Shown here: positions 1 to 64,000 of the stretch, in pieces
Layout of the letters: every line of letters starts with the position of its first letter
Numbering within the stretch: position 1 is the first letter of the stretch
Assembly (NCBI GenBank): GCA_004335835.1
Contig: RWJK01001583.1
Coordinates: 1-64,000 of the forward strand
Direction of reading: 5' to 3'
DNA from: Scenedesmus sp. ARA3
Lineage: Eukaryota > Chlorophyta > Chlorophyceae > Sphaeropleales > Scenedesmaceae
Length of the DNA stretch: 64,000 nt
Program-made: the position numbers and the translations under genes
Notes under the pieces: generated by a model
Database searches by the model: none
Told to the model about the DNA's origin: nothing
What the model saw: the letters and a program-made list of their open reading frames with translations, nothing else

Positions 1-4
1 AGGG

Positions 5-370
5 GTGAGGGAGAAGGAGCTCAAGGCGGCACTGAAGAAGGTGCGGGCTGGTGCAGGGAATGCAACGTTTAGTGTTGTCATAGTGTGCAGATTGTGTGGA
101 GGAGGGCGCTCTAAAGGGTGCGGGAGGGTGTGCATTGTGTGTTGGCGCCGTAGGGTGCTGTTGGGGCGGTTTGTGATTGATGTTGTGGGCGCTGATTGAT
201 GACCCTGCGCTGCTGGAGGCGCTGGCTGGTGGGCTGGAGCAGCGCGGAGTGCGGGAGAAGGAGCTGAAGGCGGCACTGGAGAAGGTGAGGTCTGGACGTG
301 AGGTTGCGACGTGTTAAGATGTTGCATGTGCATGCGGGAGAGGGAGCCGCAGGCTGGGCTGCAGAAGGTG
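5..370 (+). repeat. Three diverged copies of an exon 3' end with donor site
   Basis: The segment encoding VREKELKAALEK followed by a GT donor occurs at 5-43, 248-288 and, more degenerate, at 334-370. The middle copy is the one that joins in phase to the next exon. Confidence 0.6.
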
Positions 371-1354
371 TGTGTGAGGGACATGGTGGTGTGCAGACGG
401 CGTTGGCGTGGCGTGTATCATCTATGCTTGCATCGAACGTTTGCGAAGAAATAGTCTACCAACCTTGAACGTATGCTTTGCACAACAAGCCATGTGGTGC
501 ATCCGTGCCACGGCTGTCCTGCTGAGCTACACATCTCCAAGGGTCTGTCGTGCTGAAAGTTCCATTGTAGGGTGTCAATCTCACCACACCTTGCACCTAC
601 CATGCTGTGCTGCGTGCAGATGCTTCCTTCCATGTCAACTGCCATCGCAAAGGCAGCAGCAGCCAAGGCAGCAGCAGCCGCCAAGGCCGCCGCAGAGTCA
701 GGCCAATGTGCTGAGGCAGGCAGCGGCGGCAAGCGCGATAGGAAGAAGGATCGGGAGGCTGCAGCAGCATTTGTCATCCCCCGGGAGCTGCCGTCCCGGC
801 ATGCCAGGTCAGCTGCGGCTGAGCAGATCCGCAAGACGGGCAGCGTTGCTGCTGCTGCTGCCAGCAAGGGCAGGGAGGAATCGGCTGTGGCTGTGGAGCA
901 GGACGATGAGGAGCCGACAGGTGCGTGTTTTTATTTCTGGTGGATGTTTTACGTGCTTTATGTAATGTGTCAGCTGCTGTGGGGTTTGTGTGAAACATGG
1001 TGCCGATCCTGTGGAGCAGGATGTTGAGGAGTTGACAGGTGTGCTGATGGACGCACTGGTGGTGCTTTGTATGCTGATGGACTTGCTGGTGGTGTTTGGC
1101 AGCAACACAGCAGGGATGATGCGGCATCCGGCACAAGGGGTGTGTGCAGCATGTTGTTGTGTGCAACAGGCATCGCTGGCGCGGGCAATGGCAACTCATC
1201 AGGTGTGCAGCAGATGCTGCCTGTGAGCCTTTCAAGCACAAGGCACGCAGCTAGCCCCTTGCTGCGCATTGCAACAAGTTGCTGAGCAGCAGTACACCAC
1301 TCCCAGCGTATCATGCATTGTTGCCTGTACCTCCTCCCAGCATTTGTCTGTCTG

Positions 1355-1402
<48 letters not shown>

Positions 1403-3088
1403 ACCTGCAGGCCGCGTGCAGGGTTGGCCCGTTTCCGCCTTCCGCCAAATCCCACATACCTGTCATTGCTGCTGCTGCTGCTGCTGCTGCACTAGCAGGT
1501 CCCCTGCAAGGCTGGACCTTCTCCGCCTTCAAGTCAGCCGTCAGCAACCTGCAGCAGCTCTCAGAGGCAGCAGCAGCCGCCAAGGCAGCAGTGCCGGGCC
1601 CCAGCAGCAGCTGGGCTAGCTACCGCAAGGACTTAGATGCTTTGCTGCATGGGGATCTTCCTGAGGCTTGGGCTGAGGAGGCTGCAGCCTGCAGCGCTGC
1701 AATCATCACTGCTCCAGATGGTGATGAGGATCTGATCGCATCGGCGTCTGTGGGTGGCTGCAATGATGCTGCGTGGATCAAGGCAGTGACAGCGGCAGCG
1801 CAGGCTGCAGCAGCAGCACAGGATGCACCGGATGCACAGCAGGCTGCTGCTGCTGCTGTGGCGCAGCTGCGGCTGCAGCTGATTGCGTTTGAGCAGCAGC
1901 TGGTGGCTGTCAGTGGCGAGTGCCCGTACCTGTACGGCATTGCTGACGCTGATGATGACAACGAGAATGGTGAGGAGGTTGCAGGCAGCGGCGAGGCAAT
2001 CGAAGCAGCAGGCGAGGTGAGCTCGGAAGGAGAAGCAGAGGACAATGCAGCACAACAGCAGCAGCAGAAGAAGAAAGGCCGGGGCACCAAGCGCTCTGCT
2101 GCTGCAACTCCCACAGCCAGCGGGGAGGCAGCAGCAGCAGCAGCAGGTGATGGTGATGCAGATGCTGAGGTGGCGGCTCCTGCAGCCAAGCGCAGGAAGG
2201 GTGCATTTGATGCTGCAGGCCTGCCTCCTAGGCCAGCTTCACGCGGCCCCAGGGGTAAGGCTGCTGCTGCTGCAGCAGCAGCTGAGGCAGCAGAGGGAGA
2301 GGGCGAGGCAGGTGCTGCTGCGGCGCATGGCCATAGCCCTGGGTCACGTGAGGGCTCTGTGGCTCCTGCGTGCAGCGGCGCTGCTGCTGCTGCTGCTACT
2401 GCTGCCAAGGGAGGTGGTAAGAAGCGCGGCCGCAATGCTGCTGCTGACCCTACCTCTGCAGCTGGCAGCAGCAGGGCAGCCAGCCAGGAGCCGCAGCAGC
2501 AGCCGGAGGCAGAGGACGGGGAGGAGCAGCAGCAGCCGCAGGGCAAGAAGCAGCAGGCGCGGCGCGGCAAGGCGGCAGGCGCGGCCGCTCAGAGCCGCCG
2601 CGGCAGGAAGGGCGCTGCTGCTGCTGAGTCTGGTGATGCTGACGAGGACGCAGATGAGGCCGCTGCAGCAGCAGCAGCAGCAGGCAATGCAGTGAATTCT
2701 GCTGCTGCTGAGGATGGCGGTGATGGTGATGGCATGGAGGTGGATGAGGGAGGGGATGCAGATGACGGGGGCAGGCGCCGCCACTCCCTGGCCACCAAGC
2801 ACGGCAACCATGGCCTGGAGGTGAGGCTGCTGCTAGCGGCTGTTGCTGAAGCTGCTGGCTTTGTTGCTGGCTGTGCTTCACGGGCTTAGTTGCTGACTGC
2901 TGCTGTAGCTGCATGCCAGCATGCTGCTGTCACAGCTGCGCTGACAACAGCTGTGTACATAGTACTCTATGCTGCTGCTGCTGTTGTGCTGTGTGCTGCA
3001 GGAGGATGGCGAGGTTCACGAATAAGTTGCCGAAGAGGCAGACTCCTCCACCATCCCTGCACGCCTCAACGGCCCAAATGCTAATAAC

Positions 3089-3135
<47 letters not shown>

Positions 3136-3397
3136 CTATTTGCTGCAGGAGGATGGCGAGGTGCATGAGGAGGTCGCAGAGGAAGCCGACTTCTCCTTCA
3201 TCCCTGCACGCCTCAACGGCAGGACCCTGTGGCGCAGCGCAGACGAGCGCAACTCCTGGCGCAGCAGCGTGGCCGCAGCAGGCACTGCCGCCGGGCTGGC
3301 GTACTGCGCTGCTGCGCTGGTGTTCCATGCTGAGGCGCCGCTGCAGAAGCTGGCTGCGAGCGCAGCCAAGGCGAAGAAGGCAGGCAGCAGGAGGTAG
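180..3397 (+). CDS. Ala/Gln-rich charged, probably nuclear protein (4 exons, 5' end uncertain)
   Basis: Exons 180-284, 620-920, 1499-2820 and 3149-3397 join in phase and give about 658 aa. The ATG at 180 follows an in-frame TGA, but another copy of the exon's end lies at 5-43, so the gene may begin left of the window. Residues 1-35 read as a short helix rich in Glu/Lys. The middle is Ala/Gln/Ser low complexity with several basic KKRGR- or AKRRK-like patches that look like nuclear localisation signals, plus acidic DADEDADE-type runs. The last exon is the only well-ordered part: FSFIPARLNGRTLWRSADER, then a WRSSV..A.T..GLAY segment. That tail loosely recalls the C-terminal helices of DDT/WHIM chromatin proteins (BAZ/ISWI partners), but this is a weak resemblance. 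I do not recognise the gene with certainty. Introns hold diverged copies of neighbouring exon ends and the last exon is followed by a repeat array. Confidence 0.55.
1357..1401 (+). repeat. (CTG)n microsatellite in intron
   Basis: About 15 CTG units lie upstream of a CAG acceptor-like site at about 1410. A second shorter CTG tract at 1470-1490 precedes the acceptor used at 1498. The 40 bases after each site are diverged copies of each other. Confidence 0.85.
2995..3085 (+). repeat. Diverged copy of the last exon's 5' end
   Basis: This stretch matches 3141-3230 (acceptor CTGCAG and the EDGEVHE coding start) but contains an in-frame TAA, so it is a broken exon copy inside the intron. A (CTG)14 tract at 3090-3132 separates it from the real exon. 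Confidence 0.7.
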
Positions 3398-4160
3398 AAT
3401 GCTGCGGCGGCGGCGGGTGGCGGCGGGCGGCGCCGGCGGCGGCTGCAGCGGTTGCTCGTGTTCCATGCTGAGGCACCTCTGCAGAAGCTGGCTGCGAGTG
3501 CGAAGAAGGGGGGCGGCAGGAGGTAGAATGCTGCTGCGGCAGCTGCTGCTGCTGCTGCGGTTGCTGCAGCGCTGTTGTTCCATGCGGAGGCGCCCCTGCA
3601 GAAGCTGGCTGCCAGCGCCGCCAAGGCGAAGAAGGGGGTCGACAGGAGGTAGAATGCAGCTGCGGCAGCTGCTGCTGCTGCTGCTGCAGTTGCTGCTGCG
3701 CTGGTGTTCCATGCGGAGGCGCCGCTACAGAAGCTGGCTGCGAGTGCTGCTAAGGCAAAGAAGGCGGGCGGCATGAGGTGAACTACCGCTGCTGCTCGGC
3801 TTGCAGCTGCTGCAACTGCTGCTGCCGCTGCCGCGGTTGCTGGTGTTCGATGCGGAGGCGCCGCTTCAGAAGCTGGCTGCCAGCGCCGCCAAGGCGAAGA
3901 AGGGGGGCGGCAGGAGGTAGAATGCTGCTGCGGCAGCTGCTGCTGCTGCTGCTGCTGCTGCAGTTGCTGCTGCGCTGGTGTTCCATGCTGAGGCGCCGCT
4001 GCAGAAGCTGGCTGCGAGTGCGGCCAAGGCGAGGAAGGCGGGTGGCAGGAGGTAGAATGCTGCTCATGATGTTCTATGTGGAGGCGGCGGCGCCGCTGCA
4101 GAGACTGCCAGCGCTGCCAAGACCGGGAAGAAGTTGGGCGGCTGGAAGTGAATGCCATAG
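3315..4160 (+). repeat. Tandem array of the terminal coding segment, about 7 copies
   Basis: The sequence coding LVFHAEAPLQKLAASAAKAK, its following stop and a CTG-rich spacer repeats with starts near 3318, 3456, 3574, 3703, 3840, 3976 and 4068 (spacing about 92-138 bases). The first copy is the annotated C terminus. Later copies keep the FHAEAPLQKLA reading and mostly a TAG stop after GGRR. The last copy is degenerate. Confidence 0.8.
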
Positions 4161-4170
4161 CAGGGCATAA

Positions 4171-5405
4171 GGTGCAGTTGCTGGTGGTGGCGGCGGTGGT
4201 GGTGGCGGCGAGGTGTGCATGTTTGTTGGCTAGGTCGACTGGTTGAGTGCACAGATTGTTTGGAGCTTGGGCAGCAATGTGTATAGCGGGGGAGGGAGAG
4301 GGGTTGCATTGGTGTGGTCAAGCAATGAAGGGGCAGTGAAATGAGTGCATGGAGTCTACTGGCAGTCGGATAGAGAGCACAGCATGGACTGCAGCAGCTG
4401 TGTCACGGCCAAGAAAGGAGCGACATAAGATGGCAGGCTGCAATTATATGCAAGCAGATGGGCGATGGGGCTGCATTAAGCAGCAGTTGTGGTGTGTTGA
4501 TATGCAGTTTGCGTAGTGTAGTTCAGGGAAACGCATGACTGATGAGTTACTGCTGCACAGGCGACGTCGGGTGCTGGTTTCAGTCAGGTTTTGGTACTAC
4601 GCCACCAACGCTGTTAGCGGCTGCCGACCGCTGCCTGCTCAGCGCTCGTGTCATTTGCACAAACACAGTCAACTGTCCAGCTGTCCGTGTACAGGTTGTG
4701 ATTAGGCAGCATGGGTGAAGGTGAAGCAGTAGGTCTGCCAGACGTGACCTGTTGACAACGATTATGCAGCTTCTGTGCGTTGAGCTGCCAAGCTGGAATT
4801 CTTGGTTGCTGAGCACAAAAGTTTTGTGGTCGCAGGCCAAGGCGTGTTGCAGGCAGGCACTGCTGCATAGGCTGGGTGTGTTGCTGTGCACAGTTTGCTG
4901 AAGCTTCCTGCAAGCGCTGCTCCATGTTCAGGTGGTTGGTGTTGTCATTTTTTGGTAACCAGTCGCCATGTGTGTCACTAGCAGCAGCAGCTGGAGGACT
5001 ACTAGCTTCAGCTGCAGCCTCTGCCACGGCATCGCTAACAGCTGCCAGTGCCATGCAAAGTGTTCATACTGCAACCCTTTTTATACTGCTGTGTATAGTC
5101 TCCACCCTTTGCATTTCAGGGCAAGCTTAAGGGGAACGCAGCAAGAAGCACATTATACTTGTAGACTAACAAAAAAATACTTGTAGACTTGATGCACACA
5201 TGTACTGATCACCATGCAGCGCACGACAAGTTTGATTCGTGTTACAGAACGCTGTCCAAAACTATCTACACTACCTTAACACTACACCAAGAAAGCGTTC
5301 GCCGTGTTTGGCATGTAACAGGCAGCACATGCCGTGGTTGTCATTGCAAGCAAGGTGCGTCAAATCCATGCAGATGCATCAACCACCGGTGTATGGCCTG
5401 TTAAG
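4171..5405. other. Intergenic region between convergent gene ends
   Basis: No gene is supported here. A GGTGGTGGCGG-rich run lies at 4180-4215. A minus-strand open frame at 4614-5054 (about 146 codons, Ala-rich start, ordinary composition afterwards) has no recognisable domain and no flanking splice evidence. I give it little weight. Confidence 0.5.
5242..5246 (-). terminator. Candidate TGTAA polyadenylation signal for the MFS gene
   Basis: TGTAA on the minus strand lies about 160 bases after the stop at 5406. Green algae commonly use TGTAA as the polyadenylation signal. Assignment is by position only. Confidence 0.35.
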
Positions 5406-8369
5406 TCATTGCCGATCCTGCCGGCTCCTGGCAGCATTGCCAGCAGGAGCAGCAGCACCCCCAAACCCAGCATCCACTGGCGGCAGGAATGCATCCTTGC
5501 AGCACCAGCCTCTATTGTTCACAACACCAAGCGCTACACCATACAGACCCGCTGCTCCGCACACTGCTGCCTGCACAGCAACCTGCACAACCCACGGCTG
5601 CTGCAGCAGCGCACTGCCGAGCAAGCTACCTAATCCACCCCCTGTTGTCTGCGCCAGGATATACATCGCCATAGATACATGCACCGCAGTGCTTTTTTGC
5701 AATACATCCAGCCGCTTGGCAATGTGGATGTATGTAAGGGCCTCCACTGCCGCCTGCGCACTGCCGGCTATAACTAACACAATGACGAGGGCGGGCAGTA
5801 CCTTGCTGAGAGGCACAACAGCGCAGCAGGTTGCTCCCATGATGGCACATGTCCAGGCTGCCAGGCGGTGTGTGGGGCAGCGGGCGCCCCTGCGCGCTAG
5901 GTAGGCATCCAGCAGGAAGGGAGATGATACAGAGCCGACAACCTGCCGCAGCAGTAGCAGCAGCAGCAGCAGCAGCATCAGCAGCACCTGTGTTGATTCT
6001 TAAAAAACCGCAATACTCCTGCATTGTATGTGGGATAGGGGTAGAGCCTGAAGCTCATCTGTTGAGGGAGTCCCTTTGCACCCACAGAGGATTGCAACCA
6101 GAAGCAACCACACAAAACACTTGGTTTACGTGCAACCACACAAACACTTGGTTTAGGTGCAACAAACTGCACAACATACTGCTGCTGTCAGGACCTGTAT
6201 TGCATGCAAAACAGGCAGTAGAACATGGCACACATATGGCAGGTAAACTAGTGCTGTGCATGCCAGACAGAGCCATTGCACAACATGTGTACACCACAAG
6301 TCGACTTACATTTGCCACGTACACCATGCCCACCAACAGCAATCATCCAATTCAAGCCTAGAACTCCTCATATCGTTTGCATTAAGAATAATCAAAGGCC
6401 GCAAATAAAGCATGACTCACGTTTGCCAGGTAGACCATACCCACCACCAGCTGCCGCGTGCCCATGGCAGCAGGCAGCACAATTGTCAGCGAGCTGCGCA
6501 CCGCCTGCTCCAGCAGCAGCAGCAGGCACTGGCTGAAGATGATGGGGTCACGCATGGTGGATGCTACTGCTGCCAAGTCCAGCCTCGGCAGCTGCTGCTG
6601 CTGCTGCTGCACAACCAGTTCCTGCTGTCGCTCTTCATGGCGAGCTGGCTTGGCCTTGCCACTAATTGTGCAACGGCTGTCAGAAGCTGCGCGGGTCCCT
6701 GTTACTCTTGAGTGCTGGGCGTCAGTGTCTTGCTCTGCCTGTTCAACAGCTGCTGAGCTGCTACTGGCATTTCCTGCTGCTGCTGCTGCTGCTGCTGCGC
6801 TTGCAGGACAGCTGCCTGTTTGTGCAGCCGTTGCGCCTGCCTTCCGGCGTTGATCGCTGCTCACAGCAGCGTCCTTGCACCCTGGCACGCTGCTGCTCCC
6901 AGCCTTCTGCTCAGCATCAACTGCTCCCAATTGCAAGCAGTCATCTGCTTCACTACTCAGCCTGCTCGTGCTGCTTTCCTGCAAGCTACCAGGCTGGCTA
7001 GTCATGTGGCTGCCATGTACCGGCAAGCTGCTGTGCTGCGGCTGCGCCTGCAGCAGCTGATTCTTTGACTGCTGCGAGGACAGGAGCCACAACGGAATCA
7101 TCAGGCATGACACCAGCAGCGCAAAGCAGTTGATGGCTGCCTGCAGCGTGAAGGCGCCGCGGATGCCTGTCGCATCAAACATGACAGCACCTGCAACAGG
7201 GCCAACGGAGTCACCGGCTGTCATGCCTGCAGGAACAAGCAGCAGGCAAGCCGGCATGAAAAGGGCGTGTTGGTCAGCAGTACCATGGCTGCTGGATGCT
7301 CCCTGTCTGCTGCAATTTGCTGCTGATGTTGCCATGCGCAAGTCAGTTGTCTGCACTAGCCAGCCCCAACGGTGCGGTGGCGCGCACCCTGCTGCAACAT
7401 GTAGCAATCCTGCAGCCAGTGCTGACTGCCAGCAGCTACCTAGATATGGGTTGCATAGCACAGCCACGCTAAACAGTCTTCCCCACTGGCAGTTCCCTGC
7501 TCAGAGTCGCAGCTCATGCAGAGTGCCTACTAGTACACCCTACCCCCCCCCCCACCTGCAGTCAGGCTGGCTATGCCCAGGGACAGGTGCTTGCGGGGCG
7601 ACAGCTCCACCAGCAGGATGAGTGAGTAGATCATGTACAGCGACTCCCCCACACCATGTAACGCCCTGGATGTTGTTATCATTTTAAAGGTGGGCCAGAA
7701 GACACTTATGAGGGAGGTCAGCACGCTAAGCAGCTGGCCCCCAATGACCAGCCACCATTTTGTGGACAGCTTGAAGTTGGCTACAAAGGGAAGGGATTGG
7801 CAGAGCAGCACCTGCAGGGAGCAGGAAATGATAGAGTGATTGGTGCAAGGTGAGCAGAGATAAGGCAGCTGATGCTGCATGCAGCCAGTAGTCAACAACA
7901 TGCAGCTGCCCCACCCTCAGTGCGGTATCCAGACAGATGCCACGTTATGCACGAGCATGCAGGCAAACATGGCTGCAGAATTGGCATAACATGCTGCCTG
8001 CTGCAGTGCAGCTGGCAGCATCTGTAACTTGCAGGAAAAGTCAAGGTGGCAGTGTGTGGAGGCTGCTCGAAACCCCTGCACCAGGTGGGCTTTACTACTG
8101 CTGAAGCCATGTGTGTGCTAGAACAGGCGAATCCTTCTTATTATCAACCCCGCACCACTCACCAATAGGCCGCACACGATTACTGCTGCACCATCAACTG
8201 CATAACATATCATGACTTGTAGAGTATGGGCACCTTGGTCTGCCAGCGCCAAGCCAAGGAAGCTGTCCGGATTGGAGTAAGTATAGACATTAGCAAAGCC
8301 TATCAAACTGACAGTCAGCAGTGCTGCTGTTGCAAGCAGCGACAGACGTTCTCTCTGAGGTGGTGCCAT
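5406..8369 (-). CDS. Major facilitator superfamily transporter, 4 exons
   Basis: Exons (in coding order) 8163-8369, 7556-7811, 6421-7226 and 5406-5942 join in phase to about 601 aa. Start ATG at 8369 (MAPPQRERLSLL). Six hydrophobic helices fill residues 1 to about 210. The motif GDSVGPVAGAV at the start of exon 3 fits the GPxxGG motif of drug/proton-antiporter-type MFS carriers. A long hydrophilic Ser/Gln/Ala loop of about 170 residues follows, encoded by exon 3. The C-terminal helices resume with PIIFSQCLLLLLEQ and continue through exon 4 (GGGLGSLLGSALL). It is a multi-pass membrane carrier; substrate unknown. Intron 3 carries a second copy of the exon-3 end (VGMVY.ANV plus a GTAAGT donor) at 6307-6342. 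The ends of the protein look complete. MFS assignment is firm, subfamily is not. Confidence 0.85.
6307..6342 (-). repeat. Duplicated exon-3 donor edge in MFS intron 3
   Basis: Codes LLVGMVYVANV followed by GTAAGT, a near copy of the true exon end VVGMVYLANV plus GTGAGT at 6415-6455. Confidence 0.75.
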
Positions 8370-9748
8370 GGTTGGCAGTGCTGTGTCCACTGCTGTCTGC
8401 TGCTTGCTGCGGAGTTGCTGCAGAGCACAGCTGCTTCGCTGCGTTTACGTGCTCAGCACGACTGAAGTGAGCTACGTAGCTCGGCAGAAGCCAGATGGAG
8501 CACTCAATTATCTATCTGTCTAACAGTTGTGGCAAGCTGCCGGGAGACCAGTAATTCCGGCACCGGTGGTGCAATAGAAAGGCGTGCGGATCGTGCTAAT
8601 CAGCAACTTTCTGCCCTGAATGATAACTTCGTAGAGCAGAGGCGCCTGTGGACGTATTTTCTGTGCGCAGCCACCTGATTACGACGTCAGTGCTGTCACA
8701 AGTGCCGACACGTCGTTGCACCACATAACTTCCCCACCAACCAATATGCCTATGAAATTGCAGGCGCAGAAAAGCCAGTAAATTGGGAAACTTCGGTCTC
8801 TGTGTGCTCGATGCTTCGAAAAGTAGGTCCCAAGGATGAGTGTGTGCTCAGATGACACGCGATATTTCGGCCCGCTGGAAACCGGTTGGTGAAAAAAAAA
8901 CAGATTTATAGTCATAGAATGAAAGTGCACATTACGTTTGTCTTGGATCAAGCCTATGTTGAGGGTCACCTACCAAGGTTCCGCCAGTGCTGCTTCACGG
9001 AAGTCAGACGGAAGGACATCCGTTCTTGTGGTTGCGACCACACTGCTGTGCCCGACGGCTAACTTCCGACAAGTTACATTCTACAAGACCGATCGTGCTC
9101 CACAAGCGGCCCGGGCAACGTCTGCGTGCTCAAATTGCCACAAGCATTGTTGGCAACAAGCTGCTGATGCTCCATTATCACAGCAGGCAGCCCCCACCAG
9201 GGCTTGCCTAACAAATAACAACAAAAGGTGGAATATTCAAGAACGGCTTGAGCCACCAGGCATCACTTTGAAGTCTGCCAGCCGTGTAATTGGCAATCAG
9301 GCATGCATGCAGTACTGCAAGGTTGCAGCAAAAAAAGGACGCCTGCAGCGCATGCTTGCACGCTGCTTAGGCAAGAGGGACAACAGAACCTGCAAACAGT
9401 GGCATGGTCAACCATGGACATACAGCAACTGCTACTACTGTACAGGGTACCAACGCCATGCCATCAGCCCATCAAGCCCACCATCAAGCAGCAACGTGCC
9501 GGAAAGAATGCAACTGATCTTCAGCGTTGAACGCTGCACGCTTTGCTGGCATGGACGCAGGGCGCTGCAGGCTGCAGTGAATCACAACAGCTGCAGATGC
9601 TCTTCAGCTATCCAGCTGTCTGTGTTGCACCACCACACCAGGTTGTGGATCCATGGCCCTCTGAACTGCAAACACTGCTTCCCAACTGTCATCCCCACTA
9701 CTGTACAGCCACCACTGCTGTGCAGCACATGTGCCAACCTCACTTCAA
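8370..9748. other. Intergenic region upstream of the MFS gene
   Basis: This holds the presumed MFS promoter and 5' UTR and, at its right end, the 3' UTR of the LEA-like gene. A plus-strand open frame at 8938-9768 is long (276 codons) but shows no domain, no splice support and an erratic Cys/His/Pro composition, so I read it as non-coding. Confidence 0.5.
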
Positions 9749-11407
9749 TCAAGCCTTGCCTGAGTTGATGCCGCTGTCATCCTTCCTAGGCAGTCCCTCA
9801 ATGTCCATCAGCCTGTTTGCTGCTTGCTTATAACCCCCCTGCTCAGCCTTGCGCCGCACACTCTCGTCAGTCGCAGTGCCGCTGGCCGTATCAACTTCCC
9901 CTGCCTTTGCTGTATCTGCAACCGTGTCTGCCACCTGCTGACCCCACTCCACCCCTCCACTGCTGCTGCTGCTGCCCTTCTCCAGTTCATCTACAGTCGC
10001 ATCATCAGAAACAGGTGATGCATCCCGGCCTTCAGCTTGCTGGTGTGCCGCACCCCCATGCGCGTGCTCAATGCCTGCTGCTGCGCCGCTAGCTGCCTTC
10101 ACTGCCTGCGACATGGCAGAGACAGCGCCGGCTGCGGCCTGTGCTGCAATGCCTGCGGCGCCAGCCACCTTTTCGGCCAGGCGGCCGGCCATGGCGGGTG
10201 CTTGGGCCAGGTGGGAGCCGCCAGTGTCTGGGCCAGCACAATCAGAGTAGCTGCAGGGCGCAGCAGGCACAGCACACATGTTTATGTGGGTGAACAGTAG
10301 GGAAGTGGCTGTGAAAGGCGGCAAACAGCAGGGGGCGCTGGTCTGGTTGCAGGCGATCACCAAGGCGGCCGCATGGAGCAGTAGCTGCTGCATACCACCT
10401 TTACGTGGCAATGCTCTGTATGCATGTCGATGCAGCAACGGCCTGTGCATGCTTTCCAAAAGCGCACAAACGGACCACTGGCTGCCTTCATGACTGCACA
10501 GCGCACTGCTGAATGCAAGTTATTGATAAAACAATCGCGTCTGTTGCATGCAAGTTGTGTATGTATGCATGCAGCAAGCAACTCACCCTCCCGCCATGGA
10601 CTGGTCTGCCTGCCAGGCTGCAGTGCGCAGCACCTGGTTGGGGTCGCTGCCCCTGTTGGAGGCCAGCTCAGCAGGGTCAGCAGGAGCATCAGGCGAGCGC
10701 TGCACGGAGAGGGCAGCAAGGCAGAGCAGGGCACACAGATGTGTTCAGTGTGCAGGCAGGATGTTTCTGTAGACTAAGCAATGATCAGGGTGGCAGCAGG
10801 CTGGTTGAGTGGTAACAGGGAGCGTGCGTGTGGCTGGTGACAAGAGAACGGGGTGCTTCCATTGCAGCATTGCTAAGAACCCAATTCTAAAGATTGGGGG
10901 GTGCGTTCTGTTGCTTGCATGCAGCAAAGGTTGCAGCGATGCAGGGGTGCTGCTGAGGGGCCGCAGCAGAGTTGAGTAGCATGTGATCTACATCACCTGC
11001 CACAGCAGCAGTTCAACTGTAGTGTGGTGTTCACACGACGTGTACCTCACCGCAGTCGAGCTGCAGCCGGTGCAACGACTGCCATATGCTACAACTTAGT
11101 ATGGCGCCGGTGCTGCTTTCGCTACAGTGGATTCCGCCTATTCACTCACCTGCACCCTGCCTTCAGTGTCCGATGTTTCTCCAGCTGCTGCTGCCTGGTC
11201 CACGCTCCTGGTCCTGGAGCCCGGCCCTGCTACTGGTGCTTCCCCTTTTGGGCGGGTGCTGCTGCTGCTGCTCCTGCGGAGTGTGCTGTGTTGCGGCAAT
11301 GCAGAGCATGAGGGCAGCAGCTGCTGCATTGCTGCTGCCAGTCTGTGGCCTGCACTGGCCCCAGCAGGGCTCAGGCAATGCAAAGTTTTGTAAAGGGGTG
11401 GCAACAT
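9749..11407 (-). CDS. LEA-like organelle-targeted protein, 3 exons
   Basis: Exons 11150-11407, 10587-10699 and 9749-10250 join in phase (0 then 2) to 290 aa. The ATG at 11407 opens a leader rich in Leu, Ser and Arg with no acidic residue before about 54 (MLPPLYKTLHCL..., then STLRRSSSSSTRPKG), typical of a mitochondrial or plastid transit peptide. The mature part is hydrophilic: residues around 140-180 read AEKVAGAAGIAAQAAAGAVS and similar, an Ala/Gly/Lys repeat helix like group-3 LEA or apolipoprotein-like stress proteins. An acidic Ser-rich stretch and a Lys-rich tail (EQGGYKQAANRLMDIEG) follow. LEA-type proteins protect membranes and enzymes during drying or freezing; that role here is inferred from composition only. 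The exon junctions were chosen because only this frame continues across both introns. Confidence 0.55.
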
Positions 11408-13356
11408 GATGCTCAGCCTGGAGGTGCCGAGCTATCGACAGCCTGATCAGCGGCAGAGGTAAAGCAGACGAGCAAGCGTGGATGAACAGGCCGAGCTGCT
11501 GCGGACGATGCAGATCAATGGATCGCAACACAGAATACTGTCAAGCTGCTTAAATTGACCTCGCGCCCGGTGTAACGTGTAGGCCTTGATTGCACTTGCA
11601 GTTGCCGTGATATCACCTGTCATCATCGAACCATTTGGCAGTGACAATCCCGCCAGTGTTGGAGGCAACGCTGCCTGCACTAAGCGGCACCTGCAATATA
11701 ACCAAAATAACGTACAATAGAAATGCGCTAATTTGGTCGACTTCCTGCAGCAGGTACCCCTGCTGGGTACAGCTTGCAGCCTGCTGCTGCTGCTGCCACT
11801 GACCTGAAAGTGTGACCCTGGCCTGCTGCCTGCCATGCAGCAAACACGTATATTGTTGATCTGAGCCTGAAGTTGCACTGCCAGTCAAAAGCGCATTTAA
11901 ACGGCCCTTCAGCAATTGTAAACAGAGCTTTGCAGAAGGCACTAGACACGTTTGTTGCAGTGAGCCTGTATTACGTGGAACAGACTGTTCAAGAGCGTTC
12001 ACACCTAGTTGCTTCATGTACAGCGCAATTGATGCTGCACAATCAACAGTGTGGTTCATAGTCATGCTTGTCGTGCAGTGCAATAGTGTGGCACACCAGT
12101 ACTGGCTAGCCTCATGCTCAGTGATCAGGCTGGTGATAGCCTGTGCAGCAGCGTATAGCTGGTGCCAGGGGTAAACGCATACAACTCTTCAGTCACACGA
12201 GTTTATGATTCAAATGTATGCAACGGATCCACCGTCACTGCCATACGGAACTGCTGGCATGGCGCCAATCTTATGGACGCTCGCTGCGCCAACTGCATGA
12301 TGGTGACCGCGCTGTCTGCTGCCGTATCCAATATAACGGCTATTAGACCCCCTTTACACGAGTCGTTCATACGCGGCCTGTTTAGCCTTTGTAGCGGCTG
12401 GGTGCTGCATTGCGTGATTAAGCCCGTTGACAACTACAAACAACATCAAACTGGTTGTCCAGCAATGTGGATGCAAATCATCAGAAACATGTCTGAAACA
12501 TATGTTCGGAGCACTTATCTCGACCGGCGAAGAACGCTGGACCTTGAACCACGCATTGGTTGCAACCTCAGGCCATTTTAAACACACTCGTTGCCGCCGC
12601 TGGCAAAACCGCACGATCATATCGCTGGGTAGCCATTGTGGCCCTGGCTCTTCCTCCTCTTCCTGCCCTCGTACACCATCCTTCCCCCATCACCACTTCC
12701 ATCCACACATCGTGTCTTTTTCACCCTCATTACTTCTTGAAATCGTTTTTGAGCAAACGCAGTTATTTGTTCAGCTGCTTGCTGCTTCTCCTACGCAAAG
12801 CTTTGTGAAAGTGACGCACCTTGGCTTTCAGCAGAGCCGGCCATAGCCCAGTCAGCGCAGCACGTTCTGCCAGTGTGGCAGGTTTCAAGCAAACAATCTT
12901 AAACTTTTGAACACTTGCTCCGGTGACAGTTCCACACATCTGGCACCGTGTAAACATTGCCGCAGCACACACCAGCCCGCTGCTGGGCTCACTGGTGCAG
13001 TGAGAAGCTACAGTAGCACATGGACACGAATTCGCGCTCTAGGAAACAGCCTCTGTGCGCGTGCTGCTTTGGTGCGCCACAAGGTGCGCTGCCTCAGGGA
13101 GGGACCGGGTTAGCTCTTGTTTGATGTCCCTCAGCTGGCCACGTACAGTGCATCACTCAATCGGCAATCCTCTCAAACCAATTGGCATGTATACGCCCTG
13201 CAAGTCGAGCGCCGGGTTCGGTTGGCATTAGGGCGCCCTTAGCCAAGCCATCAAAAGCTCTTGCCTGCAGCATCCGCAGCGATCGTGTCTAAGCAACTGA
13301 CTGTGGTTGCAGCATCATGCGCTGACGTGGTGCTCGTGTGCCTTCTGCCACTGCAG
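11408..13356. other. Intergenic region between divergent genes
   Basis: This must hold the promoter of the LEA-like gene and the promoter and possibly first exon(s) of the following plus-strand gene. I found no segment with convincing coding character; scattered short open frames on both strands lack domains. Confidence 0.4.
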
Positions 13357-16300
13357 TGGAGGACGAGCAGGCAGTGGCACAGCAGCAGCACCAGCAGGCT
13401 GACAAGCAGACCCAGCCACTGACAGCAGCAGCTGTCACAGCGCACGCCAAGGCGATAGCAGCAGCAGACGCCAGCCCAGACTTTGTCATGCCCATGCCTG
13501 AGAAGCTGCAGACAGCAGTGCGGGAAAACCGTAAGTCAACTGACCAGGCGCTGATGTCTCCCAAGCACCACCAGGTGGTGCCACCAGACATGCCCAACAT
13601 CAAGCCGCTGATGGCTATGAGCCTCGCCAGGCCTTACACAGGTATACATTCTGCTAGACCTGCAGCAGCAGCAGCAGCAGCAGCAGCTGGGTGACAAGGG
13701 CTCTGTGTGCGTGTCCCGAGCAGACGCCCTTCAGCAGCAGCAGCAGCAGCAGCAGCAGTCAGCCATTGCCTCTGAATGAGTGATGACTGACAGTTGGCCG
13801 CACCTTATTGGCGTATTGAAGCTTTCTAGCTGGGCCGCTGCTGCTAGATGAGCATAGAAGACAGGGGTTACAGGATCAGCAGCAGCCAGCAGCTGTAGGG
13901 ACCTGTGCTGCCCAAAACAGCACAGCAGTGACATCACCATCAGGAGGAACCCACAAATGAACAGTGACTGCTGCTGCATTATGCATGTCACCCTTTCAAG
14001 CATGCATTTGTTTTGCATATTTCACTTTGTAGTTGCATGTAGCCCCCATGACTACAGTTTGCTTGCACTGTAGGCTCATGTCACCTATTGTGCTGTACGC
14101 TGCTGCTGCGCAATGGCTGTGCTCTTCCATGCACCTTGCTCAGCTGTCCGCCGCTTCATCTTGCACTGCTATCCTTGTCCGCACTACATCCTCCTGATCC
14201 CAGCTGTACGCACTGCTGCTGCTGCTGCTGCTGCTGCTGCCGCAGACCCGGACTGGTTTGCAGCCATGTCAGCCCTCGAAAAGGTGCAGAAGGTGCAGCA
14301 GGCACGCGCGCTGCAGCAGCTGCGGGCCCACCACGCGCACGCCACTGCCCGCCACAGCAGCATCTCCGGCATCACAAATGACGATGACACTGAGGCATGG
14401 TATGACGCGCGCAGCGCCACAATGTCTGATTCAAGTGTGGCATTCATCAGTGATGCTGAAAGGGAGGAGGTGGCAAGGCTGGCACATGAGATGGAGGAGA
14501 CAGAGCACGCACAGGGGCAGCTGACAGTGAGCGTGGTGCGGGAGCTGGAGCCGGCCACACCGAACTGCGTGCCCAACCCGCCGCTGCTGTTTGCGGAGAA
14601 GCACTGGAAGTACATCCCGGTGAGTGTGGGCTGGCTGCTGGTTGTTCAGCAGTGTGAGCATGCGGCTATGCGGCTATGCAGCTTTGCAATATGCATTTTG
14701 TTGATTTGGGTGAGGCGTTGGCACTGGAAGCACTGGGAGTACATCTCCATGAGTGGGCTGGCTTTGTTCAGCTGTGGCTGGAGTGAAGGATATAGGTCTG
14801 CTGCTGCATGCATGCTGTTTGCGGAGAAGCACTAGAAGTACATCTCGGTGAGTTGCGCAGGGGCCGCAGGCAGGGGCTGCATGTATCTGTGGCAGCTGTA
14901 TGCCGCAGCAACCATTCTTGGGCAGCGCGGTTTGCCTGCGAGGTGATCCGGTGCAGGCAGGGATGTTTGAAGTTGGCACGCCCTTCCGAGCAACTGTCAG
15001 CAGCTGGCTGCATGCCGCACGTGGTCCATCTGTCACCTGACGCTTGCCCTGCTGCTGCTGCTGCTGCTGCCGCTGCTGCCGCTGCTGCTGCTGCTGCCGC
15101 TGCTGCTGCTGCTGCTGCTGCCGCTGCTGCTGCTGCTGCCGCTGCTGCTGCTGCTGCCGCTGCTGCTACTGCTGCTGCTGCTGCCGCTGCTGCTGCTGCT
15201 TCCACCCCCCAGGTGAACACCAAGCCCTTCCTGTTCTACTGGGAGCGCGACCCGCTGCGCAGCAGCCCCTTCCCGCTGCCCATCGACGAGCAGATGAAGC
15301 TCAACAGCCTCTTCCAGAAGACGCACCAGTCCATCCCGGGCATGTGGGTGAGTGCATTTGTTTTTGAGTCCCACTGTGCGGCGCAAGAGAGAGGACAGAA
15401 GAGAGGGGCCCTGCAGCGCTGCTGCTGCCACATGCAACTGCTACTTGCCACTATGCAGCAGGCGCGGCGGAGTATGTGCCGAAACGACAGCAGTGATGTG
15501 CAGCGGCCTGCACCACGCCATGTTGTGTGTGGCACCGTCAGCTGTATATGCACTTGCCGTTCTCATTGACGCCGCCACCGCCGCTGCTGGTGCTGCTGCT
15601 GCTGCTGCTGCCGCAGCTGCGCGAGGTGGGCTCCCAGCTGCTGCTGCACGCGCAGCCGACGCTGCTGGCCATCCCCGGCATCGTAAACTACACCGAGTAC
15701 TACAACAAGGACCAGAGCCCCAGCCACTGGACGCTGCGGCGCGACATCAAGATCGGCAAGACCATGGGCCAGATGTTCATGACCACGGACGGCGTGCTCA
15801 TCTTCAGGTGTGTTACGTAACTGTTATGTAGCGTGTTCGTTTCCACTTTGTCACAAAGTCTTTGTGGGTGGGGTGGCGCGATTGTGGGTGGGGTGGCGCG
15901 ACACAAGATCGGCAAGACCATGGTCCAGATGTTCATGACCACGGACGTCGTGCTGATCTTCAGGTGCGTTACAAAGCTGTTATCTGAGGTGTGTGATGTT
16001 ACTTTGTGATGGTGTGGCGCGACATCAAGATCGGCAAGACCATGGGCCAGATGTTCATGACCGCGGACGGCGTGCTCATTGCCAGGTGCGGCAAGAGTGC
16101 AAGTATTGAAGCAAGTGATCGAGCGTCAGTGTCTCGAGAGCTGGCAGAATAGCCGGCTGCAGAGCCACCTGGCGCGCCCTTGCATGCATCCATTGTGTGC
16201 TGCAGCATTTCCTGTCATCTCACTCTGCTTGTCCTGCTGCTGCTGCTGCTGCTGCCGCAGGGTGTTCACCATGGGCATGTTCAGCAAGACCATCGAGTGG

Positions 16301-16459
16301 GTGGGCGAGGACTACACACGCCTGGAGGACAACGGAGAGACCATCGTCACGCGCCAGCTGTGCAAGATGCACCACAACGACAGCGTGGGCACGCAGTTCC
16401 TGGTGGGACGCAAGATTGGCACACAGCCGCCACGCCGTGGCTCGCACTCGGGGCATTAG
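13357..16459 (+). CDS. Unrecognised protein with conserved-looking globular C-terminal half, 5 exons, start uncertain
   Basis: Exons 13357-13641, 14246-14619, 15213-15347, 15617-15807 and 16261-16459 join in phase. The first exon has no clear start: it may begin at an acceptor at 13356 with an earlier exon unseen, or translation may start at the ATG at 13488. The N-terminal third is Gln/Ala-rich and predicted helical (ALEKVQKVQQARALQQL). From exon 3 the sequence is ordered and aromatic-rich: KPFLFYWERDPLRSSPFPLP, then PTLLAIPGIVNYTEYYNK, RRDIKIGKTMGQMFMTTDG, and FSKTIEWVGEDYTRLEDNGE. I do not recognise the family. Three introns end in a CTG tract plus CCGCAG. Copies of exon 2, exon 4 and exon 5 edges lie in tandem beside the originals, and the stop-bearing end is amplified to 17337, so alternative C termini are possible. 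Confidence 0.6.
14590..14860 (+). repeat. Three copies of exon-2 donor edge
   Basis: The end of exon 2 (LLFAEKHWKYIP plus GTGAGT) at 14584-14625 recurs in diverged form at about 14719-14760 and 14812-14853. The last copy has a TAG inside the former Trp codon. Confidence 0.75.
15044..15201 (+). repeat. Long CTG/CCG tract forming an intron 3' end
   Basis: Roughly 150 bases of CTG with interspersed CCG run up to the CAG acceptor of exon 3 at 15212. Confidence 0.9.
15738..16084 (+). repeat. Three copies of the exon-4 3' half
   Basis: The segment coding RRDIKIGKTMGQMFMTTDGV and its AG/GTG donor is present at 15738-15810, 15894-15967 and 16012-16088. The first copy joins in phase 2 to exon 5. Copy 2 changes LRRDIK to a frame-shifted start, and copy 3 reads TADGVLIAR at its end. 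Confidence 0.8.
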
Positions 16460-17337
16460 ATGAGCAGCAGCAGCAGCGGCAGCCGCAGCTGCAGCGTGGG
16501 CAAGCACTTCCTGGTGGGCCGCAAGATCGGCACGCAGCTGCCACGCCGCGGCTCGCACTCGGGACATTCAGCAGCAGCAGCAGCGGCAGCCGCCGCAGCA
16601 GCAGCGTGGGCACGCAGTTCCTGGTGGGACGCNNNNNNNNNNNNNNNNNNNNNNNNNNNNNNNNNNNNNNNNNNNNNNNNNNNNNNNNNNNNNNNNNNNN
16701 NNNNNNNNNNNNNNNNNNNNNNNNNNNNNNNNNNNNNNNNNNNNNNNNNNNNNNNNNNNCACGCAGTTCCTGGTGGGCCGCAAGATCGGCACGCAGCCGC
16801 CACGCCGCGGCTCGCACTCGGGGCACTAAGCGGCAGCAGCAGCAGCAGCAGCAGCAGCAAGGTGGGCACGCAGTTCCTGGTGGGCCGCAAGATCGGCACA
16901 CAGCCGCCACGCTGCGGATCGCACTCGGGGCATTAGATGAGCAGCAGCAGCGGCAGCCGCAGCTGCAGCGTGGGCAAGCAGTTCCTGGTGGGCCGCAAGA
17001 TCGGCACGCAGCCGCCACGCCGCGGCTCGCACTCGGGGAACTAAACAGAAGCAGCAGCAGCAGCAGCAGCGCCAGCAGCAGCAGCTGCAGCAGCGGCAAC
17101 AGCAGCAGCGGCAGCGGCGGCAGCAGCAGCAAGGTGGGCACGCGGTTCCTGGTGTGCCGCAAGATCGGCACGCAGCCGCCGGGCCGCGGCTTGCACTCGG
17201 GACATTAGATGAGCAGCAGCAGCAGCGGCAGCGGCAGCTGCAGCGTGGGCACGCAGCTCCTGGTGGGCACGCAGTTCCTGGTGGGACGCAAGATCGGCAC
17301 GCAGCCGCCACGCCGCGGTTCGCACTCGGGACACTAA
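16382..17337 (+). repeat. Tandem array of stop-bearing terminal segment, 8 copies
   Basis: The C-terminal segment (TQFLVGRKIGTQPPRRGS then HSGH and stop) begins near 16382, 16494, 16604, 16758, 16859, 16967, 17130 and 17241. Copies are separated by CAG-rich spacers ending in AG just before the repeated codons. Most keep the same peptide and a TAG/TAA stop; copy 2 has lost its stop, copy 8 has an internal partial duplication, and copy 3 runs into an assembly gap. Confidence 0.85.
16633..16759. other. Assembly gap (127 N)
   Basis: A run of unknown bases sits inside the terminal-segment array, exactly where repeats would defeat assembly. The true copy number is therefore unknown. Confidence 0.99.
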
Positions 17338-20300
17338 ACGGCAGCAGCCAAAGCAGCAGCAGATGCAGTATTAGCAGCAGCTGCAGAAGCAGCAGCAGCA
17401 GCCACAAGGTGATGCAGCTGCCGCGCCGCAAGTGGCATGCAAAAACTGCGCAGAAGCAGCAGCAGCCAGGCTTTGGCACCGCAGAGGCAGCTGGCGGCTT
17501 GGGTTCGTTGAGAGAGGCACAGCAGCAGCTGCAGCACAGAGTGGGTCATTTTGCAGCGAAGTTCTGTGATGGTCACTGGGCAGCGGGAGGACCGCATATG
17601 GCAGCCGCATGCGTGTGGTGGGCGCAGCACCAGCAGTAGCAGCAGCAGCGCGATGTGCTTTCAGGAAACGGCTGTGGATTATGACGCTGCAAGCGCTGGC
17701 TAGGAGCTGCATAATCTGGGCCAATGGTCAATGATCCAATTAGCTTGTGTACAGCTCGTAGACGTGAGACAGTAAACTTTGGCAATGAGAGTGTGCCGCT
17801 ACCGCGTCGCTGCATAAAATACAGCGGAGCAGCTGCCACGCAAAAAGCAGGGCTGCCATTGCATGCATGGGTTGACTGGGCACGAAGGGTTCTGGGTTCG
17901 TGTAGTGATCACTTGGCCCTGTGCCTGATTTGATGTTTATGCTTGAGAATGCTAGCCGCATAGCAAAAGGTAGGCTGCCATAGCTGCCTGCCTGGCATCT
18001 TGGTTGTGGCAACTGCACAGCAGTGGTTGTGGTGGTTGCACAGCAGTTGTTGTGGTTGCACGGATGTGGTTGCACAGCGCCTGAGAAGCAGGCGGGTTGC
18101 TTCTTGCAGAGATGGTTGTGTGTTGTGCAGCAAGCCAGAGCTTTGGAAGGTGACACAAGGCCTGAGGCCGGCAATACAATCGCTATGTTTTGCTGACGTC
18201 AAGTCTCACTCAAGCACTGTGAGTTGGTGTGAATGTGTAGTGGTTGACAGCAACGCACAGCCCTGGTACACACAGCACCCTGTCCAGTGGTGCGTGCTGC
18301 AGAGCTGCTGCTGCTGCTGCATGCTTGACAAACAGCTTTGGCTGTCTTTTGCAAGTTGGTTGTTTGATCTGCTGTGAAGTCTGCCCGAGTGGGCAACCAA
18401 CAGTGCTGTGGTGCTGCCTGCAGACGCATGCTGTGCATGTGTCGGGCTCTTGCAGGCGCAGCCGCTGCGGCTGTACATGCATTGACGCAGCCGGGCTGTT
18501 GCCTTGTGGCAGCAGCTGCGCCATTTAACATTTTGTTGCTGCACGTGCACCGTCACAGACACACAGCCGAGCAGCTCAGCACCAGCAGCTGCTGCTGTGA
18601 GTGTGTTTGCCAGCAGGCGCTGATCAGCCTTGTCATGACAGTGTGGCGCGAGGCAGCGCTGGGTTACAACAGCAAGGTTTCGTTGTTGATGCGGCGGCCT
18701 TGTACAAGGGCTGCCATATAACTTGCTAGCGGGCGCATCCATGGCAGTCGCTGCCGCAAGTGGTCAGCAAGCAAGCAAGCATAAGCATGTGCCTAGCGCA
18801 TAGAGCTGGGCATATGACTCTCAGTGCAGGGCTTTTGTAGGGTATTCTGTGTCAGACAGCAGGATGAGTTGCTTGACATGCAGCAGCTGCAGGCTGGTAA
18901 TGGAAAGCAGCGTAAGAACAGGTGGTAGGGTTTGCATACATTAGAGCGTTGTGAATGGCGGTGGGACGACTTGTGCTGTGCTGAGTGCCAACGGGTGTAG
19001 CCTGTGGACAGTCGTGTGGCTACCCATGTTGAGTCACTTTGTGCGTTGCGTCTTTGGGACAGCAGTAGGCAATGCAAAGCACAATATGACTGTTGCGGAC
19101 CGTTGAAGAGGTCCTGCCAGGCCTGGGCATAGGCCTATTGTGTGGGCGGCTGCAATTTTGTAGTTATCTGCTTCAGTGTCAGTGAGGTGTGTCAGTAGCT
19201 TGCACTGCATCGGATGCAGATCAGGTTTTAGACGCAGCTGCACAGCACACGTGGGCAGGTTCTGGCTTGCTTGGCGGTGTGCGAACATGTAACAGATTGC
19301 CTGTGCTTGAGACCAGTGCTTGTGCGCCCCCATATCTGCTGCTCGCGCAGTTTGTAAGTACACTGCGGCTGCAAGGTTCACACACGGCGATCGCTGTCTC
19401 GCATGCCTGCGCATGATTGAAGGCCAGCGCCGCCTATTGCAGTTGCTGCGAGGGCCAAGTCCGTGAGTACACCCTGTTGCAAGAATAGGATAGCCCAGTA
19501 ACCTCCCTTGGCACTCATGAGTCTGCTCAGAGCCACTCAGCATGCAGCGGCCCATGTGAATCCGCAAGTCCATATGCAGGCAGGCGAATGGCGCAGCAAC
19601 AATCCGCTGCAACACATCCACTGCTAGGGAGTGCTGCTGATGCACACAAAGCAGGCAGCGCCGTTCTGCATATCAGGCAGGCATGGCCATCCACTGGGTG
19701 CAGCAGATTGCATGCTTCCAACATGCAAGCAAGCTGCGCTGGGTCCTGCACTGCAGCCGTGCCATCTCAGATCTCAGGCTGTCACTGGACTCCCAGTGAC
19801 GGCTGCGCCACAACACGTGACAGAACCTTGGCAAGTTGCCACATGTCCGATTGGCTGCATAGCTGGTGCATACCCCAGCGAATGCACGCGACAGGGCCTA
19901 CAGAACGGCATGCTGGTTGTTGAGCCTTCGCTGATAGACACCAGCCGAGGCATGGCAAAGCAACGTGTTGATCTGGCTTCCGCTCCATTGGAATGTGGTG
20001 TTAGCAGCAGCATATCTGTCATCCTAGTTGCCAGCCAGCCAGCACTCCAGCTGCTCCTATCCTGCATGCGCTTCCAACTGCAATACATAGCCAAACCATT
20101 CCTGCCACAATCAGCAAAGCCTTTTGCCAACACACTGCCACACCGCATATCCACGAAAAGTACATGGCGCCAAGCCCAAGCCACCATGTTGCCTTGCATG
20201 GTTTCATCTGCTGACGCAGCAAAACCAGTTCATGTCCGGCAGCAAGTGGCTGCACCCCTGCCATGCCTTTCCCTACTCTCTCCGCACGCCAGTCACCAAG

Positions 20301-20390
20301 TTCCCAGTCAGAACTTGCAATGAACTCACTTCCCAGTCAAGTTCACAGTCAGAACTTTGCTCCTTCGCTCCTTCCCGGTCAAATTCCCCC
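17338..20390. other. Long convergent intergenic region
   Basis: About 3 kb between the plus-strand array and the 3' end of the aminotransferase gene. It contains a degenerate further tail copy near 17403-17440, a GTTGTGG/TTGCACAG short tandem stretch at 18000-18075, and open frames at 18206-18742 (-), 19034-19645 (-) and 19631-20323 (+) with no domain, no low-entropy coding signature and no splice support. I see no supported gene. Confidence 0.45.
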
Positions 20391-20519
20391 TCACAGCTTG
20401 CCCTGCTGCTTCAGGCCGTCCCTGAAGGCCTCAATCACCAGGGCCACATTTGTGGGTGTGGCGTTGTAGCCCATCAGCCCGATGCGCCACACCTTGCCTG
20501 CTGAGGGACCCAGGCCTGC

Positions 20520-20552
<33 letters not shown>

Positions 20553-22584
20553 GGTGTTCAGACAACTGTACATATGATGCGCCACACCTTGCCTGCTGAG
20601 GGACCCAGGCCTGCACAGCAGCAGCAGCAGCAGCAGCAGATGTAGATTGAACAGATGTTCAAATAACAGAGAGTAACACACTGTATGTGATCTATGTGCA
20701 ACGTGCACACGAGTTGTAGGCAAGAGGGTTGAGTACTTGGTGCTGGTCATGGCACAAGTACACGGCAATCAGGACAGCATGGATGGACACTGCTGGACAC
20801 TGCTGGACATTGCTGTGCAGTTGACGGTCATGCACCGCCTGCAATCTCCAGGTTGTACTTGTCCATCACGCAAACAGCTGATACACGCAGTCCAAGATCA
20901 CTGCTGTACCATCGCCCACCACAGCTGGCCAATAAGCCTTGCAAAATGCTTACCGCCTGCAATCTCCAGGTTGTACTTGTCCATTGCGTTCTTCACGACC
21001 TTGGCCCAGTCCACGCCCTCAGGCACCTTGATGGTGTTCACAGTGATCAGCCTGCACGGAGCAACAGCAGCAGCAGCAGCAGCAGCGTCACGGAACAGTA
21101 GCACCAGCGTAAAGCAAATGCAGCAGCAGCACTGTAAAGCAGCTGCACATGTTTGCCGGCGCCCAACTACACAACACATAGGTCCTGAGCATTCCCTGCA
21201 GCCCTTCTCTGTGCATAGCCTCTTCATTTGAAGTCGCCACCCACCTGTCCGCGTCATTCTCCACATAGCTCTGCAGCCCCAGGCTGTGCAGGCCCTCCCA
21301 CAGCTGCTGGTGTGCTGCCAGGTGGCGCGCCCACATCTTGTCCAGGCCCTCATCGGCCACGATCTGCAGCGCCTCGCGCATTGCGTAGAAGGTGCTGACG
21401 GGGCCGGTGTGGTGGTAGCTGCGGCTGCCAAACCAGCCCCAGTAGTCGCCTGGGGGTTGTGGAAGAGATAGGGATGTGTAGTGAAGGGTGTAAGGGCGGA
21501 GCAGAAGAGGCTGGGTATGGACCCGCTGGTGGAGATGCATGTTGTGCGCTTGGTGTCATGTGTTACTACAATGATGCGAAGCCAGTGCCAGTTGCCATAT
21601 GTGCCCTGATGCTGGCGTGGCCTAGCTTGGATGCTGACATGGCACAGGCCGCAAGCTGCTCACAAGATTACTTGCTGCGTCTCACCGATGAGGTTTATGT
21701 CCGGGTGTATGTCGCGGGCTAACATACTGACATGATGATAGCTGACATTTTATTATGGCTAGCTGGTAGCTGCTGCTCACCAATGAGGTTCATGTCCAGG
21801 TTGTATGTTGCCGGCTTGGTCTTGCGGCTGCGCAGCTTGTCCATGGCACGCTCAGACATGAAGAAGGGAGCAGCACCTGGCAGCAGCAGCAGCAGCAGCG
21901 GCGGCAGCATGTCAGATACGAATCGAAGTTGCTGCAGACACAGCTACGCCAGCGGTTCCCACAGGCTGGTGCATTAGCCCGTTGCTGAACTTCTCCCTGC
22001 ATCCTTGTACACGACATCGCCAAGCCCATACCGCTGCTGCAACTGCCAAACTGCTGAACCCTTCTCTCAGCACCCACTTGCTGCTGCTCCCCACTTGAGC
22101 CAGGCAAGCAGCTGCACCTACAGCTGTTGCTGCTGCTGGCGCCGCCGCTGCTGCTGCTGCGTGCGCACCTGATGGCCATGAGACGCACGTCTGTGACCCG
22201 CTGGTGCGGCTGCCGCTGCTGTTGCTGCTGCTGCTGGTACTACTGCTGCTGCTGCTGCTGCCACTGCTGCTGCTGCTGGTTGCGCACCTGGTGGCCCTGA
22301 GAGGCACTTCTGTGAGCCGCTGCTGCTGGTGCTGGTACTACTGCAGCTGCTGCTGCTGCTGGTTGCGCACCTGGTGGCCCTGACAGGCACTTTTGTGAGC
22401 CGCTGTAGATGCAGTCGATGCCCCACTTGTCAGCAAACAGCGGAACACCACCCAGCGAGGCCACCTGCGCGACAGCAGCAGCAGCAGCAGCAGTAACAGA
22501 GGGTGTGAGAAGGCATTGCAGTCGATGCCCCACTTGTCAGCAAACAGCGGCACACCCCCCGGCGAGGCCACCTGTACAAGCAGA

Positions 22585-22615
<31 letters not shown>

Positions 22616-23154
22616 GGCATGAGTTGGCCACCTGGTGAGCAGAGCACCACTGAACACGCAAGGCACTGGCACTTTGCGCCAGCTGGCCTGATAAAGGATA
22701 ACAGCTCTACCACGAGCGCACAGGCACTATGCACGTAGGATCATTTGCACAACAGCCCACAGAGCCGCATAAAACTTGGACACCGGCAACCTGTGGTCAG
22801 CTGGCCACATACACGAGGCCAATGTCCAGGCCAACTCACCGTGTCCACCAGCAGCAGCGTGCCAGCAGCCTTGCAGGCCTCCCCCAGGCCTTCACATTGA
22901 ACCGCCCCAACACAAAACACCTAAGAAACTGCGAATATGTGCATTCTTCTCACCGTGTCCACCACCAGCAGTGTGCCAGCAGCCTTGCAGGCCTCCCCCA
23001 GGCCGTCACCCAGCGCCTGGTGCGTGCCGGTGCTGCTCTCACCCTGCACCAGGAACAGGATGGCGGGCTTGTGCTGCGCAACTGCTGCCTTGAGCTCTGC
23101 GCTGCTGAAGGTCTTGCCGGGCTGCGCATTCATTGTGATGACCTGGCCTGCAGC

Positions 23155-23188
<34 letters not shown>

Positions 23189-23484
23189 GAGTTGATAGTG
23201 AGTGAGCTCAGCGCTGCTGAAGGTGGCCGGGCTGGCATTATTGTGATGACCTGGCATGTGACCGAGCAGCAGCAGCAGCAGTGTGGTAGGGAGGGGTGCA
23301 CTGGGTGTCAACACAGGTATGAAGGCAATGGATCCAGGGCTGAGTGCGTTGTTTAAGCCTTGCAGCTTCAGCGAGCTGCAAACGGCAGCCAAAGGTGTGA
23401 TGGCCTGAAGAAATAAACTGCAAAAGCCGCATTTGCTGCAATGAACCTGCAGCTCACAGTCGCGATGTGCTGAGAGTGGCTGTC

Positions 23485-23524
<40 letters not shown>

Positions 23525-25838
23525 ACAGTTCGTACATTGCGCTGCTGCTGTGGCTGCTGCCGCTGCTGTCGGCAGCTATCTCACCCTCCACACGACACCA
23601 ACTGCTTGACCTGACAGTGGTCCGCCAGACTGTGGCATCTTGCTAGTGTTGGTGATGCCATTGCTGCTGCTGCTGCTGCCGCTGCTGTCGCTGTCGTGAC
23701 ACTGCTCCACTGCTCACCCTGTAACCACTCTGCTAGGTCAGCCGCGCGCTATGCCCAGATGCCGTTAAGCCGCTGCTGCCACTGCTGCTGCTGCTGCTGC
23801 TGCTATGGCTGCTACTAGCAGACGAGAGCGCAGTCTGCCGCCTCACCCTGGTAGCGCTCTGCAAGGTCAGCAACGCGCTTGCTGCTGCTACCGCTGCTGC
23901 TGCATTTGAGAGCTGGACTGCCATGTCCACATGCTGCGCCCTGCCTGCTGTACACCTGCTCACCCTGGTAGCGCTCTGACAGGTCAGCCACGCGCTCCCC
24001 CCAGATGCCATTGACCCCGACGATGATCTTCTCCCCAGGCTCCAGCAGGTTGGCGATAGCTGCCTCCATGCCCGCATGGCCTGCAGTCAATAATCACGCG
24101 TACAAGCCAGGTTCAAGGATGACACCTTCAGGCATGACTATTTTTCCTCTGTGAGCCATGGCAACGGGGGCTGACGGGGCGTGCCACTGAATTGCCACTT
24201 GTGCTGAGTGCAGCATGCAAGTCACAGCCGTGCGCCTCATGCGTCTTCACCAGACAGTAAGAGCCCACTGAACAAAGTAACCACCGCAGCGCGACTTGCG
24301 GCGCTAGCCAGCAACATGTGTTTTGCTCTGTCTGTACACGCCTACACTGTGCCGGCAGCAGCATGTTCGCTGCTTTCTAGTCAAGGCATGATCCATCACC
24401 TTATAGAGATTCACAATTGACTACGGTCAAGTCGACACAACTTTGCGAACAGCACATGGCAACTGGATCTGTGCCTGACGCCAACGCCCCCAAATGCTCT
24501 GCCCTCACCTGTGCCTGACACCATCAGAGTGTACTTGCTGTCTGTCTGGAACAGGTACCTGCATGCAGCAAAAGCACAAAGCGCAACGCAACATGAGCGC
24601 AGCATGGTGAGCAGCGCGGTGTGGCTGAAGCGTTGCCATCACTCATAAACTAGAGGATTGTGAGGAGGGATAGGTGTACATGTCACATGTAACACGTGAT
24701 CAACATCTGCTACTGTTGCTGTCTTGTCTCGTTGCAATTTGTATGCAAAAGCACTCAATGCAAATTCAAATTGAGACCTGAGGCCGCCGCTGATCCTGTC
24801 CATGATCTCAACAAAGGGAGTGCGGACATGTGACTGACACCTGCTGCTATTGCTGTCTGTCCACACCAATATAAACAATTTAATGTTGAAGCGCACCGCA
24901 GGCGGTTGCTGATCTCGTCCATGATCTTGAGGAAGGGCGGGTGCATGTGGCCCAGCAGCTGCTGTTATGTCAACTTTAAATTCAAACCTAGATACTCTCA
25001 CACACCTGAGGCCGTCGCTGATCTCGTCCATGATCTTGAGGAAGGGCGGGTGCATGTGGCCCAGCAGCGGCAGCGACTGCGCAGCCAGGATGCGCGGGTG
25101 CGCGTTGGAGGGGCCGGGGCCCATCAGCAGCCGCTGCGGCACCTGCAGGAGCATGACAACAGCAAAGGGTGGGTATGTGCGGAGGGTGTGTGGTGCTGTT
25201 GGATTACAAGAGGGGCCAAGCCCCATCAGCAGGCGCTGCGGCACCTGCAGGAACATGAAAGTAGACAGCAGACATGTGTGGTGATGTGGCGTGGACACTG
25301 AGGGAGCTGAAGGGTGTGTGCTGCTGTTGAATTATGGCACTGCTGGGTGCAGGGGTGGCGCGCGTGCTAAGGGTGGAGTAGTTGGGGACTGGTCTGCCAA
25401 GCTGCAGCATGCTGTACTGAGTTGAATTGATGAGGCAGTCACATGTACAGCATTTTACTGGTCGTGTTTACGTATGTCTGACACCGAGAGCAGCTGTAGG
25501 GCCTGCACACGGTGTTGCTGGTGTCCCCAACTGTGCTGCTTCAGCTGCAGCTGTCAGCAGCCTGCTGCCACGTGTTGCAGCAACACCCTAAGTCAACTGA
25601 ACGCTGCTTGAATGTTTCTATCAGCAGATTCGGCACAATGTGCTATAATTCGGCCAACGTTCGTGTTGGTGCGATGTCTGCGGGCTGGCACACCGTTGCC
25701 TACCTCCATCACCGAGCTTGTGGCCTTGTGTGCCTCATTGATCGCAGAGACCTCCTCACCAGCCCTAGCAGCATGCGCTGCGAACGAACGAGCTCCTGCT
25801 ACACGCAGGAGCTGTCTGGCTGACTGTCGCAGGGCCAT
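20391..25838 (-). CDS. AGT1: Alanine-glyoxylate aminotransferase (AGXT type), mitochondrial, 10 exons
   Basis: Exons 25704-25838, 25006-25142, 24509-24558, 23964-24080, 22954-23147, 22371-22464, 21781-21876, 21245-21449, 20954-21051 and 20391-20515 join in phase at every junction to 416 aa. It is a class V PLP enzyme transaminating glyoxylate to glycine with alanine (or serine). Residues 1 to about 26 form an Arg/Ala amphipathic mitochondrial leader. LLMGPGPSN lies at 50-58, VSGTGH at about 104-109, VVDTVASLGG with the PLP-pairing Asp at about 210, and [13 protein letters not shown] with the Schiff-base Lys at about 236. SRKTKP and the [17 protein letters not shown] block follow, and the end is [15 protein letters not shown]. 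Sequence is closer to the animal AGXT subgroup than to plant peroxisomal SGAT. Mitochondrial targeting fits chlorophyte glycolate metabolism, which is mitochondrial. The C-terminal GKL is not a good peroxisomal signal. Confidence 0.93.
20481..25250 (-). repeat. Partial tandem copies of nearly every aminotransferase exon edge
   Basis: Originals and copies: exon 10 start 20481-20530 with copy 20573-20626; exon 9 end 20950-20985 with copy 20838-20872; exon 7 end 21775-21812 with copy 21684-21719; exon 6 end 22371-22402 with copies 22289-22320 and 22170-22200; exon 6 start 22426-22466 with copy 22520-22575; exon 5 end 22945-23010 with copy 22834-22893; exon 5 start 23090-23150 with copy 23197-23256; exon 4 end 23950-24015 with copies 23838-23880 and 23722-23765; exon 2 end 25006-25070 with copies 24898-24962 and 24776-24830; exon 2 start 25115-25150 with copy 25213-25250. 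Confidence 0.8.
23483..23522 (+). repeat. (CTG)n microsatellite in intron 4 of the aminotransferase
   Basis: About 13 CTG units on the plus strand (CAG on the coding strand). Confidence 0.85.
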
Positions 25839-26352
25839 GTCTGCAAGTTTGCACTAGTGCAAAAAGAAGTCGCTGACATAGCACTTAGGTCAGCAAGTTG
25901 TTGGCGGCCAACAGATGAAGCAAGAGGTTGGCGCCCACTCGTGTGTCAGTGACTAGGGTGGTAGAGTTGCCGATGGTGCTGTTGCGGCAAGAATTCAAAC
26001 GTCCAAGGACTCAGGCATACAACCCACCAAGCTTTGAAGCAGCTGCTGGCTGTGGGATGGCCTTATGCCACGTTCCCATTTCTGTCAGTTACCTGCTGCA
26101 AATTCACAGCAGCATCCCTGAACTTGAACTTGCAAGGTTGCTGCCTTACCCGCCACAGCAGGTGATGCCGTGCTAGCAGCTGACAACATTATTCTCGCAT
26201 ATGATTGAGTCAAACAAAGCGCGCCTGCCTGGGGCAGAACTCAGAAAACACCCAGGCTGCCAGCCAGTCACTGAGTGGCTGGCATGACCAGGAAGGTGAA
26301 AACGGATTGCTGCCGTCCTCAACTGCACTGCCACAATGCCAAACAGCTGCGA
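25839..26352. other. Spacer upstream of the aminotransferase
   Basis: About 510 bases that must include the aminotransferase promoter and the 3' UTR of the ASCC2-like gene. No other gene or clear motif seen. Confidence 0.5.
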
Positions 26353-27850
26353 TCAAAACATGCCTTTCGACTGCTTAGCCATCGCCCGGTCCTTCCTATG
26401 GTGGTTCCCAGCTGCTGCCTTATGCTGCTCTTTGTGTGCATAGCTGCCACGCCCCCTGCCCCTGCCAGCAGCAGCAGCAGCACCACCACCACCACCCTCC
26501 TCCCCTTCACCCCCACCCCTACCACCCCTGCCACCACCCCTGCCTGCACTACTGGTACTGGCAGCCCCACCTCCCCTACCACCCCCTGCAGGAAGCCCTG
26601 CTGCTGCTGCAGCAGCTGCAGCAGCAGCTCCTGCAGGCGCTGCTCCCCTACCAGCCCCACCCCCACCCCCACCACCTCTACTACTGCTGCCGCCCCTGCC
26701 TGCACCCGCTGCTGCTCGCTTCTCCCCGCCGCCATCATTCTCCTGCACAGGCAGCGGCACATTGCCTCCAGGGCCGAGCCCATGGATCTCAAGCGCTGCC
26801 TGCTTTGCTGCTTTGAGGGCCTTTTCAGCACCCGCCACCCCTGCCACCTCCTGCGCCCCGTCCTTCTTGTAGTTATATATCTTGCCATCAAGCACCCAAA
26901 GCTTCTCTGATTTCTGAGGCCTTGCCCGCTGCTGCTGCTGCTGCTGGCCCCGCGCATTGCTGCTGCTGCTGCTGCCACCCGCAGCAGCAGCAGCAGCACC
27001 TGGCTCATCTGCATACTCATCAGCGCCAGCCGCTGCTCGAAGACGAGCACCAGGTGCTGACTTCTTTGCTGCTGCCTCTGCTGCTGTCTCCTCGCCTTCT
27101 ATGTCACACACACCATCATTACCGGGGCCCATTAGATCATCAAATGAGTCATCATACTCATCGTCATATTCATACTGAAGTCCGTACGCGATGTTCCTAG
27201 TGAGGCTGCGAACTTCACCGGGAAGTGCACCCAGCACACGGCCGGTGCGCCGGTCAACAGCTGGCTTGGGGCCCGAAGCAGCAGCAGCAGCCTGAACCAT
27301 GCTTGGCAGTGGCACAGGCGCCGCCGCAGGCACTGCTGCTGCTGCTGCTGCCTCTTTAGCCAGCCCTGTCCAAGAGAGGCCAGCAGCTGAAGACGATGAC
27401 GCTTGCTGCTGCTGCTGCTGCTGCTGCCGGGTAGCACTACTGCTGCTGCTGCCGCTACTGGGTGGGCTCCATGATGCTAGGCTAGGGTCCAACCCCTGCA
27501 CCTGCTGCGGCAGGGACCCCTCCAGCAGGCAGTTGATGGCCTGCTCGCTGTTATAACTGTTATGATGTAACACAGCAGTGAGGAAGCCCTCCCCATAGTC
27601 TGGTAGCAGCTCCTTGATGCTGCTGATCTGATCTTTCACAGCAGCTGGTGGCGGCAGCTGACTGCTGCTGCTGCTGCCAGCTGCTGTTGCTGTAGATGAC
27701 GGCTGCTGTGATGATGATGCTGACGTGGCGGAGGCTTGCTGCCGCTGCTGCAGCAGCTGCCTGTCGCCGTCAACGAGTGCCAACATGTAGTCAAACTGAG
27801 CGTCATCAAGAGCCACCAGACCCTGCAAGGCACAACACGTGACACCATAC

Positions 27851-27888
<38 letters not shown>

Positions 27889-28441
27889 GTGAGATCAGTG
27901 TGATGGCCAGCAGTCGCTACAAAGACGGGTACGGCTCTGCATGCAATACATGGTGTTGCATTACAGGCGAGCAGCTGTGTGCACACCAAGGTGACCATGC
28001 AAGGGGCTCTGTCGCAAGCCATGCTTCACAGCTGCACAGAGCGTAGCATTTGAGTGTGCAGCGCAACTGCAACAGTGCACAAGCAGACACCATGCACTAA
28101 CACCAGCTGCTAAGCTCCAAGTTTCGCATGCAGACTAGTCTTGTCATCAACACCTGTACCCTGCCCACCTGCTGCATTGCTGCTGCTACTGCCACATCAA
28201 AGTGGGTGCGGCTCAATCATGACAGCTGTGCTGACAACAGCACTCGGCTCCTGCTTACCTGCTGCATTGCCGCTGCTACTGCCACATCAAAGTGATGCAG
28301 TTCATTCATGACAGCAAGCAGGCTGCCCTTCAATCCACCATCAGCAGCCGCAGCATCCTGCTGCTGGTGCACATGGTCACTTGGATGCGCCAGCAGCATC
28401 AGAAGGTTCATCAGCTCCTGCCCCTGAACCTCAGGGTTGAA

Positions 28442-28474
<33 letters not shown>

Positions 28475-30627
28475 GTTGCTGCTGCTGCCATAGCCCGGCG
28501 GCGCCTTCTTGCTGCTGCTGCTGCCAGCCGCCGCTGCTGCTTGTGCTGCTATAGCATCTGGCCCGCCCGATGCAGCAGCACCTGCTGCTGTACAGAACGC
28601 AGCCGTCAGCAGGTGGAACACTAGTGACACCAGACACTGCTGCAGCTGCAGCACTCTGTTGGGACTAAGCCCCTGGCCTGTTACCTCTGCTGCTCCCGGC
28701 TGCTGTGCTAGCCGCAGCAGCTGCGGCAGCACACTACTGTGCAGCACTGCTAATGCGAGCAGCAGGCTGCCATGGCTAGCTGGGTGCAGCAGCAGCGCTG
28801 CGGCTGGCGGTAGGCACTGCACGAAAGCTTGCAGTGTGAGCAGCGCATCTGTGAAGTAGCGTGCTGCCTCTGCATTGAATGAACAGCAGCAGGATGAATG
28901 TGGAAGCAACGTCAGCGGTGCAGGGCGGATGCTTGTGATACATTATTGCAAGCATTGTTGACCTGACACGAGGAGAATTACATCTTGAAAGGACAAAGCA
29001 TGAGCAGGCAGCTGATCCGCAGACACACATTTCTTCTGCAGACGTCTTGCCCAGCTGCTGTGGCGGTACACCCCCAGGAACCCACCTGCAAGTTCCTGCA
29101 AGTCTGCTGCTGCTGTTGCTGCTGCCGGGCCTGCCTTCAACACCTTGCTTGCCAGCCGCTTCACTGTCTCACCCACTTCATGCAGGTTGCCTGACAGCGG
29201 CTCAGCGAGAGTTAGGATGTCCTGCAAACACAGCAGCAGCGGCAGCAGCAGCAGCAGCAGCAGCAGCATAAAATAAGTTACTTGCCTGTTGCTGCTTGAC
29301 TCCCGCAGGTCTTGAACAGGTGGTTGGTGTGTACTTGTATCCTGCTATGCCTCCAATGACCTGAGTATCAGCGACGCTGGTGCTGCCATTACAGCTGCTG
29401 CCTCACCAGCAGCTACACCTAATCAACACCAACCATACCACACACCACACCAAGCACAGCACACCGTGTAACCCCTCTTCTTCTCCGCAGACCCTACCAC
29501 ATCTCACCTGCGCATACTTGGGCTGCAGCAGCAGCAGCGCGCTCAGCAGCTGCCCCGTGAGGCTGCTGCTGCCGGGGCCATACAGCACCGCCAGGTCCAT
29601 CATCTTGGGCACATCCAGCAGCCACCGGTTGTACAGTAGCTCAGCCACCTGCTGGGGGCTGGGGGGTGCTGGTTTTGACCCTGCTGCTGCTGCTGCTGCT
29701 GCTGGTGGACTCTTTGCGGGCCCTGAGCTGCTGCTGTTGGTGCTGTTAGGCTCCTGGGGGTGCACCCTGGAGCAGAAGAGTATGTGCAAGGGCGACAAAG
29801 ACATTGTGGGTGCACAGCCCAGGTTAGCAGCTGTCCAGAGTTGGAGCAAGCACGTACCAGCAGCGCCCCGCTCTATAACTACAGAACATGACCCCTGATC
29901 AAACTTTTCTAAACTGCAGCAGAGAACACAGTGAGTGCACAGGAACAAGCTACACTGACACAGTTGCTGTTGATACCAGCACCGCTCATCAAGCTCCATT
30001 CTTTGCCATCTGCTGTGACTACGCTGCTGCTCACATGCGCCAGAAGACCCTGAACACCCGCTGTGACAGCTGCAGCAGTAGGTCTGATGAGCCCTGCACA
30101 GCCTCTGTGCTCTCATCATAGCAGCGCCTGCAGGGCAATGCAACCAGGCAGCACAAATGCATGGTCAATGCTGAGTCCCTGCATCTGCTTCAAGCTGAGT
30201 GTTTGCTTCAGTAAGTCTTGCATTGGATGGCAGCAGGTTGACACAGTGTTGTTACTATGGTGGCTGTGCATTGGCAGGCATGCCGTGGGACGCATTGCAT
30301 CACCACAGCAGCACATGCATCGTGCTGTTGCTGTTGCTGTTGCGACTGCTGCTGATCAGTCAAGACGGTTGAGGAGGCTGCTGTGGCTAAAACATGCATT
30401 TTGACAGACCACAAGCTGTTTTGCACGCCTCCTGTCTGCTGTGCTCACCTTCTGAATCGCAGGAACGAGTCCAGGCAGGTGTGCAGTGACTTGTCCGTGA
30501 CCACTACTTGCCAAAACTGCTGAGGCGGCAGACGCAGCAGCTGACCTAAATCTTGGTTGATTAGTTCTATGGCTTGAGCTGCTGCCAAGTCCTGGTTGTC
30601 TCCGGGCAGGAACGACACGAACTCCAT
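26353..30627 (-). CDS. ASCC2: ASCC2-like CUE-domain protein, 5 exons
   Basis: Exons 30449-30627, 29508-29766, 28963-29221, 28259-28869 and 26353-27822 join in phase to about 925 aa. ATG at 30627 (MEFVSFLPGDNQ). The N-terminal half (to about 435) is helical with DKSLHTCLDSFL and LLYNRWLLDVPKMMDLAVLY, matching the N-terminal region of activating signal cointegrator complex subunit 2. A CUE ubiquitin-binding domain lies at about 498-545 (IKELLPDYGEGFLTAVLHH, LLP and INCLLE landmarks). The C terminus has KLWVLDGKIYNYKKDG, a long Gly/Arg-rich region, and ends NHHRKDRAMAKQSKGMF, the family's characteristic basic tail. ASCC2 binds K63-ubiquitin and works with the ASCC3 helicase in alkylation repair and splitting of collided ribosomes. 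The donor of exon 3 (GTCAAC) is non-consensus but required by frame. Ala/Ser/Gln insertions make it longer than animal homologues. Confidence 0.88.
28160..28297 (-). repeat. Duplicated donor edge of ASCC2-like exon 4
   Basis: The end of exon 4 (DVAVAAAMQQ and donor) at 28255-28297 has a close copy at 28164-28205 within the next intron. Confidence 0.75.
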
Positions 30628-31850
30628 TGCTCTTGCTGCTGGAGCAGCAGCAGCAGCAGATGCTGCTACGCTTGTACCTCGATGGATTGGGTAGTGCAGT
30701 TATACCATAACAGCTAGTCGACACTGGTCACTACGATCACCGCAGCTTACTGCAGCTCGAGCCAGGTGGGGCTTGAGCAAGACAGCAGCAACGAGCTTGA
30801 AACTGGGAAGCCAGACAATCACATGCTCGTTGTCAATAGCTGCATCGCAGCATACATTACGCGTGTGTAGGTGCAGCATCTGCTTAGCAGAGTATTACAA
30901 TGCACAGCCCTGGCAACCTGGCTGGCAGGGTTCATGCCAGTTGTACTGCAGGCAGCAGTACAGCTGTACTTGCTATAGCATGGTGGGTAGCATGTGCTCC
31001 AGCAGGATGGATATTTGACAAAACCTGCATCTCAACCCAGATGGCTTAGTTTGTTTCCTTGGATGTATGGACCAGGGCACATCGCAACTACATAACTTGG
31101 GTCCCTGCTGCTGAACTTGAGCATGTTGAACCGTCCTTGAAGGTCTCATCAAGCAGGCATGTCCCTGCCAGGCTCACAGCTGGGTTGCTCAGCCAAACAA
31201 AGGTGCTGCGATGGGACACGCACACTTTGTAAAAGTTTGTAACTGGACCAGCAGCGGCTGGCATTGCTGGCTGCTGGCCTGCAGAAATACTGCCAGTGCT
31301 GCCAAAACAAGCATGCTTGCAAGAACAAGGCAGCAACCAGCGGGAGCCTGCCTCAAAGATCATAAATCATTCCACTGTTGCTGAGTTTCGTCTTATAAGC
31401 TCAACATACCCAAACTGCAAACTTGCTGCTTGCAGGAACTGCTACTGCAGGCTTGTCCACCCAACATGGACTCCGAGTTCACACGTAGAGTCCACAGGCG
31501 GCACACAATACTGCCAGTCTATAACTAATGCTGCAAACACTGTTTTAAATAGCAGTACTGTGCTTGAAATGTGCTTCCTGCGATGTGTTCTACAATAAGA
31601 ATAACTACACTGCAGCGGCTGAACAGCACTGACAGCCATGCCCGCCCTTCATACAAACATTCCCCAGCCTGGCTGTTCATTGACACTAACACAAGAAGCA
31701 TGACCTTTTCAAAGGATGATTCGTTTCACACACAGATATGCACGGCAACAGCACTGCTGCAGCAGGGGCAGTGCAGCCTAGTCCGATGCAGCACTGTGGG
31801 GTTGCCTCAGCTGCAGCGGGGCGGGGTGTTCTGTGATGAGGTGTGCCCTG
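30628..31850. other. Spacer upstream of the ASCC2-like gene
   Basis: This must hold the ASCC2-like promoter and the 3' UTR of the small coiled-coil gene. No supported coding region; open frames at 31088-31363 (-) and 31296-31598 (+) look random. Confidence 0.45.
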
Positions 31851-32318
31851 CTACCCTGCTGTTGAGGGCCTCTGTACCCAATCAATGACGTTTCTGATCT
31901 CATCCATGGCACGACGGTGGTTTGCGCGCATGCGCTGTGCTGACATGGCCTCTGCTGCCAGCTGAAGGTTCTGAGCATGCAGCCTATCAGCACGGGCCTT
32001 GTGATTTGCTGCTGCTGCTTCAGCGGCTGCAGCTGCTGCCTCTGCAACTGCGGCCTTGGTGTTGGCAGACTCCAGCTGCTGCCTGCACACTTCTAGTTGC
32101 TGCTTGCATGTCCTCAACTCGTCTGTCAGCATCCCCTGTATGTGCTTCTGTGCTGAGCTGAGCTTGCTGGGAGTTGGTGTGCAGAAGAGTGAAGTCCTGC
32201 AGCTTGTGCTGAGCATGGGGCTTGCTGTCCTGCTGCTGCTTGGTGCATCTGTAACAGCAGCATCTTCTGCATCACCGGCAAGAAGCTCTGGTGGTGGGCA
32301 GTCTGCTGTGGCCATCAT
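31851..32318 (-). CDS. Small Ala-rich coiled-coil protein, apparently single exon
   Basis: An uninterrupted frame of 155 aa with tandem ATGs at 32318/32315. Residues 1-50 are Pro/Ser/Thr-rich and disordered (SRTASPMLSTSC). From about 55 it is a continuous heptad-like helix: QKHIQGMLTDELRTCKQQLE, then long Ala/Glu/Lys blocks, then RRAMDEIRNVIDWVQRP. This is a plausible coiled coil of about 85 residues. It is not recognised as a family; small centrosomal, flagellar or kinesin-adaptor proteins look like this, but that is only composition. No transit peptide is evident. An upstream spliced exon cannot be excluded. Coding status rests on codon-position regularity and the clean amphipathic pattern. 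Confidence 0.4.
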   Translation of the reverse strand: MMATADCPPPELLAGDAEDAAVTDAPSSSRTASPMLSTSCRTSLFCTPTPSKLSSAQKHIQGMLTDELRTCKQQLEVCRQQLESANTKAAVAEAAAAAAEAAAANHKARADRLHAQNLQLAAEAMSAQRMRANHRRAMDEIRNVIDWVQRPSTAG

Positions 32319-33231
32319 GATTGCTGGCTTTGCTTACAGCGCCTGTAGAGCAAACAGGGGTAAGCCAGCAGCCAGCACAACAGCAGCAGCACGAGCTTTG
32401 ATGGTTGCGGTGCTCAGGCATGCCGGAAACAGATACAAACAGAAGCTTCGTTGTCAAATAACACATCATCTGCATCACTGCAGACGCCGCTGACCTGATA
32501 GGCGAATGCCCGCTCTGCTGCTGCGAGGTGGGTCCGTGGCGGGACTGGCACGCGCGAAGCATCAATGACCGAACTGCTGCGGTTAGAGCACGCTCACTGA
32601 TGCTATTGAGTTCTTTGCTCGCTCATCCCGGAGAACAAGGTGTTTATATCAAGCTGTGGCGGAATTTAAACATCGGAACGACATGTCATTTTTGCTTTCT
32701 GACCAACTGTATAAAGAATTGCATGGAAGACAATACAACTGACCGTTTAAATATCAACTGCGAACTCAAGACGATCAGATGAATTACAAAATCAGTACTA
32801 AACCAATTCAAATTTTCCATGAACGCGACCTGCACGCTGAACAACCGGGGAAAGCACAGGTCACAGCTTCGATGGCGTGCACTATGCTGGGCTGGCCCCA
32901 GGCTGGGGCCTGGTACCTAGTACGGGGGCATGACCTGTACGCGCATGCTGCTCATGCACAGCAATGCTGAAGAGCTGACAACATGCACTACTGCGGACTA
33001 CATCGGCCCGACTACCACCGAGCCCCCACCAACTGCAGAAAGCAACGTACGCGTGTGCACACATGCGTGCACATGCGTGTACATGCTCATCTGCCGTCAC
33101 AGCACGGTGCGCTAGCAGCACGCACAGGTAGTAGACAAACGTCTGACCAGCTGCCCATGCAGAAATCTCACACAGCACACGCTTCCTGCAAGATGTGAAG
33201 AGGGGTGTTGGGTGATGCCAGCTGTGCCCAC
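32319..33231. other. Spacer, more AT-rich than its surroundings
   Basis: About 900 bases between the coiled-coil gene start and the Era gene end. The part at 32640-32830 is noticeably AT-rich and includes TATAAA-like words on both strands (about 32643 and 32709) and, at 32784-32788, a minus-strand TGTAA that could be the distant Era polyadenylation signal. No coding region supported. Confidence 0.4.
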
Positions 33232-36200
33232 TCATGTGATGTACAGGGGGTCAAAGTAACCAAAGTCTTTCAGCCTGTCTGACTTGGACCGCCAGGAAGG
33301 AGCAACCTGCAAAACACAGCAGATAGCAGGATGTAACATGCCGTTTCGTGGTCTGGCGGAGTGCTGCAGTGATCTGCTGCGGTAGAAGCAAAACCCACAA
33401 GTTGTCATGGCAAGCAGGCAGACAGCTAACCATGAAGCAGCTTGCTGCACCTGCTGCTGCACAGGACTGCCACAACTCCACCAGCTAGCCAGCCTTAGAA
33501 CAGCACTCACCTGCACGGTGATCTCCAGGTACACAGGACGCCCCAGGAACTCCTCGATCTGCTTCCGTGCTGCTGTCCCCAGCTCCCGCTTGGCCCGCCC
33601 GCCAGCTCCAAGCAGAATGGGCATCTGGCTCTCCCGCTCAACAAGGATCAGCGCCCTGCGGGTGCGAAGGGCAGGTGTGCAAAACAGGTCAGACCAGCTG
33701 CGCCATGCTGCTTGGCAGCAGCGTGAAACTCAAATCAAAGCACATACACGCCTCGTGGCACATGCAGAACGGCCGCCGGCAACTGGGTGGTACAACACCA
33801 AGCTCCTGCAAGCACTGCAGCCAGCACCACTCTTGCATGCTGCCAATGAACCGTGCATCCGGCTACATCACTTGTTTCTCTTGACATCATGCCAGCTTGC
33901 TAACACTCAACATTAAATAACGCATGTGCCACATTGCCAGGCACGTACTGGATGTGGTCCTTCTTGTTTGGCCATTCTTTGAAGTCGATGATCTGCACCT
34001 GGCACGCGTAGGGGATCTCCTGCGAGTACTGCAGGAAGATCTGCTCGCGGATGATCTCCGACACAAAGAAGCGCTCCGGCTGGTCGCTGACCATGGACTG
34101 GGGTACGGCAGCAGGGGCAGGTGGCAGAAAGGCAAGAGCATAAGCAGAGCATCCACACAGGCATCGCTATGGAGTGCAAGCGCGTGAGCGAGACATGAAC
34201 AATTACGTGCGGTACTGCTCTGTATGAGTTACCCAAACGCATACATGGCCGAGCACGTCACACTGGTGCTTGCAGGAAAGCACAGAGATAAACGTACATG
34301 CTTTGCAGTACCAAATCCCTTGTTTCGCGGCAGATTTCCCCTCACCTTGGGGTACAGTGTGGGGCCTTCGGGCAGCTTGTCCACTGCCCAGGCCTTAATA
34401 GCAGCCACGCCATCATCTTCACCAGACAGCGCGCTGCCCACAAACACCTGGCAGGTGGCGGGAGAAGCACAAGCAGCGGTTACACAGCCATCAGTGCTAG
34501 GCATGCATGGGTGCCACCCCTGCGACGACAACAACAAACACTTGCAGTACTATTCACGTATGCCGCTCTTACATGTTTTGTCAGCAAGTATCCTCTGCAC
34601 TGCATGTCTCAGCCCATGGCACAGCCTACAGGGGTGGTCCAAGCCACCTTGATGCAAGTCAAACATGCCACGCTTGACTCCAACTCACCTGCTCTGCCCT
34701 GCAGTTCTGCTTGTACCACTCGGTCAGCTCCTGCAGCTGCTGCTCCTCCAGCTGATCTGCTTTGTTCAGCAGCACAGCCATGGGAGGGCCGTTCCAGTCT
34801 GCCCCTGGCTGGAACATGGCCAGCGCATCCTGTGGCGAGTCAGCTGCATACACATGAAAACAGCAGCAGAAACGACACAGAGATGACCACATAGAATGCT
34901 TACACAGACAGGGATCAGCCTTGGCAAACTTTACTCAGTCAAACTTGAGAGATAACCAGTTTGGTCAACAGTTTGCAGGAGCTGCTGATGAGACGCTGTA
35001 CGGTTGGCGCAGGTGTGGCTGCACATGCAGCTTGCAGGATGTGTGTAGTAAGTTGCAACTGCTGTGCAGCTCACCTGAGTCCACCACTGCGATGATGACC
35101 TCTGCTGCCCTGATGCTGCTGACCACTGCCGCCATCATGCGCTCATCCAGCTTGCTGCGTTGCTCCTGCAAGCAGCACGGCAAAGCAGAAACGCAACACA
35201 ATGAAAAGTTAACAAACACGTGTAACACAACACAGCACAGCTACTTGACAGCACACCGAGCAGCCGCTTACAGTAACTGCACTGCTTGACGGCTTTCCTG
35301 GCTTGATTGCAAGACATTCGGGGCATCCCGCACTGCTGCTCGTTGTGTGCTGAAAACCTGCACATACTTGGGGCTACTGCTGGCAACATCACACACTGGC
35401 TTGCAAGTACTGCAATTCAAAGAGCACAACATACCCAGCGCTCTGCCTAATTCCTGCAGCACACTGCGTGCGCTACCTGGATGCAGCAGCTAATGGAATC
35501 CACTAGCTGCTTGCCGCTTGCCTGCATGATGCCTGGCGTGTCAAACAGTATCATCTGGTAGTCCTTGTCACTGGCAATGCCCACCACCCTGTGGCGTGTG
35601 GTTTGGGGTTTGAACGTCACAATGGACAGCTTCTGGCCCACAATGGCGTTGATGAGCGTGCTCTTGCCTGGCAGCAGAGACAGCAAGAAGTGCAGCGCAT
35701 TCAGTGTGGCAACGAGTGTAGGAGTGCTGCCCTGCTGCGTGTTAAGAGTGATTAGTGGCGTGCACCCACATGACACGCAGGTAATCCCTGGCCCAGCAAA
35801 TGTTGCTGTCGCTGCTTTGGTGAAGCAAGCTGCTAGGCGTGTGCAATGATATGCAAGTATGAGCAGCACCCAAGCCTGCCTACAGCCCTGCCATGACCGG
35901 TCCAACTGCGCGTATTTCCGAAAAATCAAACACCGCAGAGCACAGAGCACAGAGCAAGTGCACATTTGCGCACCTGCGTTTGGTCTGCCGATGACTGCAA
36001 CATAACCGCTCTTGTGACCTGGCGGGTCATTGTCTAGATCCTCATCTGTCAGCACTGGCAGGTACATGGGGTTGGTTTCAGACAGCCGCAGCGGCTCTGT
36101 GCGCTGCTCTGGTGGCTGCTGCTGCGCTCGCTGCTGCTGCCGCTGCTGCTTTGGCTGCTGCTCGCTGCCTGCGGTGCTCTGCTGCGCCGCCTGCTGCTTC

Positions 36201-36889
36201 TGCTGCTGCAGCTGCTTGCGCTGCGCGTTCATTGAGGGCCAGGTGTGTGACTGCAGCGCTTCGACAACAGACAGCGGCAGCTGCTCTGTTGCTTCATCGC
36301 CCTCTGCTGCTGCTGCTATGTCCAAACCTGCTTCATCATCTGCGGGTGCAGGCTGCTGCTCATCAGGACCCTCGTTTTGCTGCCAGGCGTCATCCACTGC
36401 CATGTCAGCATCATCGCTGCTGCTGTCCTCATCTTCATCTGCGTCTGCTGCGTCTTCTGCATCTTCAGCGTCGAGCACAGTAGCTGCAGGCACGCGCCGC
36501 ACAGCTCTGCTGCGCTGCTGTCGTCTGGCAGCTATTCTGCTGACAGGCCTTGCACTGCTGCTGCTGCTGCTGCTGCTGGGCCCAGGAGAGTCAGCGGATG
36601 CATCTGCATCAGCATCATGCTCAACGATTTCTTGCTGCAGCTCTTGTGCGTCGCTTGACGGTCTGCGTTGCGCTCTGCGTTGCTGCCGCTGCAGTCTGCG
36701 GGCCCTAGGGTCGACACCTGGTTCGGTCTGCGCTTCTGCATCTTCGGCCGCTGTTATGCACGACTTGCTCCTGTTAATTGCTGTATGAGCTGCTAGTATT
36801 GGTGATCGTAGCGCTGGTGAGCTGCCACAATGTTTCGAAGTGCATGCTGCTGCATGCCTGGCTGCATGCAAGCCCCTCAAAGCCTGCAT
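33232..36889 (-). CDS. ERA: Era-family GTPase, organelle-targeted, 8 exons
   Basis: Exons 35974-36889, 35477-35667, 35075-35165, 34689-34843, 34346-34447, 33949-34097, 33511-33655 and 33232-33306 join in phase to 607 aa. The ATG at 36889 opens an Arg/Ala/His-rich leader ([20 protein letters not shown]) suited to plastid or mitochondrion. Residues about 50-290 are an acidic, Gln/Arg-rich insert absent from bacterial Era. G1 GRPNAGKST is at 301-309, Thr of G2 in PQTTRH at 328-329, G3 DTPG at 348-351, G4 NKAD at 426-429, G5 SAL in exon 5. The KH domain carries [32 protein letters not shown] with GAGG at 551-554, and [16 protein letters not shown]. Era binds the 3' end of small-subunit rRNA and supports ribosome assembly. 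The CA/GTACGT donor of exon 6 is required to keep the conserved Q-A-L-I-L-V-E-R frame. Introns show no exon-edge copies. Confidence 0.95.
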
Positions 36890-37113
36890 GTTTTGCAGCT
36901 GCACGTATAACTGAACTACAACCACGGTAACAATGAGGTTGTGTCAAAGCTTGAGCAGCAGTCTGGCACAGCAAAGCACGCCACCAAGCACTGCCAACAC
37001 AACAAAAGATCAGTTACAGCTTCCACGTGATGCTTCTGCAGAGTACAGCACAATCAGCAGCAAGCCTCAAGTAAGGACATTCCCAGCATGACCTGCCTCA
37101 TCACTCATCGCAC

Positions 37114-37740
37114 TCATAGGGCACATGTGTCACAAGACAGGCATGGCAGACGCACATCAGGGTTGTGGTTTAGGGCCACACCATTGACATGCACAGCAAG
37201 GTCAAGTTCGCCAAGACAGCCGCGCAGTTCCAATGGCTGCATTTCTCTGAGCAGTTGAGAAGGTGTCCAGTATTTGTCGATGGTGACCAACACAAAAGGC
37301 GGCAGCTGAGCATTGCAGTTCTGCACCACCCTGTGCCTTCAAGGATAAGTTATCCTGCAAGCACCACCCCCACCAAACATCTGCACCCAAAGCACTCACC
37401 CCTTTGCAAGGATCACAAGCAATACTGCACCAAACATCACAGCCGCCGGCCCAGTAACGTACTGTGTAGCAGAACGAAAACTCAGGACTGACACCTCAGC
37501 ACATGCTGCACACCACAGTGATTGAACTCGCTCCTCAGCGCACGCTGAGGAACGAGTTCAGTCACTGTGGTGTGCAGCATGTGCTGAGGTGTCAGTCCTG
37601 AGTCAGTGGCAACACCTGGCGGGCAATGTCCACACACACTGCCGGCAGCAGCGCCGCACCTTTACTGGCAATAGCTGTGAACATGAACTCCTGACACACC
37701 TGACAGATGAAATGGTGGCAGCTGCAGGCATACAATAGGT
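37114..37740 (-). pseudogene. Weak two-exon gene candidate or gene remnant
   Basis: Two minus-strand segments look coding: about 37612-37735 (HHFICQVCQEFMFTAIASKG, ending at a CAG/GTGTTG donor) and 37117-37320 (NAQLPPFVLVTIDKYWTPSQ, then LRGCLGELDLAVHVNG). They can be joined in phase 0 with a CAG acceptor near 37321, removing the palindrome as intron. I do not recognise the product. No start codon or upstream exon was identified, so it may be a remnant. Confidence 0.2.
37481..37602. repeat. Near-perfect 60-bp-arm palindrome (hairpin)
   Basis: The arms 37481-37540 and 37543-37602 are reverse complements with only two mismatches, and those would pair as G-U in one RNA strand. The spacer is 2 bases (CA). 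Start of the left arm is CTCAGGACTGACACCTCAGC. Transcribed, it would form one long hairpin. Confidence 0.93.
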
Positions 37741-39001
37741 GCTGTTTTAACACAATCAGTACGGCTCCACAAAGTACACACATGCCCAGATGAAACAGGG
37801 AGGCTAGATGACGCAACACAGGTGTACAGTGCTTGCTGTTGCAACCTAAAAAATCCTGTGCGTGACCCAGGCAATGCATTGTAAGAGGATCTAGGGGACT
37901 GATGAAAGCTAAAAGCAACATCACGAGCTGCAGCAGCAGCAGCGCTGCCAGCTATACGCTAAAAGAGGCACACACAACTGTTACTGTGCTCACAGCTGCA
38001 GCAATAACGCATGTGGCCCGCTACATGGCACAACAGACGCATGGGCGTGAATGCCGCGAGCGCAAGCGACCACCGCCTAGGTCGCACAAAACATTGTCCA
38101 GCCAATGCTGCGCACCATACTCTAGCAGGCGGCACACAGCACAGCACAGTGTCAACCTGGAGAGAAATGCTATACTATGCCTCGAAGTGTGCTGCAATTC
38201 TGGCCTTGCCACGACCCTGCAATGACACACATAAATCTATTGCAAGGGCTGAGGAGCCTCCCTCACAATGCACTGCCGCATTAGATACAGCGCTGCTGCT
38301 CCCAATATGTGAGTCCAGCACAGCAATACATACATCTGTCCACTCATCAACTCTTTCTGATTTGCAAGAGGGGACACATCAGTGCCAACAGCACCTGATC
38401 ACAAACAGCTGAAAGGTCACGCAGGGAAACTGAGGGAATTGCCAAACAGCGACAGCTCGAACATGTCTGCAAGGAGATATCACCAGAATAGTACGAGTCG
38501 TGATCAGATAGCCGCGCCGCCTGCTGTTGGGGACGGAGGTTGAACCGCACCCCCATACATTGAGACGGCACCCTTTGGCTGCTGTGACTTTACTCCACAC
38601 AAAGCACGGTCGTCACTGAGGGCCTGCCACACATCCTTGAACGGCAACGCCGTTGCAAGACAGCCACCCGTTGCTCCCTGCCCTCCAGACAAGCAGCAAA
38701 CGCGTCAATGCCTGCTTAGAACCAAGCATCAGTTGTCCCAGCAGTCAGTTGTACAGTGATTGTAGATCACCAGCTCCCAGTCACCACATCAACTTCACAC
38801 CACATGCCTGGCCCTGCATCCCGGCCTGTTGGCCAATGCTCACCAGCCACAAGCACACACAGCTCTCAACACACACACCATCCACCACATGTCCCACCCA
38901 CCACATCCAGCATCACCACGGCCCTCACAGAGCACTGTTTGCAATTGGCTACACAGCCTCCACAGTCACAGCAGCTGGATAGCCTTACTGCTTTACTCAC
39001 T

Positions 39002-39006
39002 TTACA
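39002..39006 (-). terminator. Possible TGTAA polyadenylation signal, CaaX gene
   Basis: TGTAA on the minus strand about 14 bases after the stop at 39020. It is very close to the stop, so use is doubtful. Confidence 0.2.
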
Positions 39007-39019
39007 CTAGCTGCGCAGC

Positions 39020-42000
39020 TCACATGATAACACACTGGCAGCCGCAGGCAGGCACATCAGCCTTCTCAGGTGCCGCCTCTGCAGCCTTGGGTGCTGCTGT
39101 GCCAGCTGCTGCTGCTGCGCCAGCTTGGCTGCCGCTGTTTGGCTGCTGCTGACCCCCCTCAGCTGCTGTAGCTTTGGCTGCTGCTGCTGCTGCTGGTGGT
39201 GTTGCACCTTCTGCCGCAGGGGCCGTGTTTGCTGTTGTAATGACCGCCTCCACAGCACTGCCCTCAGCTGCTGCAGTTGCACCGGCCGGTCCCTCTGCTG
39301 CCTCCGGCTGCTGCTCGACCACCACAGCATAATCCTGCTCTGATGCTGCTGCTGCTCCTGGACCTGGTGCAGCAACTGGAGCTGCCACAACCTGCTGCTC
39401 CTCTACCGCTGCAGGGAGTCCAGCTGCTAGCCCCTCCTTGCCTTTGTCAGGTGCTGCTGCAGCAGCAGCAGGAGCTGTTGCTGCTGCCAGTGCCTCTGGC
39501 GTAGCTGATGCTGGCTCTGCTGGCACGTCTGATGCCGCTGCCTCAGACATTGCCACATCGGATTTAGCCTCCTGTGCCTGTGCTGCTGCTTGTGCAGCCT
39601 TGTCGTTTCCTTGCCGCTCCTTCCCTTGCGCTGCTGCTGCTGCTGCTGCCGCTGGGCCTTCTGGCTTGTGCAGCAGCTCCTTCAAGCTGCTGCGCATCAG
39701 CTGCTGCACAACTGCCGCCTTAGCAGCAACTGAGCCGCCAGCTGCAGAACCCCTTGCTGCTGGCTGGGCAGCAGCATCTGCAGCAGCCCTACTGCTGCCA
39801 GCAGCACTGTTTGCGGGCTTTGTGCCAGCCTCACACTCAGCAACGCTGTCCTTGGATGCCGCCGCAGACACAGCAGCGGCTGCTGCTGCGTCTGACTTTG
39901 TTGCAGCCTGTGTATCTGTGATGATGGATTTGCTGCTTGCAGCTGCAGCTGCAGCAGCAGCCTCACCATCATCTGTTGTCAGCTTGCGTGCAGCATCATT
40001 TCCGCTGTAAGCCATATCAATGGCTTGCAGGACTTCCTTGTATTCGTCCATGAACAGCTGCACAGCTGCACTGTCAGCCGCCCACAGGCCCTCCTTGGGT
40101 GTAAGCACTGCAGGCGCCACTGGGGAGCCATGTACAACAGGAACTGCTGCCACAAGGTCTGGCTTGGTGCCGCCGCCGCTGCTGCTGCTGCCCCTGCTGC
40201 CAGCTGCTGTGCTGCCACCTGCAGTGCGTGCTGTCGCCGTGGCTGCTGCTGCCACTTCCTCCTTTGCTACAACAGCGGCAGCAGCAGCTGCCGCAACAGC
40301 AGCAGCATTCGCTTCGTCCCCGCCAGCTAGAGCCTTGCTTGAGGCACCAGCAGTTGAGACGTTCTTGCCGCGCGTTGCACTGCCAGCTGCCTTCGCTGCA
40401 GCGGTGCCTGCGGCAGCAATGCTGTGCCTCTGCTGCGACACACCTCCTGGTGTCTTGGGTGAGGTCAGTTGGCTCACTTTGGACCTGCCAGCTGAGAGGC
40501 TCCCTGCTGCTGTGTACCCCCTGCGTGGTGACGGCGCTGCAGCTGCTGCTCCTGCAGCTGTAGGGGATGTTATATTGGAGTGTGTGTAGCTGCCTGCTAC
40601 TGACACAGCCTTGCGTGGCGAGCCCAACGGGGTTGTGGGGTTGGAGCTTCCAGCCACACTGAGGCTGAAGTGACTGCTGGCTGGGCCGTGCGCAGCAGCA
40701 GCAGCAGCACCAAATGCAACAGGTGTGGTGGGCCGCGAGCGCAAGGAGTACTTGCTGCTGGCGCTGCGCGAAGCCGGCGTGCTGCTGCTGCTGCTCTTGC
40801 CTGCACTGGCAGGTGTGTTTGGCTGGCTGGCCTTGGCTGATTGGCTGTGTGTGAGCTTGCCTGCTGCAGATGGCCGGCCTGCAGAGCTAGGTGCTGCTGG
40901 GGAGCTGACGTTGCTGCTGCTGCGGCCTGAGATGCTGTGGGTGAGGCGGCCGGCAGCTGATGTGCGTGCTGGCGTGGCAGGAGAGGAAGCGCTGCTGCTG
41001 CTGCCGAGCCTGCAGCAAGGGCAGGTGAGCGGATGATGGAAGGAGAGGGGTTTCGTAGTTGGTTTGGTGAGTGGCAGGCTGTATGTGAAATGGTGTTTCT
41101 GTGTATTTGCAACAGTTTGCAGGAAGGTATGCAATTGTATGTGTCGCCAGTGTGTAGCATCAAACATGCTTGCTACTTTGCCTGCCAGATTTGCCACTCC
41201 GTGCTGTATCACGTCTGTCCCTGTTCAATTCATCTCCTCCAGCCATACATCATGCACGTGCACAAGCGCACGTGTGCAGTGCTAAGAGCCCGCACCTGCG
41301 CTGGCTGCCGCCGCCATCTGTGTAGGTGCTTGCAGGAGCCCTGCTGCGCAGCGACTTGCTCCAGGAGTCCGACTCGCGCGAGCCACCACCAGAGGACAGC
41401 CGCTCAGTGCGTCGAGCTTCAAAGCTAGCGCGCATGGCATCACCTGCTGCTGCTGCCTGCTCGGCAGAGGTGGGCCTGCTCCTGCTGGAGCCGCTGCCGC
41501 TGAGCGGGCTGCTGCTGCTGCGCCTCAAAAGGCTGCCTTGCGGCTCTATTGCTGCTGCCTGTGACTCAGCCTGCTCTGTGTCTGCTGGTCCTGCAGGAGC
41601 CATCTCTGCAGAGGTCTGCTGCTGTCCTGCAAGCGAGGTGCTGCGGCTGCCAAGGGCAGCAGCTGCTGTCTCAATTGCTGCTGCCTCTGCTGCTTGATCC
41701 TCCTTGATGGATCCTGTGTTGCTGCTGCGGCTGCTCCTGGGCTGCTGCTGCTGCTTGCAGGACTCGCTTTCCTTGCCTCCTGCAGACTTCATTTTATCAA
41801 CAAACCTGTCCCAGCTGGGCCCTTTGCAGAACACCTTGCTGGGGTCAGCGCCTGCTGCACCATCTGCCTCAACAAGCCAGGAATCTGCAGGACCATCTGC
41901 CTCCAGGGATTCAAGCCCAAACTCTGCGTCACACTTGTCGCAGTTGTGGTCAATGCCCTCTTTCAGCAGCGTAATGGCGCTGAGGGGCTGCTGTGCCACG

Positions 42001-42290
42001 CTTGCATCAAGCACACACACGGCGCCTCCAGAGAACTGCGGTGCAATGAGGTCAGCTGCAGCTGCAGCAGTTCCCCCGCTGGACCTCTCTGCTGTTCCTG
42101 CAAGAGGTGCACCTGCTGCTGACGCTGCCTTGCTGTTTGCGCCAGTCTCCTCAGCTGCTGGTGCAAGGCCAGCCGCTGACAGCTGCCTGTGAACCGCTGT
42201 GGCTATCACATCGTCCAGGATGGCGTTGAGGAGGTCTTCTATGACGAGGCTTTGCTGGCTGGACATGCTGGCCTGCACAGTTGTTGCCAT
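39020..42290 (-). CDS. Large low-complexity protein with C-terminal CaaX (CVIM) box, 2 exons
   Basis: Exons 41296-42290 and 39020-41009 join in phase 2 to 994 aa. ATG at 42290 (MATTVQASMSSQQ). Residues about 10-40 form a short ordered helix (LVIEDLLNAILDDVIATAVH). Around 90-160 is the only other globular-looking part (LLKEGIDHNCDKCDAEFG, then CKGPSWDRFVDKMKSAGG), with a CxxC pair. The rest is Ser/Ala/Pro/Thr low complexity with repeated short basic phosphosite-like motifs (GRLTHS, GKLTHS, GSYTHS; TSPKTP). The protein ends CGCQCVIM: a CaaX box whose terminal Met predicts farnesylation, with Cys residues just upstream that could be palmitoylated. This implies membrane anchoring of an otherwise disordered protein, perhaps microtubule- or membrane-associated. 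No family recognised. Confidence 0.62.
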
Positions 42291-43081
42291 GCTGCTGTTG
42301 CAGTACACTGCTGGCAGTGCAGTTGTATCTTGTCTCCACTACTGCTGGATGTGGTTGCCGCGTTAAGTCACAAGTACGTCACAAACATCGCACCGATATG
42401 CATCTCTGCAGCTGAGGAAGCGTGACCTGCAAGGAAACGATGTAGGACAGGTTGTGTGTGTATGGGCAAGATGGAAACACGGGCACCCATGCTGGCTCGG
42501 CTATAACAATAAGTATTGATCAGTATTAAACTGTTCAAGGATACAAACACACAAACTGTGAGCAGTACAGCATACCTGGGAAAACCGCCAAGTCCACGGC
42601 CTACTGGGTACGCCAGCTGCGCGATCGATGCAGGAAAACAACTTTCTGTAGTATAACATGTAGAGTTCAACGTTCGCGTGACGTTCCAAAGCTCACAAGA
42701 AGGTCAATACCTCATCTGTCTGTGACTTCGCAATGTGACATACCACAAGCTCGCAGGAACGCACAGTACACATGATTATACCTCGCCTGCCACAATGAAC
42801 TCGGTTTTATGCAACGTGCTTAGCTGATCGTAGGCGTGCATGCCTGGTAGCATTGACAACCCCTGTCTCGGTCGACTGACGCAAGCACCCGGTCCTGTCG
42901 AATTTGCACCATACATTGTGCTCAGACGCTTTTGTGTCTGATCGCGTGGCTCCCACACACTGCTATAGGGACATACTTCCAACTTGTCATCTGCCACACA
43001 TGCTATTGGCCAGCACAGCAGCAGTAGCAGGCCAGATGTGAAGCAGGTCACCAGCGGCTCCAAATACGTTCGAGCCTCCCA
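42291..43081. promoter_or_regulatory. Divergent promoter region
   Basis: About 790 bases between the start codons of the CaaX protein (-) and the ABC transporter (+). Both promoters must lie here. No TATA box or other motif stands out. Confidence 0.5.
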
Positions 43082-46000
43082 ATGGCAATGTCTAGGGGCA
43101 TCATGCAGCAGCGCTGCGCGCATAGAACTAGTCCAGCAGCACGGCCGCTGCTGCTGCCGCTGCTACCACGCAAACCCGCCGCACTGGCTCGCAGCAGGCA
43201 CCTCACTTGCAGGATACAGGCTGCAGCAGCAGCAGCAGCAGTTAGCTATAGTGACATGAATGGCAGCAGCAGTGCCAGCTGGCAGGCAAACAAGGCACAT
43301 GAAGTGGCCCCACTACCAGCACCACCCAAGTCTGGCCAGAGCCTTGCAGATGTGCTGCCATACCTGCTGAAGCTGGCTTTGTCAGAAAAGCAGCTCAAAT
43401 GGAGGCTGGGCGCTGCATTCGCATGCATGCTGGTATCAAAGGCAGCAGGTGAGTAGCGGCCACAGAATGCGGTGCTCTTTTGGCTCAGTGCACATTTGTG
43501 TTGCACTACTTGTGCACCTAGCAGACATAGGTGTCCTGCAAGCAGATGCACACCAGCAGCAGCAGGCTGCAGTTTTGCTTGTGCTGCATGAAAGTTGATC
43601 CACCAGCAGCGCAGTGCTGCATCGTCTGGTTGATTCACAGCGTGAAAGGCTCTGCCATTGCATCATTGCAGCAAATGCATGCAATGCATGTGTGTGGTCC
43701 CAGGCACATCCGTCCTGTGCATGGATGCTTAGCATCACCATCACCTCACGTTGTGGTGGCAGTCAGCAATCGCTTCAGCCCTGCTCCCAGCCAGCAAGAG
43801 CCTAGACCTGTTCTTGCTGTATCTTCAACTCTGATATGCTCATGTACGTGCTGCTGCTGCTGCTGCTGCTGCAGGGCTGAGTGGGCCGCTGTTCCTCAAG
43901 GCAGCAGTAGACACGCTGTCAGCAGGCGACGCGGCTGTGCTGCTGCCGGCTGTGCAGTGCGTGCTGTGCTTTGGGCTGTGCGGGGTGGTGCAGCACCTGA
44001 CAAAGGAGCTCACGTACCCAACATTCACACCGATTAGCCAGGTGAGGGTTTTGCACAAGAGCATTGGTAGAATAGCACAAGGCAGCACTGCAACGCGTAT
44101 CACTGTTGCATGGATGTATACTTTACTTACCTAGCAAGAGCATGATAAAGGAGCAGCAGTGTGGCAGCAGGTGCTGCAGCAAGAGCCGCCAATGCAGAGG
44201 GCGTGTCACACGGCGTTCATGCTGCGTGACGTGGCTCTGCTGCAGCAGGCTGACGCCACATATAAACTTCTCGTTTTTCTCACGCTTCACATTGCATTGC
44301 ACCATGGATGCTGCTGTGGCACTATGTAACGGACTTCTGCTCCTGCTGCTGCTGCTGCTGCGGCTGCAGGCTGTTGCGCGTCGTGTTGCGTACCAGACCT
44401 TCAGCCATGTGCTGGAGCTGGACATAACCTTCCACATGAACAGGCGCACCGGGCGGCTGAGCAGGATCCTGGAGAGGGGTGAGCCACAGCAGCAGCACCA
44501 GCGGCGGCGGCGGCGGCAGCAGCAGCAGCAGCGCCTGCAGCAGCAGAGGCAGCGGCGCCAGCAAGAATCATGCCTGCTTGCTCGTTCTTGCCAGTTTAGG
44601 GTTGCGGCAGCGGAAGCGCAGAGCTAATAGCAGCCAAGATGGCTTGACTGCGGCTCTGCAGGGGTGTGCAGAGGCTCGCTTTCTCTGTGCATACGCCACA
44701 GCAACTTGATGTGCTGCTCTACAGAGTGCATCTGGCCATGCCTTGATCATCATCCTGACGTGTAGGTGACGCCTCACCCATGATCAGCTGCTTATGACAA
44801 GCATCTGCTCCTCTGCTTACGTACCCCGCAAGCACGCGCAGCATCCAGATGTTGTACCACGCTGCTCCCCCCGCCCGCTCACCCATTTCTCCCGTTGTCT
44901 GTACGTTTCCTGTGCACCTTGAACGCACCACGCAGGCCCTCGCAGCATCCAGATGCTGTACCACGCAGTGCTATTCACGTTTGCTGAGGACAAACATATG
45001 TCCAATGTATGCGTCCGCAGGCACGCGCAGCATCCAGATGCTGTACCGCGCGGTGCCGTTGCGTCTCACGCATGATCAGCTGCTGATGACACACATCTGT
45101 CCAATGTATGTGTTTTGCAGGCACGCGCAGCATCCAGATGCTGTACCGCGCGGTGCTGTTCACGTTTGCGCCCACCTTCATCGAGCTGGTGTTTGTGGTG
45201 GGCCTGCTGGCCAGCCGCTTCAGCCCCATGGTGGCGCTGCTGGTGGGGGGGACCTTCGTGCTGTACGTGGCATGGACCATCGCCATGACGCAGGTGAGGA
45301 AGCGTTGCTCTGAGTGTGTTTCGTGTGTGTTCCGTTGTTTGCTTGTGCTCTGAAGAGGGGGTTTGCAGTTTGCACGGAAGCGTAAGAGCCTGTGTTTGTG
45401 CTGCCCCGTGGTGTCGCGGCGGGTGGGCGGAACTTGTTTGCTGTACGTGGCCTGCACCATCGCCATGACGCTGGTACTACCTAGAAGGGGCTGCTGCATG
45501 GAGCAGCACTTGCATGTGACGCACTTGGCCATGAGTGAACCAGCTGCACAACCTCACCACCTGTGTGCGCCTGCCTTGCTGCTGTGCTGCGCTGCCCTGC
45601 TGCCGCCAGGCTGCTGTAGAAGTGCGCAAGCAGGTGAACCAGCTGGACAACCTGACCACCAGCAAGGCTGTTGATGCGCTGCTCAACGCGGAGACAGTGG
45701 CGCTCTTCAACAACAGGCAGCTCGAGGTGGGTTTGCGTTTTAAAAGAGGGGAAGTCACAAGTGGGTCCTGGCACTATCTTAGAGCCACAACAGGGTGAAC
45801 ACCAACAAGCTGGTCTAATACATGTGTTTCTGTGCAGCTGACTGTCTGTATTGCTGGAAGCAGCGCACACAGCAGCAGTGTAACAGGGTACGGCAGCTCC
45901 AAGTACGACGATCACCTGCAATTTTCTGCTCGCGGCCACAGGCATGCTGTTGACCACCTGCTGCGGGTGTATGCTGTCTGCTTAACACATGTGACACGCG

Positions 46001-46314
46001 ACATGTCTGCAGGTAAACCAGTATGACCACTACCTGCGGGGCTACCAGGCTGCAGCCATCCAGACAGAGCGGCTGTCCGCGCTGCTCAATGCAGGGCAGA
46101 GCGTGATCCTGTCTGCAGGTACGACAGGGCTGGATAGCAAACATCACCACTTTCACAGCTGAAACACACATGTCTACAGAGGTTGCCAGCTCTTGCAGGC
46201 CTGCAAGCTGCCTTCTCGCTTAGAAGCTGAGCTGCAGACTGGTTTGCTGTTCCTTTTTCTGTGCAGCACTTGTTGTGTCGAGGAACGGGCGTGGCGATCA
46301 TAAGGTTCGTTGTG

Positions 46315-46368
<54 letters not shown>

Positions 46369-48666
46369 CTTACCTTATGAAACCTGATGTCCGCAGGCCT
46401 CACATGTGTCATGGTGGCGGCAGTGATCGGCGGTCAGGGCGCGGAAGCCATGGCAGCAGCAAAGGCAACAGGCAGCAGCATGATGGCCTCTGCTGCTTCT
46501 GCAATGATGGGAGGCGGCAGCGGCGCTGCAGCAGCTGGTGCTGCTGGTGCTGCTGCTGCTGCTGGTGCAGCTGGTGCTGCTGCTGCTGCGCCGGCAAGCT
46601 TTGCTGGTGCTCTTGCCAGCCCTGGTGACTTGGTGCTGCTGCAGGGCCTGCTGCTTCAGCTCTGGGGACCGCTGCAGTGAGTTGACCCGGCCAGAAGCGC
46701 CGTCAGTTCTTTTGCTGCCAGTACAACAACAATAGTTATCAATATATTCAAATGAGTAACTGCAGGCGTTCACATGTCGCAGATGGGGCCATCTATTTAA
46801 TCAGAACTCCATTCCGCCGCTAACCCAATATGCGTGTGACACTGTGGTGCCGCAGGTTCCTGGGCTGGTTTTACAGGGAGATCCGCCAGTCGCTGGTAGA
46901 TATGGAGGAGGTGGGTGTGACCGTTACTTTGGTCGTTGCTTTGACCATGTGTAGAATACAAATGAATATTGTCAGGGTGCCGCAAGGGCGCCCGTTATCT
47001 CTGTGGGTTTCTAGGCAGTGTCCTGTTTCGTTTGCTCCGTTAGTTGTCGGTAGGGCGCCTTGAACCAAGCGCGCGTCTGTCTGTTACTGCTGTAGGTGCA
47101 TTTCACATGGTGAACGCATCACACCGGTTCCCTTTTTGAAAACGGTGCTTCATTACATTTGCCGCCTGTTTTATTCGCGTGTGGCTGCTCCTGGCTGCAG
47201 TTCTTTGACATCCTGAAGACCAAGAACAGCTTGCCAGATGGCACCACCCCGCTGCCAGACGTACCACCCAGCCTAGCAGACAAGCTGGCAGCAGCAACAG
47301 CAGCAGCCAGCAACGGCCACAACGGCAGCAGCGCGGCTGCCGCTGCTGCAGCAGCAGCGATCAGCGGCAGTGCAGTCAGCAGCACTGACAAGCAGTCTCT
47401 TGTGGAGGCTGCCTTGCTGCTGGACCAGCAGCAGCACCCGCAGCACCAGCGGCTGCAGCAGCAGCAGCACCACAACCTTGGATCTGCAGATCCGGAGTAT
47501 GGCTTCTACAGTGCTGCTGCAGATCCAACTTTGAGCATCTCAGGTTTGGGACTGGAGGTTGAGCTTGATGATGTTGTGTTTGGCTACCACCCTGAGCGCC
47601 AGGTGGGTAATTTTGGCAACAAGTTGCAGTGCAGCGTGTAGCATGTTCTGTATGACAAAGCATGCAGTTGTAGTTGCCAGGCAGTTATTCACCGAGTGCA
47701 ATTGCTGAAGGGAGTGAGCTTCAAGGCGCTTGCAGCCTGCTGTTTAGGCAATTACTCAGCGCACGCACCCAGATCATTATATGCATTTGTTTATTATGCC
47801 CAATGCAGGTGCTAAAGGGAGTGAGCTTCAAAGTGAAGCCAGGGGAGTCAGTGGCAGTGGTGGGGCCCTCAGGCAGCGGCAAGTCAACCATACTGAAGCT
47901 GGCAACACGGCTCTATGACGCAGGCTCGGGCATTGTCAAGGTGGGCGTGGCTTTAGCTAATGTGCCTTGCTATTTCCTAGTGTATACATTTGTCTGTGTT
48001 CCAGTATCTGCTGGAGATCATTGGGCTTGGCGGTGTGGGCTGCTATACATTTTCTGCTATCTTGCATGTTTAGGATGTCAGGTGGCGGTGGCGGGGCCCT
48101 CGGGCAGCGGCAATTCCACCATACTGAAATTGGCAACTCGGCTCTATGATGCAGGCTCTGGCATTGTCAAGGTGGGCATGGCTTTAGCTAATGTGCCTTG
48201 CTTTTCCTAGTGTATACGTTTGTCTGTGTTCCAGTATCTGCTGGAGATCATTGGGCTTGGCGGTGTGGGCTGCTATGCATGTTCTGCTATCTTGCATGGT
48301 TAGGATGTCAGGTGGCGGTGGTGGGGCCCTCGGGCAGCGGCAAGTCAACCATACTGAAGCTGGCAACACGGATGTATGATGCAGGCTCAGGCGTTGTCAA
48401 GGTGAACGCGGCTTGAGTTCATGCGTTACTGTAATTGTGTACACATTCGTATGTGTTTAAATGTCTGCTGGAGGTTGGTGGGCTTGGAGGTGCTGGCTGC
48501 TGTGTATTTGCTGCAGCTATCTTGCAGCAGCAATGCACCAGCACAGTAGCAATAGTATTGTTTTGAGTGCGCAGCAGCGCGGCATTAGGTTATCGCCCTA
48601 CTGCAGCCGACACTGTGTTGACCTGCGGCTGTCTGTTCTGCTGAACTGCTCTTGTTGTTGCGCTTG

Positions 48667-48723
<57 letters not shown>

Positions 48724-49814
48724 AGGTGAACGGCGTTGATGTGCGTGACCTGCAGACGGCCAGCGTGCGCAGCAGCGTGGCAGTGGTGCCGCAGGACACC
48801 GTGCTCTTCAACGACACCATCCTGCAGAACATCAGGTGCGCATATTACTATTATTGCTGTTTTGTGCATTGCCGAATCTTTTTCCGTCCTTTGGCATGAT
48901 TCACCACCTTTCGCCTCTTTCAGCTGCTCCTCCTCATGCTGCACCATTTCAGTGCTGGACAAAGTGCGCGATCTGTATGCTCATGCCGGGCCACTCTCGT
49001 CTCACCATCTGCTGCTGCTGCTCCTGCTGCTTCTGCGCAGGTACGGCAAGCCTAATGCCTCAGACGAGGAAGTCATCGCAGCCTCCCGCATGGCGCACCT
49101 GCACGAGGCAGAGCTGCGCATGCTGCACTGCGTTTTCAATACAACGCTGCTGCTGCTGCAGTGCAGGTGCAAGCCCTCAACACAGCTGATGAAACAGCTA
49201 TCGCCACTTTCTGCCATGCTGCGCTGATGTTGTTGTCTGCACCTCTGCTTCCCTCATCTTCCTTCCATGCACAGGTACGGCAAGCCCAACGCCAGCGATG
49301 AAGAAGTCATCGCAGCGTCCCGCATGGCGCACCTGCACGAGGCAGTGCTGCGCATGCCAGACGGCTACTCCACAATGGTTGGGGAGCGAGGCCTGAAGCT
49401 GTCTGGCGGAGAGAAGCAGCGCGTGGCGATTGCACGCGCCTTTTTGCGCGCGCCGCGGCTGCTGATCTGCGATGAGGCGACGAGTGCGCTGGACACGGCC
49501 ACGGAGGCATCGATCCTGGGCAGCTTGAATGAACTGGCGCGCGTGAGTCCTCAAAGGAACTTGTTTTATCCACAGGATTCTGATATATAGATCAACATTT
49601 GACGATGGGCTGTATCGTGCAGTGAAGGGCTTGCTTTTGTTTACAGTGGAGTGCTGATATGGCGATTGTTTGGCTGCCTGTGCATTGCGTTCAAGAGCAG
49701 CTTGCTGCTGCGGTTCCAAAGCACCTTCAGCTGGCTGTGTAACCTGCTGCCACAAACTATCTGGAACTTGTCACCAGTTGACAAACCGCCAACACCCACC
49801 TGCTGCTGCTGCTG

Positions 49815-49852
<38 letters not shown>

Positions 49853-50372
49853 TTGCTGTGTTGCTCTGTCGCAGGGCGGCACCAGCATCTTCATTGCGCC
49901 CCGGCTCAGCACAGTGGAGCCTACTACCTGACGAGGCAGCTAATCCTTTGCTGCTGCTGCTGCTGCTGCTGCTGTGGCTGCATTGCAGGGCCGCAGCAGC
50001 ATCTTCGTCGCGCACCGGCTGAGCGCAGTGGAGCATACTACCTGACAGCAGCTAAACATTTGCTGGTGCTGCTGCTGCTGCTGCTGCTGTATTGCCATGT
50101 CGCAGGGTCGCACCAGCATCTTTGTCGCGCACCGGCTCAGCACAGTGGCGGGCTGCGACCGCATCCTAGTGCTCAGTGAAGGCCGCCTGGTCGAGCAGGG
50201 CAGCCACGCGCAGCTGATCGCATCAGGGGGCGTATACAAGGACATGTGGATGCGCCAGGCTGCGGAGGGCAGCAGCAGCAACAATGTGGCTGAGGCCAGC
50301 AGTGATGAGGAGGCTGATGGAGAGCCTCTGGAGCCGCTGCCTGCGGCGCTGGCACGGGGCCGGAAAGAGTGA
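43082..50372 (+). CDS. ATM1/ABCB7/HMT1-type half ABC transporter, 13 exons
   Basis: Exons 43082-43448, 43875-44041, 44370-44478, 45121-45293, 45610-45726, 46013-46118, 46397-46676, 46856-46910, 47201-47602, 47809-47940, 48726-48835, 49275-49542 and 50106-50372 join in phase to 850 aa. An Arg-rich leader ([12 protein letters not shown]...) suggests mitochondrion or plastid. The membrane domain has the family landmarks [36 protein letters not shown] and [18 protein letters not shown]. Exon 7 holds an Ala/Gly insert and exon 9 an Ala/Gln linker. In the nucleotide-binding domain, Walker [10 protein letters not shown] is at 611-619, Q-loop VPQD at 657-660, signature LSGGEKQ at 715-721, Walker B LLICDEA at 735-741 and H-loop AHRLS with His at about 771. 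Relatives export glutathione-linked sulfur/Fe-S precursors or heavy-metal thiol complexes. Exons 4, 5, 10, 12 and 13 and the 3' end have tandem copies. Confidence 0.93.
44832..45170 (+). repeat. Four copies of ABC exon-4 acceptor edge
   Basis: The start of exon 4 ([12 protein letters not shown]) appears at 44832-44866, 44938-44990, 45021-45065 and 45121-45170. Only the last continues into the full exon. Exon 4's other edge is copied at 45421-45482, and exon 5's early part at 45530-45562. Confidence 0.85.
46317..46367 (+). repeat. (CTG)n microsatellite in ABC intron 6
   Basis: About 16 CTG units, about 25 bases before the exon-7 acceptor at 46396. Confidence 0.9.
48082..48171 (+). pseudogene. 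Walker-A exon copy 2, catalytic Lys changed to Asn
   Basis: A 90-nt in-phase segment bounded by a CAG acceptor and a GTGGGC donor duplicates the second part of exon 10. It reads GPSGSGNST, so the Walker A lysine is lost. Flanking introns are also copied from the first unit. Confidence 0.8.
48312..48401 (+). other. Walker-A exon copy 3, intact motif
   Basis: A third 90-nt in-phase cassette with CAG acceptor and GTGAAC donor reads GPSGSGKST and [12 protein letters not shown]. It could be spliced in as an extra or substitute exon without frameshift. Confidence 0.75.
48668..48722 (+). repeat. (CTG)n tract forming the ABC exon-11 acceptor
   Basis: About 18 CTG units run directly into CAG at 48723-48725, the 3' splice site of exon 11. 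Confidence 0.92.
49041..49130 (+). repeat. Partial copy of ABC exon 12 start
   Basis: Codes [20 protein letters not shown] after its own CAG acceptor, as exon 12 does at 49275, but breaks off before the signature motif. Confidence 0.85.
49876..50045 (+). repeat. Two truncated copies of ABC exon 13 start
   Basis: Copy 1 (49876-49930) reads [16 protein letters not shown] then stop, with the H-loop His changed to Pro. Copy 2 (49990-50042) reads [16 protein letters not shown] then stop. Each has its own CAG acceptor in the same phase as the true exon at 50106. Confidence 0.82.
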
Positions 50373-50752
50373 CGCACGGGGGAGAAGGTGTGACCAAGGC
50401 GCAGAAAAGAGTGACACGGACGCCAGCAGTGACGAGGAGGCTGATGGCGAGCCGCTGGAGCCGCTGCCTGCGGCGCTGGCTCGTGGCTGGAAAGAGTGAC
50501 GCACGGCTGAGAAGGTGTGACACAGGCTTGGAAAATAGTGATGCGGAGGCCAGCAATGATGAGGAGGTGGATGGGGAGCCGCTGGAGCCGCTGCCTGCGG
50601 CGCTGGCACGCGGGCGGAAAGAGTGACGCCAGCGCAGGAAAGAGTGACGTCGGCGCAGGACAGAGTTACCAAGGGGTGGGAAGCAGCGCCTGGGTGGCGA
50701 GCCGCTTGAGCCGCTGCCTGCTGCGCTGGCGGGAGGACGGGGAAAGAGTGAC
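50281..50752 (+). repeat. Tandem array of ABC terminal segment, 4 copies
   Basis: The acidic C terminus ([24 protein letters not shown] and TGA) is repeated at about 50296-50372, 50420-50499, 50546-50626 and, shortened, 50692-50752. The first is the annotated end. Confidence 0.85.
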
Positions 50753-50955
50753 GTCGGCACAGGAAAGGATGCGTGCCTGCTGAGTCAGCCAAGCTGGTGG
50801 TATTCCTTAGCATCAGCATCAGCATCTTTGTCACTATGTTACTTAGACGACAGCTGCTTTGCTGCATTTGCGCCGCGTCTGAACTGCTGGTCTGGCGGCT
50901 GCTAGCAGCGGCGCGGTGATGAGGGATGCAGGCATATGTGAGCAAGGACGCCTGC

Positions 50956-50960
50956 TGTAA
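50956..50960 (+). terminator. Candidate TGTAA polyadenylation signal, ABC gene
   Basis: TGTAA lies about 200 bases beyond the last tail copy, so the whole array could be in the 3' UTR. Confidence 0.4.
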
Positions 50961-51673
50961 GAACAGCAAGCAATGGTTGTGGTGTGGTGTGGGGCATGCA
51001 TGCCCTGGGCGCCTGCACGTGGCTTGCCCTCGAGAACGTCCGGGATTGCACCACAGCAGTACTGCTGCAGTATCACAGGACTAGTGGTGACGAGCGACCG
51101 CTGGCAGAGATGTTCTGCATCTTGAGTGTTCATCAATGTCATATCTAAGCCAGGTGCCTCCTGTTGAAGGGTGTACGGCGGCAGTTGGTGGTTGGCAAGC
51201 ACAGAGGAGATGGATGCTCTGCTTGCATGCTGTAGATGGATGCGCTGCTTGTTTACAGTGCTGCATGAAGCATGCATGTGTTTGCATTGCATGTCCCTTG
51301 CTTGTAGCCGCTACCATGCGGCTCAGCTACCATGCCGGATTGCATGTCTGGTGTCCATCAGCTGATCAGCTGGTTGTCTTTACTCATGCAGCTGTCTTTA
51401 CTCATGCAGCTGCTGCTTGTGCACGCAGCGACATAACGTGATGTGCTAACACTAGTTAGTCTTCAGTAGTGCAGACCTGTAATGTCTACATCAATGTTGA
51501 GTATCCGTGCGTATCGCAGTCTGGTTACCTATCACAACAGCTGCAATTGTTCCCTTGCTGCGGGTTGACAGCAACCGCCACACTGCTAAGCACAGCCTGC
51601 AACATGGTTCCGACTCTTCGCACAGGATAGATTTGTGTAAAAACCACAGCCGCCAGGGCAACACCCCTAGGGC

Positions 51674-51678
51674 TTTAC
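51674..51678 (-). terminator. Candidate TGTAA polyadenylation signal, DUF5054-like gene
   Basis: Minus-strand TGTAA about 57 bases after the stop at 51735. Confidence 0.4.
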
Positions 51679-51734
51679 AGTGCTGCGCTAGCAGCAGCTT
51701 CAGTACAACAGAAATGGCTGTGCACATCATCTCG

Positions 51735-53987
51735 CTACAGATGCTCTGCGTGTATGCTGAACCTGAAGGCCAGGTTGACGTCATCAGCACTGTACGGCAC
51801 CCACATCACCTGCAGGACAGCAGCACGGCACATGTATCAATGCAGTTTGCTACTTTTGGGGCCAACCATGCAATTTTACGGTATAAACTCATCCTGTAAA
51901 CACCCCTTCAGCAGCGGGACCACCACGTGCTCTCTAAAGAAGTGCCATAAGCAGTGCCAGAATGCCTGCTGCATACAATAATGAGTCTGCTCAAACCCAA
52001 AGCAGGTATGCAGATGCTGCGCAATTTCTTTTTCCAACAGCATCTCCAACAGCTTCTTAAACAGCATATTCAACAGCATCTTCAACAGCAAAAAACACTC
52101 ACATAGTTTGTGCCCCACACGTTATTCATCAGGTTGAAGTGCACACCCTTGTCCATCTCTGGGGCAAACAGCCCGTTGGGAAACGGTGTGGGCTTGCCTG
52201 GGCTGACCAGTGCTGCATCCCAGGTCTTTAGCTGAAGCAGCTCCCTGCCGCTTGCAGATTTGACGCTGACGCCCGCCTCTGTGACGGCGTGCATGGACTG
52301 GCTGCCGTTGATCATCACCTGCGTTGCATGTGTATTGTGTTGCATTGTGTTGCAGCACCAGCAAGGTACTCAGCAGCAGTTGTTCTCTGTTGCATGGCAT
52401 ACATACACACTGGCCTGACAGGCAGATGATACCTTTGGCCAGTGAATCAAATTGCGATCTCACATGCATGCATCTCTCTCTACAGTATCATTGCAAGATT
52501 CATTGATGCTCACTTACCAAAGGGCTGTTCAGCTGTTCAGCTGTTGTGCAGTCGCCGCCTGTATCCACCAGCCATTCAAATACCCACCACCAGCATGTAC
52601 CCTTTTATCCTTTTATCCTTTTACCCTTTTATTCTTTTATCCTCACCTCCATGGGGCTGATCAGGCTGCCCAGCTTATGCAGCCGCCAGCTGGCCGGGTC
52701 CACAGCAGCAGGCGCGGGCTGGAACGACAGCCACAGCGCCTCAGGCAGCCGCGTGGGTCGCTTGCCCTGCCACACCACAGACACCTCCAGGTCGCCCTGT
52801 GCTGCATTGCTGCTGATGGGGATAGGAGTGCTGTCAGGGCAGCTGCAGACATCACGAAATGCACAGCATCAGGTGTCATGCAATATGGCAAAAGGCATAC
52901 GGATGCAACCCCTGTAAATTGGTCCGACAAGTCATGCATGCATGACTAGGGTTGCTGCAGCCTGTGCCCTGGATGCCAGCACCCACAAATATGCTGGGTG
53001 GCGCACAAGGATGGCAATGACAGCGTCTCCTTACGGCAAACACAAACAGCAGAGGCAGTGCAGCACCCACCATACATGCTGGGTCTGATCCACACACCTG
53101 ATGATGGTCCACATCGTTGGTGGCGCGCCAACCTTTTCAACGAGCTGGCGGGGGAAGCTGTAGCGCAACGACAGCTGCCGCAGCTGCTTGAGATCGTTGG
53201 TGCTGCTGCTGGATGGTGCAAGTGACTCAAACACCTCCTCGAGAGCACCCTGATGGTTTGCAAGGAGTTGCAGCAGCAGCAGCCCATGACAGCCTCACAT
53301 AAACTGACCAACTTTGTCTGGGAGATGCTGCTAGACTACAAAACAGCTCTACATACGTATGGGCAGTGTTCAGCAGTCTGTTTGCTGGCATGGAGAACAG
53401 CGCCTTGACAAACCAAACATACAATGGCAAGCCATGCCGGTGTGCTGCACAGCTGCATGCCTGCGCTGCGCTCACAACTGCCTTCACCTCCTCGAGCAAA
53501 GCATTTACAAGCACTGCAGCTGCCACTCACCGCCGCCTCCACCTCCTTGTCCCAGGCCTTGCTGCTGTTCACGCGGCCACTGAAGTCCTGCTCAAACCAC
53601 CTGCAGCCACACATTTTTTGAACACCTTTAGAGAATGCAGCTTTCAGGATCATATGGCTGGCACGGCAGGCATGCAAGGTTGCAGCGCATGCCTTCCAAG
53701 TTACCAAGCACAGCTTGCTGACTCGTGACAAGTACCTAACTAAACCAACCAGGCTCAGCCGTGCCAGGGGCAAAGCGCGAAGCAGCACCACTCACCACGG
53801 CAGTGGCAGCTTCCAGGCGTAGTACTTCCAGATGACTTGGTAGGACGCCTCACAGTAGGCGCTGTACCGGATCTGAGCCAGCACACCGCCTGCGCTGCTG
53901 CTGCTGCTGCTGCTGCTGCCAGCGGCCCAGTCTGTGCCAGGCGTGCGTTGGGAGCCGTACAGTTTCACCAGAGAGGTGAGACCACCT

Positions 53988-54018
<31 letters not shown>

Positions 54019-56652
54019 GACAAACTTAAATGCAGAGAGCATATAGTCACGCCTTTCACATCTTTTGGGGGTTGGCTTTCCGTATTTTCTTACTTGTATT
54101 GCACACAGAGGCCAGCTCAACAAGCCAGGCTGATCACTAAGGAAGCTAGCAGGCTGAAGGTGATGAATGAAAGCACCAGATGGGAACCAATATCATGGCG
54201 TGATACAACCAAATGGGTGCTTATATACCGTGTGGTAACAGCAATCAGATGCTTGCTTACCTTGTGCTGCGTCCAGTTCAAACTGCCAGCTGCCACAGGT
54301 GTACTTCCGCACACCTCCCCCTGCAGAACGACCTGCTACCCTGTGCCTGACCCCAGCCGCAGCATCAACAGCAGCTGGCTGTGCTTGTCCTCTGTGGTGC
54401 AGTTGCTGCTGCGCCTCGTCCTGCTGCTGCATTTCCTGCATGCGCTGCTGCTGCCCGCCCGCAGCCTGCTGTGCTAAATGCTGCAGGCGCCTGCTGGGGC
54501 TGGCCCTTGCACCCTGCTGCAGCTGCTGCAGCGGTTTGACGCCTGCTTTATCGTGAAATGCCTCCTCTGTTGAAGCCTCCTGTGCAGGCCTTTCACTGCT
54601 GCTGGAGCTGCTAAAAGTTGCTGATGACCCTGTCAGGTGCCTCACTGCGCCTGCAGCTAGCAGTGCTTCTGCACTGACTGCTGCCAGCTGCTGCCGGCTG
54701 GCCAGGTCAGCAGCATACGACTGCTGCACAGGGTGGGTGGCTGGCAGTGCCTGCGGCATACAAATGAACCCTACTCTTGGAAACTTCTTGTTTGTTGTCA
54801 AACTTGAACAGCAGTAGTCAGAGCAGATCGTCACATATTACATGAATTGCAGGAGTAATTCGTGCAGTGTTGTAGCTATCACGCGCCATACCAGCATGCA
54901 TGTTGCTGTTCCTGTTCCTGTCCCTATTGCTGCTGCCACTGCTACATCTAAACACATACACACAGCTGTTGCTGCTGCTGCTGCTGCTGCTGTTGGTGTT
55001 GGTGCTCACCTGCAGTGCCCAGGGTATGTACGCGGCCTGCCTGTCCCAGGCATGTATGCAGCGTGCATAGTTGAGGCACGGCCCCTCCCTGAATGGCACA
55101 CTGTCTGGTACATCAAAGCCGCTGCCCACTGCTGCTGCTGCTGCTGCTGGATGTGGCTGTAGCTTGGCTGGTTGATGAGTCTTTGCAGCTTTTGGTGGCA
55201 GGCAGGAGTAGAAGTCAGGGTTGCTGTAGTTGACAAAATCATGCAGAGTCTTCTTAACGTCCACGCCCCTGCATGCAAAACAGCAGATGCCAACACAACA
55301 GCGACAGAGTATGCGCTGAAAATAGTAAACGAGAGGTGTTTGCAGGCAGCAAGAATGGCAACCACGCAGGCAGGAGGGCAGGAACAGAGCGCATTTTTTC
55401 AAGCTGATAGCAGGGAAGAAGGCGTACACATGCGCACTGTCATGCAGCCACCTTCCACAGAGGAGCAAGTGTAGGTGTGTGCTGCTCAGCAGGTCCTGCA
55501 GTGCTGCAAAAGTTGAGAGCAGAAACCAAGGCTTCCACATGGCACTGCCGTGCATCCATCTCCAAGAAGCAGTACACGTTTTACTTTGTGCATCAGGTCC
55601 TGCAGTGCTGCAGGCGTGGCCCTCACCAGGTGTGCTCTGGTACCTTGAGCAGCAGCCTGCTGAAGTTGTAGAAGGAGCCACCCTGCAGCAGCAGCAGCAG
55701 CAGCAACGGCAATGAGAAGCAGAAAAGCAGCTTCCACCTTTGACCAGACAGGAGCTGCCTTCAGTTGCCAGTGGTCACACGGAAAGTGTATGTCGAGACA
55801 AAAGCTCACAGTGCATCATGGGTACAAGCTATTTCTTGCCCTGTTGCCTTTCCAGCAGCTGACAGGCATGGCTATCCAAGCTGTGATCTACCAAAGTGGC
55901 CGTGCAGTAGCTGTGTTTGTCCAAGATTTTGCTGCCACCACCACTACTGCTGCCAGCATTGCTGCTGTATCACATAGCTCAAGGGGCTGTGTACAAACAA
56001 CTACAGTGCTGCAGGCGGCAACGTTGCGTTGCCAGTGCCAGCTCACTTGAGAGGGGCAGGCAGCTACTGCTGCCAGCACTTCTGCTGTATCACACCAAAC
56101 ACAAGGCTACTGTAATGCTGCAAGTGACAGCATTGAACATGCCACTGGCAGATTACCTGAGAGGGGCAGGCAGGGTCGTCAATGCAGGCAGCCCTGGCAC
56201 GGCTGGCCGCCCTGAAGTTTGCAGTTTTAAGCGGGTCACTCTGCACACCAAACACCCAGGTGTCTCCAATCTCTCCTGCAAGGGGGGTGAAAAGGCAAAC
56301 CAGGTGTAGTGTTCAAGCTTGACCATGCATGTCCAGGCACAGGAGAAGCTTTCAGTTGCAGGGGCATAGTACAAATACTGATGATACCAGGCCATTAGAC
56401 CCTGTTATGATGCAAGCAGTTCCGAGACAAAACTCTCACAAAGTGCTGCAACCCTGGATGTTGTGCTGGGCTTTTTGACGCTCCCAGGCACCCAAGCCAA
56501 CGGCCTTGACGGTGGTCCGTCCACAGATGAGTCGGTTCGCAGTGCTGCAGGTGCTTACTACCCACCAGTCACGACTGTCAGGTTGAGGGTGGGCAGGGCC
56601 TCCAGCACAGCATCAACAAAGGCATCAAAGCTGCTGGCCTTGACCACCACAT

Positions 56653-56707
<55 letters not shown>

Positions 56708-57274
56708 GCTGCTGCTGCTGCTGCTGCCAGGCTTGTCGGTGCCTGCCCACTCCTGCCGCAGCAGCTGGTAGATCCTCAGCGGCTCCAGCACAGTCAGTGG
56801 GGGACCTGACAAAAGTAGAACAACAGCAGGAAAGAGCTCAATGCTACAGTGCCAGGCAGGAGACTTAGAACCTTCAGATTTTTTCCCAGCACTGTCACAG
56901 AGGGACCTGGCAAAAGAGCAGAAAGCACAGCAGCAGGACATAGCTCAACGACAGTGCTAGGCAGGACACTGAGGACTTTGTTTGTGAGGAAAAGGGGTGG
57001 TTGCAAGTGGGCTCCATGCAGGATCCGCAGTGGCCTCATGCACACTCATACTGCATGCGGCAACCTTGAAAAGATATCAACTCATACCAGTGTGTCACTC
57101 AAAGCTTTGCTGGCAATCTAGCAGATCTGTACAAATCCCTGCTTAGAGCGTTGCTGACCTGCGTTGTCGTTCCTCCATGCGGTGCACAGCACATGGTCCA
57201 AACCAGGCGCCGCCTGGATGCACTGATCAGGGGGGTCACAGTTGACGCCTCCATGGATGCCTCCGTAGCCACCT

Positions 57275-57323
<49 letters not shown>

Positions 57324-58298
57324 TGTCTGGCATGGCTAACAGTGCACATGCAACAGAAAAGCAGTAAAGCATGCAGGGATCTGACGATCAAGTATGGTGA
57401 TAGCTGGGCAGCCTGAGTTGGGCAACAGCAAATGCAGCATCCAACAACATCAATGCCGACAGGCTTGCAGCAGCTGACGGCGTTGCTTTGACAGCAGCTG
57501 CACATCTGGGCCTGAGGCCCAATAGTGACAAGGACAGTATTAACACAGACAACGTCACTTGAAAAACATTGATGACAAGCACCTGGCCTCCAGAAGGCCA
57601 GCAGCTGCTATCTGAGGCCCAAGGTATGAAACCAACAAGCTCTTACAAAAACATTGGAATATCTCAACTGTCTCAGAAGCACCCGCACCTGGCCTCCAGA
57701 AGGCCAGCAGCTGTGTGCCTGAGGCCGGAGGCCTGAAACCAACAAGCCCTTACATTAGCAATAGAACATATCAAAAGTGCCACAAGCGCCCGCACCTGGC
57801 CTCCAGAAGGCCAGCAGCTGTGTGCCTGAGGCCTCATCCCTCCAGATGAATGGCGTGAACATGGGCACCCCGGGGGGCGCAGAGCCTGCAGCGCAGAACA
57901 ATCGACACCCGAGACTGCAGCGCTGAACAAATGATCAAAGGAGCCTGCTGCACTGGACAATCGAAGGGCGTGGACATGGGCACCCCGGGAGGGGCGGAGC
58001 CTGCAGCACACAAGGCAGCAGGGCCACAAGTCATGAAACACGTGTGCATGCAGCGTTGCGTGGTCGTGCGCTGCAGCTTTGTACAATTACAAAAGATGAT
58101 GCTGTCAAGGAAGCTGTTACATGCAAGTTGGGTACATGTAAGTGTCGAACCCTGGTTTGAACGCGACAATGCAGGGTTCAACCCTGAAAATCACAACGCC
58201 CTAGCGCCCACCAGGGTTCACGCCCACAGAGACCGCCTTGATGCCCTTGGCAGCCAGCAATGGGATGACTGCACGCGTGAGGCCAGGCACGTCACGCT

Positions 58299-58334
<36 letters not shown>

Positions 58335-59914
58335 GCGGCAGGAAGCGGCATTGGGAGGTGGGACAAGTGGGTGCAGATGTGGCAGCAGCAGCGGCAGCAG
58401 CAGGCGCGGCCAGTGTAATGCTCACCTTGCATCAATGAATGCACATGCCAGGCATTCTGCCTGCCAAATGGCTGCTATGCCGTCACTGTGCTCCCATGCC
58501 AAGACGCCACAAATATCTCACCAGGAAGATGGTGTGCTTGGGTGCGAAGCCGAAGCGCCTGTTTAGGTCATACACGCTGCTCTTGCATGCAATGCCAGAA
58601 TCAGCCACAGCCTTGCAAGAAAGCCATAAAGCCTCACCAGGAAGATGGTGTGCTTGGGTGCAAAGCCGAAGCGCCTGTCCATGTCATGCACCAGGTCCAC
58701 TGAGAAGGCCAGCAGTGAGGGGTCGTACAGCTCATACTGCGCGTTGTGGGGGTGTGCATGCCAGGTGATGGCGCCTGCAGGATACAGCACAAACACAGCT
58801 GTTGGTTGGCTGCTCTTTAGAGCTGCTGTGAGGCGAGCTTGCACAGTAAGCAGCACACATTGTTTGAAAAGATGTGCCATCAACATCAGGCAGAAAGGGC
58901 CTGCATTGTCACGGTGTGTCATCTCGCTAAGGCTCGTACTATCTTCAGACAGCATCACAGCCAGCACTCAACTTCTCTTCATATGCAGCTAGGCTGGCTC
59001 CTGTGCAGCAACTAACCCGCACCTGACTGTATGCCGCGCAGCACCTTGGCGCGTGTGAAGGGCCCTGGGCAGGCCAGCCCCATGCCCCGGGGGCAGTCCA
59101 GGAACATCGACAGCAGCCAGGCGTGCGTGGTGTAGATGTAGCTGTCCCCATGCGGGCTGACTTGCTGCATCCAATCCGCGTTGTCGACCTGTGGGGAAAG
59201 GGGAGGGGTTTGATGATTGCAAAGCTCAGTGGCGCGCTAAGTGAGGAGGCAAGCATGCCCAGTTGCTGCTGCTGCTGCTGCTGCTGCTCTACAACGCTGC
59301 TGCTGCTGCTCCGCTTGGAGGTACAGAGTGTTGGTGCTCACCGCGAGTGGCAGGTATCTGTTGAAGTACATGTTGAGAACGTTGCTGTCATAGCCGGTGT
59401 AGGGTTCAATGTTGTCAAACCCTGGCATGACATTTGGCGTGCAGTTGCAGCAACAAGACCACAAGTGACAATCAGAGGGATCTATCGCAGTTGCAGGGTG
59501 TTGCAGCTGCATCGCAGTTTGCAGGCATGCGGAGTTCTGCAGCAGCTGCTGCCCGGTGATAGCAAGCATGATGGAGCACACGCATAAGCTCGACGAGCAA
59601 TCTGGGATGATTGGGAGGCTGCAGCCGCCGGCCCCGCCTGTTTGAAACAGCACTGTGCAGCACCGCTGCACAGTGCTGTTTCAGTTCCCCAGTTTTGGTA
59701 CCTATGTCCTGCACAGCATAGAAACATGCACCACAGGTAACTGGGTTAATGAAAAGTTGAACTTTGACCTGGTAGCATCTTGAGAAGCAACAATGAGTGG
59801 ATGGTGGTGACTTACCAAGTGATTGGAGAACACCACATGGATGGTCTTGCCTGCTGCCTCAATAATGGAGCCCAGGCAAGCAACAGCCAGCAATAACGTG
59901 TATAAATGCAACAT
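51735..59914 (-). CDS. Secreted glycoside-hydrolase-like (DUF5054-type) protein, 19 exons
   Basis: Exons 59816-59914, 59702-59708, 59342-59421, 59023-59188, 58638-58774, 58212-58296, 57796-57885, 57159-57272, 56566-56805, 56157-56275, 55627-55682, 55010-55268, 54261-54750, 53796-53985, 53531-53600, 53098-53249, 52647-52812, 52103-52318 and 51735-51809 keep phase throughout and give 936 aa. Residues 1-20 are a signal peptide (MLHLYTLLLAVACLG). The N-terminal half has FSNHLDIGFD at about 29-38, WLLSMFLDCP, ITWHAHPHNAQ, DMDRRFGFAPKHTIF, FIWRDEASG, GYGGIHGG and GDTWVFGV, an order I associate with the GH38-related family annotated DUF5054. The C-terminal half has LLLKVPEHTW, an Ala/Gln insert in exon 13, and GVHFNLMNNVWGTNYVMWVP near the end. 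Role: probably a secreted or vacuolar carbohydrate-active enzyme; substrate unknown. Family name is from memory, the gene structure from phase-consistent splicing. Confidence 0.82.
52034..52090 (+). repeat. Short tandem repeat of about 12-15 nt in last intron
   Basis: Imperfect repeats of CAACAGCATCTT / CAACAGCTTCTT lie just below the exon end at 52103. Confidence 0.65.
52598..52642 (-). repeat. GGATAAAAG tandem repeat after a donor
   Basis: On the coding strand the donor GTGAGG at 52646 is followed at once by about five imperfect units of GATAAAAG-type sequence, unlike the CTG-type repeats elsewhere. Confidence 0.7.
56658..56736 (+). repeat. (CTG)n tract inside an exon
   Basis: About 26 CTG units with one CCG. 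The gene is on the minus strand, so this is CAG read as AGC and encodes poly-Ser between KPGSS and HVVVKAS of the DUF5054-like protein. Confidence 0.9.
57276..57321 (-). repeat. (CTG)n tract forming an intron 3' end
   Basis: On the coding strand about 15 CTG units run into the CAG acceptor of the exon starting at 57272. Confidence 0.9.
59643..59683. repeat. Perfect 18-bp-stem hairpin in intron 2
   Basis: Arms 59643-59660 and 59666-59683 are exact reverse complements (TGAAACAGCACTGTGCAG) around a 5-base loop. It lies 18 bases from the 7-nt microexon. Confidence 0.92.
59702..59708 (-). CDS. 7-nt microexon of the DUF5054-like gene
   Basis: GACATAG between CTGTGCAG and GTACCA. Without it, exon 1 (phase 0) cannot join exon 3 (needs one base). 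With it the junction reads N-H-L-D-I-G-F-D, the expected conserved motif. Confidence 0.85.
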
Positions 59915-60246
59915 CGTGGCAGATCCTGGGGAACAGCTGCTGTGTGTCACGGCTGATCGAAGCAGTACATGATGATGTGTCGAGGCAGAACCAGCAGATG
60001 CCGTTCGATACAGTGCGCTTGCGTGGCGTGGCTAGGACCTGTTGGTGAGTTTAATCGCAAACGTGGTCAGATTTACACGCAGCGTCAAGGGTGTCGCAAC
60101 ATTCTCCTCTTAATGGCGAAAACCCTAAGTGCAACTTGAATTTAACTGAAGCACAGAGTACAGTCCCCACTGCTTTCTGTTTGCTCAGAGCGTTTGTTCT
60201 TCATGTATATGCGATTGTGAAGCGACCAACGCTACCATGCGACAGC
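59915..60246. promoter_or_regulatory. Short divergent promoter region
   Basis: Only about 330 bases separate the start codons of the DUF5054-like gene (-) and the next gene (+), so the two probably share a bidirectional promoter. No TATA box seen. Confidence 0.55.
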
Positions 60247-62350
60247 ATGCAAGCAACAGGGACAGCAGACCCTATCTTGGAGGAGAAGCTTCAAAAGCGA
60301 GCAAAGCACGTACGTCGCAGGGGTGCCACATCCCACTGAATCACATGAATTCCGTTTTGTGCCTACACACACGCAGCAGCTCTAGACACATGGCTGTGAA
60401 TGTGCAGCTGCTGTCATCAGCAGGCCAAACTCAAACAGGTCGGTCCTGCACGCCTGCAGTTGGCAACATGCCTCAAGACTTTTGTCAAAGAGTATCAGCA
60501 GCCTGTTGGAGCAGTGTCACAGGGTGCAGCTGCCGGCAAGGCAGGCAAAGCGGGCGCAGGCAAGGGCAAAGCAGTACAGGGCAAGCCAGCAAATCAAGCT
60601 CCTGCAGGCAAGGGCACGAAAGCTGGGAAGGCACCTAAGGATCCAAAGGTGGGATGCAGGGCATAGTTGACCTGTGGTGTTTGTTTGTGGCATTTGTTTC
60701 TGACTAGGAGTGCTGCACCTTGCGCCAACATTCTGAAGTAACACTGTTTGCACACCAACTGTGCTGGCTTGTGTAGGCTCAAGCATGGGACACGATGCTG
60801 CTGCAGCTAGATGAGCTTGTCAACAAAAGCAAAAGGTGATGCTTGACATATGTGTGTGCTGCAGCATGAATGCTACTAATGCAACAGCATGCAGCACATA
60901 CACAACGTGCCGCAAGCTCCATGCAGCTGCACATAGCCTAAACAACAGGGTGGACAGGAGGCAGAGCCCACACATCGTACTCATGCGGCACAACTGCTGC
61001 TGCAGGTGCAACCTAGAGGACATGTACAGAGCAGTGGCAAGCCTCGAGAGCTTGGAGAAGCAGGTGGGGCAGCTGCAGGCGGCCCTTGCATTCTGCCGGC
61101 AGCATGGCCTCATTAAACATAAGTTATTCTGCCTGCTGCTGGCAGCAGAGACTGCCTGTTAGTAACTTCAAGACAACAGCAGAAAAAGTCAGCAGCCGTT
61201 ATTGCAGCCGCGTCTGCTGGAAATGCAGCATGGTGCTCTGGGAGATGCTCCCAGTCAACCTCTGTGTGCCTGCACGCTCTGCCTCTGATGCTGCAGGCAC
61301 TTGCCAACATCATTGCCACAGCTAGCGCGAAGCTGCTGCCAGAGAAGCAAATGAACGAGGCAGCGCTTGCAGTCAAGAACACGCTGTTTGCAGCAGCTGC
61401 TGCTCACAGCTATCGACAGCAGCAGGTGCGCAGGACAGCAGCAGGCGTGCAGGCCCAGCAGCAGCTGCTGGCGGCAGCTGCCGTCGGCAGTAAACATGCC
61501 TTTGTGAGCACAGCGCGGGCTGTCTTCCTGACGCAGCATAAAGCATGACGCAGCAAAAGCTGAGCAGCTTGTTCACATGTGACAGTGCGTGCAAGCGCAG
61601 CAGCTCCTTGGGGGCGCAGGCAGTAGCAACCCAGACAGCAGCAGCAGCAGCAGCGCAATAGGTTGCCGATAGAACCACACCTGCTTGTGCGCTGTTACAG
61701 GTGCCTGACTCGAGCAGAGCCAGCGCAGAAGCATTCAGGCAGCGCGGCCTGCCAACAGACTGTGGTCTAGATGCAGGTGTGCACTTGCATTGAGATGCAG
61801 CCTGTCTGCTGATGCTGGCGCGCGAAGCAAAGTGTTTGTGCTGGGTATTACTGCCACATATGCATCTGTGCATATGCACAGCCGTAGCGCTCAGCCGTGG
61901 TTGTCACCAGTAGCAGTACACGTGTGTGCTGCAGCTGGCAAATCCATCCTGTGCAGTTGAAAGCAGATCTCGAAACTTCCTGAACGGCCTGTGTCATGTC
62001 ATGCAGGGTTCAGGGTCGGGCAGCTGTTGCGGGCCGGCTACAGCACGGCGGAGTTAGTGCAGAGCAGCACTCCAGAGCTGCGGCACTTGCGCGCAGCAGG
62101 CATCAGGTGTGTGGCTGGCACACCATGCGGCGCTGCTCACTGCACAGGGCCAGCTGCTTACAGCCCAGACGCATTGTGCGCATCGCAACGCAATGCAAGT
62201 GCCATGCATCGCAATGGCGTCAAAGCTCACATGCAGCTGCACTGCAGCACGGTTCTGATCACATGCACCGGTGTGCTCTTGTCCAGCTCTAGGTCCTTGC
62301 GCTCCGCCGGCTAGCTGTAGCTCTACTGCACGTGGCGCTCTTGACATACC

Positions 62351-62391
<41 letters not shown>

Positions 62392-63406
62392 CCTGCTCTC
62401 CCTGTTGGCTGCCGTGCGTGCCTGCAGCGTGCACGACCTGTATGCAAGCCTGCCCCATGATGCAGCAGGCAGCCTGTCTGGTGTGGGTGGTGCCGCAGCG
62501 CTGAGGCAGGCGGGCTACACAGCACTGGCAGTGCAGGCAGGCGCGCCTGATGGGGCAATCAGCATGTGGGACCTGAAGCTTGCAGGATATATGCCAGGCG
62601 GTGGCGCAGCTGCAGGTGCAGCTGGCGGCTGCGAGGACAGGCATAGATCGCGCAGCCGCAGCTTCAATGGCAGTGCAACAGCAGCAGCAGGGACTGCAGC
62701 GAGTAACACCAGCAACAGGGTGTCCGAAAACAAGGCCCAGCAGCAGCAGCAGCAGCAGCAGCTGCGTGCGGATGGGCCTGGCGATGTGGAGTACTTCAGG
62801 CAGCAGGTGAAGCCGTTGATGCACATGCAGCCTGGCAGTGATCTGCCTGAGCTGCTGATAGGCACAAAGGTGAGCGCTGCTACAGCACATTTAGAGTTTG
62901 GAGATTCAACTGACTGCGTCAGCTGCAACTACCCCACAGCGCAGCACAGCGACGCACAGCGCAGAGGCTTTTGCCAACAAATGCACAACAGGTGGGGAGG
63001 CTCAGCATTCGTTTTGCTCCTTTGCAACAGGCCGCATCTTTGCAAGCAAATTGCTGTACGTCTGCTGCTGCTGCTGCTGTTGCAGGAGAAGCTGGTGCTT
63101 GCAGGCAAGGTAGATGCTGCTGAGGAGCCAGCCACAGCAGTCATGCTGGCAGCCAACCCAGTGAAGCTGGCGCAGCAGCGCAAGCGCTCAGCAAACGGCG
63201 CAGCTGCTGCTGCTGCCGGTGCTGGCAGCGGGGTGCCTGGCAGCAGCGCTGCAGGTGGTCTGCTTTCGCTGCAGCTGCCTGGAAGCCCTGGTGGTGGCAG
63301 TGGAGTGGGTGGCGGGCCTCCCACTGCTGCATCGCGTGTGCGGCAGGGGCTTGAGAAGCAGCATACCAGCAGGCTGCGCACTGCATCACAGGAGACAGCT
63401 GAGTGA
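60247..63406 (+). CDS. Unrecognised basic/Ala-rich protein, 9 exons
   Basis: Exons 60247-60309, 60424-60648, 60777-60835, 61006-61063, 61297-61425, 61701-61776, 62007-62106, 62428-62869 and 63086-63406 join in phase to 490 aa. ATG at 60247 (MQATGTADPILEEKLQKRAK). Residues 1-55 are helical. A Lys/Ala/Gly basic stretch follows (GKAGKAGAGKGKAVQGKPAN), like histone-H1 tails. Two helical segments come next (LESLEKQ, KQMNEAALAVKNTLF). Around 245-330 degenerate repeats appear of the type LLRAGYSTAELV, LRHLRAAGISVHDL, LRQAGYTALAV, KLAGYMP, resembling the L-x-x-AGY/F-S-x-x-EL repeats of some algal and protist proteins. The C terminus is Gln/Ala/Gly-rich and basic. The exon-4 donor is a choice: CAG/GTGGGG at 61063 keeps phase; a longer exon is possible. 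No function proposed. Confidence 0.6.
62348..62391 (+). repeat. (CTG)n microsatellite upstream of exon 8
   Basis: About 14 CTG units about 35 bases before the acceptor at 62427. Confidence 0.88.
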
Positions 63407-64000
63407 CTTGGAAGTGTGCAGGCACAGGGTGACACTGATACCTAGCATGCACTGGTGCATGCATGACTGTAGTAATCCAGCTGTGTGAAGCCAATGCCAT
63501 CAGTGCTTGTGTGCAGGCAGTGCTTGTGTGCAGGCAGAGGGGTGTACATGATTTGCCAGCTGATGTGTCAGGCTGTTTGTGTGGATACCTGTTTGTGGGT
63601 GGAACCGCTTTGCAGCAGTGACCGCGCTGAAAGTCACAAACCCATGAACGTGGGCTCAGATGTTGGCTATGTGCACGGTCTGAAACGCACTCCAGCACAA
63701 ATGCACTTGGTCAACATGTGCAGCATTGGACCAGGTCCCTATGCTGGTTGTTTGTTGTGTGCCCTGTGGGCCATCTTGCAGCAGCTTGTCACGTAGGTGT
63801 GACACTTTAAAATTGTGACACTGTAAAGGAACTCGGAGACATAAGATGCTTGTATGTCGTTGCTGAGCTTGGGGTTGCCAGCCAGGCGTTCACTCCTGCT
63901 AGCAACCCTAAAGCAGTAGTATGTGCAGACCAATGAGAAGCAGACGGCAGCTGCTCCAACGCAACGATATCAGCATGTAAAGGCGTCGATGAGCCGAGAC
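63407..64000. other. 3' flank to the window end
   Basis: Presumed 3' UTR and spacer; no further gene seen. Confidence 0.5.
63822..63826 (+). terminator. Candidate TGTAA polyadenylation signal
   Basis: TGTAA about 415 bases after the stop at 63406 of the preceding plus-strand gene. Confidence 0.4.

Follow-up and report, generated by a model that had tools for sequence, protein, structure and literature searches.

Tandem copies of exon ends, in pieces of about 115 bases, in the introns of a green alga

Among the closest described systems, the potato RdRp gene gained a new intron when a genomic segment spanning an intron-exon boundary was duplicated in tandem, a single case outlined in PMC4974935. 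In the AGGT model of intron gain, in the form given in sections of a review (PMC3443670) and a Drosophila study (PMC2891723), the stretch between two AGGT copies becomes an intron, such that a copy of the upstream exon end lies at the intron's 3′ end, at an offset of about the intron's length. In helq-1 mutants of Caenorhabditis elegans, spontaneous tandem duplications run from ~100 bp up to 10 kb, with a median of ~1 kb, and are attributed, in the relevant part of PMC8654963, to recombination intermediates that fail and undergo end joining. Here we describe a green alga, Scenedesmus sp. ARA3, in which exon ends, in pieces of ~115 bases, have been copied side by side, over and over, into the introns next to them, and the extra copies are hidden by splicing. 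The genome belongs to Tetradesmus obliquus or to a strain very near it.

As far as the account in PMC4974935 goes, the algal copies resemble the potato RdRp case in that the duplicated segment spans the exon-intron boundary and the parental splice signals are kept, with the limit that intron homology is lacking at z > 2 in 34 of 57 pairs. Unlike that single event, there are dozens in 250 kb of the alga, in arrays of up to about seven, and they mostly extend existing introns with a preferred spacing of ~115 bp. With AGGT intron gain, as set out in those portions of PMC3443670 and PMC2891723, the alga shares direct, local, tandem duplication in which exon sequence is copied along with splice-site motifs, but the algal copies sit inside older, longer introns. 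The first-pass annotation, made from the DNA alone, had seen an extension of the AGGT intron-birth idea, which the offsets do not support: with a unit as long as the intron and the copy abutting the acceptor, offset and intron length would agree, but agreement within 20 bp was found for just 3 donor copies out of 46 and for no acceptor copy out of 32. Introns gain sequence on a genomic scale here, as they do with introners and transposon-made introns, the subject of PMC9860276; unlike introners, no dispersed family of related copies was seen, with 0 distant similarities in the masked window. The duplications are small, like those of the helq-1 mutants as reported in that part of PMC8654963, but unlike these they are mostly of ~115 bp and lie at coding edges. 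Finally, the 23 whole-unit arrays with a period of at least 60 found in 247.6 kb are head-to-tail and direct, as in minisatellites, but their location is not independent of gene structure, 15 of the 23 containing a predicted exon edge.

The window is the whole stretch of 64,000 nucleotides that was analyzed. A self-dot-plot, run as a self-BLAST after masking of CTG/CAG-type repeats, gave 74 similarities in the window, all of them direct and less than 1 kb apart; none fell at about 4.1 to 14.5, 25.3 to 44.7, or 59 to 64 kb. A copy of the exon's own edge was found in its own intron at 35 of 250 donor edges and 26 of 253 acceptor edges, against 0.6 and 0, respectively, expected from mismatched introns, and the reverse complement of the same intron gave 0 and 1 matches. 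(Introns shorter than 60 bp [272 to 260] and exon edges shorter than 25 bp were excluded from this count, and locus L021, with a GC content of 0.206, was left out as organellar.) In held-out pieces, copies were present at 3 of 39 donor and 2 of 41 acceptor edges, with 0.1 expected for each. The phenomenon thus extends beyond the window, and these controls, applied after CTG masking, bear out the central claim of the first-pass annotation, that exon ends recur with their splice sites as diverged direct tandem copies. Its further suggestion that introns are largely built from such copies is not supported: a copy is detectable at 14% of the donor edges and 10% of the acceptor edges. The 247.6-kb sample held 173 direct pairs less than 600 bp apart, 13 direct pairs at 600 bp or more, and 1 inverted pair. 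Matches between loci in this wider sample numbered 23.

The smallest spacing was 95 to 135 bp in 46 of 74 clusters, 190 to 270 bp in 9, less than 95 bp in 4, and other in 15; the corresponding counts for the nine held-out clusters were 4, 2, 2, and 1. The peak is not limited to splice sites, because the range of 95 to 135 bp also takes in 4 of the 8 clusters that lie outside gene models and 1 of the 2 that are intron-only. Spacing did not correlate with exon length (rho 0.19, P = 0.22, n = 42), and the idea that exon length sets it was rejected. Introns that hold copies are mostly longer (median, 278 bp). Stepping of intron lengths by 115 was also considered, and the length histogram had no visible peaks.

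One gene with copies is that of a serine/alanine-glyoxylate aminotransferase (AGT1; minus strand, exons 25142..20394), the spliced product of which aligns to 1vjo. About ten duplication events had been claimed for it, and we indeed count ten edges with copies, six donor and four acceptor. The acceptor edges are those of the exons starting at 20515, with a 100% identical copy 95 bp upstream (20481..20607); at 22464, with a copy 107 bp upstream (22410..22569); at 23147, with a copy 108 to 112 bp off (23091..23262); and at 25142, with a copy 102 bp upstream (25108..25258). The donor edges are those of the exons ending at 20954, with a 33-bp 100% copy 118 bp into the intron (20834..20984); at 21781, with a diverged copy about 96 bp off (21676..21830); at 22371, with two tandem copies at periods of 83 and 119 bp (22124..22405); at 22954, with a 95% copy 114 bp off, the match stopping after GTGAG (22835..23009); at 23964, with two copies (23700..24014); and at 25006, with two copies at 109 and 228 bp (24770..25071). 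One more decayed copy can be read by eye in this last region.

AGT1 has a paralog, AGT2, on another contig. At the 58 sites where the paralogs' exons differ, the copies agree with their own exon at 43, with the paralog at 8, and with neither at 7, so that derivation of the copies from the paralog can be rejected; where both paralogs' exons agree, the AGT1 copies differ at 39 of 482 sites. The two copies at the exon end at 23964, however, carry the AGT2 state at all four sites where the AGT1 and AGT2 exons differ, which implies that this array has undergone no conversion since the exon changed. AGT2 has a copy of its own at the matching place. An AGT1 product containing the copies was sought in another Tetradesmus obliquus annotation, and none of the 13 matches was named as Scenedesmaceae.

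A second gene (plus strand, 43256..50369) encodes an ATM1/ABCB7-type ABC transporter, and its spliced exons correspond to T. obliquus P0121, being identical but for 8 residues missed by the gene model (the last exon was compared by eye). Acceptor-edge copies lie upstream of the exons that start at 45121 (three copies; 44770..45169) and 45634 (one copy, 99 bp upstream; 45535..45660). The donor edge at the predicted exon end at 45293, beside the missed residues, has a copy 180 bp off (45259..45475). Further along, one acceptor edge is present twice, 234 bp apart (49034..49357), and another three times, about 115 bp apart (49867..50148), P0121 using the second and the last, respectively. The coding end, with its stop codon, occurs in three to four 127-bp copies (50292..50767). 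The donor edge at 47940 lies in three tandem 230-bp units (47847..48530). Among 94 coding and 122 intron columns, unit c3 is the only one to differ at 3 and 32, respectively (Fisher P = 1.6e-6), and unit c2 the only one at 6 and 3. The coding and intron parts of this array thus have discordant histories.

Elsewhere on the plus strand, donor edges with copies were found at predicted exon ends at 920 (118 bp downstream; 891..1041) and 14619 (at +129 and +228; 14585..14853), an acceptor edge at the exon predicted from 3149 (147 bp upstream; 2996..3220), and tandem copies of an exon edge region, spaced at 122 to 157 bp, at 15735..16119. The ends of predicted coding sequences, stop codons included, form arrays of about six copies at 3314..4065 and about seven at 16385..17402. 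On the minus strand, donor edges with copies lie at predicted exon ends at 56157 (110 bp off; 56030..56173), 57796 (a 107-bp tandem array; 57579..57833), and 58638 (116 bp off; 58517..58691), and an acceptor edge at the predicted exon start at 57885 (115 bp upstream; 57848..58013). In all, by the thresholds used here, six of roughly eleven genes in the window are affected, rather than the eight or more first proposed, and one of the six is included through a weak match alone (a donor near 28259, score 39, partly low-complexity). The arrays of two to eight copies noted at the outset are real, with a range in the window of two to about seven, and the copies mostly, not always, lie at exon edges with splice sites: three of the largest arrays (3314-4065, 16385-17402, and 50292-50767) sit at a coding 3′ end.

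As the first-pass annotation had remarked, copies tend to stop at the splice site or slightly beyond it, and 61 of 78 come within 3 bp of that site. In an ungapped profile of copies no more than 3 bp short of it, the last 20 bases of the exon have an identity of 0.85 to 0.89 and the first 5 of the intron one of 0.78; values then fall to 0.49 at +5 to +9 and to 0.27 to 0.43 at +10 to +59. Such a stop need not mark the boundary of copying. When the intron parts themselves were compared (57 of the 78 copies, those that come to within 6 bp of the splice site and have at least 20 unmasked bases), residual homology at z > 2 was detected in 23 of 57 pairs, implying that many units once extended into the intron, where the sequence then diverged; such homology was also present in 8 of 20 pairs in which the coding part is at least 95% identical. 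In the other 34 of the 57, intron homology does not reach that level, and joint duplication of the exon and intron parts is at most presumed.

Taken together, the copies are established as tandem, direct, and local, with a preferred spacing and an association with edges; their intron parts are often still distantly homologous. The reading that we tentatively prefer, while rating it slightly short of an even chance, is that tandem duplication of ~115-bp units recurs across coding edges and that the coding part of the copy is then rehomogenized with the exon. Local duplications with this preferred unit, set by some presumed cause, would strike coding sequence. Those within exons would probably be lost, and those across an exon edge or stop codon would survive because the protein is unaffected by an extra copy located in an intron or beyond the stop. 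The coding part of the copy could be rematched repeatedly to the exon, itself held fixed by purifying selection, through gene conversion or through template switching from one nearby direct repeat to another. The intron parts, with nothing fixed to match, would diverge, and similarity would therefore seem to end at the splice site. Conversion, rather than selection or edge-targeted copying, would then be the cause of the coding-intron discordance; no conversion tract was seen directly. A stronger form, possible but doubtful, makes the exon edges fixed masters that seed and reconvert their own copies into neighboring introns in ~115-bp steps, such that concerted evolution bounded by splice sites would be a major route of intron growth.

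A rather unlikely alternative is that neutral tandem duplications fall everywhere and that those at edges are tolerated and stay visible longer through their constrained exon partner. Frame-breaking indels in the copies, the like behavior of stop-codon arrays, and the similar spacing of some clusters outside gene models all suit it. However, 55 clusters contain an exon-noncoding pair and 2 are intron-only, at nearly equal numbers of possible placements (49,030 straddling and 50,937 intron-only), and the 23 whole-unit arrays divide into 15 with a predicted exon edge, 1 intronic, 1 exonic, and 6 outside gene models. (By binomial test, P is 2e-14 for 53 of 55 clusters and 2e-4 for 15 of 16 arrays; 55 versus 2 is the recount of the clusters.) A few of the 55 are at coding ends. 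Masking does not cause the edge excess, as introns were masked less than exons (10.1% versus 13.6%), and coding parts of 95 to 100% identity beside unalignable intron parts cannot be of a single age under neutrality. Conversion alone is not an obvious cause of the two excesses either.

We also consider it unlikely that a process recognizing, or bounded by, splice sites places the exon edge and splice motif ~115 bp into the intron. The frequent end of copies near the splice site and the drop in identity there fit such a process, as does the 33-bp perfect AGT1 copy, whose flanking intron has no clear relation to the original. Against it, many intron parts retain homology, whole-unit arrays take in intron sequence, stop codons behave in the same way, and constant spacing with a variable copied length, the two being uncorrelated, is what a duplicated unit would give.

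Selection for an RNA-level role, such as that of alternative or decoy splice sites, is improbable. In its favor, the c3 coding part has changed less than the adjacent intron part, and, with no shift allowed, 28 of 36 donor copies still have their GT and 20 of 25 acceptor copies their AG. Mismatches by codon position are 5.9, 5.6, and 14.2%, and 143 of 270 are synonymous (43.8% expected), excesses that could also mean weak coding constraint. There is otherwise little sign of such constraint: changes also fall at positions 1 and 2, and indels of 1 bp make up 9 of 12, which speaks against selection and against a role for the copies as coding alternative exons. Copies are moreover patchy among edges and variable in number, and eight introns inspected by eye had no consistent acceptor before the donor copies.

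Very improbable, in our judgment, is an assembly artifact in which contig ends or two haplotypes were joined in tandem. The assembly is a draft of 1,567 contigs, the spacing is presumably close to short-read length, and one of four N runs (16633-16759, the sole gap in the window) lies within the array at 16385..17402. No pair, however, lies within 150 bp of the other three, and the graded divergence and the three to seven copies in some arrays make a simple assembly echo unlikely, as first argued; for a unit of the ABC transporter array, no match was reported away from that locus, and AGT2, on its separate contig, carries a copy in the corresponding position and shares states with AGT1 copies. 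Birth of the introns by tandem duplication of AGGT-bearing exon segments, the copies being remnants, is not supported as the main process and highly improbable: the three fitting donor copies and an AGT1 intron missing by eye from AGT2 are outweighed by the lack of any fitting acceptor copy and by the position of most copies within longer introns, with a second, unused splice motif after them, so that the copies lengthen introns rather than visibly found them.

Intron lengthening and the origin of small tandem duplications are both hard to observe, and here many exon edges carry records of duplication, anchored to conserved sequence and with a preferred step size. Strains of a single alga would allow direct measurement of duplication rates and ages, of conversion, and of effects on splicing, which makes this alga a good place for watching intron growth. 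Gene finders may mistake intronic copies for exons; the one used here did so at 49041-49166 and in AGT1.

Exon-edge copying, in which the donor or acceptor edge of an exon recurs as a diverged direct repeat within its own intron, is a real feature of this alga and is present far beyond the window. With simple repeats (12.3% of bases) masked before self-comparison, the window contained 74 self-similarities, every one of them direct and no more than 1 kb apart. In the 193.6-kb sample, 118 of 124 within-piece matches were direct and within 1 kb (5 were direct but farther apart, and 1 was inverted), and 23 matches connected different sample pieces. Of 250 donor edges, 35 matched sequence in their own intron, as did 26 of 253 acceptor edges, with 0.6 donor and 0 acceptor matches expected from a mismatched-intron control and 0 donor and 1 acceptor matches in a reverse-complement control. 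Five held-out pieces totaling 50 kb, with 11 models and 42 introns, were analyzed with the gene model and thresholds kept as before; they gave own-edge matches at 3 of 39 donors and 2 of 41 acceptors (0.1 expected for each), as well as 18 direct matches, none far and none inverted. Copy density was uneven, such that 7 of 20 sample pieces and 2 of 5 held-out pieces had no close direct pair. An AT-rich piece (GC 0.206) among these 7 is probably organelle DNA within the assembly.

Exon-noncoding pairs, a few of them at coding ends, were present in 55 of the 74 clusters; 9 were exon-exon only, 2 were intron only, and 8 lay outside models. Random 115-bp units would fall within introns about as often as across intron edges (50,937 versus 49,030 placements). 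An unmasked search for whole-unit arrays yielded 15 at edges, 6 outside models (one of which lies at a coding end, 16763-17362), 1 in an exon, and 1 in an intron, the last being a portion of an edge array in piece L012. Arrays of coding-sequence ends that include stop codons lie at 3314-4065, 16385-17402, and 50292-50767 of the window, showing that duplication extends beyond splice sites. Six tandem 99-bp units were also seen at 9086-9692 of piece L014, where no gene is predicted, and CTG/CAG runs are very frequent throughout the window, often immediately 5′ of acceptors.

The minimum spacing was 95 to 135 bp in 46 of the 74 clusters, 190 to 270 bp in 9, below 95 bp in 4, and other in 15; the corresponding numbers for the nine held-out clusters were 4, 2, 2, and 1. 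The 95- to 135-bp range was present in exon-noncoding, exon-exon, intron-intron, and outside-gene pairs, many of the last two kinds being members of edge or coding-end arrays, and in 4 of 8 clusters wholly outside models and 1 of 2 intron-only clusters. Because this spacing recurs outside edges and did not track the length of either the exon or the copied stretch (n = 42), unit size looks mutational, on limited evidence.

The splice site was reached to within 3 bp by 61 of 78 measured copies. Ungapped exon-copy identity was 0.85 to 0.89 over the last 20 exon bases; within the intron it was 0.78 over the initial 5 bases, 0.49 at +5 to +9, and 0.27 to 0.43 onward to +59. Among 57 pairs (median z, 1.6), 23 had intron parts more similar to each other than mismatched controls at z > 2; of the 20 whose coding identity was at least 0.95, 8 did. 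Pairs from one array are not independent. In alignments, intron parts were clearly homologous in L007 and in the first copy of L006 and not clearly so at 20954 in AGT1, the serine/alanine-glyoxylate aminotransferase gene (20394..25142, reverse strand). This residual homology, together with alignments of both kinds, indicates that many duplicated units, not demonstrably all, included intron sequence.

Mismatch rates between exon and copy at codon positions 1, 2, and 3 were 5.9, 5.6, and 14.2%, and 143 of 270 mismatches were synonymous, versus 43.8% expected at those sites; of 12 indels, 9 were of 1 bp. The mismatch pattern is consistent with a freely decaying copy and an exon that accumulates synonymous changes, and weak constraint on the copies is possible. 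With the paralog as the outgroup, 482 sites had the same state in both paralog exons, and aminotransferase copies departed from it at 39 of them; at sites that distinguish the two exons, copies matched their own exon in 43 cases, the paralog in 8, and neither in 7. All 4 informative sites in the array at the AGT1 exon ending at 23964 agree with AGT2, the paralog on contig C1250, which itself has a copy ~122 bp beyond the corresponding exon end, so that this array seems older than the paralog split.

The donor-edge array of the ATM1/ABCB7-type transporter gene (47847..48530, forward strand; exon end, 47940) consists of three tandem 230-bp units, c1 to c3. Coding identity was 0.892 for c1-c2 and 0.925 for c1-c3, and intron identity was 0.963 and 0.746, respectively. 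Among 94 coding and 122 intron columns, the numbers in which one copy alone differed were 3 and 32 for c3 (Fisher P = 1.6e-6), 6 and 3 for c2, and 4 (third positions only) and 1 for c1. The coding and intron parts of these copies have had different histories, the outcome to be expected if conversion or recombination acted on the coding part.

Among the candidate mechanisms, namely, selection, targeted copying, and conversion-maintained copies, we lean toward the last. The open-access titles and abstract openings listed by the searches contained no description of genome-wide exon-edge copies in introns, which is weak evidence of novelty; the closest systems found there are potato boundary-crossing duplication, the AGGT intron-gain model, and helq-1 tandem duplications. 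We regard exon-edge copying as a form of tandem genomic duplication that appears to be new.

The window spans positions 1-64000 of contig C1193 in an assembly that comprises 87.3 Mb in 1567 contigs. All gene models are predictions from a small gene finder trained on the window plus 19 other pieces, which returned 50 models and 272 introns; gene counts are approximate because some models were split or fused (AGT1 had been fused to its neighbor). Two genes were checked by homology. The predicted AGT1 product aligned with PDB 1vjo over 364 of 373 residues with small gaps, and the transporter (43256..50369, forward strand) aligned with 7n58, with an 8-residue gap from the model. The spliced transporter exons equaled the Tetradesmus obliquus protein P0121 up to residue 704, bar 8 residues missed by the model, and the last exon agreed when compared by eye. 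AGT2 gave eleven stretches matching T. obliquus P0011 (four at 100%, two at 96 to 97%, and five at 53 to 88%), some of which are copies or extend beyond exon edges. These matches, which bear out the placement in the Scenedesmaceae by the first-pass annotation, indicate that the genome is that of T. obliquus or a very close relative. Pfam matches were absent for three of four predicted proteins submitted; the fourth, at 33.2 to 36.4 kb, has GTPase and KH domains, as does Era.

Comparison of the AGT1 regions 24509-24080 and 20954-20515 (reverse strand) with C1250:98950-102547 revealed one AGT1 intron without an AGT2 counterpart and another offset by ~17 nucleotides (by eye), differences attributable to gain, loss, or sliding. 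Two central exons (22371-23147, reverse strand) were 91 to 95% identical to those on C1250, the other main stretches being 72 to 85% identical, and the paralogs share residues within each of two Scenedesmus-type species; together, these observations hint at conversion between the paralogs.
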